Below are positions 1 to 64,000 of a DNA stretch of 64,000 nt, in pieces (positions within the stretch are counted from its first letter, which is position 1; every line of letters begins with the position of its first letter). Origin of the DNA: Cenococcum geophilum 1.58. Lineage: Eukaryota; Ascomycota; Dothideomycetes; Gloniales; Gloniaceae. The stretch lies in assembly GCA_001692895.1 (NCBI GenBank), contig KV748229.1:185359-249358 (forward strand). Reading direction: 5' to 3'. The translations under genes were made by a program, and so were the position numbers. The notes beneath the pieces are model-generated. The model ran no database searches and was not told the DNA's origin. It saw only the letters and a program-made list of their open reading frames with translations.

Positions 1-2
1 GA

Positions 3-1088
3 ACTGAAACAAGTGGTGCACCTACTGGGGAAGGCCAGGATGGAGAGCTAAGAGGGAATGAGTCGAGACGCAAAGGCCGCCAAAAAGCCACAACTCCCGA
101 AGGTGCCGAAGATGTCACGATAGCACCAAGTATGGTGTCAATGGGCAGCCTCGCTATCAGGGATCCCCGAAATGGCAAGCTTTCTGCTCGCGAACTCGCA
201 ATGCGCGAAATCGACTGGCCAGAAGTGATTCGTCGCCGCAAGGAACAGCAGTTAGCCCTTGCTAATAGTGACGGAACAGATCAAGACGAAGTAAACAAAC
301 GCCTAGAAGAAGCAGGCCGCGAGCGCGCGGCCGCCCAGACCCGCGGACCCCAACTCCGTATTGTGGACGGCAACATCATCCTGGACCAGACCTCCCTCGT
401 CGTAGACCGCCACGCCGAAGCTACCCGTGACGAGGATACTCTGGAAGCAGTTGAAGAAGACGACCTGACCACTCGCGTCAATGTACAAAGCTGGATCCTA
501 GCCGGCCGCCGCGNCCCCGCCGATCGCATCATGTTACACGGCTCCGCTACCCGTTGGAGTGCAGCGCAGACAGAATCCTTCTATGATGCGCTCCGGATGT
601 TTGGAACAGACTTCCAGACTATCAGTACCATGTTCCCAGGCAAAACGCGACGGCGCATCAAGCATAAATTCGTCAAAGAAGAACGGGAAAATCCAGAGCG
701 TGTCAAAGCCACTCTCACCGGCCCAAAGGATCCTATTGACTTTCAGAAGTACCTAGATATAACAGGCAAGCAAGCAGATTCGTTCAAAGATCCACGGGAG
801 CTGGAGCTGGAGCTAAAGGAAGAGGACGAGCGGCAGAAGATTGAAATTGAGAAGCAGAAGCAGGATTATCAGGAAATGCAGCGCCAGAAGCAATTTGCGG
901 GTGCCGGTGACTCTGACGAAGAAGGGGCTGAGGGCGGTGTTGGGGATTCTGCGAAGGAGAATAGGGGCCAGGAGCAAGGGGTTGCAGGGGCAAAGGGTAA
1001 AGGAAAGAAAAAGAAGAAAGACAAAAAGCTAAAACATCAACCACTTGGTGGCGAAGAGGCCGAGGTTTTAGGGACGATTGATGATTAA
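3..1088 (+). CDS. BDP1: TFIIIB subunit Bdp1 (B''), C-terminal part, 5' end outside window
   Basis: Subunit of the RNA polymerase III initiation factor TFIIIB, which recruits Pol III to tRNA and 5S genes in the nucleus. The frame is open from base 3 and ends at TAA 1086-1088. The Met at 132 is internal, so the true start lies upstream of the window. Counting from that Met, the conserved pre-SANT stretch (RIVDGNIILDQTSLVVDRH) lies around residues 76-94. The SANT/Myb domain lies at about 139-195 (WSAAQTESFYDALRMFGTDF, then the IKHKFVKEER helix). A charged, Lys/Glu-rich coiled-coil-like and low-complexity tail follows, ending in a poly-Lys patch. Base 514 is an N, leaving one undefined residue. 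The order of conserved block, SANT and acidic/basic tail is typical of fungal Bdp1. Confidence 0.92.
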   Translation, partial: TETSGAPTGEGQDGELRGNESRRKGRQKATTPEGAEDVTIAPSMVSMGSLAIRDPRNGKLSARELAMREIDWPEVIRRRKEQQLALANSDGTDQDEVNKRLEEAGRERAAAQTRGPQLRIVDGNIILDQTSLVVDRHAEATRDEDTLEAVEEDDLTTRVNVQSWILAGRRXPADRIMLHGSATRWSAAQTESFYDALRMFGTDFQTISTMFPGKTRRRIKHKFVKEERENPERVKATLTGPKDPIDFQKYLDITGKQADSFKDPRELELELKEEDERQKIEIEKQKQDYQEMQRQKQFAGAGDSDEEGAEGGVGDSAKENRGQEQGVAGAKGKGKKKKKDKKLKHQPLGGEEAEVLGTIDD

Positions 1089-1391
1089 TGAAGATATATG
1101 ACGTGGGTTGGCATAGTCGGCTGCATCTAGCGAGGGCGTGGAGAGTCTAAGTGGACGCATGATTGATGTCATGGCATCTGGATTTCGGATCATCAATAAA
1201 ATAGGGGAGTGCTATTTGGACACCCCCCAAATCGGGTTTGGTACCTGCCTCAGTAAGTTGGAATATCACGTGCGTTTAACTTGTTTGCATCTGCATCGCG
1301 AAAATCAAATCCTCATCAAAATCTCAACACCATCCTGTCGATAGCCCTCACTACTACCGCCATAGCTCTCAACGCCGCGCCTATAGCAAAT
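1089..1391. other. Intergenic, no gene recognised
   Basis: Downstream flank of BDP1. Only short unsupported reading frames are present. No RNA gene or repeat structure is seen. Confidence 0.5.
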
Positions 1392-1728
1392 TACGACTCG
1401 GTAGAGGCAGGAATCGAAGACCTTAATGCCCAAGCGAAGTTGCAAGGCTTTGCGATAATTACAAAGCGATCCAAAAAGGACAAACAGACTCCGGCGACTG
1501 TACGCAAGCTATGACTTATATGCGATCGAGGAAAACACTATATACCAGATCCGCGCAGAGTACTATGTAGTCCAATCAGTCGACTCAGGAACAGGTTAAG
1601 GTTAATTCTAGTGGTAGACGTAGGGTGGAAGTCAAAATACTACTGCAGATGCCTTGCTACCTATCGGCAGCAATATTCAACAGGCTTTAAGCGGTCGGAG
1701 GGCTTTGCCCTTTCAGACAGACTTTGCT
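1392..1728 (+). pseudogene. Fragment of FAR1/Mutator-like (MULE) transposase N-terminus
   Basis: The translation from 1392 (YDSVEAGIEDLNAQAKLQGF, then KRSKKDK...VRKL) matches the N-terminal FAR1-type zinc-binding region seen in fungal Mutator-like transposases. The same frame continues after an in-frame TGA at about 1512-1514 with LICDRGKHYIPDPRRV, the next conserved block. The TGA sits where the family has an aromatic residue, which fits a TGG to TGA transition of the RIP type. Homology fades after about 1580 and the frame runs out at about 1728. No TIR was identified, so this is a decayed scrap rather than a complete element. Confidence 0.6.
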
Positions 1729-1739
1729 AAGGGGTCCTT

Positions 1740-2446
1740 CGGCGCATTCCAGCTTTAATTTAAACTCTACTCTATATACTATAGCGGTTTAGTTAGGGTC
1801 GCTATAAGAGGCTTCTAGTATAGTAACTAGTTCTTTTGTAGTGCTTAGTTAAAATAAGTATATAGTTTCTACAGCGTCTCCCTTTAAGCGGCTTATAGTA
1901 TGACGTAGCTAACTATTAGGAGTAGTATAGCAATTAATATTACTATTTAGCTTGTCTTTAAGTTAGTTAAAAAAGGAGTATAGTTTATTTCTTTTATTTA
2001 AATAGGCGGGGGGATTAGGGAGATGTTTAGTTAGGTTTTTTATAAAGGCACTGGCTAGCGAATTTAGGGTTAAGGAGCTAGTTTTAAATACATTTCTTTT
2101 ATCTAGTATTTATAGGTAGAGGTAATAATATAGCGGATAATATATTATAACAGATCTCTTTAATTTCTTTTCTTAGAGATCTAATTATCTCTTAGTATTA
2201 GGCCTTTTATTAAGCCAAGGTATCTATAAAGGCCTTCTATAAGCTCTTTATTTATTCAGTAAATATATTTTATAAGTTAGTTATAGATATAGGGGCTTTT
2301 AGGTTATTTTATATACTAGTTAGAGTAAAGTAGGGCGGTATAAGGTATAGGTTTAACGTAATATAGTATTATAGAATAAGTATAAGCGGTAATAATATAT
2401 ATTAAAGTAGGTATTATTAAGCTATATATATAAATTACGTAATAGA
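1740..2446. other. AT-rich, RIP-degraded stretch without recognisable gene
   Basis: Strongly AT-rich, with TA-dominated dinucleotides and no open frame of note. It probably is a RIPed remainder of a repeat adjoining the Mutator scrap on one side and the broken F-box-like gene on the other. I cannot assign a family. Confidence 0.55.
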
Positions 2447-3069
2447 TTAAGACGTTATATAAGGAAAAAAGGGACCTGTACATCCCTCGATAAGTAGTAA
2501 AAGGCCTGGCATGTCAGATTTATAGTCCGTATAAATTGTCACGTGCTGTAAGAACCGTGTTAGTGGTGCTTCTGGCCAACAGCTGTTTGTTAGCGACTCA
2601 GTCAATCGAGGCACGAGCACGGCAAGAGGGACGCGCAAGCCTGTACGATTGGTAGTCTATAAACGAGGATCTAAAGCTAGAGAAAGGAAAGGAGAAGAAG
2701 AGCAGCGCCGGTCGAAGTAGGGTTCTTTTATGCGGTCCTCTAGTCACGTGACCGCGAAGTTCTGCCAAGTTCTGCCAGTCAAGTTCTGCCAAGTTCTGCC
2801 AGTGCCGTAACACTGTTGTCGTTAGACCATCTTCGTCTGCTATAGTGTTCCGAAATGACCTCAAAAGTGTTATCGCTATAATATATAGCGCGGCCCTCAT
2901 CTCGCATTTCCCGACATGTTTCAAGAAGTTCGAAATTTGCTTGGTGCAAGTAATCATCTAGGTCAATTGGACGGTTCTCGACAAGCACGAGTCTTAGTAT
3001 TATTCTAAGAATCTCAGGCGAGAATTTGCGAGGGTCCATATTGTTCTTTCGTTTTACCGGTTCAGGCAA
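2447..3069 (-). pseudogene. F-box-like / 2EXR-type fungal gene, split by a solo LTR
   Basis: The frame begins at ATG 3069 and reads FSPEILRIILRLVLVENRPI, then NFELLETCREMRDEGRAIYY. This is the classic start of the lineage-expanded fungal F-box-like proteins (hydrophobic LPxEI-type box followed by LLxTCRxxRDEGxxIYY). After the residues RRRWSNDNS the frame runs into a 225-bp LTR (2588-2812). On the far side, host sequence continues in a compatible frame (PLTRFLQHVTIYTDYK) to a stop at about 2447. The gene therefore was intact-looking until the insertion and is now disrupted. Function unknown; such proteins are often assumed to be ubiquitin-ligase adaptors, but that is family inference only. Confidence 0.65.
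2588..2812 (-). mobile_element. Solo LTR (225 bp) with 5-bp target duplication
   Basis: Begins TGTTAGCGAC and ends GCCGTAACA on the plus strand, so it has TG...CA termini. The flanks are identical 5-mers, CTGTT at 2583-2587 and at 2813-2817, which proves an LTR-element insertion reduced to a single LTR. On the minus strand it starts TGTTACGGC, like the Gypsy LTRs elsewhere in the window, which suggests this orientation. It contains TTCTGCCA direct repeats (about 2759-2801) and a GTCACGTGAC palindrome. A second, RIPed copy lies at 45463-45711. It looks comparatively undecayed and is therefore fairly young. Confidence 0.88.
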
Positions 3070-3377
3070 GCGATTTGACCCAGAGTCGCCGCCAAAGCGG
3101 TGCGCGTAACATGCTCTGGGACGCCGTGACGGGAGCAGTGCTACTCGGACTCGCCTAAGTCGGTCGCCTTCTTGCCGGACGCCAATAATTTTGCATCACC
3201 TAATTAGTAACGGAAGGGGGTCGAATCTTCTCTGGCTTCCTCCTGTTTATCGAGTGATTTGTAAGAGTGTGTGGAACGAAGCTATTGTATTCGGACACTG
3301 GACGGGTATCAGGGCAAACTCGGAATCCAGGATCTGAATATGGTCTCGAGACAAGTCCTCAATCCCTACGCTCGCCC
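3070..3377. other. Intergenic, no gene recognised
   Basis: Moderate GC sequence between the broken F-box-like gene and the membrane-protein gene, which are both on the minus strand. No supported reading frame, RNA gene or repeat. Confidence 0.5.
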
Positions 3378-4869
3378 TCAAAGAGAATGGCTGGGTGAAT
3401 CTTGTTGTTCCGAGTACACCGTAAACGACTTTATCTCCAGGATGGCCGTCTCACTCTGGTTATCCACGTCCCCTTTTGACGTGACCACCGCAGTGGACTC
3501 GATATCTACCTTATTGCGCCCTTCCGGGACGAGCTGCAGCTCTAAGGGTTCTGGAAACTGCTCGTAATGTTTTCGTTTTCGTGACCAGCTGTAGGTGTTG
3601 TCGGAACGTTGACGACCCCCCGATGGTTCGTTGGATTTGGAGACGGTGGAGTCGTCAAAGATGCGTGGGAATACGTGTCTCAGGAAACGACGCATCGTGG
3701 GCATCGAACCGCAGATGACGAACAGGTTGCCTTCGACGAAGCTATGCCGGAGTTAGGACTGGGATGCAATTGAGCGGTCTTGGAATTGCGGGAGGTACAT
3801 ACGTCCATACGTCTGCCGGAGCTGCATCCCAAGAAATGTCAGTGCTCCTGAGGGTTGCTGGCAGATAGACGAGTCGGACAATCGAGGTCGCAATAGTCCT
3901 GTGCAATGGTTAATCAATATCTGAGACCTGCGCTGGACGAGTTAGACGGGCGGGCGACTTACAATGAGCCAATGCCAAAGATAGCGATAGCAGCAATCTT
4001 CAGCGATTTGCCCATCTTGAGCTTGAGGATCATAGGGGTGGGCAGCAAGAAGAGCATTACATCGGTGAGGATGTTGGACACAGCCGTAGCCATGTACAAG
4101 ATACCAGCGTCCAAGCAGTGTCCTGTTTGGATCTTGAAGTCAAAGGCTCGGCGGACTGGGTGGCAGTGAAAGAACATGAGGAGTGTTATGACGGATGTGT
4201 AGAGAACAACGATAACAATGCTGAACCAGGCGGCGACGCGGAACCATTTCTGCGGTGACAGCCGGAGGTAGACCATGAGCAGCAACAGTTTCGTGAAGCC
4301 GTTGCACATCTGGTAGATGGGGGCAGTAACGTATGTGACCTGTGCAACGTCGTCAGTCCAAGTCGCACAGTCTGCGGGACGACGGTTAGGTATTGTTGAC
4401 GACTTACCACCGAGTACCTCTCGAATCTTGTGAGTGGCATTTCCCACGCATGGGCACACATGCCGCCCTCGACGATGGAGTCTGCAACGGCATCGTCAGC
4501 AACGCCATCCAGATGCAATGAGAGAGGGTGTTCTTACGGGTAAGCATTGCCTGGGTTACCAATGACATGACCTATTGTTGTCAGTCGTCTTTGTCAAGGG
4601 GAGTCGCGGTGTCGCGTGAGAGCCAACGTACCCATCCCACGAACATAAATACTGGAGAAGTCAGCAGAGAACTCCTACCGGCGCCTTGGATACTCACAAT
4701 CATCGAGCTGCAAACCCTTGGAGAGAAACAGCTTGGTGTAGAAGCGCTGGCACAGGGCCAGAAAGGCCAGAGGAGCTCCAATGCCGAACACCAAGAAGTG
4801 GGCCAGCCGTTTGTTCTGTTCCGGATGGTCGAAATCCGGCACGACGCCCGCTGGCGGCAGCACCAGCAC
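3378..4869 (-). CDS. PTH11-like / fungal rhodopsin-domain integral membrane protein, 7 exons, 378 aa
   Basis: Predicted exons (minus strand): 4869-4698, 4651-4632, 4571-4538, 4481-4408, 4339-3963, 3898-3803, 3741-3378. All introns have GT-AG ends, phases agree, and the sum is 379 codons including stop. The product has the order of the fungal rhodopsin-domain (PTH11-like) family. There is an N-terminal helix with [17 protein letters not shown], then FMFVGW, then [11 protein letters not shown], then the hallmark [18 protein letters not shown]. Then come [10 protein letters not shown], further helices, and [20 protein letters not shown], ending in a hydrophilic Ser/Lys/Glu-rich cytoplasmic tail of about 90 residues. 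Seven membrane segments are expected. Family members are plasma-membrane or endosomal proteins with suspected sensing roles; the ligand is unknown. No coding break was seen. The AT-rich repeat block at 4.9-5.3 kb lies just upstream and may affect its promoter. Confidence 0.85.
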
Positions 4870-4936
4870 CGTGACGCCGTCGACGATAGGATAGCCCGTA
4901 AATTTTGGTGTATTTTGGGGTAGCTCGAGTGGTAGG

Positions 4937-5325
4937 GTGGCTCGATCGGGTGGCTAAGACGTTACCCACCCAGTGCCCACAGTGTCCACCAAGGGCCGCC
5001 AAGTGCGGCATCTCCTGTACGCTCCCGTTCTCTCACTGACTCTCACCGTACGCGCCCTCGTCGATGAGATGTCTAACTTTTTAAAAAATAATTATGTTGT
5101 AATTTTTAAAACAATAATTTTAGTTTTTAATATTAAATTATAATTTTAATTATAATTTTATAATATATTTTAACTATATATGCTTTAAAAAGTTTATATT
5201 TAAAATTCTAGCTAAATAGGTATTGTGGTGGTAGAGTTATAAAAGATTAAAATTAGTAGATTTTGGTGGCTGGCTCGATCGGGGGGCTGGCACGATCGGT
5301 CACTAAGACGTTATTTGGTGGCTGG
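4937..5325. repeat. Direct repeats flanking an AT-rich block
   Basis: A motif of the form GGCTCGATCGGGTGGCTAAG followed by ACGTTACCCA at about 4937-4970 recurs at about 5265-5325 (GGCTCGATCGG...CACTAAGACGTTATTTGG), in the same orientation. Between them, about 5075-5260 is nearly pure A/T. This resembles the edges of a small RIPed insertion, but no terminal inverted repeat or clear target duplication was found. Confidence 0.5.
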
Positions 5326-5352
5326 GTTCCGGGAAGGGCGTCGCGGTCCAGC

Positions 5353-5540
5353 GGCCTTGGTACATATCCCTTGCACCGCTACGGTAAGTCCAATAATTTG
5401 TGGCCCGTGCGAGCCAATTAGGAAGCTGCGGTGAGGCTTTCTGCCGCATTAAATAAGGCTTCGCAAAGTTGATGTTCCTGAGCTCCGCGCACGGGCTACA
5501 AAATATTGCACCTTAGCGGTGCAAGGGATACTGCAAGGCC
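5353..5540. mobile_element. Palindromic MITE-like element (~188 bp, ~50-bp inverted arms)
   Basis: The left arm (GGCCTTG...TATCCCTTGCACCGCTA...GTGGCCCGTGCG, 5353-5411) is repeated in inverse at 5487-5540 (CGCACGGGCTAC...TAGCGGTGCAAGGGATA...CAAGGCC). Identity is high over roughly 50 bases with a short central spacer. It encodes nothing and is the size of a miniature inverted-repeat element. The outer boundary and target duplication are uncertain. It lies between the membrane-protein gene and the oxidase gene, about 440 bp upstream of the latter's start codon. Confidence 0.65.
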
Positions 5541-5542
5541 CA

Positions 5543-5981
5543 TCAATCACAAAACTCTCGGTTCGAATGCGGTTGAATAAGGATATTGATCTCCACGCCC
5601 CCTGCGTTTTCGAACAATTTTTCCAATCTCGCTGCAGCCCGCACGATTTTGGCTCCTCCGGGGATCCGGCTGCTGGGTGCCGTAAGGAGTTTCCCCTGTT
5701 CGAGGAGGAGCTGGAGACGGGACGGCTCGCCCTCGACCGCCTTCTCCTCAACGAGACCACGATACTCGACCGGGATCCTGTGCTCTTCCGAACATCGCAG
5801 CGCAGCGGGAGGCTGGGGAAGAGGGGCATTCTGCTTGCAGTGTGCCGCACTCCCACCGCCCTGGATCAGGGCATAAAGTGGGCGCCCAGACGACGGCCAT
5901 TGCTTACCTACGAGTGAGTTTGTTTTTCTGTTCTCCTTCTCGTATACACTGTCGATCTTGTGTCTCACTCCCTCCATCGCC
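5543..5981. other. GC-rich upstream region of the oxidase gene; possible gene fragment on minus strand
   Basis: A 146-codon minus-strand frame (5543-5983) and overlapping plus-strand frames exist here. The minus frame has a plausible composition (LQLLLEQGKLLTAPSSRIPG region), but I do not recognise any family and it overlaps the oxidase start. Open frames in GC-rich DNA on both strands can occur by chance. The most economical reading is promoter and leader of the oxidase gene, possibly over an old gene fragment. Confidence 0.3.
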
Positions 5982-7758
5982 ATGAAATTCTCCGTAGCGG
6001 CATCGCTTGCGACTCTCGCGGTGCCGACGATCGCGAGGTCGAATCCCCACCAAGTCTGCGTAGGTTCATGCTTCTCTTCTTTTCGTCCCTTCTGTTCATC
6101 CCTTTCCCTCCTTCCGACTCAATTGAGCTAGCTGTAACACTGACCTGTGTCAAGTGCGCGGCTCTCGCTGCAGACAAGCAGCTGCAGGGCAAGGTCCTCC
6201 TTCCAAATACCGCAGCGTACAATGCGGAGTTAGATACCTACTACTCGGCCAATGCGGCGCAACACGCCTGGTGCATGGTCCTGCCGGAGAGCACGGCGGA
6301 TGTGCAGGCCACGGTCAAGATTATGACCAAGGACCAATGCCCTTTCGGTATCAAGGCGGGTGGCCACTCGGCGTGGAAGGGATCCAACGGCATCGCTAAC
6401 GGCGTCACGGTCGACTTTGGCTACATGAACACGACAAGCTACAACCCGGACACTGGAATTGCCTCGATCCAGCCCGGTGCACGATGGGGTTCTGTGTATG
6501 AGTTTGTCGATCCATACAACGTCACGGTTGTCGGCGCGCGAGCTTCGGTGGTTGGTGTTGGCGGCTTCACCACGGGTAGCGGGGTAAGTGTTTTCTACAT
6601 ACTGGGTCGACAGGCGAGCACTGGCTAACAATTTTTCAGTATTCCTTCCACAGCAACTCTCATGGCTTTGCATGCGACAATGTCGTCAACTGGGAGATTG
6701 TTCTTGCCGACGGCAGCGTCGTCAACGCCAACGCCAGCACGAATTCCGACCTCTGGAAGGCCCAAAAGGGCGGGTCCGGAAACCTGGGCTTCGTCACCCG
6801 AATTGATCAGCGTAAGCAATTGTCCCTTTTTTCTATAAAAACAAAAACGACGGGCTATACAGCGGGCTGATAATGTAACTTCAGAGACTGTCGAGGGCAC
6901 CCAACTGTGGGGTGGGTTCACCAGCTACAACCTGAGCGAGACAGACAACGTCTTCAATGCCTACCTCGACTTTGTGGAGAACACCCAAGAGAACTCTCCC
7001 GACCAGACCATCATTGCCCTCTACTACGACTATACTGGATTCTCCATTCGATCCATCTTGACTAACAACGAGGGCATTGCTAACGCCCCCGCGTTCGACG
7101 GCTTCCTTGCGCTGCCTAACATCTCTAGCACCTTGACGGTGGGACCCGAGGCGGAGATCATCCCCCAGTTCACCGGTCCCACGGCTCTTGGTCTCTAGTA
7201 AGTTCAGCATACATCTGCTTCTTCTTATTAGTTTTATATAATCATCGACTAATACCTTACAGCGCCAACTGGTTCACTGGTATGGCCACCAACAGCTTCG
7301 AGGCCCTTAGCATCATCAACAAGCTGCATCCCGAATACGTCGCCAAGATGGTGGTCGCCGCGCCCACCTCCAACTTTAGCACCCTCATCGAGTTCCAGCC
7401 CGTCACCAATACCATGGTCCAGAACAGCGGCAAGCGCGGGGGGAACATCCTCGGTCTGGAGCCCATCGTCGCAGACGGCCCTATCCTCATGTGGCTCGTC
7501 GCGCTAACCGTCGACACCGAGGAGAACCAGGCGGTCATCCTGCCCATTGCACGCGAATTCGTCACTGCCATCAACCAGAACCTGCAGGAGGCCGGACGTT
7601 TTGTTGACTGGATCTACCTCAACTACGCCTGGGGTAATGAGAAACCGTACATCCACTACGGACAGGCCAACCTTGACCTGCTGACGGCCGTGTCGCACAA
7701 GTACGATCCTAACGGCGTGTTCCAGAAGCTGCGCCAGACCGGCTTCAAGTTCAGCTAG
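5982..7758 (+). CDS. Secreted FAD-linked oxidase, PCMH + berberine-bridge (BBE) domains, 5 exons, 495 aa
   Basis: Exons 5982-6059, 6155-6583, 6640-6811, 6885-7197 and 7263-7758; all introns GT-AG, phases consistent, 496 codons with stop. I chose ATG 5982 (context catcgccATGaa) because it gives a signal peptide (MKFSVAASLATLAVPTIARS) that joins through intron 1 to CAALAADKQL. The PCMH-type FAD domain spans about residues 60-235. Its KAGGHS motif carries His97, the usual histidyl-FAD attachment site. GVGGFTTGSG follows at the exon 2/3 junction. The C-terminal BBE segment (LNYAWGN...YGQANLDLL...YDPNGVFQKL) lies at about 445-490. The loop where bicovalent relatives carry a Cys has no Cys here, so FAD is probably held through His97 alone. 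Likely an extracellular oxidase of sugars, alcohols or a secondary metabolite; substrate unknown. No cluster partners are adjacent. Confidence 0.88.
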
Positions 7759-8351
7759 AGGAGCGGCCTGGACTATGAAAGAATATTATCAACGCTTTTA
7801 GAGACCTGACTTTCCATTTAGATATGCTTTATGATAACGACCTTGTGAATACGAAGGCGGTAGTATCAGAGTCGGACATACATTACCATTCTTTGAAACA
7901 GCAGGATCCGGACCGGGGACTTGCGTTTTGCGACTTTAGCTTCGACGTCCCGTGGGCGTAGGATCCGGGGGAGAGGATATGCGGCTTCTTACGTCGGGTT
8001 AGATGTTATTTACCGGTGAAAATAGATGTCACCCACAATTTCAGCCATTGTTGGGAGCACGTCGATTTGTCTATAGACCTATCCCTTAACCCCCGGAGCA
8101 GGTGATCCGTGCGAGAACGTCGGACTCTAAACTTCGCAGTGGTTAAATTCTATGGCTCTGATTGGCTAGTTCTTATCGATAACACGGGGACGAAATCCGA
8201 CGAGTTAAGGGATAGCTTCAGTGCCGGGTATTATTCTTGAGAATCAAAGCCACATTAACGCCAAGGATATCCTATAACTCATGGGCTTTGATAAACAGAG
8301 TCCCTATTCTCCTTCCCCGATTCCCGTAGCGTTTGCAGCAAGCTGCACTTT
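7759..8351. other. Intergenic, no gene recognised
   Basis: 3' flank of the oxidase gene and downstream flank of the minus-strand F-box-like pseudogene. No supported reading frame, repeat or RNA gene was seen. Confidence 0.5.
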
Positions 8352-9024
8352 TCAGAAAGTACGAGGGCGTGGTCCAGCTTCTTCAATCTCACTGAAAGAC
8401 CTGTCAAAGTCCGGCTCTTCCACATATTCTGTTGCACTAATTGTCCATCCGTGATTCTTCATTTCCCTTCGTATATGATTACTCGGGCCGTCCTCGTACA
8501 CCTCGACAATGATCTCTTGTAGGGACGAAAAGGCTCTGAAGCGAGCATCGACCAGCGCCAACGCCTCAGCAACGATCTTGGGATGATCAAGTGCATCGAG
8601 CTTCACCTCCATGGCATTGGTGCTATGTAGGGACGTTGTAAGCGCGCCTAATTCGGTGTAGTCACTCTAGATCTTCGCGAGAATGCAATCGCTATCGTCC
8701 TCGAGAGTGAGATCATGTACGTCGAGATAGTGGAATTGGGGAAAGTCGACACAGATATACAGGATATAGCTTGCGTTGTTGCGGCCAATTTGCTCGAGGA
8801 ACGAGGTTACATCCTCAGAGGTGCACATGGTAAAATCGAAACGATTCTGGGCGTAGAGCATCGAGCTGGCCTCGAGGTGGACGGTCTTGTTCGCGCGAAG
8901 GAGCTGCGGAGTAAGCGCTCGGATATCGGCGTGTCGGGCATGCCACGAGTTCTTGAAGCACTAAGAGTTGCTCATATATGTTGTTGCGGAGTTCGCTGGG
9001 GAGGCTGAGGAAGTTGGCCGACAT
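8352..9024 (-). pseudogene. F-box-like / 2EXR fungal protein, decayed
   Basis: Starts at ATG 9024 with FLSLPSELRNNIYEQLLVLQ, the N-terminal box of the fungal F-box-like/2EXR family. Beyond about 8965 the homologous reading moves to another frame (LTPQLLRANKTVHLEASSML, then YAQNRFDF), so one 1-base frameshift is needed. The frame then meets an in-frame TAG at 8667-8669, after which it continues uninterrupted to 8352 (KIVAEALALVDARFRAFSSL...). No GT-AG intron bridges either defect. It therefore reads as a recently decayed copy of a lineage-expanded family, with two lesions in about 220 codons. Confidence 0.6.
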
Positions 9025-9369
9025 GTCAGTGGTCGTGGGCTGTTGATGCTGTGAGATTCAGTCAACGCTTCTTCACAAGTTGCGGACTGCAGACGCTGCA
9101 TTCATCGATATCAGACATGCCGTCGAGAAGCTGCCAGCAGGGAATTTCGCATTGTACGATCTGAAGCCTTGTCATCTAAGGCAGCAAGCCGATTTTATTA
9201 GGCACGAGTGTGGCTACAAGCTTCCGCCATGCTCACCCTCGGCTCAGGTATGCTCACCCTCAGCTCAGGTTAAAGCAGCAGTTGCTCACGTCCGCAGACT
9301 AAAACGGAACTAGCGAAAGGGAAAATTAATCCTGAATCTATGGGGAGTTGCCCCATCTGTCCGGTTTTC

Positions 9370-9520
9370 TAGTACATGGTTTCTAGTAGATGATTTTGGT
9401 TAGATGGTTTCTAGTACATGGTTTTTGGTAGATGGTTTTTGGTAGATGGTTTTTGGTAGATGGTTTTTGGTAGATGGTTTTTGGTAGATGGTTTTGTTAG
9501 GTAGTTTTTGGTAGATAGTT
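9370..9520. repeat. Minisatellite, ~14-bp unit
   Basis: About ten imperfect head-to-tail copies of a unit close to TAGATGGTTTTTGG, with variants CTAGTACATGG and CTAGTAGATG at the left edge. It is non-coding and lies in the long intergenic space between the F-box-like and NACHT pseudogenes. Confidence 0.85.
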
Positions 9521-9524
9521 TAAC

Positions 9525-10015
9525 CGAAACTCTTCGGGTTGCTGCTTTGGGCTATGTGCTGAATAGAGTTTTCCGCCACGGCAACGGCTTAAATATAGTG
9601 CCACACAAAATAACGAGAACCAAATCGAATTCTATTAAAAAAATATATAACTAATGCCTTGATAAAACCAACTCCAACAGTCTATGGATTTCAAAAGTTT
9701 TAATCCTAAGAAATATTACCGGATATTCAAGGTTATAGGGTTCTAGTTCTCACCTCCGGGTCCATCGTATGCAGCTGTTCCAGTTGTTCTTCTGTAAGTT
9801 ATACAATATAAGAATTCTTAGTTGGGGTGCGCAGGGGTGCGCAGGGGGCTGAAATTAGTGCGCTGTTCTAATTGGTCCAGGAGAGGGTCTATGCGTTATC
9901 CCATGTCACGGAATAAATCTTCTGCGGAGCGTTCTGATTCATGAGATAAGGCGTCCGGGGTTGTCCTGAGGGCAACTCGAGGTGACCGCAATAATATCCC
10001 TTACAATCCGTTCTC
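9525..10015. other. Intergenic, no gene recognised
   Basis: Mixed composition with no supported reading frame. It may contain the vanished 5' part of the NACHT gene that follows, but no P-loop could be found in any frame. Confidence 0.45.
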
Positions 10016-10033
10016 TTCAAGGCCGTACACCGA

Positions 10034-11583
10034 TTGCAGTGCTCAACCTGTATCTTTATTGACGGGCTGGATGAAATCGACCAAGCGGACGGTGATGGCC
10101 TCTATGACCTTCTGGGACTAATACATCGTCTTCGCTCCCTGCCGAACATCAGGTTTTGTGTTTCTAGTTGCCCTGAGACGCTGATACGAAAGCAATTAGA
10201 AAGTTACCTCAATATGAAGCTACAGGATCTGACTCAGCACGACATGCACAAGTATATACTAGACACACCTACTCCAGAATGGGAAAAGGCCTCATTTCTT
10301 TACCCCACGAACAAAACCCTATCATCCTCAACCGAACTGGTTCTTGAGAAGGCGAATGGGGTCTTCCTCTGAGTCCGGCTCGTCGTGTCAAGCATCCGCG
10401 ACGGACTGATCAAGTACGACAACTGGGAGGTTTTGTTAGAACACATAAATACACTCCCAAGCAAGATCAGTGAGTTGTATAACAATATGTGGAAGCGTTT
10501 CAATTGTGACATGGAATTTAATCGTACGAATTCAGCCTTATACTTCAAATGCTTCCCTATCAGCCTCCGTTTATCCGAGATTGGAGTCCGAAGGCCGATA
10601 CTTTGCTCCTCATGCTATTGTCATCTAATCTTCCCCTTCAGCGGTCATTCTTGGAAGGCGGAGTCCATGTGTCGGAGCACAATCTGGCCAAGGAATGCTG
10701 CGTCTTCCAGCATCAGCTTTTGTCAAAGTGTGCCGGATTTATTGAGGTTGCAGACCATCTAGATGGGAGTGAAAAACTTAGCGCTTGGTCAAGACTGAGG
10801 TTTTTCAGACGAGCGAGAATGCGTTTCATACATAAAAGTGCCACAGACTTCCTCCTGGATACCTTGGACGGCCAGAAGCTCCTTCAACATGACAACACCA
10901 CCATGCCTGAGCTTTTTGTTCTTTCAATGTTGTCAAACTTGATCTCTGAATTGCTTTTGGGCACATTTGAAGAGGATTCTGAATTATATGAGGTCATGTA
11001 CAGGTTTACTCGAATGAACGTAATGCGAGAGGGGCTAGACGCTTTATGGGATCTCTATCATCAATTGTTTGTTGACCTGATCGAGAGAACACTAGAGCGA
11101 ATTCCCGGGTGGACAGATTCTGGACTCGACTTCGTCCCCGTAGCGGCTGAGTTCGGCTTATGCGACTATGTTAAGAAGCAATTGCGAGAAACACCTCCAC
11201 CAGAAGGTCTCTCTCCTTGTGAATGGAAGAGTGTTTTGCTTGGGCACGCAAGCATGGGTCATCGAGATCTTGGACACGTGTACTTGAAAGGCGAGAACAT
11301 GGAGCTCATATCGTGGCTTTCCGACGAAGAGGCTGATCCTAACCGCAGTGTTTGCGATATCAGATTGAACGGTCAAACACCTTCCCATTGCTTCTTATTG
11401 ACCGTGCAATATGGGGTGGTCGATGAGACAGATACAGAGACGAGAGAATTATCAGCAAGAGCATTGATACGAGTGCTTTACCACTTTCTCGGTCGTGGAG
11501 CGGACGTCAATGTTCCGTTATTTATACAGCTGGACGTCCTGGATTGCGCGCACGAATTTCATCCCCATAGATTCCCATACTAA
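10034..11583 (+). pseudogene. NACHT-type NLR-like protein fragment (5' truncated, broken)
   Basis: The first readable block is CIFIDGLDEIDQADGDGLYD, the Walker B region of fungal NACHT ATPases. LRSLPNIRFCVSSCPE and the ANGVFL block follow. At 10370-10372 an in-frame TGA stands where relatives have Trp (GVFLWVRLVV), a TGG to TGA change. At about 10545-10555 the reading must drop one base to enter the next frame (MLPYQPPFIRDW). That frame then stays open to TAA 11581-11583 and includes the typical RFIHKSATDFLLDT motif. The P-loop end is missing upstream, and no ankyrin/WD repeats are clear downstream. Fungal NACHT proteins act in allorecognition and incompatibility; this copy is dead. Confidence 0.7.
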
Positions 11584-11809
11584 ATTAAATCATGGCCAAA
11601 TGAGTTGGAGTCAGGGGAGGAGTTGGTATTTAAAGTTTAGGTTAGGAAGGTCAAGTTTAAATTTTAGAATATATTTTTCAGGGCGCGTAGCGCTAGTTAG
11701 GGCTAGGGATAGGAATGTGAGATTTTGCGAGATTTCAAACAGGCCCTCCCCCTTAGACGCTCTCGCGCTAAAGAAACTATCCTAGCATGTTAAGGGCTCT
11801 GCCGTAGCC
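11584..11809. other. Short intergenic gap
   Basis: Space between the NACHT pseudogene and the convergent RIT1 gene. It presumably carries the RIT1 3' end; no distinct signal was recognised. Confidence 0.4.
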
Positions 11810-14097
11810 TCATCTCTCATACCGTGTTTGGCTCACATAGTCCTTTCTGGGCCCCTTTACATCATAACAGACCTCCCACCACTCTTCATTTCCTTTCTGA
11901 CCTCCGTTAGTATCCTCAGTCGCTAGCATATCCGCCCCAAACTTATACGAAGCTGCGTATAGATCTTCTCCGCATAAGTGCTTCTCTTTGCCATCACATA
12001 TTTGCACTTTCCCGTCTCCGTGCCGACTGCTCCCTTTATCGCTCTCCTTTTGGTCAAGCGCCACTTCTACAAACATTCCAGTGACTGGTGGATACTTGTC
12101 CTTTCCATTCTCGCCAACAAACCACACACTAATTTCGTCTTTCTCTTCACAGTACCGATATGCGTATTTCTTTTTTGCGGTCATGTTGAATCCGGTGCTG
12201 GTTAAAAATATACCTTGCTCTTCGTATAAATATTCCTTCGAGAATTTCGGACTGGAAGGATCGCGTGCCTGGAAGTTCGCGGTGCCACTGAACGTACCAG
12301 AGGGATAGGTAGGAAGAGCAGAGGTTAGGGTGCGTTGAATAGACCAATGACCTTGGAGAGATGTGAATAGCTGTAATGTGACCGTCGATTCTGGGTGGAT
12401 ATGTAAAGAATAAATGTCAAGGCCGGAATCGGAAGGGCCTGCATTAGTTTGCGGATTGTTGGTAACAGGGACCGAACGAGTAGGACGGATCAAGAACGAG
12501 TTGATAGACTGTAAGGTTGCTCGTGCTGGATTAGCGGTCGGATATGAGGTCGTGATCCAGCTAAGGCGCTGACGGATGAAGGACTTATCGATATCATCGG
12601 TGGTACAGTTGGTTGATATTATTCCTGTCGTGTAAGACATTAAGATATAGCCCCTAGAAGTGCGATTTTAAGGACATTGTATACATACCATTATCGTTTG
12701 CGTATAAGCACAGAATAGCTAAAGCTACACCCAGAGAAAGGTCTTTACCAGTGGAACAACAAATAAGAAGCTTTTTAGGTGGTTCTTGCAAAGTGTTGAA
12801 AAAATGCTCTAGCTTCGGTAGCTCGTTCCTCAAGTCTCGGCTTCCTACCTTGCCAGTGCGGCATTTAAGATGGAGATAATTTCGCTTTAGCTTGGTTTGA
12901 AGTTCATCAATTAAACCTTCTCCACAGCTGATTAATGAATCAACGCCGAAGATTTCTTTAGTTTCCATCGATCCAACGTAAAGAGTAGAGGTCGGCTTAA
13001 TTAGGATTGGTTCTGCCTCAGAACTTTTGTTTGGGCCCTGAAGGAGCCCTGAGATCAAAGTCGGAAGGTCGTCCTCCTGCGTACGGAGCAGTTCCTCTCC
13101 ATGTTGCCAGAATAATGGAGGCGTAAGCCCACATGCCCATGCCTCGCTATCGTCTCCGGCGCCCTGTATGTAGCCACCTTCCGAAACTTCACCTCCTCTC
13201 ACTCGCCGAGATGAAGTGCAGAGAACAACAGGGTGAAAGTCAGGGAAGGATGGAGGCGTGGAGGGTAGTGGAGAATCCTGAGTAACCCACAGTGGCCGGA
13301 GAGGTTTGGATATCTGCCCCCGAAGGGAGGCAACTGGGATGTTTAATTCCTAAGTGAGTGTGTGAGGTTAAATTATTTCAGGACCAAGAGCATTTGAAGA
13401 GGTCTGAAGCCTTCATGTTACCTGAAGTTGATGTACAAAGCCATCCAGGCGGGCTTCAATTTGAGAGCGCTCCGAGGCTGACACAAATTGAGGAGGAGTA
13501 TGTAATGAGTGGACTTCGTATTCTGGAAACAGCATCCTATTCAGGACACAGCACCATATTGGCACAGTCTTTGATAGCGCATCTGGCATGCCTGTGTAGG
13601 AGAGCCTAAGAGTCAGATAGGGTACGAAATTTTACTAGACAGGAGTCTTAGACATACTTTTGCCTCTCCTGGTAGAGTCTACTATCACGCAACTACCAAT
13701 CTCAGCCTGGTTCCTTCTTTATCTAGCTTACTAGTCATTTATTATACCCATCATGCTCCCCAATAACCCCTAGAACCTGAGTGTTCAATCTTCGGAGACT
13801 GAATGCCCATTCACCAGTATGGCCATCGGTGCTCTTGAAATAAGCACTTTCAGCTTTTCGATGCGGGTTAATGTACCAGGAACCGCATCTCTCATTCGCA
13901 ATTAATGGTAGGCCGTAGGCATTGGCAACTGAGTTGACGAACGCAGCATCTTGAGAAATAGAGTCAAGACGATTAGATATGGAAAGGGCAGAGCGCGTAA
14001 GCGATGATAGGGTTTGAGAGAAATTAGTTGATAAAGCTGGGAAAATGATGTCGGAGGCTCGTAGTGGTTGAGAAACCGACACGATATTGTCCGTCAT
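11810..14097 (-). CDS. RIT1: tRNA A64-2'-O-ribosylphosphate transferase Rit1 fused to DUF6314, 5 exons, 676 aa
   Basis: Rit1 adds a ribosyl-phosphate to A64 of initiator tRNA-Met, so that the tRNA serves only in initiation. Exons (minus): 14097-13748, 13692-13658, 13591-13422, 13349-12689, 12624-11810. Introns are GT-AG, phases close, and there are 677 codons with stop. The N-terminal domain reads LSISNRLDSI...LPLIANERCGSWYI...YFKSTDGHTGEWAFSLRRLN, then VIVDSTRRGK and MPDALSKTVPIWCCVLNRML. It continues with ASLRGQISKPLRPLWVT and YIQGAGDDSEAWACGLTPPL. The DUSP-like half carries CSTGKDLSLG at about residues 383-392 and FIRQRLSWI. From about residue 485 a DUF6314 module follows (LFTSLQGHW...YLYEEQG...GPRKDYVSQTRY), a fusion found in filamentous fungi. 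No lesion was seen, so it is probably active. Confidence 0.9.
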
Positions 14098-14658
14098 ACT
14101 TCAAAGGACGAAGGAAATCCAGCTCAAAGACTGATCATCCCCTTTATCTCTTCAAGTAGCTTCGACGGCAAGCCTGGGGCCGTGAATCATTTGGAGTTCG
14201 AAATTCTTGAGTTCGGCTCCCGAATTTCTCCCAACTCCGAAATGCCGTGCCTCAGGCTACTTCAGTGTATGGAGATTTGGAAGAAGGCGTATATTGCAAA
14301 TGAAGCCCAGAGAGGATTGTTTTTATCTTCTAGAGTGTTTCATGATGCGATTTACGGTGCTGGGACAGCGAGGTGGGGCCTTGGCTTTTTAATTGTACTG
14401 GATCAAATATTACACTTAATAAACGCAAGTTCCACCTGGATTTTAGTTATCTAATACATATTCCCATGCAACCATACAAAGCATGCCATGAACGCCGTTT
14501 ACTCATGCTTATGGTGTAGCTGTAAGAAGTGTGAGCATCCTCAATGCGGACCACTTTCGGCCCTGTCAAAGTATCGAAGTCTTTTTGGATCTATGTAGCT
14601 TTCTATGGTGCTATATATTCTACCGCTGCTGCTCGTTGTGTAAAAAGGATATTTTGAA
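14098..14658. other. 5' flank of RIT1, no other gene recognised
   Basis: Upstream of RIT1. A 128-codon plus-strand frame (14068-14454) overlaps the RIT1 start and shows no family features, so I treat it as non-coding. Confidence 0.45.
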
Positions 14659-14935
14659 TTATGCCAATTTCACACGACGCTTTTGGAGTTTGGCAGCCTC
14701 CCAAACTCTCTTCTTGATTCCGCACAGGGCGACACACCTCGCAGTATCTCCTACCCACTCCAAGACCATAGCATTGAAAACAGACCACGGCTCGCGAAGG
14801 CCTAGCGTATCTCCTGGTGCAAGCTCGGGGTTGTTGTTGAAGTCAATCTCGCTAGCGTGAAGCCCGACGATAGAAGTCCTCATAAGCAGCTTAACGCCGC
14901 CGAAGCCGTGGTATTAAATACCAGACACAGCTTCT
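14659..14935 (-). pseudogene. C-terminal fragment of an unknown fungal (HET-neighbour type) protein
   Basis: A minus-strand frame ends at 14659 and reads EIDFNNNPELAPGDTLGLRE, then SVFNAMVLEWVGDTARCVAL and VWEAAKLQKRRVKLA. The end resembles the recurrent C-terminal signature of fungal hypothetical and heterokaryon-incompatibility-like proteins (MLIEW...A.RRG.G.....AW..A....V.L). No start codon or upstream body is found, so it is at most an orphaned 3' end. Function unknown. Confidence 0.3.
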
Positions 14936-15391
14936 CTTTGTCGTGAATAGCACCTGCAATCGGCCGTGCATAAATAATCTTAAGTCGTCGATGGTGGTAT
15001 TCTTAGCATTGAGGATCGAGGTTTTCGGATCGAAGTCGAGTCGTGTTCGTATAGACCTGTGTACGCGTCTAGTTTAATTCGATCGGCGGACGAAAAACTG
15101 TCTTCCTCTCTCTCCCTATTGCGCGAACGCTCGTAGTGTCGTTCGCTCGAGCTCGTCTTGACTTCTCAATACAGGTCGGGTCACTACTCTGACAAGTAAA
15201 GATACTAGACACCGGACACCGCGTGAAGGTGCGAGCTCATCGTCCGGCATTGAAAATTGACTAGATGAGAAACCGGAAGTACCGTTTGTGGGTATGTAAA
15301 CCAATCTCGTACAGTGCAAGGTACAAGGTACTTTGTAGCGGTGAGATTCCCCATCTTTTGATGTTTTGCTTTTTGATCGGACGCATCCCCG
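14936..15391. other. Intergenic, no gene recognised
   Basis: Moderate GC sequence to the left border of the TIR element. Reading frames here show no family features. Confidence 0.45.
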
Positions 15392-15574
15392 TATGGTGGG
15401 CCATACGCACCAAACCGCCAACGCCTCAAATTCGCCTCATCAAAATATCGCCCCATTTGAACCACGATTTGAACCACGATTTGAACCACGATTTGAAGCT
15501 TTGATTTAAAGCCTTAACTTGAAGTTTTTCTTAATTTGATGCTTTGATTTGGGGCCTTTTGACTCTATACCTAC

Positions 15575-16130
15575 GTAGAGCTTCGTGCGGAGCTTTACAC
15601 GGAGGCTCTATACAAAGGCTCTGCGTATAGGTGCTCTACACGAGGCTCTGCGCGGGGCTCTGCATTAGGGACTTCACGTACAGAGGCTCTATATACGGAT
15701 GCTCTGCGTATAGAGGCTCTGCGTATAGAGCTCTACGTACGGAGGTTCTACACGACGCTCTGCACAACGCTCTACATTAAAGACTGCGTACGGAGGCTCT
15801 GCGTACGAAGGCTCTATACGACAGTCTACACAACGCTCTGCATACGGAGGCTCTGCGCATAAAGGCTCTACATACGGGTGCTCTATACAACGCTCTATAC
15901 GACGCTCTGCATCGAAGACTCTGCGTACGGAGGCTCTGCGTATAGAGGCTCTGCGTATAGAGGCTCTGCGTATAGAGGCTCTGCGTACAAAGGCTCTATA
16001 TACGGAGGCTTTGCGTACAGAGGCTCTGCTTATAGAGGCTCTGCTTATAGAGGCTCTGCACAAAGCTACGTGCGTAGAGCCTCTGTATATAGAGTCTTTA
16101 ATATAGAGAGTCTTTAATATAGAGCGTTAT
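15575..16130. repeat. Minisatellite array A, ~20-bp unit (GAGGCTCTGCGTA type)
   Basis: Tens of imperfect copies of GAGGCTCTGCGTATA/GTACG read forward from about 15595. After about 16070 they switch to the inverse form (CGTAGAGCCTC). The arrays produce long artefactual frames rich in Arg-Ala-Ser; these are not genes. Confidence 0.85.
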
Positions 16131-19100
16131 ATAGTATTATATAGAGTTATATAAAGCCTCTATATAGTATTATATAGAGTTATATAAAGCCTCTATATAG
16201 AGAGTCTTTAGTAAAGAGCGTTATATAGGCGTTTATTTATTAAAATATTTATAAAGATAATTATAGAGGCGTATATAGAGACGATTATAAAAGGATTTAT
16301 AAAAATATTTATAGAGGCGTTTATTAAGACAATTATAAAGGTATTTATAGAGGTAATTATAAAGGCGTTTATAGAAATATTTATAGAAATATTTATATAA
16401 ACGTCCTTAGAGACCCCCTAATATACTAATATAATATATTAAAAAGGCTTTAAAGTACTATATAAAGTTTTAAGTAGAGCTTTTATAAGATTATAACTAA
16501 AATTTTAAAGTTTTAAAGCTTTTATAATTTAGGTATTTAGTAGTTTAGTATATATAGCCTACTATATAACCTAAACGCCTATTATAAAGAGATACTCTAG
16601 TTTTTATATAATAATTATAATATAGTAGTAGTATAAAGTATACTATTCGCTAGATTAATATAAAGGAGATAAAGTAGAAAGGTTATAAGGATAATAATGT
16701 AATAATATAGCCTAGGTCTAAGAGATAATTAAAATATTTAAATCTATAGCTATAGGCGCAATTGGTTTATTTTTATTAATAAATTGGCTTATAATAAGAA
16801 GATAATAAGTAGGAAGTATAGGTAGGTACTTATTAAGAAGCCTATTAAAGAAATATTAAAACTAAAAATATTTAAAATATAGGGCTTACTACTAACATAT
16901 ACCTAATAAGGTAATATACTTAGTTAATATACTAGGGCGCTATTAATAGATAAAGAATAAGGTTTTTACTTATATATAGCCTTATTTAGTTTTGGTAATA
17001 GATAATTTATTAATCTATTATAATAAGGTATATATTAAAGGATAGACGTATTAATAATACTACCTACTTAAACCTAAGAAGTCCAATACCTCTATAATAC
17101 TGCTAGTAGTAAACTTAAATATCTTTTTCTTTACTTACCTAATTTTAATCTAATTAAAGTTTTTTTTTAAAACTTAAAGTAGTAGCTATATACTTATTAA
17201 TTTAAACTTAAATTATAAAATAACTTTAGCAACTTTCTAAACTATATAGTAGAGTAATAAAGATTTAATAAAGTGGTAGAAATAGTATTTCTTATAAGTA
17301 GGAATTTAGTAGTATAATATATAATATATTTAGATAAAGGGAAGAATAAAATTATATAAAGCGCCTATTAATTAATATATTAAATAAAGTCTCTACTATA
17401 GTACTATAACATTATTAATTTGTTCTAAAGTCCTTTAAATTATCTTCTATATAATTAATAAGCCTATATATATATATATATACTTTAATATCTTAAAGGT
17501 ATAATACTTATTTGCTAAAATTAATCCTACCCCAGTAGAGATATAGGTAAAAGCTAGATAATAGCTTTATAGCTATTTAATAGAGATACTAAGCTTACTA
17601 TTTAATTATTTAATACTACTATTGGTAGGGCTACTAAGTAGTAGGCTAGTAGAAGATATATTTAAAATTAAATAGTAAAGATTAATAGGCGCTTTAGAGA
17701 ATAGAACAAAATTTAATAAAGTACCTAATAAAGAAGGCATTAAAGAATATTTTATATTTAATATAGGATCTACTATAAAATATCTAGTGGTAATTAGTAA
17801 TATAAAAGAAAGTATTGCTTATTTATATAGTATTTATATCTATATTATATATTTACTAGTTTTTACTACTACATCTAGTTTATTAAAGCTACTATACTAT
17901 TAATACTAATAGTTTTTACTATTAAATAATAATAGCTAATAATTTATACAACTATAATATAAGTCTCTTCTTATTACTACTATTATTAGAAAGGAGAGCT
18001 TATTAATTAATTTATACTATAAGAGTTACTTTAATAGTATTTATAGCTACATAGAGAGATATTTATATATTTATCCTCCTTATTCTATAGGTATTTACTA
18101 TACTTAATCTGTAATAGTAAAAGATAGACCTAATATATTAAGCGTAGCTTTTTTCTGTTCTATTACGTCTAATTAACACGCTAAATAGTAGGGTTTTATT
18201 AAGTAAGTACTGTTAGTCACACAGGGTGACCTCACCAATAACGACTAACTCGAGTAGGTTACAGTGATGTTGGTTAATAAAGCTTATTAATTGGAATGAG
18301 GAAGGGCGAGGAAGCTTAAGACTCCTCGCCAGTGCCCGCGGCGTCACGTGACGACCGCTTGCCTCATTCCCGATAAGTACTTTAATTTGGATTTAAGACA
18401 GTATATAATATTATGCCTTTTATTCTTATAAGTATTATTAAAGATAGTAATAGCGTTAAATAGTGTGTATATAGTTACTCTATTTAGTAGTCTCTTTTTA
18501 CTAATAGCTTCTTTACTATACCTTTATAATAATTATTAAAGACTCTACCTCTTTATTAACTACTACTTTAGTTAAAATACCTACTATTTAAAGTGCTGCT
18601 TAAATAGCTGTAGTAATTTTAATAATTATAGTATTAGTAGATGTATTAATAGGTATAGTAGTAGCCTTATATTTAATTAATAAGATTAACCTATTAAGTC
18701 TTTTTATATATTTTAACCATACCTCTATTATTCCTTCTGCTTTATACTATTTATCTATATTATTTACTTTCTTTAAGTATTATAAGATTCTTTAAACTTT
18801 TATAATATAATAATAGTAGTTAATTAATAAGCTAAAACGAATAAAAGGCTGCGATATTTATTAGCTAATATATATTTTAAATAATAAACTTTTAGTATTT
18901 AAAGACTTTAAATAGGATAACTAGAATATTAATAAATATCTTTATAGTATAGTATATGTAGTTATATTTAGAATAAATGTATAAAAACCTTTAGGTTATT
19001 CTATAATAGTAAAAGGCGTTTATATAGGTAGTATAGGTTTAATAGTAAGGTCTACTTCTTTAGGCGCTTTAGAAGTGTTTTTAATAGTATTTTTAAGTAC

Positions 19101-19490
19101 CTTAGCTCCCCTCTTATATATTATAGTGCTAACTAAAATAAGAAAAAGTATAGGCTTTAAATAACTTTCTTAAAGGAATAGATAATAGTAATATAGTATA
19201 NAGGGCAAGTAGNATATTATATAAGTATAGAAAAATAGTTTAAATAGGTAAGGTTTTAGTAAATTGCTATTATTAATTATAATTTCTAATATTTAATTCT
19301 CCTTTTTTAAAGCAACTATATTATAGCCAACTTTTATATCTTAATAACTTTTTAACTACGCATTCTATTTATATACTTTTAAGATATAAACTATAGAGCT
19401 TAAGAAGCTAAATTTAATAGTATTATAATAATTAAAATTTAATTATAGATAAAAAGTTATTAAATATTAAATTATATAACTCTATATCTA
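16130..19490. other. AT-rich RIPed core of the 5.4-kb element
   Basis: Almost entirely A/T with dense stop codons on all frames. At 16200-16420 it contains degraded versions of the 12-bp GGCGTTTATAGA repeats. The rest has no recognisable domain. A single GC-richer island is the LTR-like insert at 18211-18375. N bases occur at 19201 and 19213. Confidence 0.7.
18211..18375. mobile_element. Putative solo LTR (165 bp) with 5-bp target duplication
   Basis: A GC-richer island in the AT-rich core starts TGTTAGTCAC and ends CCCGATA. The flanks are the same 5-mer AGTAC at 18206-18210 and 18376-18380. It has no terminal inverted repeats, so a solo LTR is more likely than a MITE. It carries the palindrome GTCACGTGAC also present in the LTRs at 2588 and 45463. 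Its composition says it arrived after the surrounding DNA had decayed. The internal family is unknown. Confidence 0.6.
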
Positions 19491-19499
19491 TATAAAGTT

Positions 19500-20440
19500 T
19501 CGCGTAGAGCTTTATACGGAGGCTCTACGTATAGGTACTTTATATAAGGCTTTATATAAGGCTCTACGCGGGGCTCTATATTAGGGATTTTATATATAGA
19601 AGCTCTGCGTATAAAGGCTCTATATATAAAGGCTCTACATATAAGCTCTATACAACGCTTTATATTAAAGACTCTATATATAAAAAGATTTTATAGACAA
19701 AGGCTTTATATATAGAGGCTCTATATACGGAGGCTCTGTACAATGCTCTACACAACGCTCTGCACGACGCTCTATATTAAAGGCCCTATGTTAAAGACTT
19801 TGCGTACGAAGGCTCTATGTACAGAAGCTCTACACGACACTCTGCACGACGCTCTGCACAACGCTCCGTATCGAAGACTCTGCGTACGGAGACTCTGCGT
19901 TTAGAGACTCTGCGTACGGAGACTCTGCGTTTAGAGACTCTGCGTATAAGGCTCTGCGTATAGAGGCTCTGCACGAAGCTACGTACGCGGAGCCTCCGTA
20001 TGCAGAGTCTTTGTATATAGAGTGTCGTGCAGAGCGTCGTGCAGAGTCTCCGTAGGTAGAGCCTCCATACGCAGAGCCTTCGCACGCAGAGTCTTCGATA
20101 CAGAGTCTTCGATGCAGAGCATCGTGCAGAGCATCGTACAGAGCTTCCGTACGTAGAGCCTCCATACGCAGAGCCTTCGTACGCGGGGTCTTCAATGCAG
20201 AGTCTTCAATGCAGAGTCTTCGATGCAGAGTCTTCGATGCAGAGCATCGTGCAGAGCGTCGCGCAGAGCGTCGTGCAGAGCGTCGTGCAGAGCCTCCGTA
20301 TGTAGAGCCTCCATACGCAAAGCCTTCGTACGCAGAGCCTCCATACACAGAGTCTTCAATGCAGAGCGTCGTATAGAGCCTCCGTACGTAGAGCCTCTAT
20401 ACGCAGAGCCTCCGTAGGCAGAGCCTCCCTTAACCTCCCC
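19500..20440. repeat. Minisatellite array B, forward then inverse
   Basis: Forward units up to about 19980 are AT-shifted at their left and intact at their right. From about 19985 to 20430 the units are inverse (GCAGAGCCTCCGTACGCAGA). Together with array A it forms a large imperfect palindrome around the AT-rich core. Confidence 0.85.
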
Positions 20441-20469
20441 TTTTATAGAGCTTTGTGCAGGCGTCTGTT

Positions 20470-20630
20470 TATTAAGGTGTTCGTAGAGACAACCGCAAAG
20501 GCGTTCGTAGAGACAACCGCAAAGGCGTTCGTAGAGGCGTTCGTAGAGGCGTTCGTAGAGGCGTTCGTAGAGACGTTCGTAGAGACGTTCGTACGGGCGT
20601 TCGTGCAGGCGTTCGTGCGAGCGTTCTCAG
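20470..20630. repeat. 12-bp tandem repeat (GGCGTTCGTAGA)
   Basis: About ten copies of GGCGTTCGTAGA with AGAC, GGGC and GTGC variants. A RIPed counterpart (GGCGTTTATAGA) is at about 16215-16400, which helps pair the two halves of the element. Confidence 0.85.
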
Positions 20631-20820
20631 GGACTTCCTAGTGTATTAATACTGTATATTAAAAGAGCTTTACCGCTCCGTATAAAGCTTTAAGTAGAAC
20701 TTTGTATAGAGCTTTAGGTAGAGCTTTTGTATGATCAAGACTAAGAATTTGATGTTCTGAAATTTTCGGATTTCGGGCGTTGGCGGTTTGGTGCGCATGG
20801 CCCACCATACCCCGCGACCT

Positions 20821-21179
20821 GCAGGAACAGTCCAGCTGCTCGTACCTCGGCGCGTGAGCGTCATCATTATCAACAACGTCACATGTCTTTCTGTGGCACC
20901 AAAGCTCTGCCTAACAATTTCGTGTATAGTGCAGGAGCAGTGCAGGAACAGTCCAGCTGGCCTCGTTTCGTCTGCAAGGCTTTCCAGTTTCGTAGATCTG
21001 CAAGTCGTCTGACAAGTGCCGACCGAGGTCACGCGAGCCTGTGAGACCATGGTGCACCGCCCTGGTTCCCTATTTACAATGAACGTGCCAGCCATCAAAT
21101 CCACCTCCTCCGTCTCCGCTATGCTCCCCGACCCCACAAAATCTCACTGCAGAGGACTAGAGTGAAACTTTTCTCCGCT
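20821..21179. other. 5' flank of the GH31 gene
   Basis: Sequence between the right TIR and the GH31 start. Presumably promoter and leader; no TATA box or other distinct motif was singled out. Confidence 0.4.
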
Positions 21180-23624
21180 ATGTCTCGTTACGACTTCCCC
21201 ACAAGCCCCGTAGCCCATCCAGATGCTATTGTCGTAGGCAACAAGTACCGCTTTACTGTGCTCACCGACGGCCTGCTACGATACGAATGGGCCGAAGATG
21301 GCAAGTTCGAGGACAGAGCATCGACCTTTGCCATACGAAGGAAGCTTGCCGCTCCCAATTACTATCTCTGGGATCGTGGGCACGTCCTCGAGATCATCAC
21401 CAAACGCTTTCACGTCATATACAACAAGAAGGAATTCAGCTCAGAAGGACTTGCTGTACAGTTACGAGGTCCTATAACAAATCGGTGGTGCTATAGCCAG
21501 AATGTCGAGACATTGGGCGGCACAACACGGACATTGGACATGGCAAATGGAAAGATTCCTGTAGAGCCAGGAGTGCTCTCGCGGGAGGGCTTTGCTGTTG
21601 TCGAGGATAGCAAGACGATGCTTTTCGAACCTGGTGGCTGGATCGGGCCTCGCAGATCCGGCAAACGAAGTGATGCGTACATCTTTTGTTACGGCCATGA
21701 TTACCGTGATGCCATGAGAGCGTTTTATGCGGTGTCTGGAAGTCAGCCTCTTCTGCCACGATGGGCCCTAGGTAATTGGTGGAGCCGATACCATCCTTAC
21801 AGCCGTCGTGAATACCTCAACTTGATAGATCACTTCCAGCGCGATAATGTGCCTTTGGCGGTTGCTGTTCTTGATATGGATTGGCACAAGGTCCGCATCC
21901 CACCTACCTACGGGTCTGGCTGGACTGGATATAGTTGGAACAAAGAACTTTTTCCAGATCCTGTTGGCTTTCTCGGGGAGCTCCATGAGCGTGATTTACG
22001 CGTCACGTTAAACGTCCACCCGGCGGACGGTATCCGAGCTTTCGAGGACCAGTACGAGGAAGTTGCTGAGTACCTAGGATTGGATCCATCTAAAGGCTCA
22101 AACATCAACTTTGATTGTACAGATCGCAAATTCATGGATGCCTATTTCGATGTTGTCCACCATGAACATGAAGCAGAAGGAGTGGACTTTTGGTGGGTTG
22201 ACTGGCAGCAAGGGAACCGTTCTCGCATTGAAGGAATTGACCCTCTTTGGGTACTCAATCACTTTCACTTCATGGATATAGGTCGGGGTCATCAACGTCC
22301 TTTGATACTCTCTCGATTTGCAGGTCCTGGCTCTCATCGATATCAAATTGGGTTTTCCGGCGATACCATTATGACCTGGGATTCTCTCAACTTCCAACCG
22401 GAATTCACAGCAACTGCATCTAATATTGGGTATGGTTGGTGGAGTCACGATATTGGTGGCCACATGCAAGGCTACAAAGATGATGAATTAACGACACGTT
22501 GGGTCCAGCTGGGCTGTTTCTCACCAATCTTGAGACTGCATTCATCAAACAACATATTCAACACAAGAGAGCCATGGGTATACAACAAGGAAGCATGCGA
22601 TGTCATTGAAGACACTCTTCGATTCCGTCATCGACTAATTCCTTATCTTTATACCATGAATGCCAGAGCTGCGTCCCATGATGAACCTTTAGTGCAGCCA
22701 ATATACTGGGACTATCCGGAGACAGAAGAGGCATACCTCTACCCAAACCAGTTTCGTTTTGGAAGCGAGCTGTTTGTGGCACCAATCACGAGATCCCGCG
22801 ACTCGACAACTCATCTTGGGAACACCAAAGTTTGGTTGCCCCCACTAAGGTTTGTTGATGTCTTTACTGGCGTTGTATATGATGGAGATAGGGAGCTCTC
22901 ACTTCATCGACCTTTGAATGGTTATCCAGTTTTGGCAGCCGAAGGAGCAATCATTCCGCTTGATGCAGCTTTGAATCTAGAGAATGGAGCACCAAATCCT
23001 TCCTCGCTTGAGATCCTCTTAGTTGTTGGTGCTGATGGTTCATTCGAACTAATCGAAGACAACGGAACAGGCACTCGTGTTGACGACGGAGGTTTTGGAA
23101 TTGTCGAGGTTGACGGCACAGAATCTGGCACCGATAATGTCCGTTTCAGCTACACATCAATCAGTTACAAACAGTCATCTGGAATCCTCAGAATAGGACC
23201 CACTCTGCCATCAGACCCGTCAATCCCAAAGAACAGAGATTGGATAATTCGACTTGTCGCACATACGCCGAAGGACGATATTCGATGCCTCCTGAGCGGC
23301 AGCAAGAAGACTACAGTAGTTCAGACAACTACAAATGCGAACGGATCTACCATCAATATTGGCTCTCTGCCTACGGACCAAGAATGCGTTCTCGAGCTTG
23401 GTTCTGGCCCACAATTGGATATCATTGACCCGGTGTCACGATGCTGGCCCATCATTTACGATGCAAACATGGGTTATGATCAAAAGGAGGCCATTTGGTA
23501 TACTATCAATGCAGACCAGCCAGTCAGCACGCGTATTTCTAGACTTCAGAATATGGGCATTAAGCAGGAGCTTTTAGATGCATTACTGGAGCTTATCCTT
23601 GCCGATTCTAGATATTGTTCGTAG
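21180..23624 (+). CDS. Glycoside hydrolase family 31 (alpha-glucosidase/xylosidase-like), intronless, 814 aa
   Basis: Hydrolyses or transfers alpha-linked glycosyl residues. I start at ATG 21180 (MSRYDFPTSP), the first ATG in frame. From there an N-terminal beta-sandwich region runs to about residue 190 and the (beta/alpha)8 barrel from LPRWALGNWWSRYHPYS on. The beta-2 acidic motif is AVLDMDWH (residues about 229-236). The catalytic nucleophile region is VDFWWVDWQQG (335-345, Asp341). The acid/base is in FSGDT (392-396, Asp395). Downstream come the RLHSSNNIF loop and the typical distal beta domains. There is no signal peptide, so it is probably cytosolic, and it belongs to the YicI-like side of GH31 rather than the secreted acid alpha-glucosidases. 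No intron and no lesion over 2.4 kb. Substrate unproven. Confidence 0.9.
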   Translation: MSRYDFPTSPVAHPDAIVVGNKYRFTVLTDGLLRYEWAEDGKFEDRASTFAIRRKLAAPNYYLWDRGHVLEIITKRFHVIYNKKEFSSEGLAVQLRGPITNRWCYSQNVETLGGTTRTLDMANGKIPVEPGVLSREGFAVVEDSKTMLFEPGGWIGPRRSGKRSDAYIFCYGHDYRDAMRAFYAVSGSQPLLPRWALGNWWSRYHPYSRREYLNLIDHFQRDNVPLAVAVLDMDWHKVRIPPTYGSGWTGYSWNKELFPDPVGFLGELHERDLRVTLNVHPADGIRAFEDQYEEVAEYLGLDPSKGSNINFDCTDRKFMDAYFDVVHHEHEAEGVDFWWVDWQQGNRSRIEGIDPLWVLNHFHFMDIGRGHQRPLILSRFAGPGSHRYQIGFSGDTIMTWDSLNFQPEFTATASNIGYGWWSHDIGGHMQGYKDDELTTRWVQLGCFSPILRLHSSNNIFNTREPWVYNKEACDVIEDTLRFRHRLIPYLYTMNARAASHDEPLVQPIYWDYPETEEAYLYPNQFRFGSELFVAPITRSRDSTTHLGNTKVWLPPLRFVDVFTGVVYDGDRELSLHRPLNGYPVLAAEGAIIPLDAALNLENGAPNPSSLEILLVVGADGSFELIEDNGTGTRVDDGGFGIVEVDGTESGTDNVRFSYTSISYKQSSGILRIGPTLPSDPSIPKNRDWIIRLVAHTPKDDIRCLLSGSKKTTVVQTTTNANGSTINIGSLPTDQECVLELGSGPQLDIIDPVSRCWPIIYDANMGYDQKEAIWYTINADQPVSTRISRLQNMGIKQELLDALLELILADSRYCS

Positions 23625-24421
23625 GAGGTTTCATCATTGCGTTTGTGTTCTCATCTTGGGAGGTTTCGTATTAGCGGTCTCTGTCACAGGTAGCCTTGAT
23701 GCTTTTGTTGGGCAAATGTCATCCGTTTTGCAGAATAAAGTTGGTTCGCTTCTCTTGTCCACAAACGCATTCATCCCTAAGCACACTACTTGTACTCTAT
23801 ACGAATGATCGACGTTGAAATGTCTCTTTAATGCATTTCCACACGTTTCTGCACTCAGTATTGCATCACATGCGTTGCTAATAAAGGCGTGCACGTGAGG
23901 AACTATGAATTTTGTAGGTTTCGGACAAATGACTGAAGTACTTCTGAAGTAAATATACAAAGGAATAGATACAATTTTCCTAAGCATCTGAAGTCATCAA
24001 TGAGGGCACAACTTGGACACAAAAATGGAACGTGCTGTACCCCCTCAACCGCGGAAGGAATAAAAACCTGCTACTCTCCATCTTTCCCGTTCCTCTTCTC
24101 AGCATACTCAAAATGGCCAGCTCAACTCTTCCCGTCTCTTCAGGAGTTCATTGATATTCATGTTATGTCTGGATCCGGAAGACCGCTCGTCTAACCCAGC
24201 GGAACCCACGAGGAAAAATGAGGAGCGTGGTTTAATCTGAAGCCCAAATTATTTGTTCTAGGCAAACATTTACGAATCACTGCCACAGAGAGACAGTGTC
24301 CGAAAAAGAACGCCGGCCGGTGTCTTTCCTAAGCTTGCATTTGCTCTTGAAGATATCTATGACTCTCACTAAAGCAGTGATAATATTAGGTCCGCTCGGG
24401 AGCGTATTAAGAGGCTAGGTT
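23625..24421. other. Intergenic; possible promoter remnant
   Basis: No supported gene. At about 24060 there is a TATA-like GAATAAAAACC, then a pyrimidine-rich leader and ATGGCCAGCTCAACTCTTCC at about 24113. This opens only an 11-codon frame, so it may be the stump of a lost gene. Confidence 0.35.
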
Positions 24422-25130
24422 TTACTTAACGATCTCACCGTTCACTACTTCGCCGCCTACGCCTTCACCCCCCACCGCCTCGATGTTTTCTTCAACTTCT
24501 CCATATTCTTCTCCATCCCCCTCCGTCCTCAATCTCTCCCTCACCTTCATCAAACACTTCCCCAGTAAGTTCTCCCCCCAAAACTCTCGATACATCTCAG
24601 CTCCATCCGCTCAGTAACCTATTCCCCACACCCTATCTCTCCTACCCGTTTCACACTGCTCCCTCTCCCCCGTCGCCAGTAGCGCCTCCTTCAGCCTCGC
24701 ATTCTGCGAGAACTTATAATAGTTACCTTGCACAACGGCTTTCTCTTTCACACAACTCCACCTGGAATCGCTGAACCCCTCCACGCTAGTGCCGAGTTTC
24801 TTCTGCTCTTTCGGATCACCCGACGCCATGATGCAGGCGCCGGTCGCCGCGTCGCAGAAGTGCAGCGCTTTTCCGAACATCATAAATTGCTCGGTGCAGT
24901 TGAAGGTTAGGCTGGCATCTGCGAGCATGGGGTTAGAGGGCGAGAGGCTGGCTTCGCAGAGCCAGTGAGTGCGGCGGTGGGGACGGTGAAGGCCGAGGGG
25001 CACCATTGGCAGAAGATGCCATTAGGCTTTTCTTGTGGGAGGTAGAAGAAAAGCGCGCCGTTTGGGTCGGGTTGGGTGAGGTTGAGGGGCGGAGATGGTG
25101 GTCGCGCTGGTGGGGTTTGGGTTTTGGCAT
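24422..25130 (-). pseudogene. NADAR (YbiA/DUF1768) domain protein, broken
   Basis: NADAR proteins act on N-glycosidic or ADP-ribosyl nucleotide products. The core reads FNCTEQFMMFGKALHFCDAA, then KKLGTSVEGFSDSRW, KFSQNARLKEALLATGERE and RDRVWGIGY. The upstream block (GALFFYLPQEKPNGIFCQW) lies in a different frame, so a 1-base frameshift is needed between about 25000 and 24950; no intron fits. After WGIGY an in-frame TGA (TGG in relatives) precedes ADGAEMYREFWGENLLGKCL and a Glu/Gly-rich tail ending at TAA 24424-24422. No ATG is in frame with the first block. Three faults make it a pseudogene, although it has kept GC composition and is thus young. Confidence 0.75.
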
Positions 25131-26134
25131 GGTGCGGAAGCAGGGATGGGTTTTCTTAATGTTGTGGATTTTCTTTGTGTGGTATCTCAGGGTAAATGGG
25201 AGTTTATATCTGAACGCGGCATATTTTAGGTTCTGATGAATCAGGGAGGTGCCGGACATTACAATGTTGTTCTTCAGTAGAAGAAAGGTTGTAGGCATGA
25301 CTGCTCGCTATGCCGTTCTTCATCTGTTTTCAAGAATGTCTGTAAGTATCTAACTAGAGAAATAGAGCTCTGGCTGTGAGGTAACTGTTTGAATTCGGCC
25401 CCGTAAGAATGTCCTGACATCAAATTAGTCATAAATGCTTTAAAAGGGCTCAGCTAGTGAGCTGTCCGATATATCACTCGGCACCGAGTTACTCCTTTGA
25501 GATCTTGTACAGATGTAATTGAGTTGGTAGGAATTCTGCCAAAACGCCAGGGTCTTGTTCAATGAGTAATACTGTGCTCAATCAGTTTATCCTTCTAATG
25601 CGAGGTATATGTTCGAAGTGTGGAGAGTCTCCACCCTTGCATTTCAAAGAAATATTCCTAAGACCAGGTTTCTGGGATGTTGTGGTGCGGGATTTCAGTA
25701 GTCGAGACGCCGGCGGCTGGTCCCAACGATAATTTTGTTCATAGCTTCATAAACGATATATTCATTCATGAGAAGTAATAGCAATTAAATAAGTTAAATC
25801 CTGGAAGAAATTTTTTTTTATAAACTTATGAACATACATTTATCTCTGCGCCCCTTGTGTATCACCCGTTTCCTTTCTCCACTACTACTACTCTCAACCG
25901 CAACCGTAAACAAAAGGAGTAGATTAGGAGGTTATAGTAAATAGCAAGATAAACAAGGTGTGTCTGGAGAGCTGCATCACACCAAAACTAGTAAGGTCCT
26001 GAGTACCTAAATTCATGCCCAAGGACATGGCAGGAGACCAAAATTTAAGTGTAAACCTAGAGAGCGAACGGAACGATTGTTTTTGAATTGTAGTAAAATG
26101 TCCGAAGGCACTCTTCGAACTATGCTCCTATCCT
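25131..26134. other. Intergenic, no gene recognised
   Basis: Sequence between the NADAR pseudogene and the RelA/SpoT gene, both minus strand. Composition is ordinary. No domain or repeat was seen. Confidence 0.5.
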
Positions 26135-27541
26135 TCAGTGCCCCGTATCAGATGATTCGCTATCCGAGCATTCTGAGGAAGAGGAACTCCAACTTAAATC
26201 ACTTAAAATTAGGGGGTCTTTGAGGACGCCCATTTTAGAAATCCTGAATACAAAAGAAAAGATTGAATGCTCATCCTGCTTCTGAAACCACTCCCAGAGG
26301 ACTCTCAGCTTTTTTTGGTCTAATTCATCTGGCTCCTCTCCTTGCAATATGTTATATCGTTTTGCGCCAGTGAAGAGCCAATCATGAGCCGCCCTTTCCT
26401 CCTCCGTCATCTCGGCTTCCCCAAATGCTTGTTCCACATGAACCGAGAGCTCTGAGAGTTCCCGAAGCCACGATATAGAGCTTAGCAGAATCTTGCATCT
26501 AGAGTTTTCAGTTGCTGTGTTGTGTTGTGCAACGCACTCCTCCTTATAAGGAATGGTTGAAAGGATATGAGCCATGATGCAGAAGGGAAGGTGCATGTAT
26601 GAGGACGGTTTAAATGGTAAATACTTTTCAGAAATCCTCTGTAGTTCCAGCTTGGGATTCTTTGAGTTTTGTGGACCAGGATCAGCCTCAAAACCAAGTG
26701 TGTCCAATATCTGGCCCAGGTCTTTCTGCGTATCCTTTCCTACAACTTCCAGAAATTTCCGCAGCATCTCCAAATGAGTTTTGACGGTATCCCTTGGCAC
26801 ATCAATGTCCATTCGCTCGAACAGGAAATTTCCTAGTTGGAATCCGTCCCGGAAGCTGTCCTTAGCTGACGCAATCCGTGCCATATAGTGCTGATGTAGC
26901 TGGTCTAAAAGCAGTTCTGAAGATCGGACCAAACCATTAAGGCAATCAAGGATTACTCTCTCGTCGATTGTAGCTTTATCGAAGATATTTTTGTAGGTAA
27001 TGTCGTGTTCTACTTCAGCCCATGCGTGGACAAGGACTGACACGATCTGTATCTCCACAACATCTTGCGGAAACAATTCTAAAGTACTAGCATCATCTTT
27101 TTTGATGCTCACAACAGCGTGTTTGGCTTCATAGCCCCCAAATTTAGGGCGGTAACCTCGATCAATCGTTCCATGCTGCTGATCGCTGGAATTGAGATTT
27201 GGATGGGACCTCCAGTCGACATGATCGAATGCTTCTCTTATCAGGTCGGCGACAAAATCCCTTTGGCTGGGGAAATAAAGAGCAATGCGCACTCCCGCAA
27301 GGTCAATTATATCGTTTTGGATCTGTTCTTCATTTGCATAGTGCCTTTTTTTATTTCGCTCTTCTAGCTTCTTCCGCAAGGACTCACTAGCTTTCGCACG
27401 GTATGTGATAATGGCCTGGATTTTAGATCCATCGAGTTTTTCATTGCATATCTCTTTAGCACGCACAGCTAGTTTTTCGTAGTGTGCTATACGATAGTGC
27501 CTCATGAAGCCTTCGATTACCGGAGATGAGGTCGAAGTCAT
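26135..27541 (-). CDS. RelA/SpoT-domain (nucleotidyl pyrophosphokinase-like) protein, 468 aa
   Basis: Single-exon frame from ATG 27541 to TGA. The synthetase-type RelA/SpoT fold is evident. YRAKASESLRKKLEERNKK (47-65) is the substrate-binding basic strand. DIIDLAGVRIALYF (77-90) corresponds to the DxxGxR motif. GYRPKFGGYEAKH (129-141) holds the invariant Tyr/His loop, and VEIQIVSVLVHAWAEVEHDI (162-181) the EIQ and HxxAExEH motifs. No HD hydrolase, TGS or ACT domain is present, so it resembles a small alarmone synthetase extended by a 280-residue helical C-terminal region of unknown role and an acidic Ser-rich tail. In bacteria the family transfers pyrophosphate to GDP/GTP, AMP or tRNA; the fungal activity is not established here. 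Intact. Confidence 0.85.
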   Translation of the reverse strand: MTSTSSPVIEGFMRHYRIAHYEKLAVRAKEICNEKLDGSKIQAIITYRAKASESLRKKLEERNKKRHYANEEQIQNDIIDLAGVRIALYFPSQRDFVADLIREAFDHVDWRSHPNLNSSDQQHGTIDRGYRPKFGGYEAKHAVVSIKKDDASTLELFPQDVVEIQIVSVLVHAWAEVEHDITYKNIFDKATIDERVILDCLNGLVRSSELLLDQLHQHYMARIASAKDSFRDGFQLGNFLFERMDIDVPRDTVKTHLEMLRKFLEVVGKDTQKDLGQILDTLGFEADPGPQNSKNPKLELQRISEKYLPFKPSSYMHLPFCIMAHILSTIPYKEECVAQHNTATENSRCKILLSSISWLRELSELSVHVEQAFGEAEMTEEERAAHDWLFTGAKRYNILQGEEPDELDQKKLRVLWEWFQKQDEHSIFSFVFRISKMGVLKDPLILSDLSWSSSSSECSDSESSDTGH

Positions 27542-28925
27542 TGTGTATAAGAGGCCGAAGGTGGATTCGTTTGGTTGTTACTAGGCAGAAGATAGTGGTG
27601 ATGCTCCAGCAAGTATATCTGAGTAAAGGTAAAAGCCTTCGAGGCACTCTCAAGGCTGTAAACCACCTAGACGGACACGGCGCTATATGTACTGGCCTGT
27701 TGGCATGGAGGCTGACGCAGGCAACAAGGCTACGGGGCTGAAGACCGAAGGGCTGAAAAGATCAGACGAAGGGTTGTGTATGGCTTTCTAAAACGTATAG
27801 TATGAAAAAATCGCAAAGGAAGTCGGCCGGCAAGCCAATATCGAGATTTCATGACACAGTTATTATTTTATGCTCCTACACGTTTGGGTTTCGTCCCTCA
27901 GAGCCTCAGGCAATGAGGCCCATTCGTTTCGTCAAGTCGCAGAGTTTAGAATTCTAGAATTCGAGGGTTTCGGGGAGGGGAGGGGTACAACGCATAAATT
28001 GTACAGCCTCTAGAGGTAATAAAGCCTTAAGTCTAGCTCCTTGCAGGTTGCAATAGTGCGCATAAGGGTAACCTGAAGTTACTGAAAAGAGGAGAACCAA
28101 TAAGGCTGGCTGGTAAGGCTGAGTGACTCGGTCCCCGCAAGCATGGCAGAAATGCATTTTGCGCACCTTTCTAGCCCAGACATGCAGGCAATGAGGTATC
28201 GCCTAAAAGTTGACATCAAGTATATCGATGGACTTCTGCGAAACCCGGTTGCGACGTGTTCTTGGCGACGTGGCTTGGACAGTCTGCCCCGTTTTCAGCC
28301 TTGTTTCCATTAGACCGCTCCACGACGGAAGGCAGACTCCCTACTTCTAGGTAATGACTCGCTACTGCGCGAGGACTGCGGCCTCGTAAAGCCGTATATA
28401 CAGCGTCTCTTCAATTCCGGTGGTTAGCGCAGCCACGTCTGCACGGCCTTTTTGTAGGGGAAGTTTTGGTATTTTTGCTGTTTAAGGGAAGGTTAATAAA
28501 ACACGCTAACCACCGGATGCGCCAGGACGCTGTAAATCAGAATACTGACCTACCAAGTTTCCAACAGTCGCTTGACGGCCTCCATCGTTATGAAGTCATA
28601 TCGAACCTTAGTGGAGGTGCAATGCGTACGGAACCGGTGCCTATGTGACCTTCGCAAATTCCTTTCAAACCCAAATCCAAATCGCAAGGCCTGCCGTATC
28701 GCTTCTGCTCCTTAACACGCTTGCGTCCTAAGATCAAGTGGTCCGTGCAGAACACCTCAGCAAGCTCAACGTGATTCCGTTGGTGCGGATTTTCAATCGG
28801 TCCGCAAGCTGACTAACCACATTCGTGGTAAACCGCCGGAATCACGTCTGAGGCACTTTTCCAATACTTTGTATCCCTTAACCTGCTAGGGTGCAATGCC
28901 AAGCTGCACCGTGCACGAACACCGT
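27542..28925. other. Intergenic with two short inverted repeats
   Basis: No gene recognised. CCGGTGGTTAGCG (about 28417-28429) is repeated inverted at about 28503-28516. ACGTGATTCCG (about 28769) is repeated inverted at about 28838-28849. These could be small hairpins or remnants of miniature elements. No tRNA fold was found. Confidence 0.4.
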
Positions 28926-29027
28926 ACCGAGCTCAGACCTGCGGAGGATAAATTATCCTATCCGGTCGGGCGGATAATAATCCTATCCGAGGATAGCCCG
29001 GATATCGGATAATATCCGGATAATATC

Positions 29028-29370
29028 CAAATAATATACTACCTATAGCCCCACTAATATAACTCTATATTTTATAAATAGAGGCCTAATTTATAGCTTT
29101 ATTCTAGGGCTATAAAATAAGCCTTTATTTATATAATTTAAGGCCGTTTTAGTAGAGTTATAGGGGGTACTTATTTCTAGGAATGGAGGGGCCGGATAAG
29201 TCAGCGGAGAGCCTTAAGCCATTGCAAAGCACCCCCTATAACCCTACTAATAACGCTCTATATTTTATAAATAATAGCTTATTTTATAGCCCTAAAATAG
29301 AGCTATAAAATAGGACTCTATTTATAAAAGATACAGTTATATTAGTGGGGCTATAGGGGGTATATTGTTT
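29028..29370. mobile_element. Fold-back MITE-like palindrome
   Basis: The left arm (CTATAGCCCCACTAATATAA onward) and the right arm (TTATATTAGTGGGGCTATAG at its end) are inverse copies. Inside, GAGTTATAGGGGGTACTT and GCACCCCCTATAACCCTACT make a second inverse pair. The centre is a small GC-richer loop. It lies between the hAT-like left end and the Gypsy 5' LTR and is non-coding. Confidence 0.65.
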
Positions 29371-29387
29371 TAATAGAGGACAATACA

Positions 29388-29598
29388 TATAACGGCGCTA
29401 TCGCACGTTACCTGCCAAATTCTGCCATATTCTGCCGACCTGCGATTGGCCCGCCTAAAGCTAGCGCCTTGGCGGCTCACCCTATATATTTATTTACATC
29501 GGTCCTAGCAACCCCTTTTCCTTCTCTTTAGCTTAGTATCTTCGTAATACAGCATTCGTTTAAGCTTCGGTTTAGAGGCATTTATTTAAGCCATAATA
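29388..29598 (+). repeat. 5' LTR of the Gypsy fossil
   Basis: 211 bp. It contains TTCTGCCA-type direct repeats near the left end and a TATATATTTATTTACATC stretch that may hold the promoter. It aligns gap-free with the 3' copy. Confidence 0.88.
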
Positions 29599-32500
29599 TT
29601 ATACTAAGCTCTCCCTACCTTGCCTAGGAAGGCCTTAATAATATCCTACCCTAAAGAAACTTCGTCTATAACAACGCATTAACGCGCTATACTTAGACAC
29701 TAAACAACTCTATATTGCCTAGGAAGGCCTAGATAATATCCTACCTTATAAGCTAGATAGGACTAGACCTATACCCCCGGAATTAAAACTAAAGCATATA
29801 ATACCGATAAACCTTAGGAAGCTAATAATGGCACCTAAAGCAAGCTTATTTAAGAGAGCTACCTTTACCCAAAAGGAACCTAAGATCCAATTAGGATTAA
29901 AAATTAAAGATAATAATAACGTTATAGACGTACGCGAGCAGATTTATGCCCTCGCAGCTAGCTAGGAAGCCAATTATCTTAAAGCAAGAAATATATAAGA
30001 GACCCTATAAGAGATCCTAGAAAGCCTTACAGCCCTATAAAATAGCCTAACTTCCCCTTCTTAAAGCCCTAGCCGACCTATTTACTCCACTAAATATAAT
30101 ATACTAGGGAGTACAGATATAATAACGAAGTAATTAAAGTCCGTTAAGCTTTCTAACCCCCTACCACTATCTAATAGGATAGACCCTACCTTTAAGAATT
30201 AGAGGATTTAAGTATAAGGAAAGCTCTACGTTAACTACAACTATTTCCTTTCCGAAGAAGCCAAAATACTCTACCTCTTTAGTCAAACTACTAGGGACGC
30301 CTAACAGTACCTTTAAGCTAAGTTTAAGGATAACTCCCCTATCTAATTTATATCTATTAACAAGATAATACGGCACCTAGCGGCTATCTATGTTAACCTA
30401 AACAAAGTATAGGATGCCTATTATAACTATAATCGCCTAATAATAAAACTAAACTAACCCTTTACTAAATTCTAGACTTAATTTCTATACCTTATAGGAG
30501 AAGGCCAGGTCCCCCTTAAGAACTACTAATTAGACCTATATAATAAGCTAATAATCCAGCTATAAGAAAAGATCGCTATAACCTTAGATAACCTACTAAC
30601 CTATAAAAAACTCGCAGCTTATTGCTTATTATTAAACTTAAAACTAAAGCGGATTAACGCCCACCCTAATTAGCAAAAGTAACTCCATAATAATTGAAAC
30701 TCGCTAGCTATACCTATAGAAGCTAAAGTAGGAAGACAAGTTATAACTACTCTTTTATTAAAGGCGGTTATAACTACACACTAGTAAGCCTTACCCAACC
30801 AGTTATATACTACGCCATTAACTAGTATTTACCGCAATACTCTAATTAACCCTGCCTCGGCTACGTGCTTTAACTATAATAAGTAGGGTTACTTTACCTT
30901 ATCCTACCTAGAGCTAAAAGATATAAGCGATATTAAGGAGATAGAGGAAGGAGAAACGTTAGATAAATTAGGAAAAGAGAAACCCTAGGGAAAGACTCCC
31001 CCCTAGGGTACCCTATCGATCTTAAAAAGATTAATCTTAGTTAGTTAATAGGTAAAAAGCATTTTATATTTCTATATATAGTATCTCAAAATAGATATAG
31101 AGTTAATATAACCGCCCTTATTAACACTAAAGCAAATAGCTTCGCCTTTATAAATACTGCCTATATAAATAATATTGCCAAGTTTCTAAATACAAAAGCC
31201 ATCTAACTAGAGAAGCCTATTTAGGTAAAAGGCTATAACAGCTAAGCCGGTCGGCCTATTACCCATATCTTAAAGTTATATATCGCTCTTAACGGACAAC
31301 ACTAATACAGTATCCCCTTTTGCATCCTAGACCTGGGGTCTTATAATATAATCCTTAAACAAAAATAGATATTCTATTTTAATATCTAGTTAAATATATA
31401 ATAAAGACGGTTTATTTAGCCGGAGGATAAACTAAGGTTACCCTCCTTTATTAGGGAGATCTAAACTAACCGCAAGACACTAGCCGCAAGGGCTAACCCT
31501 ACCTACTAGCAAAATGTCTAGGCCTGTGACCTAGCCTTTACCTAAGAAAACGCCCGCTATAAAGCTAAAAAGAACTCTATACTAATAAAGATACTCTCCT
31601 AAAGCACTATATTTAAAGAGGACTCTATATATAAAAGCGGGACAGATAATAATATAGACGACGTCTAAATTATACAGATCCAACCGGTATAAAAAAGAAC
31701 GTATTAATAGGATATAAGGGATAACCTCTAAAAGATGCAATAGAAGCTAAAAGAGGTAATAATAACGCCAGTACCCTAGAAGTCCCTAAAGTTATATACG
31801 CCCCTATTATTAGGCAACCCCCCTACTATAAACATCGCCGCAATTAGTGCTATAGCGTTCTACTTTAATATATACTAAAAGGACAATAAGGTCTTTATAA
31901 TAAGCCTATATAAGATTAACTAAATTATTAATAATAGAGAGGAAAGGCTAGCTAAGGAAACTAATAAGGAACTAGTTAAACGCCTCCTTCCTACTATTTA
32001 TATAAACTATAAGGATGCATTCTTAAAGGCGGCCTTAAATAAGTTACCCCCCTACCAAATATACAATTACAAAATTTAATTAGAAGCTAATAACTCACTA
32101 GGCTATAGCCCCCTCTACTATTAATTAATAGATAAGCTAAAAGTAACAAAGCAGTACTTAATTAATAACCTAGATAAAGGGTTTATCGAGCCAAGTTAAG
32201 CCCCTTTTACTTCCCCTATTCTATTTATAAAAAAGCCTAATAGAGGCCTTAATTTTTATATTAACTATTAAAAGCTAAACGCTATTACTTAAAAGGACCG
32301 GTATTCTATTCCTTTAATTAACAAAACCCTTATACGTCTAAGCCAGGTAAAGATCTTTACTAAACTTAATATCCGCCAAGCTTTCTACTAAATTAGGATA
32401 AACCCTATATCTAAAGATTTAACAACATTCCGTACCCATTATAGTTCCTATAAATATAAAGTTCTTCCCTTTAGACTAATAAACGGACCGGCTATATACC

Positions 32501-34589
32501 AAAGGTATATAAATAACGTTCTTTTTAATTACCTTAACAAATTCTATACAGTATACCTAGACGACATTCTTATATACTTAGACAACGAACTTAAGTATTA
32601 AGTTTATATTAAGAAGGTCCTAGAGAGACTACAGAACGCAGGCTTATAAGTTAATATTAAGAAATACGAGTTTAGGGTAAAACGTATAAAATACCTTAGG
32701 TTTATTATAACTACGGAAGGAATTAAGGTTAACCCTAAGAAGGTAGAGGCAATCCGTAACTAAAAGCCCCCTTACACAATAAAAGGAATCTAGTCCTTCC
32801 TTAGCTTCTGCAACTTCTACCGCTAGTTTATCTATAACTACAAAATTACGGTAAAACCTCTCGTATAACTAACTAGGAAGGACACACCTTTTGTTTTTAA
32901 TAATAGCTATATAAAAGCCTTTAAAGAGATAAAGGATCTGCTTATCTCTTCCTTAATTCTTTATTACTATAACCTAGACCTTAAATTAATGTTAGAAACA
33001 GACGCCTCTAATAGGGTCGTAGTGGGAATCCTATTATAGTTATATCTAGACGGCGAATAATACCCTATAGCTTTTTTCTTAAAGATAATAGACCTAGCTA
33101 AGTATAACTATAAAGTACACGATAAAGAAATACTAGCTATTATTTAATTACTCTCCTAATAGCGCGCAGATCTTAAAGGTATAAATTTCTAGATTAAGAT
33201 ATATATAGATTATAAAGCCCTAGAGTACTTTATAACTATAAAGCAGCTTACTAAATAATAGGCCTAGTAGGCCAAAATACTCTCCTAATTCTTCTTTACG
33301 ATTATATATCGTTCTAGTAAGTAAAACTCTAAGGCTAATACCCTAACCTAAAGAGAATAAGATATAGGACCCTAGAATAAGCTAAAGACCTAATATTAGA
33401 CGCGCGCCCTCCTCTATCTAGAATAGCTTGACCCACGGATCCTTAAGGAGCTAGACTCCTAGTAAAATAAGCTAGTACTAATAAAGGAGTCCTTAGATAA
33501 GCTAATAAGGCTAATTAACCACCTCCTAACTATAAACCGCATAGCTAATACCCTAAGGGCCCTCCGCGAATAAGCCGTAAAAAAAGACCCCAATTTTAAG
33601 ATAGAGGAAGAATTGCTCCTATACTAGGAGCGGCTTATAGTCTCTAATATTAATAATCTATAAACTAAACTAATCCGTAAAGCTTATTACTAAGTCTCTA
33701 CAGCATACCCTAGCAAGAACAAGACCCGTAAAATTATTAACTACCGCTACTACTAGCTAAGAATAGTTGCGGATATTAATCAATATATACGGAACTGCGA
33801 AGACTGCTAGAGAGCTATAATCCTACGGGATAAGACCCTAGAACTACTTAAGCCACTCCTAATACTAGAGCGCCCTTAGCAGTATATCTCTATAGACTTT
33901 TATAAACTACCTAAGGACCGTAATAGATATAATATAGTTAGAGTTATAATTAACTACTTTAGTAAACGCCCGTTCTTAATTCCATATTATAAAAATATTA
34001 ATACTAAAAAGGCAGCCTAGCTATATATCTATTACGTCTACTAAATCTATAGACTACTAGATACTATTATATCTAATTATAGGCTATAGTTTATATTAGC
34101 CTTCTGGAATAAGTTTACCTAGATCCTAGGCATTAAGCTAAAGCTTTCTACAGCTTATTACCCCTAGATAGACAGTTAGACAGAGATTATAAATTAGTAC
34201 CTAGACTAGAGGCTTAGGCCCTTTATTAACTATTTCTAGGACAACTAGTTTAAACTACTACCCTTAATAGACTATACGCAAGCAACCTTACCCCATAACT
34301 TTATAGGGTTTGCCCCAATTTAGCTAAAAATGGGATATTTACCCCGCATAAGCTTTAACTAAAAAAGGCTAGAAGAACCCTAGACTATATAAGAGAAGCT
34401 ATTCTATGCTAAGGCCCAATAGTACGCCAAATAATTAAAGGAGGCCTAGACGGTAGCCTATAAGAACCTAAAAAAAGCTTAGAGGTTAATAGAACAGTAG
34501 GCGAACAAACACCGTTAAGAGCCCAATTTTACCCCTACATCGGGAAAATATTCGCAGGATGAGATTTAAGTAGACTTTATTTAGCGCGT

Positions 34590-34870
34590 TTCGCGTAATT
34601 AACATGTAATTGACCAACTTAATATATAACTTAACTAACTTGACACGCAATTAACTAACTTAATATACAACTTAACCAACTTAATACGTAATTAACTAAC
34701 TTAATATTTAACTTAACCAACTTAACACGTAATTAACTAACTTAATATTTAACTTAACTAACTTAATACGCAATTAACTAACTTAACATTTAACTTAACT
34801 AACTTAATACGCAATTGACCAACTTAATATTTAACTTAACTAACTTAATACGTAATTAACCAACTTAATA
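34590..34870. repeat. Subterminal tandem repeat, ~41-bp unit
   Basis: About seven copies alternating ACGCAATTAACTAACTTAAT with ATTTAACTTAACTAACTTAA. The variants ACGCAATTGACCAACTT look like the unmutated state of ACGTAATTAACTAACTT, consistent with C/G to T/A decay. Confidence 0.85.
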
Positions 34871-35044
34871 TATTTAAAAGTTAAATAACACGCAGTTAAT
34901 CTACTTAACAACTTTAAAAGCTAACTGTACATTCCTTAATATGTAATTAAGGTAATATAATATATTATTTTAAAGTTGTATGCCAATTGCGTAAATAAAT
35001 TTTTACTATTTTCTTAGCCTATAGTATGCTAGCTTATAATATAT

Positions 35045-35215
35045 ATTATATATAATCTTATATAATCTTATACAATCTTATACAATCTTATATAATCTTA
35101 TACAATCTTATACAATCTTATATAATCTTATACAATCTTATACAATCTTATATAATCTTATATAATCTTATATAATCTTATATAATCTTATATAGTCCTA
35201 TATAGTCTTATATAG
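35045..35215. repeat. 10-bp tandem repeat (TATAATCTTA / TACAATCTTA)
   Basis: About seventeen head-to-tail copies, the two variants differing by one transition. Non-coding. Confidence 0.88.
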
Positions 35216-36149
35216 GTTTATTATTATATTATATATTATAGGTTTTATACTAGCTTAGCTACTTTTACTATTTATCCTAGCTTTTATATAATAACGTAAT
35301 ATAAGTTCCTTTTTTAAAAAAGTTATCTAAGTATAGAGTATTATATTAGTCCTAATTAATATAATTATTAATATAGTATAAATCTAGATAAGAAGTAGCG
35401 GCTAGAATAATATACGCGCTTTATAGAATAGATGGTATTAAATAAAAGCGACTACCTCTAAGTACTTGCCTAGTATTTACGCTCGGGCGCGGCCACCTTT
35501 TTACCTTAACTATGCCGTATATTAGATGCGGCAGTCTATAATTTAATGGCTAAAGCAGCTCTACTATAGCTCTAGTATACTATATATATATACCGTACTT
35601 ATCTAACCTTTTAATATCTAGAATAGTAGTAATTAGCTAAAGCTAGCCTATAAGTCTTCTACTTAACGGCGTACAGCCCTTTCTAATACGGTCGCCGTTA
35701 TCTATATACTCCTAAATCTATACATAATTACGCCTCTACTAGTTAGAATATTGCCAATTTGGTATACAACGTACTACCTCACTAATTTAGCCCTTAAGGT
35801 CGGTTATATTTTTTCCGTCTCGTTTCTAATAGCGAATAAATAGATATATTTTAATAAGCAGGCGTTTAACCTATAAGGGGTCCTTCTCTTTCTAGTCTAT
35901 ATTAGAGTTCTAGGTATATTTACCTTATAGTTTTCGCCTATACTCTTAAACAAATACTATAATGCCGTTTAAAAACCCTGGGATTTTATAGCAGTTTGCT
36001 ATATAAAATATATAAAGCCACGTCTTTAACCTAAGACGCCTTTAGATAAGATCTGTTGCCCTATCTATATCTTTTAAAGGCTACCGAAGCTTTATAACTA
36101 CCAAATGCTATATTAGTTAAGTAGCCTACACCTTTAAACGCTAGGAAGA

Positions 36150-36830
36150 CTGTGGTATAGAATTACTATTTATAAAAGCTATTTCATCTTCTATTACTAG
36201 TACTGCTACCTATCTTAAATTATAAGAGCAGATTTAAGATAGCAAATCCCGTTTATTTATTAAGTTATAAAACGCCTTAACAATATAACGGTGTCTAGCT
36301 TCGCTATTTGCGCCAGTATAGTACCTATCTACACATCTATACAGGCGGATATTTCCCTTAAAATGTATAAGGGCATGGAATTTTAGTATATTAAAATGGC
36401 CTATATTAGAATCCTTTGCCTTTAGACGGAAACTTTAAAATACGCCTTTAAGCATATTAATTTAATATAGGGCGTGGTGCATATATCGTAGTATCTCCTT
36501 GTTATAGGTGTAATACTAAGCTATAATAATAAAGTTATATACGGCTCTTATAAAATGCATAGCATATAGTTCCCTAAACAACAGCAATAAGGCTAGCACA
36601 GCGACAAGTTAACAAACTATAGCTTTTTATTCATCACCTGTCCATTAAGTAACTTTACTAAATAATAGGTTATTAAACTATTTTAGCCCTATAAAAGCCA
36701 GGACTTATCTAAAACGCTAATTAAGCTAAGCCTCTATAGATATATTTATTATAGTTATCTTCGTCCCTCTTCTCTTTCTTTTTAGCTAGATAACATCGCC
36801 TACTAGTTTCCGTACCCATTTAATAAGTTA
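36150..36830 (-). pseudogene. Plavaka-type transposase, C-terminal part (relic)
   Basis: On the minus strand from about 36462 to 36232, one frame reads HFNILKFHALIHFKGNIRLY, then CVDRYYTGANSEARHRYIVK, AFYNLINKRD and, after a stop at the LS codon, ICSYNLR. This is the distal signature of fungal Plavaka transposases (F-P-K-xHALxHY...IRLYG..DGY.TE..E..H...VK..Y..TNKRD). Upstream, in fragments at about 36830-36470, come NGQVMNK and an alternation of hydrophobic blocks with DICTTPYIKLI, matching the region before it. Multiple TGG/CAG-to-stop type changes are present. Preceding sequence up to about 40 kb is too decayed to define the N-terminus. Confidence 0.6.
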
Positions 36831-38569
36831 TATAACAATACCCTTTAGAAGCTAATATAGAATATCTACTATTATACCCTTATAGATATTAAATAGGCAA
36901 TAGTACTATACAAAATATTCTACCGGGTATACCCAGTTGTTTAAGGATAGAAGAATGTTCTTTAGTTTCTAACGTTTAATCTACCTTCTTGTCTCCTTAT
37001 AGGTGCGTAGCGGGTATTATTTCTTGGTTAAGTTCTTACGCTTTAAAGGGGGGGCCTAGCATATAGTGCAGTGCTATCGGCTTTTAATACCTATAAGCAG
37101 CACTTATTCTTTATAGTCTGCCATTATTCCATATATAATTAGATAATATTATTACACAAAATTATCCGTATATTAAAGGTCTATGCCGCTTTCTACAAGA
37201 TGCTTAATTACTATTATATTTTAGTTAATAGAATATAGCGTTAAAATACTAAAGCAGGACTTACATTTAAGTATAGTTCTTATCGCCTTATAATATACTT
37301 TACTTTTTATATCGTTATCTTTTTCTTTAATAACTGGTATAAAGCCAATAAGAATATTTATAGGGAATATCTATCGGCGCCAAACTTGTTGGTTAAGATT
37401 ACCGATAGTAAAATATACCGGCTAGGCCGATTTATCGCTATAGTGTATTATTAGCTAGGTCTTATTAACTACTATAAGTATAGGAACTACTATAGCACCG
37501 CTAGGAAGCTTGCCTTGTGTCTCCTACTACTAATTACCGCTATATAGCTTATTATAGACTTAGTGGTTTTCGGCATTATAAAGTCTCTTTAGTGCATATA
37601 CTAGTGCATCTTTAAAGGGTTAATAGCCAATTAGAAAGGTAATTATATTTATAATATCCTAGTAAAGAATATAGTATTCCCTCTACTTAGAGCCTTTAAT
37701 ATTTAATTCCACCTTACACTCTAATTAGAGCTATTATTTGTCTTATATACTAAATAAAATAGCGGTAATTAGTTCTTCCTATTAATTTACAGATTAGAAG
37801 CTAAGTAGGCTATAAAGTGGGCTAAGGCGGGTGTCTTTAAGTAATATGTTAACGTCTCCCTTTATATAGTAAATGCGGTACAGCCATATTAAAAAGGCGT
37901 AATTAAACTCTAAATAAAAAGGATTATATAGTATACTTTAGCTATTATCGTGTTATAATATAGTAATATCTAAAATTGTCTAGCTAACTTACTATATATT
38001 ATTATCGGTCTCGCATAAAATTAGTTTACCCACCTTTATATTCTTAGTTGCTTTAAATATCTCTACTCTAAGTAATAATAATAATAATATAACGCTTTTT
38101 TAATATAGTATACCGTACAGAGGCACTAGATAGGCATTCTGCTTATATTCTACCACTACTAAAGCGTACTTATTAGTATCCGTGTCTATACCGTCTAGTT
38201 ATAATCGCGCGTTATCTAACTAGTAAGAGTAGTAGAATTAATCGCGAATTATAAGCAGTTGGGCCGTAATAAATATATAAGTGTTATATCTCTCTTCGCG
38301 TGCTTTTTTATAGACGTGTTAGTGGCTAGGTAGCCGCCTTTTATAGCACTATAGGTATTAGTAAAGGCTACCGTAACTCTTAAGGGTAAAAAAACACCAT
38401 AGATAGCTCCGCTGCATTATCGCTAATTATATATTAAACAATATAGTATTATTTCTAGGCGTAAAGAGTGCGTGTTATAGTACTAACTGTTAATTGCCGG
38501 TATTTAATCTATATAGGTGGCTTAGCTTTATAACTGCTAAGAGTATACCTTTTATTTTCTCGCTAAAAC

Positions 38570-38955
38570 TAGTTACGCTAAAGCATAAGTATAACTAGCC
38601 TAATACTGAGTTTAAGGACTTAAAAGAGTCTAAGGTAGCTAAAATGGACGCTAAAGCGTAAGTATAACTAGCTTAATACTAAGTTTAAGGACTTAAAAGA
38701 GTCTAAGGTAGCTAAACTAGATGCTAAAGTATAAGTATAACCAGCTTAACACCAAGTTTAAGGACTTAAAAGAGTCTAAGGTAGCTAGAATAGACGCTAA
38801 AGCGCAAGTATAACCAGCTTAATACCAAGTTTAAGGACTTAAAAGAGTCTAAGGCAGCTAAACTATACGCTAAAGCGTAAGTATAACTAGCTTAACACTA
38901 AGCTTAACACCGAGTTTAAGGACTTAAAGAGTCTAAAGTAGTAAAACTGGACACT
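38570..38955. repeat. Tandem repeat, ~73-bp unit, about five copies
   Basis: Copies of GCTAAAGCGTAAGTATAACT followed by AGCTTAATACTAAGTTTAAG and GACTTAAAAGAGTCTAAGG. GACTTAAAAGAGTC is itself an inverted repeat, so each unit carries a small hairpin. Confidence 0.88.
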
Positions 38956-40234
38956 GTAAACTAAAGACTTAATAGTACCTAAAAAACCTTTATCCGTCTA
39001 AATAACAATATATAGTATTCTTAGGCAATGGCTACAGGACTATAGTAATAGCGAAGATATTATTTACCACTAATGTTACAGAGCCCGATAATATTAGCTA
39101 TCTAGATCTACGAATTCTATTATTTCTATATAAGCCGTAGCAAGAAAAAAAGAAAAGATTAAGGGTAGTGCTAGTTAAGTTAAGATAACTAAATAAGTTA
39201 GTACTTGGAACTATAATATCCAATCTTAGGTATATAGAGTTCTAACTAATATCTAACTTAAGCTGCCGTCTAGAAGTCTTATATTCGTTATTAGGGTAAC
39301 GCTAGAGGGCTAGGCTAGATAATAGGTATTAGCAATAATATAGATAATTTAAAGCCCGTGAAGTAACTAAATAGAAAGCCCGTGTCTTGTAGGCTAACTA
39401 CTTATCTTTAACGGCTTTTAAAAGTTTATTTCTAGAATTCCTTTTAATATCTCCGGTTTCCTATTAAATAGATATATTAGCACAAGCCTATATACTACTA
39501 GGGTGCGGAAAGCTAAAATATAGTTAGAGCTCTTTAAATAATTTACCAGAAAAGAACAGGTTATTTAGGTTAGCCTATAGATTGGCCAGCTTAACCTTAA
39601 CATCCTACCCTAGCTCGCGAAAATTAGGGCCATCTCTACCCGGTATACCACCGTCGATCTACGTATTAGTATCTCCCTTATTTACAGCGGCTAAAGAGGC
39701 TTTAGGTATCTGGTCTCTAAAAGGCATTATAATACGGCTTTTAAGAGAGCCTGCTCCGCGCTAGGGCACCAGACGCTATATTATAGGTAGAGCTTATAGT
39801 AGTTATATAAGGCGGAATACATTTCTAAGCAGTATACGTTTAAAGAAATTAAGGCTAAGGCAAGCTTAATATAGCTATATTTTTAAAGACAAAGAGGCTA
39901 TAGTGTCGGTTTAGGCAGCTATAGAAGTTTAAAAGATTAAGCGAACAATAGCAGGAAATAGAAGAAAAAGGCGCGTAAATAAGAGTACGGTGTTATAGGG
40001 CTAGAGTGACAATAGCTATGTTATAGATGGCTTAATATGCAATTCGGACTACGGGACCTATATATAAATAAGTCTAGCGAATATCTTTAATATAAAGCGT
40101 AGTAGCTATAAGTAGGATTTAGGATACTAGTTTTAGGTTACCTGTGCAGTAGATATAACAGTTTATCCAAAAAAAAGTTGCTTTATTAGTAATATAGCTT
40201 AAAAATGGGTTATACTTTAGGTAAAAGGGTATTC

Positions 40235-40565
40235 TAAAGCCTTATCTTGCGCTTATGGGATAAAATACTATATTATATTTTACTTTGTTTCGTATAATCT
40301 TAGACTTTTTATAATATCTTAGATTATCCCACTACCTCTCTCTATTATGCACTTTACCTTATCTTGTACTTATGGGATAAAATACCATATTATATTTCAC
40401 TTTTTTTTATATAATCTTAGACCTTTTATAATGTCTTAGATTATCCCCCCACCTCTCTCTACTATGCATTTTACCTTATCTTACACTTGTGGAATAAAAT
40501 ACCATATTATATTTTACTTTTTTGTATAATCTTAGACATTTTTAATGTCTTAGATTGTCCTAAAC
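40235..40565. repeat. Tandem repeat, ~115-125-bp unit, three copies
   Basis: Three copies of CTTATCTTGYACTTATGGGA, then ATAAAATACCATATTATATT and ATAATCTTAGACYTTTTATA, ending CACCTCTCTCTACTATGCAT. Non-coding and moderately diverged. Confidence 0.85.
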
Positions 40566-41229
40566 TTGTTCCTTAACCTCTCTAAAGCTACTTTACTAAC
40601 TAGTTATAATACGAAGAATAGAATTATTAGCTCTCTTATTATTATATATCTAGTCTAGTTGCTTAAGTATACCTATTAGGGTATCTATTATCCTATCTAT
40701 AACTCTTTAGCTTCCTATATAATACATATAACAACTAACGTTTTAAGGCTTTTACTGCGGATTATACTTGTTTTTATATGCCTTGCTATTTATATCTTAT
40801 AATTTTATTCACTTAGTCAGCAGCGTAAATCTTATATCTCGTCTTACCACACACCTTTCGTTCCGTTTCTTACTCTAAGTCTTATATTTTATTCTACTGC
40901 CTATATTAAAGCTTATATCTTATCCTACTTCTTATATTAAGACTCGCATTCTGTTTTATTTCTTATATTGCTCTTATATCACTCTTATTAGAATCCGCTA
41001 TTATCTTAAGTTAACACTATTAGCACACCTTCTTATTATAACTATTAGGATTATCTTGTTAGATTATTGCTAATTATCTAATATATTATCCGCTCCACTA
41101 TCTTTATAAGTTACTCTATACTATTCTATATAAAACTTTCACCCGCTTATAAATATATAGGGTCCTTAACTATAATAGCGGCGCTATACCCAGACTCTAG
41201 TTAGTACTTAACTACTATAACTAATAAGA

Positions 41230-42060
41230 ACTTATTATAAATAAGTGGTCCAAAGCTATAGTAAGGACTTGCGATCAACGAAAAAACATATAAAGAAATC
41301 CTTTAATACTATACTAGCGAAATTAACGAAGCGTCTAGCGGTAGGTTGCTAGCGTCTAGGCCCGTATAAAATGGAGTTAAGCACACAGTCTTTAACCTTC
41401 TTGATACTAAGTATAGGCACGTGTTTAAGAGATCCGATCTACCATTAGAGTTTAAAGCTTTTACTATCGCCGCCAAAAAATCTATATGGCGATACGTAAC
41501 GACCAACAGACGTAGAGGCGTAGAGGTTATAATGGCTGATATTATTCTAAAGTATGGCGGCTTATCTTCTAGAGAGCAGTCTATTAACTTATTTAGATTA
41601 AGGGCAGCCTCCAAGGCTACCTAAGTACTTAGTAGTCTGTCCATTAAAGTCCTATAATAGCTAAATACTATACCTACACTATTCTATAAAATGAGCTTTA
41701 CTGTATACAGTTATCTAGACAAAACGCCATTAAATAGGGCCCCCATTCCATACGGATTTGTATTAAAAACTAAGCATAAGCATCTGTTATCCAATTCTTT
41801 AGAGAAAGTTAATGCATATCACTATGGATATAATAAGCTACAGGCCGTAATAAGTATAAACTTCTCGGCGGATAAATATAGGGATAGCTAGGCCATAGTA
41901 GATCTAACCACCGGTATACTAATTCTTAACTATATAAACCTAGTATTTATAGTACTTTCTGTAAAGAAGGCTAGACTTAATATAATTATAATTAGAGTTA
42001 AAAATCCTAATCGGATTATAAAGCGTAAGAGACTTTACAACTTATATAAGATTATATAAT
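41230..42060 (+). pseudogene. Unidentified coding relic upstream of the SNF2-like region
   Basis: Two less decayed frames stand out: about 41350-41624 (EFKAFTIAAKKSIWRYVTTN, RRGVEVIMADIILKYGGLSS) and 41691-41891 (SFTVYSYLDKTPLNRAPIPY, YHYGYNKLQAVISINFSADK). The second continues after a stop to about 42055 (AIVDLTTGILILNYINLVFI). Composition and length look like protein coding, but I do not recognise the family. They lie on the same strand as and directly upstream of the helicase relic and may belong to it or to an independent cargo gene. Confidence 0.35.
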
Positions 42061-42779
42061 ATTATATAGAGTTATCTAACGTACGTTTATAGGTATAAGA
42101 TTTAATAAGAGTACTTCTAAGTCTAACTCTAACCCTAATATTACACAACCAGTGCTAACTAAGAGAAGAATAGGTATACCTGCCCTAAGTCAAAGTAGTT
42201 ATAAGCAGTCAATTTTAGAGTCCACGCTACCTATATCTAAGCAGTTAAATCTAAAGCCCACGTTAACCCTAAAGTCCACGCTACCTATACCTGCTAGTGC
42301 ATTATTAGCCGTATAGCCGGCTATAATTAAAACTGCTTATAGCTAGACCCGTAGTAGTAAAGACTAGCCCCTACTAGATAAATTAGAGCTCTTAAAAGGC
42401 TTGGATCTAGACAAAGTATAAACATTTAAGATAATGCCATAGGATAAGATGAAAGGATAGTATAATAAATAGCTAAAGTCTAATCGCGAAATGTTTATTA
42501 ATATATTATTTAAGGATATAAATAATAACCCTAACCTAATTTGTATTAGGGAAATTAATCTTAACCATATATAGGAGCGCCGCCACTTTAACGCCTTAAT
42601 TAACCCTATTTTAACTAATAAGGAACTAGAAGATAAGTATAAGGATAGAATTAAGGAGGTTAATTAGGAAGTTAATTACCTAAAGGACGTGCGAGAAGTA
42701 TACATTAACCCAATATTATAGGTAAAGGCGCTGCGGTTCCTCTCATTTCTATTAACTATTTATAACACTCTTTAAGACG

Positions 42780-44960
42780 TAACCTTTTACTTATACGGCA
42801 TAAAAAAGGGTAAAGCTATATAGACATATTAGCTGCTTAGTATTACCTATACTCTTCGCAATTATATAGCCCTAGATAGAACTTTTCTTGCGGATATAAT
42901 GGGTTTAGGTAAGACACTTTAAATGCTTTTAATCTAGTATACCAGCGTGTTAATAACCAAGATTAACCTCAACTAGCTTAATTGGAAAAATTAAGAAGGT
43001 AGAGATAAAAGTCTCTACCTTACTCCTAGTATAAATGAACACCCGTAGCTACCTAACGCCTAATACCTAAGTTAAATAGATGGTATGCCATAGTGCTATT
43101 ATATTAAAAGAAGTATCACCAGAAATTTTCTTTACCGGCTAGTAGGACCAACTATATACATTACTAGACAGAATCTACTGCCCTAAGCGGTTAAAAACAT
43201 TAAATTATGGTTTGAAACCTTAGAACTAAATAATTATATTCCTAGAGGCAAACTACAAGTTTATATACGCTATTCGGCTTTTATTAGGTCCAGTATAAAG
43301 AAGTATAATTTTATAGATAAAGATAAAGACATTCTTAAACCTATGAAATATAAAAGAGAAGGTAAGAAGGTCTGGTGGATAATAGACCTAAGATTGGCTT
43401 TATATCTTATAATTACGACATTATAAACTTAGGCAACAACCTGGACCGCTTAGGAATAGTATAAGACTATTTTTAATCTCTATAGAGACGGTGGTCCTTA
43501 TTATATTATTAGTGGGATTTTTACTAATAAGTTCTATATAGATAGGTTAGAGATAGGTTATCTAATAAAAATAGCCAAACAAGTATATAATGATCAAGCA
43601 GTATTTCCTTACTTTTAACGCCCGGGCCTATCTTATAAGGATGGTAATAGTAAAATAGCCTACTACACCTTTTAACCTTTAGTAGTATTTACTTCTAGTA
43701 CGCCAACCAGCGAAGGTTTTACAAGTTTAATTCCCGCCTTAGAAATTTTTAGGGCCCCTAATTGGGCGGATTCCACAAATACAAAATTAATTAATAATTA
43801 TAATATTAAAGCATTAATTAAATATAAAAAGCTAGGAGCAGCTAATTACTCTTCTCTTCTAAATAAGGTTATTACGGGCTTTAAAGAATACTCCTCTTTA
43901 ATTATAAAGATCTTGATTATACGCAGGATAGGGGAAGACCGATGGTTTAATAGGAGGGTGATTAATAAGCTACTACTAGTCGTTTACTAAGACTGCTATA
44001 TAACGAACGATTTAATATTTAAACCGTATATTAATAAGCTCTGGCGTAGAGCATCTCTAGATGCTTTTAAATAGCTAAATAAAGCTTTTAAACACTAGAA
44101 AGCTAAAGAAAAAAAAGGAGAAGAACCTGTTTTTAATATGGATTAATTTCTAGAGGGAGCCGGTCGCTTATTAAAAATTTTTACTATCTTTCTAGGCCTA
44201 GCTAAGGTAGGAGATAAGTGGCAGGATATATAGTAGAAGGATAAGGCAAAAGTTAGAATAAAGCTGAGGTAGACAGTTAATAAGTTTTATAGCGAAAAAT
44301 GGGATAAACCTTTGGACGAGAATCCGCTTTAGAGGAATTAAAGCATAATTACTAACTCTGGGAAACTAAAGCTAATTATAAAATACGTTGATAAAGTACT
44401 TAAAAGGAATCCTAATAAGAGACTACTGTTTAGTAGTTACGAACTAGCAGCATATACACTATTACGCCTTATAAGTTAGCTATTAAACTAGTAGTAAACT
44501 GTTACTAATAATATAATATAGTATTTTTATAAAAGGCTTAGCTAGTCTAAATATTCAGCTGTTTACTAAATAGAGTTTAGGATATCCCTAAAAGACCAAA
44601 AGGACATTTATAAAGCGTTTTGTATTCCAATAGGCGGTCCTTACTAAAATAACGTAGTTTAGTTTCTTATTATCAACCAAAGGGTTAGAGGAGAGGGTCT
44701 GAATTTAGTCTCTATATATAGAGTCCATCTACTTAAACCGGCGACAACAGTAGATATAAAGGTGCAAGTGTTTAGCCAGGCTGCTAGATCTAGACAGTTA
44801 GCGCCGGTAGTTACTATATTAACAACGTATAGTATAGATAGGTGGAACCCGATTAATATAGTTATATTAGTAAGGCGTACGATAACTAAAAGGATAATAA
44901 TTAATAAGTTCCACGAGGTGTTTAAAACCCAACCTACTTAATAGGCTGATGATGATGTAA
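42780..44960 (+). pseudogene. SNF2-family helicase-like relic
   Basis: The Walker A region DIMGLGKTL is readable at 42891-42920 (DEMGLGKT in intact SNF2 proteins). It follows a RNYIALDRTFLA block. About 240 codons later the ALYLIITTL region continues the first RecA lobe. The second lobe shows SSYELAAYTLLRLIS (about 44430), NQRVRGEGLNLVSIYRVHLL (about 44680) and FSQAARSRQLAPV (about 44775-44813). The last three correspond to the G-LNL, HLLxP and QAxGRxxRxGQ motifs of the SNF2 C-lobe. Many RIP-type stops are present. In intact mobile elements such ATPases are seen as passenger genes; here it is dead. Confidence 0.6.
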
Positions 44961-45132
44961 TAGAAATAGCGTAGCTGGTACAGTTAGAGCAGCGATCCCC
45001 TACAATAAGAGTGTGTCTTAGCATAATATATATATATATAGACAATATATAACTGTTTAATATTTTATAATATATTATCTTAGTATTAACCACCGTATAG
45101 AAGTATAGGCCACCTCGTGTATAGTACCAATA

Positions 45133-45892
45133 TTACCCCACCAAAATACTTATAACTTAAGAACTACTATAATTATTTATATAAAATTTTAAATATGGCT
45201 TATTAAATAGTAATTTAAGCTTTTTATAAAATAAAAATTTAAAAATTTAAAGCTATTTTATATATAGTTTTAAAATACTTATAGCTTAATAACTATAATA
45301 GCTATTTATATAAAAATTTAAATATAGCTTACTAATTAATATATTAAACTTTTAATATAATTAAAATAAAATACTATAAAATATTTTATAAAGAGTTTAA
45401 CTTATTAATTAGTAAGCTATATTGGTTTTTATATAAATAGCTATTATAATTATTAAGCTATATATTAGCGACTTAGTCAATTAAGGCATAAGCACGGAAA
45501 GAGGGACACGTAAGCCTATATAATTAGTAGTCTATAAACGAGGATCTAAAGCTAAAGAAAGGAAAGGAGAGGGCGGTGCTACTTAACGTTATATACAATC
45601 CTCTGGTCACGTGACGGCAAATATCTAAAACTATCTAAAACTATATAAAACTGTCTGCGATTATCCGCTATAATCTACTAATATCTACTAGTTTCCACCA
45701 GCGCCGTAACACTATAAGTATTTTAAAACTATATTTTAATATAAAATATAAAATAAAACTATATATAAAATAACTTTAAAATAAAGAATTTTTATTTTAT
45801 AAAAAGCCTAAATTACTATTTAATAAGCTATATTAAATTTTTTATATAAATAACTATAGTAGTTCTTAAGTATAAGTAATTTGGTGGGGTAA
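45133..45892. mobile_element. Long-TIR MITE (TA-flanked), split by a solo LTR
   Basis: The left arm TTACCCCACCAAAATACTTA onward is mirrored at the right end (TAAGTATAAGTAATTTGGTG, then GGGTAA). Inverse similarity extends over more than 100 bases per side, with further nested inverse pairs inward. TA stands on both borders (45131-45132, 45893-45894). Without the LTR and its duplicated 5-mer the element is about 506 bp. Non-coding and AT-rich. Confidence 0.75.
45463..45711 (-). mobile_element. Solo LTR (249 bp), second copy of the 2588-2812 family
   Basis: Aligns along its length with the LTR at 2588-2812 (GTAGTCTATAAACGAGGATC, GGTCACGTGAC, GCCGTAACA shared) but shows many transitions and small length differences. 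The flanks are the identical 5-mers CTATA at 45458-45462 and 45712-45716. Its terminal TG is now TA, consistent with RIP. It sits almost at the centre of the MITE. Confidence 0.85.
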
Positions 45893-45999
45893 TATAAGGT
45901 AGGACCGTGCACAAGGTAGCCTATTCTAGAAAGTTTAAATTTAATCTAGATTAATATTACTCCAGCTACTAACTACTTCGACACCTATTAAGTAATCCA

Positions 46000-46780
46000 G
46001 CCCACCAACTCTCGTTTCTATATATATAAACAGTTTCTATTAAGGTATATCCTCTCTACTAATAGATTATATATATTTGCTATCTTTATTATTCTAAAAG
46101 CCTAATTAATATGTAAGAGGATCCTCCCGTTAGTGGTGGTTTTTAAGATCTCACTATCCCGTATAAAAACTTTTCACTACTAATAACCACTAGCTCCCAC
46201 CCGCATGCTATACAATGTCTATACGAAATCCCTAACGGCGAAGAAAAGCGTACCCTAATTATTCTATTTAATCTACCTCCTGTCTTTTTCCATAGGTGTA
46301 AGATATTAAATTAACCCATAACACAATACTAACTGGAATAATTGGCAAACCTAGCTTCGTTAGATAAATATGCTTAATAATAAGAACCAAAACCCCATTA
46401 CTACTAAGCCTATTATGCTGTAAAACAAAAGGGCTATTATTAATATTAGTACGTTTTAAACGCACTTTATTAGCCGGCACTAATAAATATAGGTTAATAG
46501 GCTACCTACTACTTTATATTTAACGGTTCTAAGAATAATAGGGTAAAACATACTATTATTCGTCGTGCTTTTACCAACTACAATAATCAATTTATTATAG
46601 GCTAGAAACTTGGCCTTAGATAAGCAAAAGGCAGACTTTTAGGATATATTAGACATATTACGGACAAAACCTTTATATAGCCTACCCGTATTAGAACACC
46701 TTAATAGCAGTACTATACCGTTAGATTTTGCTATTAGGCATTAGAGTAACTAAGCAATCTTAAGTCTTCCTCTCGTTACT
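46000..46780. other. AT-rich, no gene recognised
   Basis: A 70-codon minus-strand frame at 46268-46480 has no recognisable features. Otherwise degraded sequence inside the 21-kb element. Confidence 0.4.
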
Positions 46781-46789
46781 TAACCCTAA

Positions 46790-47145
46790 GCCTTATTATA
46801 TTACTAAGACTCTTACATTATTAAGTTTCATTATATTACTAAGTATTATTACATTACCGCTAAGCCTCATCACGTCGCCGAGCCTTATTGTATTATTAAG
46901 TCTCATCACATTACTAAGTCTTATTGCATCGCCGTTAAGCCTTATTATTTTGCCGAGCCTTATTGTATTATTAAGTCTTATTACGCTACTAAGTCTCATT
47001 ATATCGCCGTCGAGCCTTATTATATTACTAAGCCTCATTGCATTATTAAGTCTTATTATATTACTAAGTCTTATTGCATTGCTATTAAGCCTTATTACGT
47101 CATTAAGCCCTATTACATTGCCGCCGAGCCTCCTAGCCAGATTGG
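46790..47145. repeat. Minisatellite, ~15-18-bp unit (ATTAAGTCTCATTACATT type)
   Basis: About twenty copies with the words TTATTGCATT, ATTAAGTCT and CCGTCGAGCC. The repetitive frames on both strands (Ile-Leu-Ser and Asn-Ile-Arg-Leu) are artefacts. Confidence 0.85.
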
Positions 47146-47351
47146 GCAATTAGACGTTGCGAATTCAACTCCTAGGCGTGGCGGGTGCGATTCCCACTTA
47201 TCGCGCATTAAAAATATTAAAAAAGAAGGTCATTTCCTATTAAATTAGGCGTTAGTAAGGCTCTAAATTAAGCTTATATTTTCGTACGTATCCTATAACG
47301 CCTAAAGTCATATATTTAACGAAATCTTAGCACTATATACTAAGCATATTG

Positions 47352-47505
47352 GCTCTTCCACGCCGATTTTTAATTACGTTAGGCTAGCTCTAAATTAAAG
47401 CAAGAGGTAAAACGTACTATACCACTACACCATAAGGACTTTGGAATGTAATCTTATGAATTTAACTAAATTATAACCCCTTCCTAAACCTTACGATCAA
47501 ACCAG
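47352..47505 (-). repeat. SINE-like repeat copy 1 with tRNA A-box-like head
   Basis: On the minus strand it includes TATGGTGTAGTGGTATAGTA (about 47414-47434), which resembles the D-arm/A-box start of a tRNA (Glu/Gly type). It aligns over about 150 bases with a second copy at 47880-48036. No convincing B box or clover-leaf follows, so it is not a tRNA gene. Confidence 0.35.
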
Positions 47506-47879
47506 ATCTTTAGGGAGAGATCCCTGCATCGAATCTTAGGGAACGTTTAGTGGCGACTTTAGATTAAATCTAAAGGCCTTAGAATATATCCAATCTAAAG
47601 CTTAAATCTAATTCTAATGTAATCGTTCAGTTAATCTAGCGACTTTCTAATCTAAAAGCTCCTCTAGATTAGTAAGCTATACCGTATATAGAATCTAAAC
47701 TGAGGTCTTAGCGTCAGTTTAAATTAGGAGCTTAAAGCTCATCTAGAGCCTTATAGAAGGATTAACTTAATTTCAGATTTCATATTTTAGTAAGTAGTTA
47801 ATCTGCTGTAGTCCAAAATCTTAGTCATTAGAAATTTGGGGTGTCTCTGCCACCGTAGTGGTAGAGGCACCTTAAGTTT

Positions 47880-48036
47880 AACACCACGCCAAGTATTACG
47901 ACTTTCCTACAGTAACCAAGCAATCCCAAATTAAAGCAATTATAGAACTTACCATACCACTGCCCGCAAAGGCCCTTAGTTATAGTCTTATAAATTTAAT
48001 TAAAATATAAACACCTTCCTAAATCTTACGATTAAA
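47880..48036 (-). repeat. SINE-like repeat copy 2
   Basis: Same order of blocks as the copy at 47352-47505: CCTTCCTAAAtCTTACGATtAAA tail, CAGTGGTATGGTA head and CTTTAATTTGGGATTGC. Direct orientation relative to copy 1. Nearby, GGTGTCTCTGCCACCG and TAGTGGTAGAGGCACC (47840-47872) form a hairpin. Confidence 0.35.
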
Positions 48037-48309
48037 TATTTCTATGTATAGCACTATGCCAAGGATCACAATACAGATTGCTTAGATATAGCTTTACTAT
48101 AATGCAACGGCTCTACGCTAATTAATTAATCTACGGCTCTAAAATCTAGATCTATAACACTAAAAACAAGCTCTAAGCTACTAATTTTATATTGGCAGAA
48201 CGAAACTTAGCAAGAGATTTGGGCAGTAAAATTACTACTAAAAGTTACTGCCCGGATCCTGGCCGATAAATACCTATAACTATAATCTTAGTAAATGGTA
48301 AAAGTATAT

Positions 48310-48600
48310 AGCAGTACTGAGACAATAGTAGGATAATATGAGACAATAATAGGACAATATAATATAATAGTAGGACAATAATAGGATAATATGGCACAAT
48401 GGCAGGATAATAGCAAGACAATATAATATAATAGTAGGACAATAACAGGATAATATAACACAATAGCAGGACAATGACAGGATAATATAATATAATGGTA
48501 GGATAATGACAAAATAATATAATACAATGGCGGGATAATAGTAGGACAATATAGGACAATATAATACAATGGCAGGATAATAGCAGGATAATATAAGATA
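48310..48600. repeat. Minisatellite, ~15-17-bp unit (GGATAATATAATACAATGGCA type)
   Basis: About eighteen imperfect copies of GACAATA(G/A)CAGGATAAT-type words. The hydrophobic Ile/Leu/Tyr minus-strand frames here are artefacts of the repeat. It lies where the minus-strand SF1 helicase relic would be expected to continue. Confidence 0.85.
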
Positions 48601-48689
48601 ATATAAAAATATAAAATATGAGATATAAAAAGAGGGAGCCCTAATACTTCCTTTTCTTTTTACCCCTACGGCCATAGCGCCTAATGCAG

Positions 48690-49800
48690 TGTAATATTAT
48701 CTATCCGTATAAGCGATAGTATTAAGACGGTTACTTTAAGCAATATGCCTAGATAACTAGTTTAGCGTATGGTTTATATAACATATAACAATAATAGGGG
48801 GATCTCCTATTGTTATATTGCTAAGTAACGCCTTTAAAGCTACGTTTTTCTAGTGCTTAGAGGTCCTTGGATTATTACAAGACGCTTTATAAGAACTTGT
48901 TTTAGCGCAGTGGCTTTAAGCCCTATAGTAGTCATATCTGGCTAGTCTTTAAGAATATGAATATTCTTAAATAAGGAAGCATCCTTAATAGCTATAATTG
49001 AGCTAAGATCCGTATAAGGCTTATTTATAACGTATTATAGTACTTTAATATTCTATTAAACTTAAACAAGGTGTTCTAATAACGGGAATCTATTAATGGT
49101 TAGATATCTTCTTATTTAGAAAATATCGCACACTTACGGCTCTCTTATTAGCTTTTATAATGCTAATATAGTATAGTAATTAACTTCGTAAAATCTAGTT
49201 TGTTCCTTAACTATTGTCTATAATATAGATAAGTTAATCTTAATCTCTTTAGGTCTTAAAGAATAAGTTAACCTCTAGAGGATTCTGTTCTAATACGGCT
49301 AATAGTCTCGCCGCCGCTATTGCGAGTATACATTTTATTTAAAAAATATTAGTCTTAGGAGTTAAAGCAACTAAAGACCCGGCGACTAGTCTTTTTAACT
49401 AATCCTAACGGATTATCTTCCCTACTCTCTTAAGTAAGAACGCCACGCGGATTACTAGCCCTTAAGGTAAAAATATTACTAAGCTAATATAGGCCTTATA
49501 GATATTAGGGGATAACTGCTTTAGAATTATAGCATGCTTACCTATTTATATATACCGATTCCATTACTATATCCAGATTCCGGCAAACTAAAAGGGTCTA
49601 CTCTAATTTAACCTACTGCCTCTCTTAATGGTTTAATCGTGTCTTCTCTTAAAAGATTATACTAAAAGCTTAGATACTCCTCTGTTAAGCCAGATGGACC
49701 TAAGATCTTATTAACTTATAGTAGAATATCTTCGTTTTTGCTAATAATATTCTAGCCCTTATTAGGGATATTAAGTATTTCGGCGGAGGTCGGGATCTCC
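48690..49800 (-). pseudogene. NFX1/ZNFX1-like superfamily 1 helicase, N-terminal half with P-loop (relic)
   Basis: Read on the minus strand from about 49.8 kb: ILGPSGLTEEYLSF, then LLREDTIKPLREAVG, SLPESGYSNGIGIY, KDASLFKNIHILKD and PDMTTIGLKATALKQVLIKR. Then come LVIIQGPLSTRKT (48840-48885) and IPLLLLYI. The last two correspond to IQGPPGTGKT and the following strand of SF1 helicases. The preceding DxSQxxAL block is typical of the NFX1-type zinc-finger helicases (ZNFX1/Hrr1 group). Many transitions to stop are present. The C-terminal half is missing or erased beyond the minisatellite at 48.3-48.6 kb. Host capture or an element's own gene are both possible. Confidence 0.5.
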
Positions 49801-52800
49801 AATTATACTAACTAGGCTCCACTAGTTAAGGGCTAACTAGGCGTCTTAAAGTATTAATAAATATAGTTACTAGTACATGTTAAGCTGCTTAGAAGGGATT
49901 TATATATATAGAACTATAGCGCTATAGCCTAGAGGCTGTATATACAGTATTATATATAGTATAATATAATAGAGATAAAAAAAAATTTATATATATATAT
50001 ATAAAAAGTATTAACGAATCTAGGTGCTAAATTAAGCTTATTAAGATAGAGGAGACGTAAAATAGATAGGAGAAGGCTTATAAGTCTAGGTGGTGTAGTA
50101 GGTAGAGAAGCGTTCGCTAATACGCTTATTCATTTCTTATAAGACATTTAACCGATTGTTTTATATATAACTAAACAATATAGTTACCTATCTACACAAT
50201 CCTGTATATCGGTCTTAGCGCGTAATTAAGACGTCTTTCCTACCGTACCTCCCCTAATGCTTCTGGAATTATGGCACTAATAATAGACCTAAGCTATAAC
50301 ACCAAAGACACTCTTAAGCGAGATCTTAGGGTTATAAATAAACAATATAATACGATCTACTATAATATTAAAATTAAAATGTTAACGCGCGGGCTCCTTA
50401 GATAGCCACTACGCTCCCTTATAAGTAAGGTATAAATACGGCAAATATTAAATGAAATCTCTAACGAATTCCCATCTGTGTTTCTAGGTTTACCTAAGAA
50501 TTTACGTACTAAATATATTAAATAACTTGCCTAGCGCTATAGCTATAATGCGACGCGTTAAATAAACAAAACGGCTCCTATTAGGCAAATTATAATAGGC
50601 AACTTAGTACTCCTATACTCCGCCATCGCATATTATCCACCGGCTGGTATACTAAAGATAATAAGGTAGGAGGGAATACTAAGGTTATATAGGATAATAA
50701 CAATACTAATCTGGTGGGCAGCTGACGAAGAGCTAATAATTATTCTAACCCGAAAGCTAGCGACTGGTAAGAATAACGCCCTAGATATATACGTTAATAA
50801 TCTAAGCTTTAATATATTTGTAGATATACTAGGCTAGGATATTAACTTTAACCCTAAGAGCGAAACGCTTTACTACTATATTGGCGATAAGATAGTTAGA
50901 AAACAAATTTAGCTTATAAACAAAGAGAAATGACGTAGTGCGGTTAAGGATATATTTCTATAAGAAATAGATAAGTTTTTATTTATAATAGAATAAAGAA
51001 GAACAAGTAGGTTACTGCTTAAAGTTAATTTAGCGTTACTAACTTATATTTATAGTCTGCGCTACTAGCTAAGAATAATATAATTACTTACCCTCTATTT
51101 CCGCACCCTTGCCTTTACTAGATAACTCGTACTCTATATATATAAGAATAGGTAGAATAGGTAAACGGGTTAATACTAAGGCGATACTCGACCTACAGCT
51201 ATCCTAAAAAACCTCTCCTAGTTAAAAAAGAGCCCTTACTCTACGCCTTAACCCGTAATAGAAAAGGCGAAGGCAACTATAACCGCAGCATGGATTATGC
51301 GCCTTAAAGCTACTACTTTATTTAGAATACTTGCTGGTTTAATAGATCACCATATATAAAGGTAGACGGCTTAATATTAGAGCCCTTCGGCGTGCTATTA
51401 GGCAAGGAAGTCTTAGAACAATATGTCCTGGGATATTCTTATAACTTATCCGGCATTCTTAAAACGCCTAAGGGGATTAGATAACAAAGCCTAAGGTTTA
51501 TACCTATTCTTTTTAGTAAACTTATTAGGGTAATATATATTAACACCGTCCCTAGCTTACTCTTAGTATCCGATACCTAATCCTTATATCTATGCTTACG
51601 CTTTCCTTACCATTTTACTAAATTTAATTACTATTGCGATATATATGTAGGGGATAGGTTAGGCTTACTATAGGCTAGTAGGGTTAACAACACGGAAGAA
51701 TAACGTTAGATATTTATGGTAAAAATACTAGGTGTTGTATAAGGGTGTAGAATATGGCGATATAACTATATAAAAGTGTTATTGCTGTCCTATATACCGC
51801 CTATGCTTACCCTAGCATTATCTATACTAGCGAGCTGTATAGATAAGGTAGATAAGCTTTATTTTAAGCGCGAGACGGGTATTAAACCTAGTATAGGTAG
51901 ACTAGAATAAGGTATAGGATCTAAAAGCCGGCGCCCTAGATAGGTAAAGTGGTTTAATAAGGTACCTCCCTGTTAAATTTAGATATAAGCCTTACTAGCC
52001 TACTGCTTTTGTTGCCGGGATTAACGTTTAACCTTTTATATACCTATACTATATCTACTAAGGGATATACTAATAAAATAAAATAGTTTCGCGTATAATA
52101 GCAAATAGTATTAGACAATCTTTAACTATATAATAATGTTTTCTTAACTACTAACTTAACGCGAGTTAATAGGTCGCGATTGTGGCTTAACTATAACCGG
52201 TTAGAACTAGCAGCTAATTATAATAAATGCACCCCTATTTAAGTCATTTGCAAGCACTATAGTAATAATACTCCTACTAATACTACTATTAGTCTAATAT
52301 ATACTATACCAGTATATATTCTTTTAAGTTATTAATCTATATACGCCCTAGACATTATAGAAACAGCTATAAGGTAACCTATTTTAGCTATAAGCTATAC
52401 CTTCTACTAACTAGGTAAATATAGGAGTATTACTATAGCAGGTAAACGTAAAAACGCGTTATTAAACACTTAAACTAGTAGCAAGAACCCTACTTTAAGT
52501 TAACGTATAATAAGGAAATAAGGATAACTAGTATAATTAACCTTACGTCTCTACCTAGCCTACTACTAGGAGTTACCCACGTCCTAGCTAATAGAAGGAA
52601 GAACGCGCTAATAGAGAATAAGTATATAGAGCCTAGCTAGAACAAGCACATGGAACCCAGCTAGAACGAGTAATATTATAACTCTAGTTTAGTTATATTT
52701 AGGCGTAAAGAGGAGCAGGCATATAATAGACCCCGTTAACGTTATATATAATATATTAAGCTGGCTAATAATATATAAAATATACATAGCCGCCTCTGGC

Positions 52801-53109
52801 CAAAAAGGGTAATCTCTAATAATGAGGATAGTAACTATAAGTCTACACCTACTTCTTCTACAAAACGATAGCAACTAAATATTAATAAATCTACTAAATC
52901 TGTTAATAATCTAGTAGTAAAACTAGCTTAGTTAAAGACGCAAAGTCCCAATCTTTTGGTTAAGGTAGGTTACACCTTTATATATAACCAAAGTCTAACT
53001 ATAATACTTAATAGTCTCCTCTACTATTTAGCACTTAACGGGCCCTAGTAAATAGAACACTTTCTTTACTATCTAACCGCTAACTACTATAAAAAGCAGC
53101 ATCTTTGTA

Positions 53110-53255
53110 ATATACCTCCGGCTCTTAACGATTGCGTATTAGTTTAAAATACTCTCCTACGCGTCTAATCCGTACCTTACCGCGTAAACAATTGCGTGCT
53201 AGTTTAAAATACTCTCCTACGCGCCTAATCCGTACCTTATTACATAAACAACCAA
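53110..53255. repeat. Two direct copies of a ~58-bp unit
   Basis: AGTTTAAAATACTCTCCTAC followed by GCGYCTAATCCGTACCTTA occurs twice in tandem. The short open frame across it is repeat-driven. Confidence 0.8.
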
Positions 53256-54559
53256 TATTTAGCTTTATATTTTCCCTAGTAAGCCGTGTCCGCCTAAACC
53301 CTAATATAGCTTCATCTATAAGATAAGTGACCTCCCTCTAATATAGAGTACACTAACCTAGTATTTAATCTAAAGGGGACCTAAATAGCGCCAGGGAAAG
53401 TAAGGACAAGTTAGACTATAAAGACGATTTTAACCTAACTACCGCGCTACGGGTAAGAGAAGAGTACCTCTAGATATTATAACGGCGACATATAAAAGAA
53501 AACCCACCTAAGAGATATAAGCCTATATTTACGCTTTATAGGTCTATTTTACTAGTAAGGCTAGTAACTAACTTTAGGACTTATAATGGGTATTTTATTA
53601 ACCCATAGTTCGACCGCTTTTTAGGCCTTATTAAGAATATAATAAAAAAGGCATAGTTAGAAGCTATTTTAAAGCAGCTAAAAGCAGTACAAAAAAAAGC
53701 TAATTATATTCCTAACCCGGTGTCCACTTATAAGGTATCTATATACTAGAAATATTATATTAAATTATCTATTAATAATCTTAATATTATATATAGCTAT
53801 TTAATGTAATAGGGAACTTTAGGAACTATATGATTATAAAGGCTTATACGATTATAAGGGAGGTGTATAGGCTAGGGTTTAACAATATACCCGAACTTAT
53901 TGTGGAACTACTAACTAATTATAATTTTATTACGCTGGATTATATAAAGGTATTTTACCTATACTATTTAGTAAAATACTAATAAGAGTTAATAGCTAAG
54001 TAATAACCGCTTCCGTTCTAACGCGATAGTTGCTAGTATAGCTAGTATATTTTACGGTAGAGGAAAGAACGGCCTTACCTAATTACCCTACTTTTATAAT
54101 ATATTTAAAAAGCTTACCAATAATACTATTGCTTTTGTTTTAATAGCAATATATTATATAATTAGGGAGTATAGAACTAGGTCTAAGGGAATAAACAACT
54201 TTTATAGCACTGTTATTAGTAGTTAGTATATATCTAGTGTTTTACTACCTATTATTATTCTCTAACCCGTTATAGAAGCCTACGCTAACCTCTTAGGCGG
54301 CTAGAACTAAATATCTAAAAAACGGCAATCTAGAATCTGGCTGCGGCTTTAGCCCGTAGTTATTAAATATACTATAGGCCTAATGCTAGATTAATTAACT
54401 ATAGAAATTATTAAGGACCCGTATAAAGATAACCTTAATAACCTTATAGCGGATCTAAGTAATAACGTAAGAGAGAGGTTCCTTATAAGCCTTAGCGATA
54501 ATAAAACTAACGCGATTATTAACTTAGGCTATTTATTAGTAAGCCGGGCTATACCATTT

Positions 54560-54705
54560 AATTCACTAAGCCTGTCTTAAAGGGAGAGCTCTAAAGTAGG
54601 CTAGATTAGTTTACCAAGTCTGTCCTAAATAGAGAGCTCTAGAGTAGGCTAGACTAGTTCGCTAAGTCCGTCTTAAAGGGAGAGCTCTAGAGTAAGCTAG
54701 AAAAT
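54560..54705. repeat. Three tandem copies of a ~56-bp unit
   Basis: AAGTCTGTCCTAAAKRGAGA and GCTCTAGAGTAGGCTAGACT recur three times in head-to-tail order. Confidence 0.82.
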
Positions 54706-55424
54706 CTAGGGCCCTACTACTACTATAATATTTACTAATTTAACTTTTAGAACTAGCTAAGTTCGTTAGATTTAGCAGAATATATATCCTCTGCCCTAGT
54801 ATATCACTTTATCCTAAATATAGGAACTAGCGAGCCTAGGCCAGAAAGGTTTAAATCTAATAAGTTATTTGTATAATTTAAGCAGTACTATAGCCTTATA
54901 AAGGACAGCTATAGCTAGTATAATAATAGGAAAGTAATATTAAATTTAATTAAGAATAAGGAGTAGTATATAAAGTTTGTAATATATACTCTAGACTCTA
55001 GTATAGAGGAGCTAGTAGAGTTTTTAGTAGGAGATTAGGTATAGGACTTTCCATATTCTCCTATAGGATAACTGCGGCTTCTTTATTATATATACTAGCT
55101 CTTAATCTACCTTTCTTTTAGCCTATATCTGCTACTCTTAGTAGCTACTTTTTAGCTATATATATATGCTATACTAGTAAAGCTAAATACTTATATTATA
55201 TTATTGTTGTAGGGAGAGCAGGAAAGATCTTATAATTTTAGAATATATTATAAAACAGTTAGAATATTATATTATATTGTCTAAAATAATATATTGGATT
55301 ATATAAGGAAGTGTATACAATTTGCCTTGCTAGCCTTATAAATAGCTTTAAAGTAGCCTTTTTTTATTATCTAAAATATACTGTTGGTATAAAAGAGGTA
55401 GATGGCTCCAAATATAATTGTGGT

Positions 55425-55490
55425 TGTAGGTTGCGTGTAGGTTACGTGCAGGTTGCGCGTAGGCTGCGCGCAGGCTGCGTGTTAAAAAAA
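55425..55490. repeat. 11-bp tandem repeat near the right end of the 21-kb element
   Basis: About five copies of AGGTTGCGCGT/AGGCTGCGCGC. It is unusually GC-rich for this region and sits about 110 bases from the right terminus. Confidence 0.8.
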
Positions 55491-56421
55491 CACGACATAG
55501 GCTAGTCGGTCGGGTTGCCAAATGCCCTCAACTGCGCGCCAATTGCGTCAACCACCAACCATTGAGGCCATTGGAAGGGTACCATATTTTGCCGATATAG
55601 CGATATAGTCTAGGTTATAATAAGAAATTAAAAAACCAAATAACCTAGCTATAAGCTAGACTACTAGATAGCAGGACTATATAAGGTTCTTAAGAAGATA
55701 GGCAACTTATATAAGATAAAGCTCCTAGATTTAATTAGGGTTTACCCTATTTTCTCGCCGAATAAGTTACGGAAAGCTATAAATAACCTATTACCTAGAC
55801 AAAAGAATAAGCCTCCCCTACCAGTTTAAGTAAACGGTAATAGCGAATAGGAGGTTAACAAAATACTAGCCTATAAGATAGTACGGGGAACGCTAAAATA
55901 CTATATCTAATAGAAGGGCTATAATTTTAACCCAACCTAATACCCTATATAGAACTTTATAGGCTACCCCCAGAAGCTTAAAGAATTCTATAACCAATAC
56001 CCTAATATACCTAGACCCCTAAAGTACCTAGACGAATAAATAGAATACTAGTATAATAAAGATAATAAGTTACTAGAAGAATATAGGGACAAAAACGCCC
56101 TAAAGCCCTAATACAGCTATCTGCCAAATTCTGCTATATTCTGCCGTTTTCTGCCAGTACTATAAAATATTAGATATCCAAGAACTTTAACCGCCAGTTA
56201 AAGTTGTCTAATTAGTTAGATCTATGCCAAGACTTTTAGCGGCTACTCTTTTTAGCCTAGTGCTTCCACTTAGCCTATAATCGCCCTTTATACTTAGTCT
56301 AGACGTACTTATATCCCCTTTATTTCCTTATCTTATATTTTATAATCCCACGTTTATAAGCCTAGTATTACCCTATTTCTAACTAAGCCTAAGGGCAGGC
56401 TTTCTTTAAAGAGGGGGGTGA

Positions 56422-56632
56422 TGTAACGGCGCTATCGCACGTTACCTACCAAATTCTGCCATATTCTGCCAACCTACGATTAGCCCGCCTAAAGCTAGCG
56501 CCTTAGCGGCTCACCCTATATATTTGTTTACATCGGTCCTAGCGACCCCTTTTCCTTCTCTTTAGCTTAGTATCTTCGTAATACAGCATTCGTTTAAGCT
56601 TCGGTTTAGAGGCATTTATTTAAGCCGTGACA
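56422..56632 (+). repeat. 3' LTR of the Gypsy fossil
   Basis: 211 bp, starting TGTAACGGCGC and ending GCCGTGACA. It follows the polypurine tract and keeps the canonical TG...CA ends. Confidence 0.88.
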
Positions 56633-56649
56633 ATATACACCACTACGGC

Positions 56650-56960
56650 TTAGCGATTTTTACCGATCTTTTATAGTAGATAGTAGAGGCTCTATATAAA
56701 GCTCTGCACAAAGCTCTATAAAAGCTCTTTATAAAGCTCTACTTAAAGCCCTATTTAGATCTCTAAGGCTTTACTAATACGTAGTACTAATATACTATAA
56801 CGCTCTATATAACGCTCTGTACAATACTCTATATTAAAAACTCTATATATAGAGGCTCTATAGGACGCTCTATATAACGCTTTATATATAAAGGCTTTAC
56901 ATATAGGGCTCTATATAACGCTCTATATTAAAGACTATATATATAAAAGCTCTACGTATA
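56650..56960. repeat. RIPed minisatellite of the GAGGCTCT family
   Basis: Units such as AGGCTCTATATAAAGCTCT and AACGCTCTATAT are AT-shifted copies of the arrays at 15.6-20.4 kb. Confidence 0.75.
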
Positions 56961-57069
56961 TAGCTTTATATAAAGCTTAGTGCTAGCTATATTTATAGTG
57001 TTATATAATAGAAATAAAAGATTTAGTTTTATAGTTAAAATTCTATAGATACTAAGCCTTATCTAGATA

Positions 57070-57235
57070 TTATATTTAGGCTATCCTTAGATAGGATTAT
57101 TATCCGCCTAACTAAATAGGATAGTTTATTCTTTATAAGTATATCTTTAATAAACTTATAAAGGATAGGCTAGATAGGCCTCTTAGATAATAGACCTATT
57201 AGCTAATAGTATTTGGAGACTATCTGGATAGTCTT
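57070..57235. repeat. Two abutting RIPed hAT-like termini
   Basis: 57070-57143 is an AT-shifted inverse copy of the left subterminal region 28934-29020. From 57151, TAAACTTATAAAGG is the RIPed form of CAGACCTGCGGAGG and continues as an inverse copy of 58046-58131. Only 7 bases (57144-57150) separate the two ends. Confidence 0.65.
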
Positions 57236-57379
57236 TAGATAGCCTTAGCTATATTTCTTAATATATAATTATTTAAAGCTTAGAGAGGTCTAGATGTCTA
57301 TAATAAAATAAATATTTATCTTTATAAAAATAATATTTATTAGCTAAGTAGTTATATATATTTTTAATTAAATATTATT

Positions 57380-57870
57380 ACATTATATAGAGGCTCTGCA
57401 TATAAAAGCTTTATATAAGGCTTTATACNAGGATCTACACNAATCTCTACGTGCAGAGGCTCTGCGCGACGGCTCTGCGTACGACGGTTCTGCGTACGAC
57501 GGCTCTACTACGGAGGCTCTATATAAAAGCTTCGTGTAGAGCTTCGTGTAGAGCTTCGTGCAGAGTCTCCATACGTAGAGCCCCGTGCAGAGTCTCCATA
57601 CGCAGAGCCCCGTGCAGAGCCTCCGTACGCAGAGCTTTGTGCAGAGCCTCCATGCGCAGAGCTTCGTGCAGAGCCTCCATACGCAGAGCTTCGTGCAGAG
57701 CCTCCATACGCAGAGCCTCCGTACGCAGAGCTTCGTGCAGAGCTTCGTGTAGAGCCTCCGTACGTAAAGCTTCGTGCAGAGCCTCTATACGCAGAGCTTC
57801 ATGTAGAGCCTCCGTATACAGAGCTTCGTGCGTAGAGCTCCGTACGCGGCTCCCCTAAAGCCTTGTTCCG
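57380..57870. repeat. Minisatellite array C, forward then inverse
   Basis: The GAGGCTCTGCGTAC family reads forward to about 57535, then inverse (GCAGAGCCTCCATACGCAGA) to about 57850. It is palindromic and enclosed by inverted hAT-like termini (57151 and 58131), repeating the architecture of the 5.4-kb element. N bases at 57429 and 57441. Confidence 0.85.
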
Positions 57871-58204
57871 CAGAGCTCTTATAAGCTTTATATCTATATA
57901 ATATTACTTATCCTTAGGATATTTAGATAAAAGTGGTACTATTTTAAAGCGCTTTATAAGCTCTATAAATCTATACTAATAGAAAATTTATTTATTTAAT
58001 ATTGGGAGGTGCATTACAAGTGTAAGCATATTAAGGGGATTTTGCCAAGACTATCCGGATAGTCTCTGGATACTATTAGCTGATAGGCCTATTATCCAAG
58101 AGGCCTATCCGGCCTATCCTCCGCAGGTCTGACCGAGCTATACACAGGGCATAACAGAGCATGTAAATAGTCAATAAAAGCTGTAATTTTTGCCCATTTT
58201 AATA

Positions 58205-58605
58205 CCACGCAATGCCGCGTATATCTAATAACATTAACTATATAAAGTGGAAGGATCCTCGTTTTAAAAAATCGAAGAAGCCACTGCTAGAGCTATAGAC
58301 TGTACCGCCCTTTACTCCCCTTTAAGTAGACAACTACTAGGACCTAGGAGAAGCTACTATCCCCTTAGGCACTAATTGTAGCGATTCTATAGCCCTTTTC
58401 CGCCTATTCTTTACTGATAAGATACTAGATAAGATGGCTAGCTAAATAAACACCTATATAGAGGCAAATTATAACGGAACCTTATAGCAAGAACTACGGT
58501 GGGTCCTATTATTAGGCTAGGTATATAGGAAATGCAAGTACAAAAGTCAACAACGTAATAATAACTGGTGGAGTGGTTGCCTAACAGATTAACTCTAATT
58601 ATATT
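58205..58605 (+). pseudogene. piggyBac-like (DDE_Tnp_1_7) transposase, N-terminal scrap
   Basis: A plus frame reads YIKWKDPRFKKSKKP, then TIPLGTNCSDSIALFRLFFT, DKILDKMAS, INTYIEANYNGTL and LRWVLLLG. This matches the fungal piggyBac-type N-terminal segment (LxxLxxPLALFRLFFTDEILDxI...TNxYAE...). Several stops interrupt it (TAG after LLEL, TAA after TPL, TAG after DNY, TAA after KMAS). All can be explained by C/G to T/A transitions. The DDE core is absent because the next element begins at about 58.6 kb. Confidence 0.6.
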
Positions 58606-61600
58606 CTAAGAATTACTACAAGGAAGGAACTATCTAGGTAGGGACTAAGGGTCCTTAAATACACAACCGTACTCCTATAAAATCCTTCTTATACGTAATA
58701 TACGTCTTATATATAAGGTACGTAAGTTCCTCTTATTCCTCTTATTTAATACGTAGTATATTATATAACCTTAGTTACTATTCCTTATTATATAGTTCTA
58801 TCGGCTCCATACTAGACTGTGCCTAAATTAACTAACTAGCTTCTTCTAACTCCTCTCCTAGTAGTTATAACATTGTACTTAAAGCGTCCGTAACACTATC
58901 TCCCTTCTCTTTATCTTTATTCTTAAAGATTTAAAACATCTCTAAGTCGTTTACTAAAGGTATAATATCTATCTAATTAATTTAGTTAATATTGTTACTT
59001 ATTATACCTAAAGCTTCTTCTTCCTTACACGCCTAACGTCGTGCTCGTACTATTGCTACGATATTATTACTTAGTGAAATTATACCGTCTCTATATTCTC
59101 GTTGCGTAAAAGAGGGATTAGTTTACGTTATATTAGCGAGTCTATCCTCCTAATAACCGTCTTTTTATTTAGAGTGCACTAAAGTAAATATTCGTTCGTC
59201 CTATAACGTTTGCTTTACTTCTAATACTAAATATACGCGACCTATTACTCTTAATAGTTATCTAGTTCCCTAATTAATTTATCTTAAGGTCTTATATTTA
59301 ATCTGCTACTACGCGGCTAGATAGTAAACTGTCTTAAGCCCTTACTAAGTTAGAACGTTCTTATAACGCGGAACAGAAGGCCCTAAATACTTACATCGCA
59401 GCGTCTACTTAATTACTTCGTCTTAAGAAGGTATATAAGAAGGTTCGTTTTAAGGAGTAGAAACTTATAGAATAGGGTTTATAGAAACTTAGTAATAAAA
59501 GAATAGATTCTCTTCCAATAGAGAAGGAAACAGATTTAAGTAGTTCGGCAACTACTCTTCCTAGGTCCCCCTTAGGTAACTTATTTTTTTATAATCCTTT
59601 TTTTTTAATACTACCTGACCTAATCTCTTCTAATACTCCTATACCTTTCCTATAGCGTTCTTTAAATTATCTAGTGGCTCCTAGGTAGTCTTATTATAGC
59701 CTATCCACTTAACCTTATACTATGTTTTATTATTAATATCCTCATAACTAACGATCTTTAAAACTTACTATTTGTCTTCTTCTTATCCTCTATACGTATC
59801 TGCTTTATAAACTAGTAGCTTAATATTCCTATATACTGGCTCTAGCATTACAATATACTATATAGGGTAGATCTTTATTCTAGCTGGTAGGTTTAACTTA
59901 AATATAACTGGTGAAATCCTTTTTATAATTTTAAAAGGTCCTAGTCTAACGTGGTCCAACTTCTTACTTAGTCATTAACTCTTAAAATTTTTGTGTAGTA
60001 GCTATACTTTATCTCCCTCCTTAAGATCTAGTCCCTTAGATCTCTTAATATTATAGTACCTTTTTATTCTCTCTTATACTTTCTTCGCTAATTCTATAAG
60101 GTCTATATAAAGATTTATTAATGTCTTTATTCTTTCTTTAGCTGTATTACTTATTTTCTTTACTTGCTATAGTAATAACAATATTCTTAGCTTATATCCG
60201 TAATTTGCCTTAAATAGTAATATACCTATTCCTTCTTAAGGTATTATATTGTATATAAACTATATAACTAGTAATAGCAATACCTAATTATTCTATGCAT
60301 AATTAATATAATACCTTAGATACTACTCTAGTGTCTAATTTAATCTTTCCGTTTAACTATCTATCTATAGATAATATATAGTAAAAGTTACTACTCTAAC
60401 TCCTTACTCCGCTAAGAATACTTCCTAGAATGCTACTATAAATCTTAAATCTCTATCCGATATAATTTTACTTAGTACTCTATATCTTATAAATACTTCT
60501 TTAACATAGATTCTAGCGACATCTTCCGCTAAGATTTCTTCTGTGTATGCTATAAAGTATCCCCACTTTATAAGCTTGTCTACTATTACTAAAATTATAT
60601 TATAATCCTGTCCGGTAATAGGGTCTCTTAATTTTAGCAACTTAATAATAAAGTCCCATAATATAACCTCCCATAGTCTCTTTAGTATTTTAATAGGTTA
60701 TAGCCCTCTATATAGCTTATGCCTTATTAGTTTATTTCTTTAGCAATCTAAACATTCCCTTATTACTTTTCTTATAATATTCCAGATTCCGTTAATAATA
60801 TACTCCTCCTAAAGTCTTAATACTAAGCCTATAGCTCCATTATATCCTTAAGTTAATCCCTTATAGAATTCTTCCATAAATTGCTCTACTATACTTCTTA
60901 GGATATACTTTACTTCTCGATTTTCGTATATATCCATCTATAAATCTTCTAGCTATACTTTTAGAATTCTTTATACCTAAAAGCTTTCTAGTATCTCGTA
61001 GACTTTCTCTAACTTATCCTCTTAAGTTGCTACGATCTTTAGATAATTATACCTAATTAATCCATCTATATCCTTTCGCAGTAGAGCCCCTGATGGCTTT
61101 TCGTTATTTTATAGTTTAGCCTTTCTGCTTAGAGTATCTGCTTATATATTCTCCGTACCCTTAATATACTAAATCTTAAAATAGTATTCTGCAAGCATCT
61201 CTGCCCATCTAACCTATTTTTAGTTAAGTTCCTTTGTCGTTAGGAATCCTATTAGGTTCTTATAGTCCGTCTTAACTATAAATAGTTTCTCTATACCTTA
61301 TAAGAATGCTCTTTATTTCTTTAGTGCTATAACTATACCTAATAACTCCTTATTATAGATGTTATAGTTTAGTTCTAGTGGTGTTATCTTCCTACTATAG
61401 TATGCTACTGGATACCATCCGTCTGGATGCTTTTATATAAAGTATACTCCTAGTATAAAGTCTAATGCGTTTATTTCTATAACTGTCTCTAGTCCTAGTT
61501 AATAGATCTTAAGAACTAGCTCCTAGGTGAATAACTCTTTAACTTTCTTAAAGAGCTCTCTCTATTCCTCTCCCTATATCTATAGTTCTTCTTTCTTTAT

Positions 61601-64000
61601 TAATCGCGTAAATGGTTTAATATTCTTTAACTACTGCGCTATAAACCTTCTATAGTAATTGCAAAACCCTAGAAATAATCTTAACTATATAACGTTCTCT
61701 AGTTTTTACCAATTTACTATAGCCTAATTTAATAATAAATTTAATAAAATCAGTCTTCCTAGTAAAGAACTCGCATTTCTTAATTGCTACTAGCATCTAT
61801 TCTTCTTATAGTCTCTTTAAAACCCATTTAACGTGTTCTCTATATTCTTCCTTATTTATTAAGTAGATAATAATATCGTTGAGGTATACTATAACAAATT
61901 TATCTAAGTGTTCTCCTAATACATTATTAATACGCTTCTAGAACGTTACTGGTACGTTTATAAGCCTAAATTATATAACTAATAGTTTATATAGTCCTTC
62001 CTTTAACCTAAAGGCTGCCTTCTATTTGTTGCCTTCCTTAATCCTAATCTAATAGTATGCCTATCTTAGATCTATCTTTATAAAGATTTACGCGTTGCCT
62101 ATCCTATCTTAGATTTCGCTAATTAAGGGTAAAGGATATCTATCCTTCCTAGTGATGTTATTTAACTGTCTATAGTTAATACATAGTCTTAGTTTGCTAT
62201 TCTTCTTTAGTATAAACAGTACTAAATATCCTACTAATAACTGCGATGGTCTAATGTATCCTTTTCGTAGATTTTCTTAGATAAACTCTTTTAATGCTCT
62301 ACCTTCTTCTTCGGTAAGCTTGTAGATTAGAAAGAACTTTAGACTTGTTCTTAGTTCTAACTCTATCTTATAGTCCTATGCTATATGCTCTAACAGCTTT
62401 TTACTTTCCGGTAACGATAGTTTTTTACCGTACTTATAGTATCTTTTTGGTACGTAACTTAAGCTTCCCTCGGTCTCCTTATATATCGCTCCAACTTAGT
62501 ACTATACCATCTTAGCTTATTATTATATCTTACGGCGTTAAGTATCTCTAATATTAACCTAACCTATGATCCAATCGATCTTTAGATTATACTCTTATAA
62601 CTAAGGCATCCCTAATACTGCCTTATCCTATTCTAATGGTAGGATATTAAAAGACATCTTAATCCGTCTCCCTTTAATGGTTATCTAAATAGGTCCTATC
62701 TTAAGATTAATAATCCCTCCTCTATAGGCTATTAGATCTCCTAAAATTATAACTAATAGGTAAGGTTGCTCCTTCTGCCTATATAGTAGTCCCATTCTCT
62801 TAACTGCTACTAGTAAGATATAGTTTCTCATTACTCTACTATCTATTAGCGCTTCGAACTGCTAATCTTGCCAATTAACTCGTAAATTTAGGTATTGTCC
62901 TTAAATTCCTTTAAGGGTCTAAGGCTCTACCACTAGCTCCCTCTGGTCCTATAGGCCTCTACTTTTCCTAACTATTAACTGCTTAATCCTTATATACTTG
63001 GCTTACTTTTTAGCCAATACCTAGTTCGCTTTTTATCTTTAATATACTATAGACACGTATTTTCTAGGCATTCCCACCACTATTATCCGTCTAAGCATTC
63101 TTTTATAAGGAATCTTCCTAGTTAAAGTACTAAGCTTCCTTCCTCTTAAACTTCTGCTAGATGCCATTTATATATATATTTAGTATTCCTGTACTATCGC
63201 TTATCTATTATCCAGTACATCCTTATAGGGTATTTCCGATTCTTTTCCTTTGGATTCTTATACATCTTATATATATCATCCACGTATACAATCCATAATA
63301 GTGTATAGTATGCTAGGTGCTTTAAGTTAACTCTTAACTCGTCTTTATCTTTAAGTTTAAACCTTTATTATGCTAATTTAAACATTATAACTTCGTTCGC
63401 GGGTACTAAGATGCGTCTCTCGCTTCTCTAGTCCTCTAATTGTTCCTCTAAATCCTTTAATATCATTATTAAGGCTCCTTTAATATACGTTATAGCCTTT
63501 TCTATAATTAGGTGGTTTTAGATAACTCTTTTATTTAACTATATATAGAAATCTTCCTACTTGTTATTATACCTTTATCTATACCACTTTTAGTACAGCT
63601 ACTAGAGTATATACAGCTTATTCGTAAGGAAATATCTTCTTATTACTACGTTATAACAGCCTTTTATATATCGTTCTTCGAACCTAGTTAGGATTCCTAG
63701 ATCCTCTTTATCTTCCAGTTTAGTAAGCTACTTAGCTCTTAGTATGCCTACTCTTAGCCTATTAGTAATTCTTTATACTAGTGCTCTGTCCTTTATACGT
63801 CCCAATATACTAGATCTCTTATCTAGTTTCTGTTCTTACTATGTGATAATTCTTTACCTAAATTCTTTTATGGTTTCTTTTAGTTTACGCCTCGCGCTTT
63901 AATTCTCAAAGTTCTCTTACTTCTTAATCTTAGTATTAACTTTTCAATCTTTAGTCCAAACACTATATTCTACTAGTAAGTCCTCTAAGTCCATATATTT
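58600..64000 (-). mobile_element. Second fossil Ty3/Gypsy element, minus strand, cut by the window edge
   Basis: The minus-strand order from the right edge is gag (about 64.0-63.0 kb), protease (about 62.9-62.6), reverse transcriptase (about 62.35-61.6, with the catalytic aspartate region near 61.87), RNase H (about 61.5-61.1) and integrase (about 60.9-60.0). A chromodomain-like tail lies near 59.7 and a 3' LTR ends at 58895. A polypurine tract (AAAGAGAAGGGAGATA) abuts an LTR starting TGTTACGG on the minus strand. The LTR's other end, near 58.6 kb, is not sharply defined. The least decayed piece is the integrase core at 60425-60640. The element is RIPed and carries many breaks; its 5' LTR lies beyond 64000. 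Confidence 0.82.

Follow-up and report, generated by a model that had tools for sequence, protein, structure and literature searches.

The window analysed here is a stretch of 64,000 nt from Cenococcum geophilum 1.58 (GCA_001692895.1, KV748229.1, positions 185,359–249,358 of the forward strand). Positions 34538–55597 of this window are confirmed as one DNA transposon, whose coordinates are exact to the base. The element begins at 34538 with CATCGGGAAAATAT and finishes at 55597 with ATATTTTGCCGATA, TA lying directly outside at both sides; the imperfect inverted ends are 14 bp long, and the target duplication, TA in this copy, measures 2 bp. The left terminal inverted repeat, CATCGGGAAAATAT (34538–34551, plus strand), is common to the examined copies. 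The right one (55584–55597, minus strand) was delimited with the right-end search and the paired copies; its reverse complement is TATCGGCAAAATAT, and in many copies it reads CATCGGCAAAATAT in this orientation. The two copies of the target duplication, located from the flanks and the empty sites, occupy positions 34536–34537 and 55598–55599. Tandem repeats lie close to both ends, as originally predicted: two arrays are on the left (34608–34871, 6.4 copies of a 41-bp unit; 35049–35214, 16.6 copies of a 10-bp unit) and one on the right (55425–55482, 5.3 copies of an 11-bp unit).

Termini, target duplications and empty sites

All copy counts given here are lower bounds, since the genome searches scored just the best candidates. 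The left-end search, which scored the best 40 of 579 candidates, gave 41 matches; 31 of these start at query base 1–6, and in 4 of the 10 others the true end lies further out in the locus (L004, L005, L007 and L008). The right-end search gave 40 matches (best 40 of 619 candidates), all of which stop at base 499–505, the element end being base 500. By hand count, 17 of the 41 left-end matches could be paired with a listed right end on the same contig and strand at a distance of at most 53 kb; the remaining 24 have no partner among the right-end matches listed. The 2-bp flanks are readable in 13 of the 17 pairs and are identical in every one of them (10 TA, 2 TT and 1 TC). A 2,384-bp derivative also has both ends, including most of the 41-bp array on the left, and identical AA flanks, while its interior matched no family in Pfam.

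Empty sites were found as well. The flanks of the window element, joined by a single TA, are uninterrupted at 40 of 40 sites (best 40 of 1,490 candidates), and the empty TC site of copy C37 was recovered at 40 of 40 (best 40 of 123 candidates), 39 of them without length change. The original prediction of a TIR element of about 21 kb with TA-bordered ends is borne out by these data, and both the second copies sharing the two termini and the single-TA empty sites by which it proposed to be judged do exist; neither of the outcomes that it named as refuting occurred.

Genes carried by the element

The left part of the element holds a transposase gene relic on the minus strand (35283–38072, its extent taken from homology with a second Plavaka family, family B). 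A profile search places the Plavaka domain PF18759 at 36813–37697 (minus strand) with 122 bits against a cut-off of 26.3, in agreement with the predicted Plavaka-type transposase; in copy C33, the one copy submitted to six-frame Pfam scans, the same domain was found with E 5.7e-40. The better preserved transposase relic of family B contains CIIC followed by HPLRTH, which may represent the motifs C(2)C and H(3-4)H of the CMCT clade. This arrangement was not found in the three RIP-mutated copies of family A, the family of the window element, that were scanned for C(2)C.

The earlier grouping of Plavaka with KDZ elements is out of date, as the available text of Kojima (2025; PMC12730594) now places Plavaka with CMC-type transposons. 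In addition, the 8-bp target duplication of KDZ elements, a figure given for Zisupton, differs from the 2 bp observed here. The termini come closest to those of PlavakaB, which is described in that paper with a PF18759 transposase, 5′-CATC...GATG-3′ ends and target duplications of 2–3 bp; ours measure 2 bp in 13/13 pairs and in one derivative. The published PlavakaB termini are 5′-CATCA...TGATG-3′ and those of our element CATCGG...CCGATG, so that the first four bases agree and the fifth differs. Unlike PlavakaB as described there, the present element is about 20 kb long, carries a fragment of a host helicase gene in addition to SNF2-like and DUF6532 genes, and resides in a RIP-active, ascomycete-like genome. 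Members of the PlavakaB group are known to carry accessory genes linked to silencing (TET/JBP; PMC12730594). The TET/JBP profile PF12851 gave no match anywhere; because the controls gave no match either, this result says nothing on absence. The giant Plavaka repeats of Amoebidium (PMC11244446) are likewise very large (up to 50 kb) and have a Plavaka transposase, but they are tyrosine-recombinase gene clusters, whereas the window element has defined ends, a target duplication and another gene set.

The centre of the element is occupied by a long plus-strand frame (41130–44921), which probably encodes an SNF2-like ATPase, as judged mainly from its motifs and its length. It spans 1,263 codons in copy C33, and one frame change is present near 42060 in the window copy. 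Motifs resembling LADxMGLGKTL (motif I, at 42887) and GEGLNL...VYLL (motif V, at 44690), with at most two substitutions, occur once each in 7/7 copies, in one frame and exactly 1,803 nt apart. The profile matches that should accompany the predicted SNF2-like relic stay below threshold: PF00176 has 72 matches in the genome and none in the window element, reaching at best E 0.089 in 2 of 7 single copies, and Helicase_C appears in 1 of 8 copies (E 0.14), behind an unrelated DUF5672 match (E 0.08). The frame also has no match in PDB up to E 1. This lack of any significant profile or PDB match would fit another large protein with look-alike motifs; such a protein is nevertheless unlikely considering that the paired motifs share a single frame and a constant spacing in all seven copies, and that SNF2-rel_dom and Helicase_C are weakly matched in the expected halves.

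On the right, a relic of a DUF6532 gene (PF20149, profile positions 99–184; 53954–54229, plus strand) was detected with 33 bits against a cut-off of 24. It belongs to the 50–55 kb relics for which additional cargo had been suggested, and the domain is present in copy C33 too, where LbR_Ice_bind and MgtE_N matches were dropped as falling below cut-off. A DUF6532 gene also accompanies another Plavaka family.

A host helicase fragment in two Plavaka families

Between the SNF2-like frame and the DUF6532 relic lies a fragment of a host ZNFX1-type helicase gene (48736–50137, minus strand), recognized by homology to the host gene and adjoined by a minisatellite (48318–48646). It contains the ZNFX1 domain PF25396 at 49240–49491 (minus strand; 44 bits, cut-off 27). 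It copies about 1.3 kb of the host gene, which lies on contig C16, and the similarity ends after motif Ia. Two introns, read by eye, appear to be retained, pointing to capture of the fragment as DNA. The fragment is frameshifted in 8/8 copies compared, and all eight have identical deletions of 2 bp and 13 bp. AAA_12 (PF13087) has 23 matches in the genome, none of which falls in the window element. The truncation, the common deletions and the missing AAA_12 match led us to reject a complete SF1 helicase cargo, and the idea of two carried helicases is not supported: what was read as an SF1 helicase copies just part of a host gene, introns included, and is truncated and frameshifted, the AAA_12 half being absent.

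The host gene itself has the ZNFX1 domain, AAA_11 and AAA_12; one piece of it gave no match when compared with Pfam. Its best PDB match is NFX1-type zinc finger-containing protein 1 (E 3.2e-72; the next is 1e-25), and on this sequence evidence we assign it to the ZNFX1 type, the class that includes Hrr1 and SAD-3. These two fungal members act in RNA silencing according to the accessible part of the source (PMC5384783). RIP damage to the host gene was considered and rejected, the base composition of the captured part being equal to that of the neighbouring parts; at 30 sites the host gene has T or A where the copy has C or G, 7 of them in TpA context.

Transduplication of histone H3 by hAT elements in Dothideomycetes (PMC6710886) offers a parallel: there, too, the copies of a host gene inside a DNA transposon have multiplied and suffered RIP, whereas the original gene has remained open. 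However, that case involves a different transposon class and lacks introns, which appear to be kept here, and the present fragment comes from an RNA-silencing-type helicase and is found in two families. Plant Pack-TYPE elements, as far as the available part of PMC8903248 describes them, are also TIR elements with host gene pieces, but they are non-autonomous; here the piece sits inside a transposase-bearing element.

An overlapping piece of this helicase gene is also present in a divergent Plavaka family, family B, represented by at least nine copies, whose transposase is 40–52% identical to that of the window family. The terminus scan for the ends of family B yielded AT-rich chance matches only. 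In each family a minisatellite adjoins the ZNFX1 piece on one side, as might be expected of a small mobile unit inserted into both families rather than captured by each. We regard this as rather improbable: the piece does not break off at the same points of the host gene in the two families, and of 65 ZNFX1 matches, 59 have a Plavaka match no more than 60 kb away, in every case on the same strand. Of the remaining six, two fall inside a window-type element as judged by the right end, SNF2-like frame or DUF6532 gene. The proximity of ZNFX1 and of DUF6532 to Plavaka was determined with 110 of the 123 Plavaka entries, the 13 second-half entries being left out.

More doubtful still is the possibility that both families took up the helicase-gene piece because it pays, its RNA (siRNA, antisense or decoy) lowering the host helicase and weakening silencing while the element is young, so as to give it time to spread before RIP. 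The silencing-related type of the host gene and the overlapping pieces in two such divergent families would fit this reading; if it is true, the piece would correspond, at the RNA level, to the anti-silencing TET/JBP genes carried by other Plavaka elements. Against it, the host gene has no RIP-type damage, a single shared source may account for the pieces of both families, and the piece is frameshifted in every copy compared, although a frameshift is irrelevant to an RNA role. Functionless gene-fragment capture is common.

Copies, proposed history and significance

The element is present in dozens of copies, at least 41 of which share termini and gene order. Six further copies of 19.8–20.0 kb are collinear with the window element, and RIP-type transitions account for nearly all differences: in the seven-copy alignment, 14,842 of 19,231 columns are invariant, 2,131 are C/T and 2,070 A/G, and 147 of 19,190 columns are of any other kind. 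The gene order was counted with 68 of 123 Plavaka and 43 of 44 SNF2 entries; in 41 of the 43 the SNF2-like frame is flanked by the Plavaka transposase on one side and the ZNFX1-domain piece on the other, and the other two have no Plavaka match within 45 kb. The prediction of one large multigene transposon is upheld by the common termini and this constant order. Nested insertions do occur in the family, since some copies measure 21–53 kb between paired ends, but a later insertion of unrelated elements with the SNF2-like, ZNFX1 and DUF6532 pieces into a small Plavaka element is very unlikely indeed and was rejected in view of the collinear copies and the constant order.

Overall, we consider it highly probable that the locus holds a cut-and-paste transposon of the Plavaka lineage, about 20 kb long, with travelling genes and a hitch-hiking fragment of a host helicase gene. 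The minus-strand transposase would act on the CATCGG...CCGATG ends, presumably by cut-and-paste, and insert the element at 2-bp targets, mostly TA, with the subterminal arrays as likely binding zones. The plus-strand SNF2-like and DUF6532 genes would have travelled along, and their proteins may aid transposition or chromatin access. The ZNFX1 piece was probably truncated and frameshifted before the copies multiplied and would hitch-hike, representing no working cargo gene. A spread to dozens of copies, likely recent, in a RIP-active fungus would then have been followed by RIP inactivation.

In the literature searched, mostly papers available without subscription, no description of the window element was found; ZNFX1, transposon, capture and fungal never occurred together, nor did Plavaka and Dothideomycetes, and DUF6532 was mentioned by a single paper. 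For a very large multigene Plavaka transposon, the ends are now placed to the base and both target duplications and empty sites are documented, and DUF6532, a domain of unknown function, is tied to Plavaka elements in two families. Finally, because two divergent Plavaka families carry pieces of the same helicase gene, one can now test whether transposons gain anything by copying parts of the silencing machinery, as opposed to capturing them by chance.

Termini, target duplications and copies of the giant transposon

We searched the genome (177.2 Mb in 162 contigs, the window corresponding to C54:185359-249358) with the two ends of the Plavaka-type element located at 34538-55597 of the window. 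The left-end query yielded at least 41 matches, 31 of 41 starting at base 1-6; the right-end matches listed stop at base 499-505 in 40/40 cases, the element itself ending at base 500. By hand count among the matches listed, 17 of the 41 left ends can be paired with a right end of the same orientation no more than 53 kb away along the contig. The 2-bp flanks, compared for 13 of these 17 paired copies, are identical in 13/13 pairs (10 TA, 2 TT, and 1 TC). When the window flanks are joined with a single TA, 40/40 scored places (the best 40 of 1,490 candidates) align without length change, and the joined sequence holds a frame that, by eye, resembles the terminal part of a Ty3/Gypsy pol gene. The flanks of the C37 copy, joined with a single TC, align at 40/40 scored places (the best 40 of 123 candidates), 39 of them without length change. 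The original prediction was that of one giant Plavaka transposon, with termini shared by further copies and empty sites carrying a single TA; both ends recur in the genome, the scored empty sites are uninterrupted, and the giant transposon is real.

Six further copies (on contigs C7, C10, C36, C37, C33, and C4; 19.8-20.0 kb) are mutually collinear, and the 21,060-bp window copy is collinear with them apart from some length differences. The alignment of the seven copies comprises 19,231 gap-free columns, of which 14,842 are invariant, 2,131 C/T and 2,070 A/G. Other variation occurs in 147 of 19,190 plain-base columns, and since the window copy alone deviates in 113 of these 147, it represents a slightly different subfamily. 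The RIP indices are strong in 7/7 copies (TpA/ApT 1.53-1.60; second index 0.46-0.60), and A follows C in 37% of variable C columns vs. 2% of invariant C columns.

Among the matches listed, 24 left ends lack a right-end partner. One of these belongs to a 2,384-bp element flanked by an AA duplication (positions 78-2461 of locus L062, C74:301800-304300), which has about 430 bp at the left and 280-320 bp at the right in common with the giant element and is a non-autonomous derivative of it. Its interior is a repeat-filled minisatellite in which no Pfam family was found. Tandem arrays with GCTCTGCGTA-type units of 12-30 bp occur at window positions 15719-16060, 19591-20428, and 57458-57847; the translated interior of L062 resembles, by eye, the window array at 57.4-57.8 kb. 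The frame listing also contains an 859-codon open frame on the plus strand (window 21045-23624), which by eye resembles an alpha-glucosidase.

Gene order and the SNF2-like centre frame

The transposase relic occupies the left part of the element on the minus strand, the SNF2-like frame the centre on the plus strand, and a DUF6532 relic the right. The predicted association of transposase, SNF2-like and ZNFX1 parts is constant: in 41 of the 43 SNF2 copies, a Plavaka match lies 5′ and a ZNFX1 match 3′, both on the opposite strand and within 45 kb, the exceptions being one copy with ZNFX1 only and one with neither. Seen from the 65 ZNFX1 matches listed, Plavaka lies downstream on the same strand in 50, which constitute family A, the giant element itself (8-17 kb away in 38 and 17-60 kb away in 12), and upstream within 5 kb in 9, which constitute the divergent family B. 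The remaining six have no Plavaka within 60 kb; one is the host gene, and two belong to the element, on C21 (with a right end) and on C6 (with the SNF2-like frame and DUF6532). As for the 76 DUF6532 matches listed, 35 have a ZNFX1 match at most 8 kb away, 22 are without ZNFX1 or Plavaka, and 5 have a distant Plavaka only. The other 14 lie downstream of a same-strand Plavaka match, at a distance of 4.4-5.1 kb (e.g., C64:386050-390954 and C13:2385054-2389898); they represent a further Plavaka family and suggest that DUF6532 is a regular Plavaka partner.

The centre frame spans 1,263 codons and contains 21 codons that are stops in all seven copies, whereas the two remaining plus-strand frames have 82 and 127 such codons; the centre frame's protein query returned at least 44 genome rows, 32 covering all 1,066 query codons. 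Two SNF2-like motifs, which we take to be motifs I and V of SNF2 proteins, are each found a single time in 7/7 copies, in one frame and 1,803 nt apart. The long frame and its motifs support the predicted SNF2-like ATPase. The profile evidence does not: the genome profile search with PF00176 found nothing in the window element, the centre frame has no match in PDB up to E 1, and Pfam on single copies gave SNF2-rel_dom in 2/7 (best E 0.089), ARS2 in 1/7 (E 0.28), Helicase_C in 1/8 (E 0.14), and DUF5672 in 1/8 (E 0.08). Stop-riddled SNF2 matches were also seen outside element copies on C75, C71, C36, C100, C72, and C93, perhaps representing another repeat family with an SNF2 gene.

Origin of the ZNFX1 piece

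Among the matches listed, only one ZNFX1 match falls in an open gene and is remote from Plavaka: a host gene on C16, which also carries AAA_11 and AAA_12 and whose best PDB match, at E 3.2e-72, is NFX1-type zinc finger-containing protein 1 (UPF1, E 1e-25). The family A piece corresponds to host positions 1596-2864, in two blocks of 81.5% and 78.2% identity; of 1,236 columns, identity holds in 817, RIP-type differences in 372 and other differences in 47. Likeness to the host stops after motif Ia, and 8/8 copies bear deletions of 2 bp and 13 bp, the latter just past the GK of Walker A. That the element carries two helicases, originally suggested as a possibility, is therefore not supported: the supposed SF1 helicase is a broken fragment copied from a host gene.

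Family B occurs in at least 9 places. It is better preserved at L059 (C30:1710000-1719900), where a transposase relic with CxxC and HxxxxH is followed by a minisatellite and then by the ZNFX1 piece (host positions 1773-2638, 92.8% identity); its ends were not found at this locus. Both pieces retain two short introns, identified by eye, and were therefore copied from DNA. Two separate captures by A and B would fit the comparison of the pieces, while exchange of the piece from another source is possible. The two pieces have four non-RIP changes relative to the host in common, while at 39 positions, some at unreliable alignment edges, A's piece matches the host and B's does not; no indel is common to both. 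This counts against derivation of A's piece from B's. Descent of piece and transposase together from a shared ancestor is dismissed because the pieces are 83% identical at the DNA level, whereas the transposases are 40-52% identical over the larger aligned segments.

Plavaka has been placed in the CMCT group, and PlavakaB is described with 2-3 bp duplications, CATCA...TGATG ends and TET/JBP cargo (Kojima 2025, PMC12730594). Large size, gene capture and RIP are each already known, since Plavaka-flanked repeats of up to 50 kb are reported in Amoebidium (PMC11244446) and a hAT element of Dothideomycetes captured histone H3, its copies being RIP-mutated (PMC6710886). That histone H3 capture is described as lacking introns (PMC6710886), in contrast to the two introns of the ZNFX1 piece. 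Our literature search found no earlier description of this combination or of this captured gene. SAD-3, Hrr1, and RnhA are reported to act in RNA silencing (PMC5384783), and the host gene from which the broken piece derives is a helicase gene of the RNA-silencing type. The host-gene origin of the supposed SF1 helicase is a correction that changes the biology.
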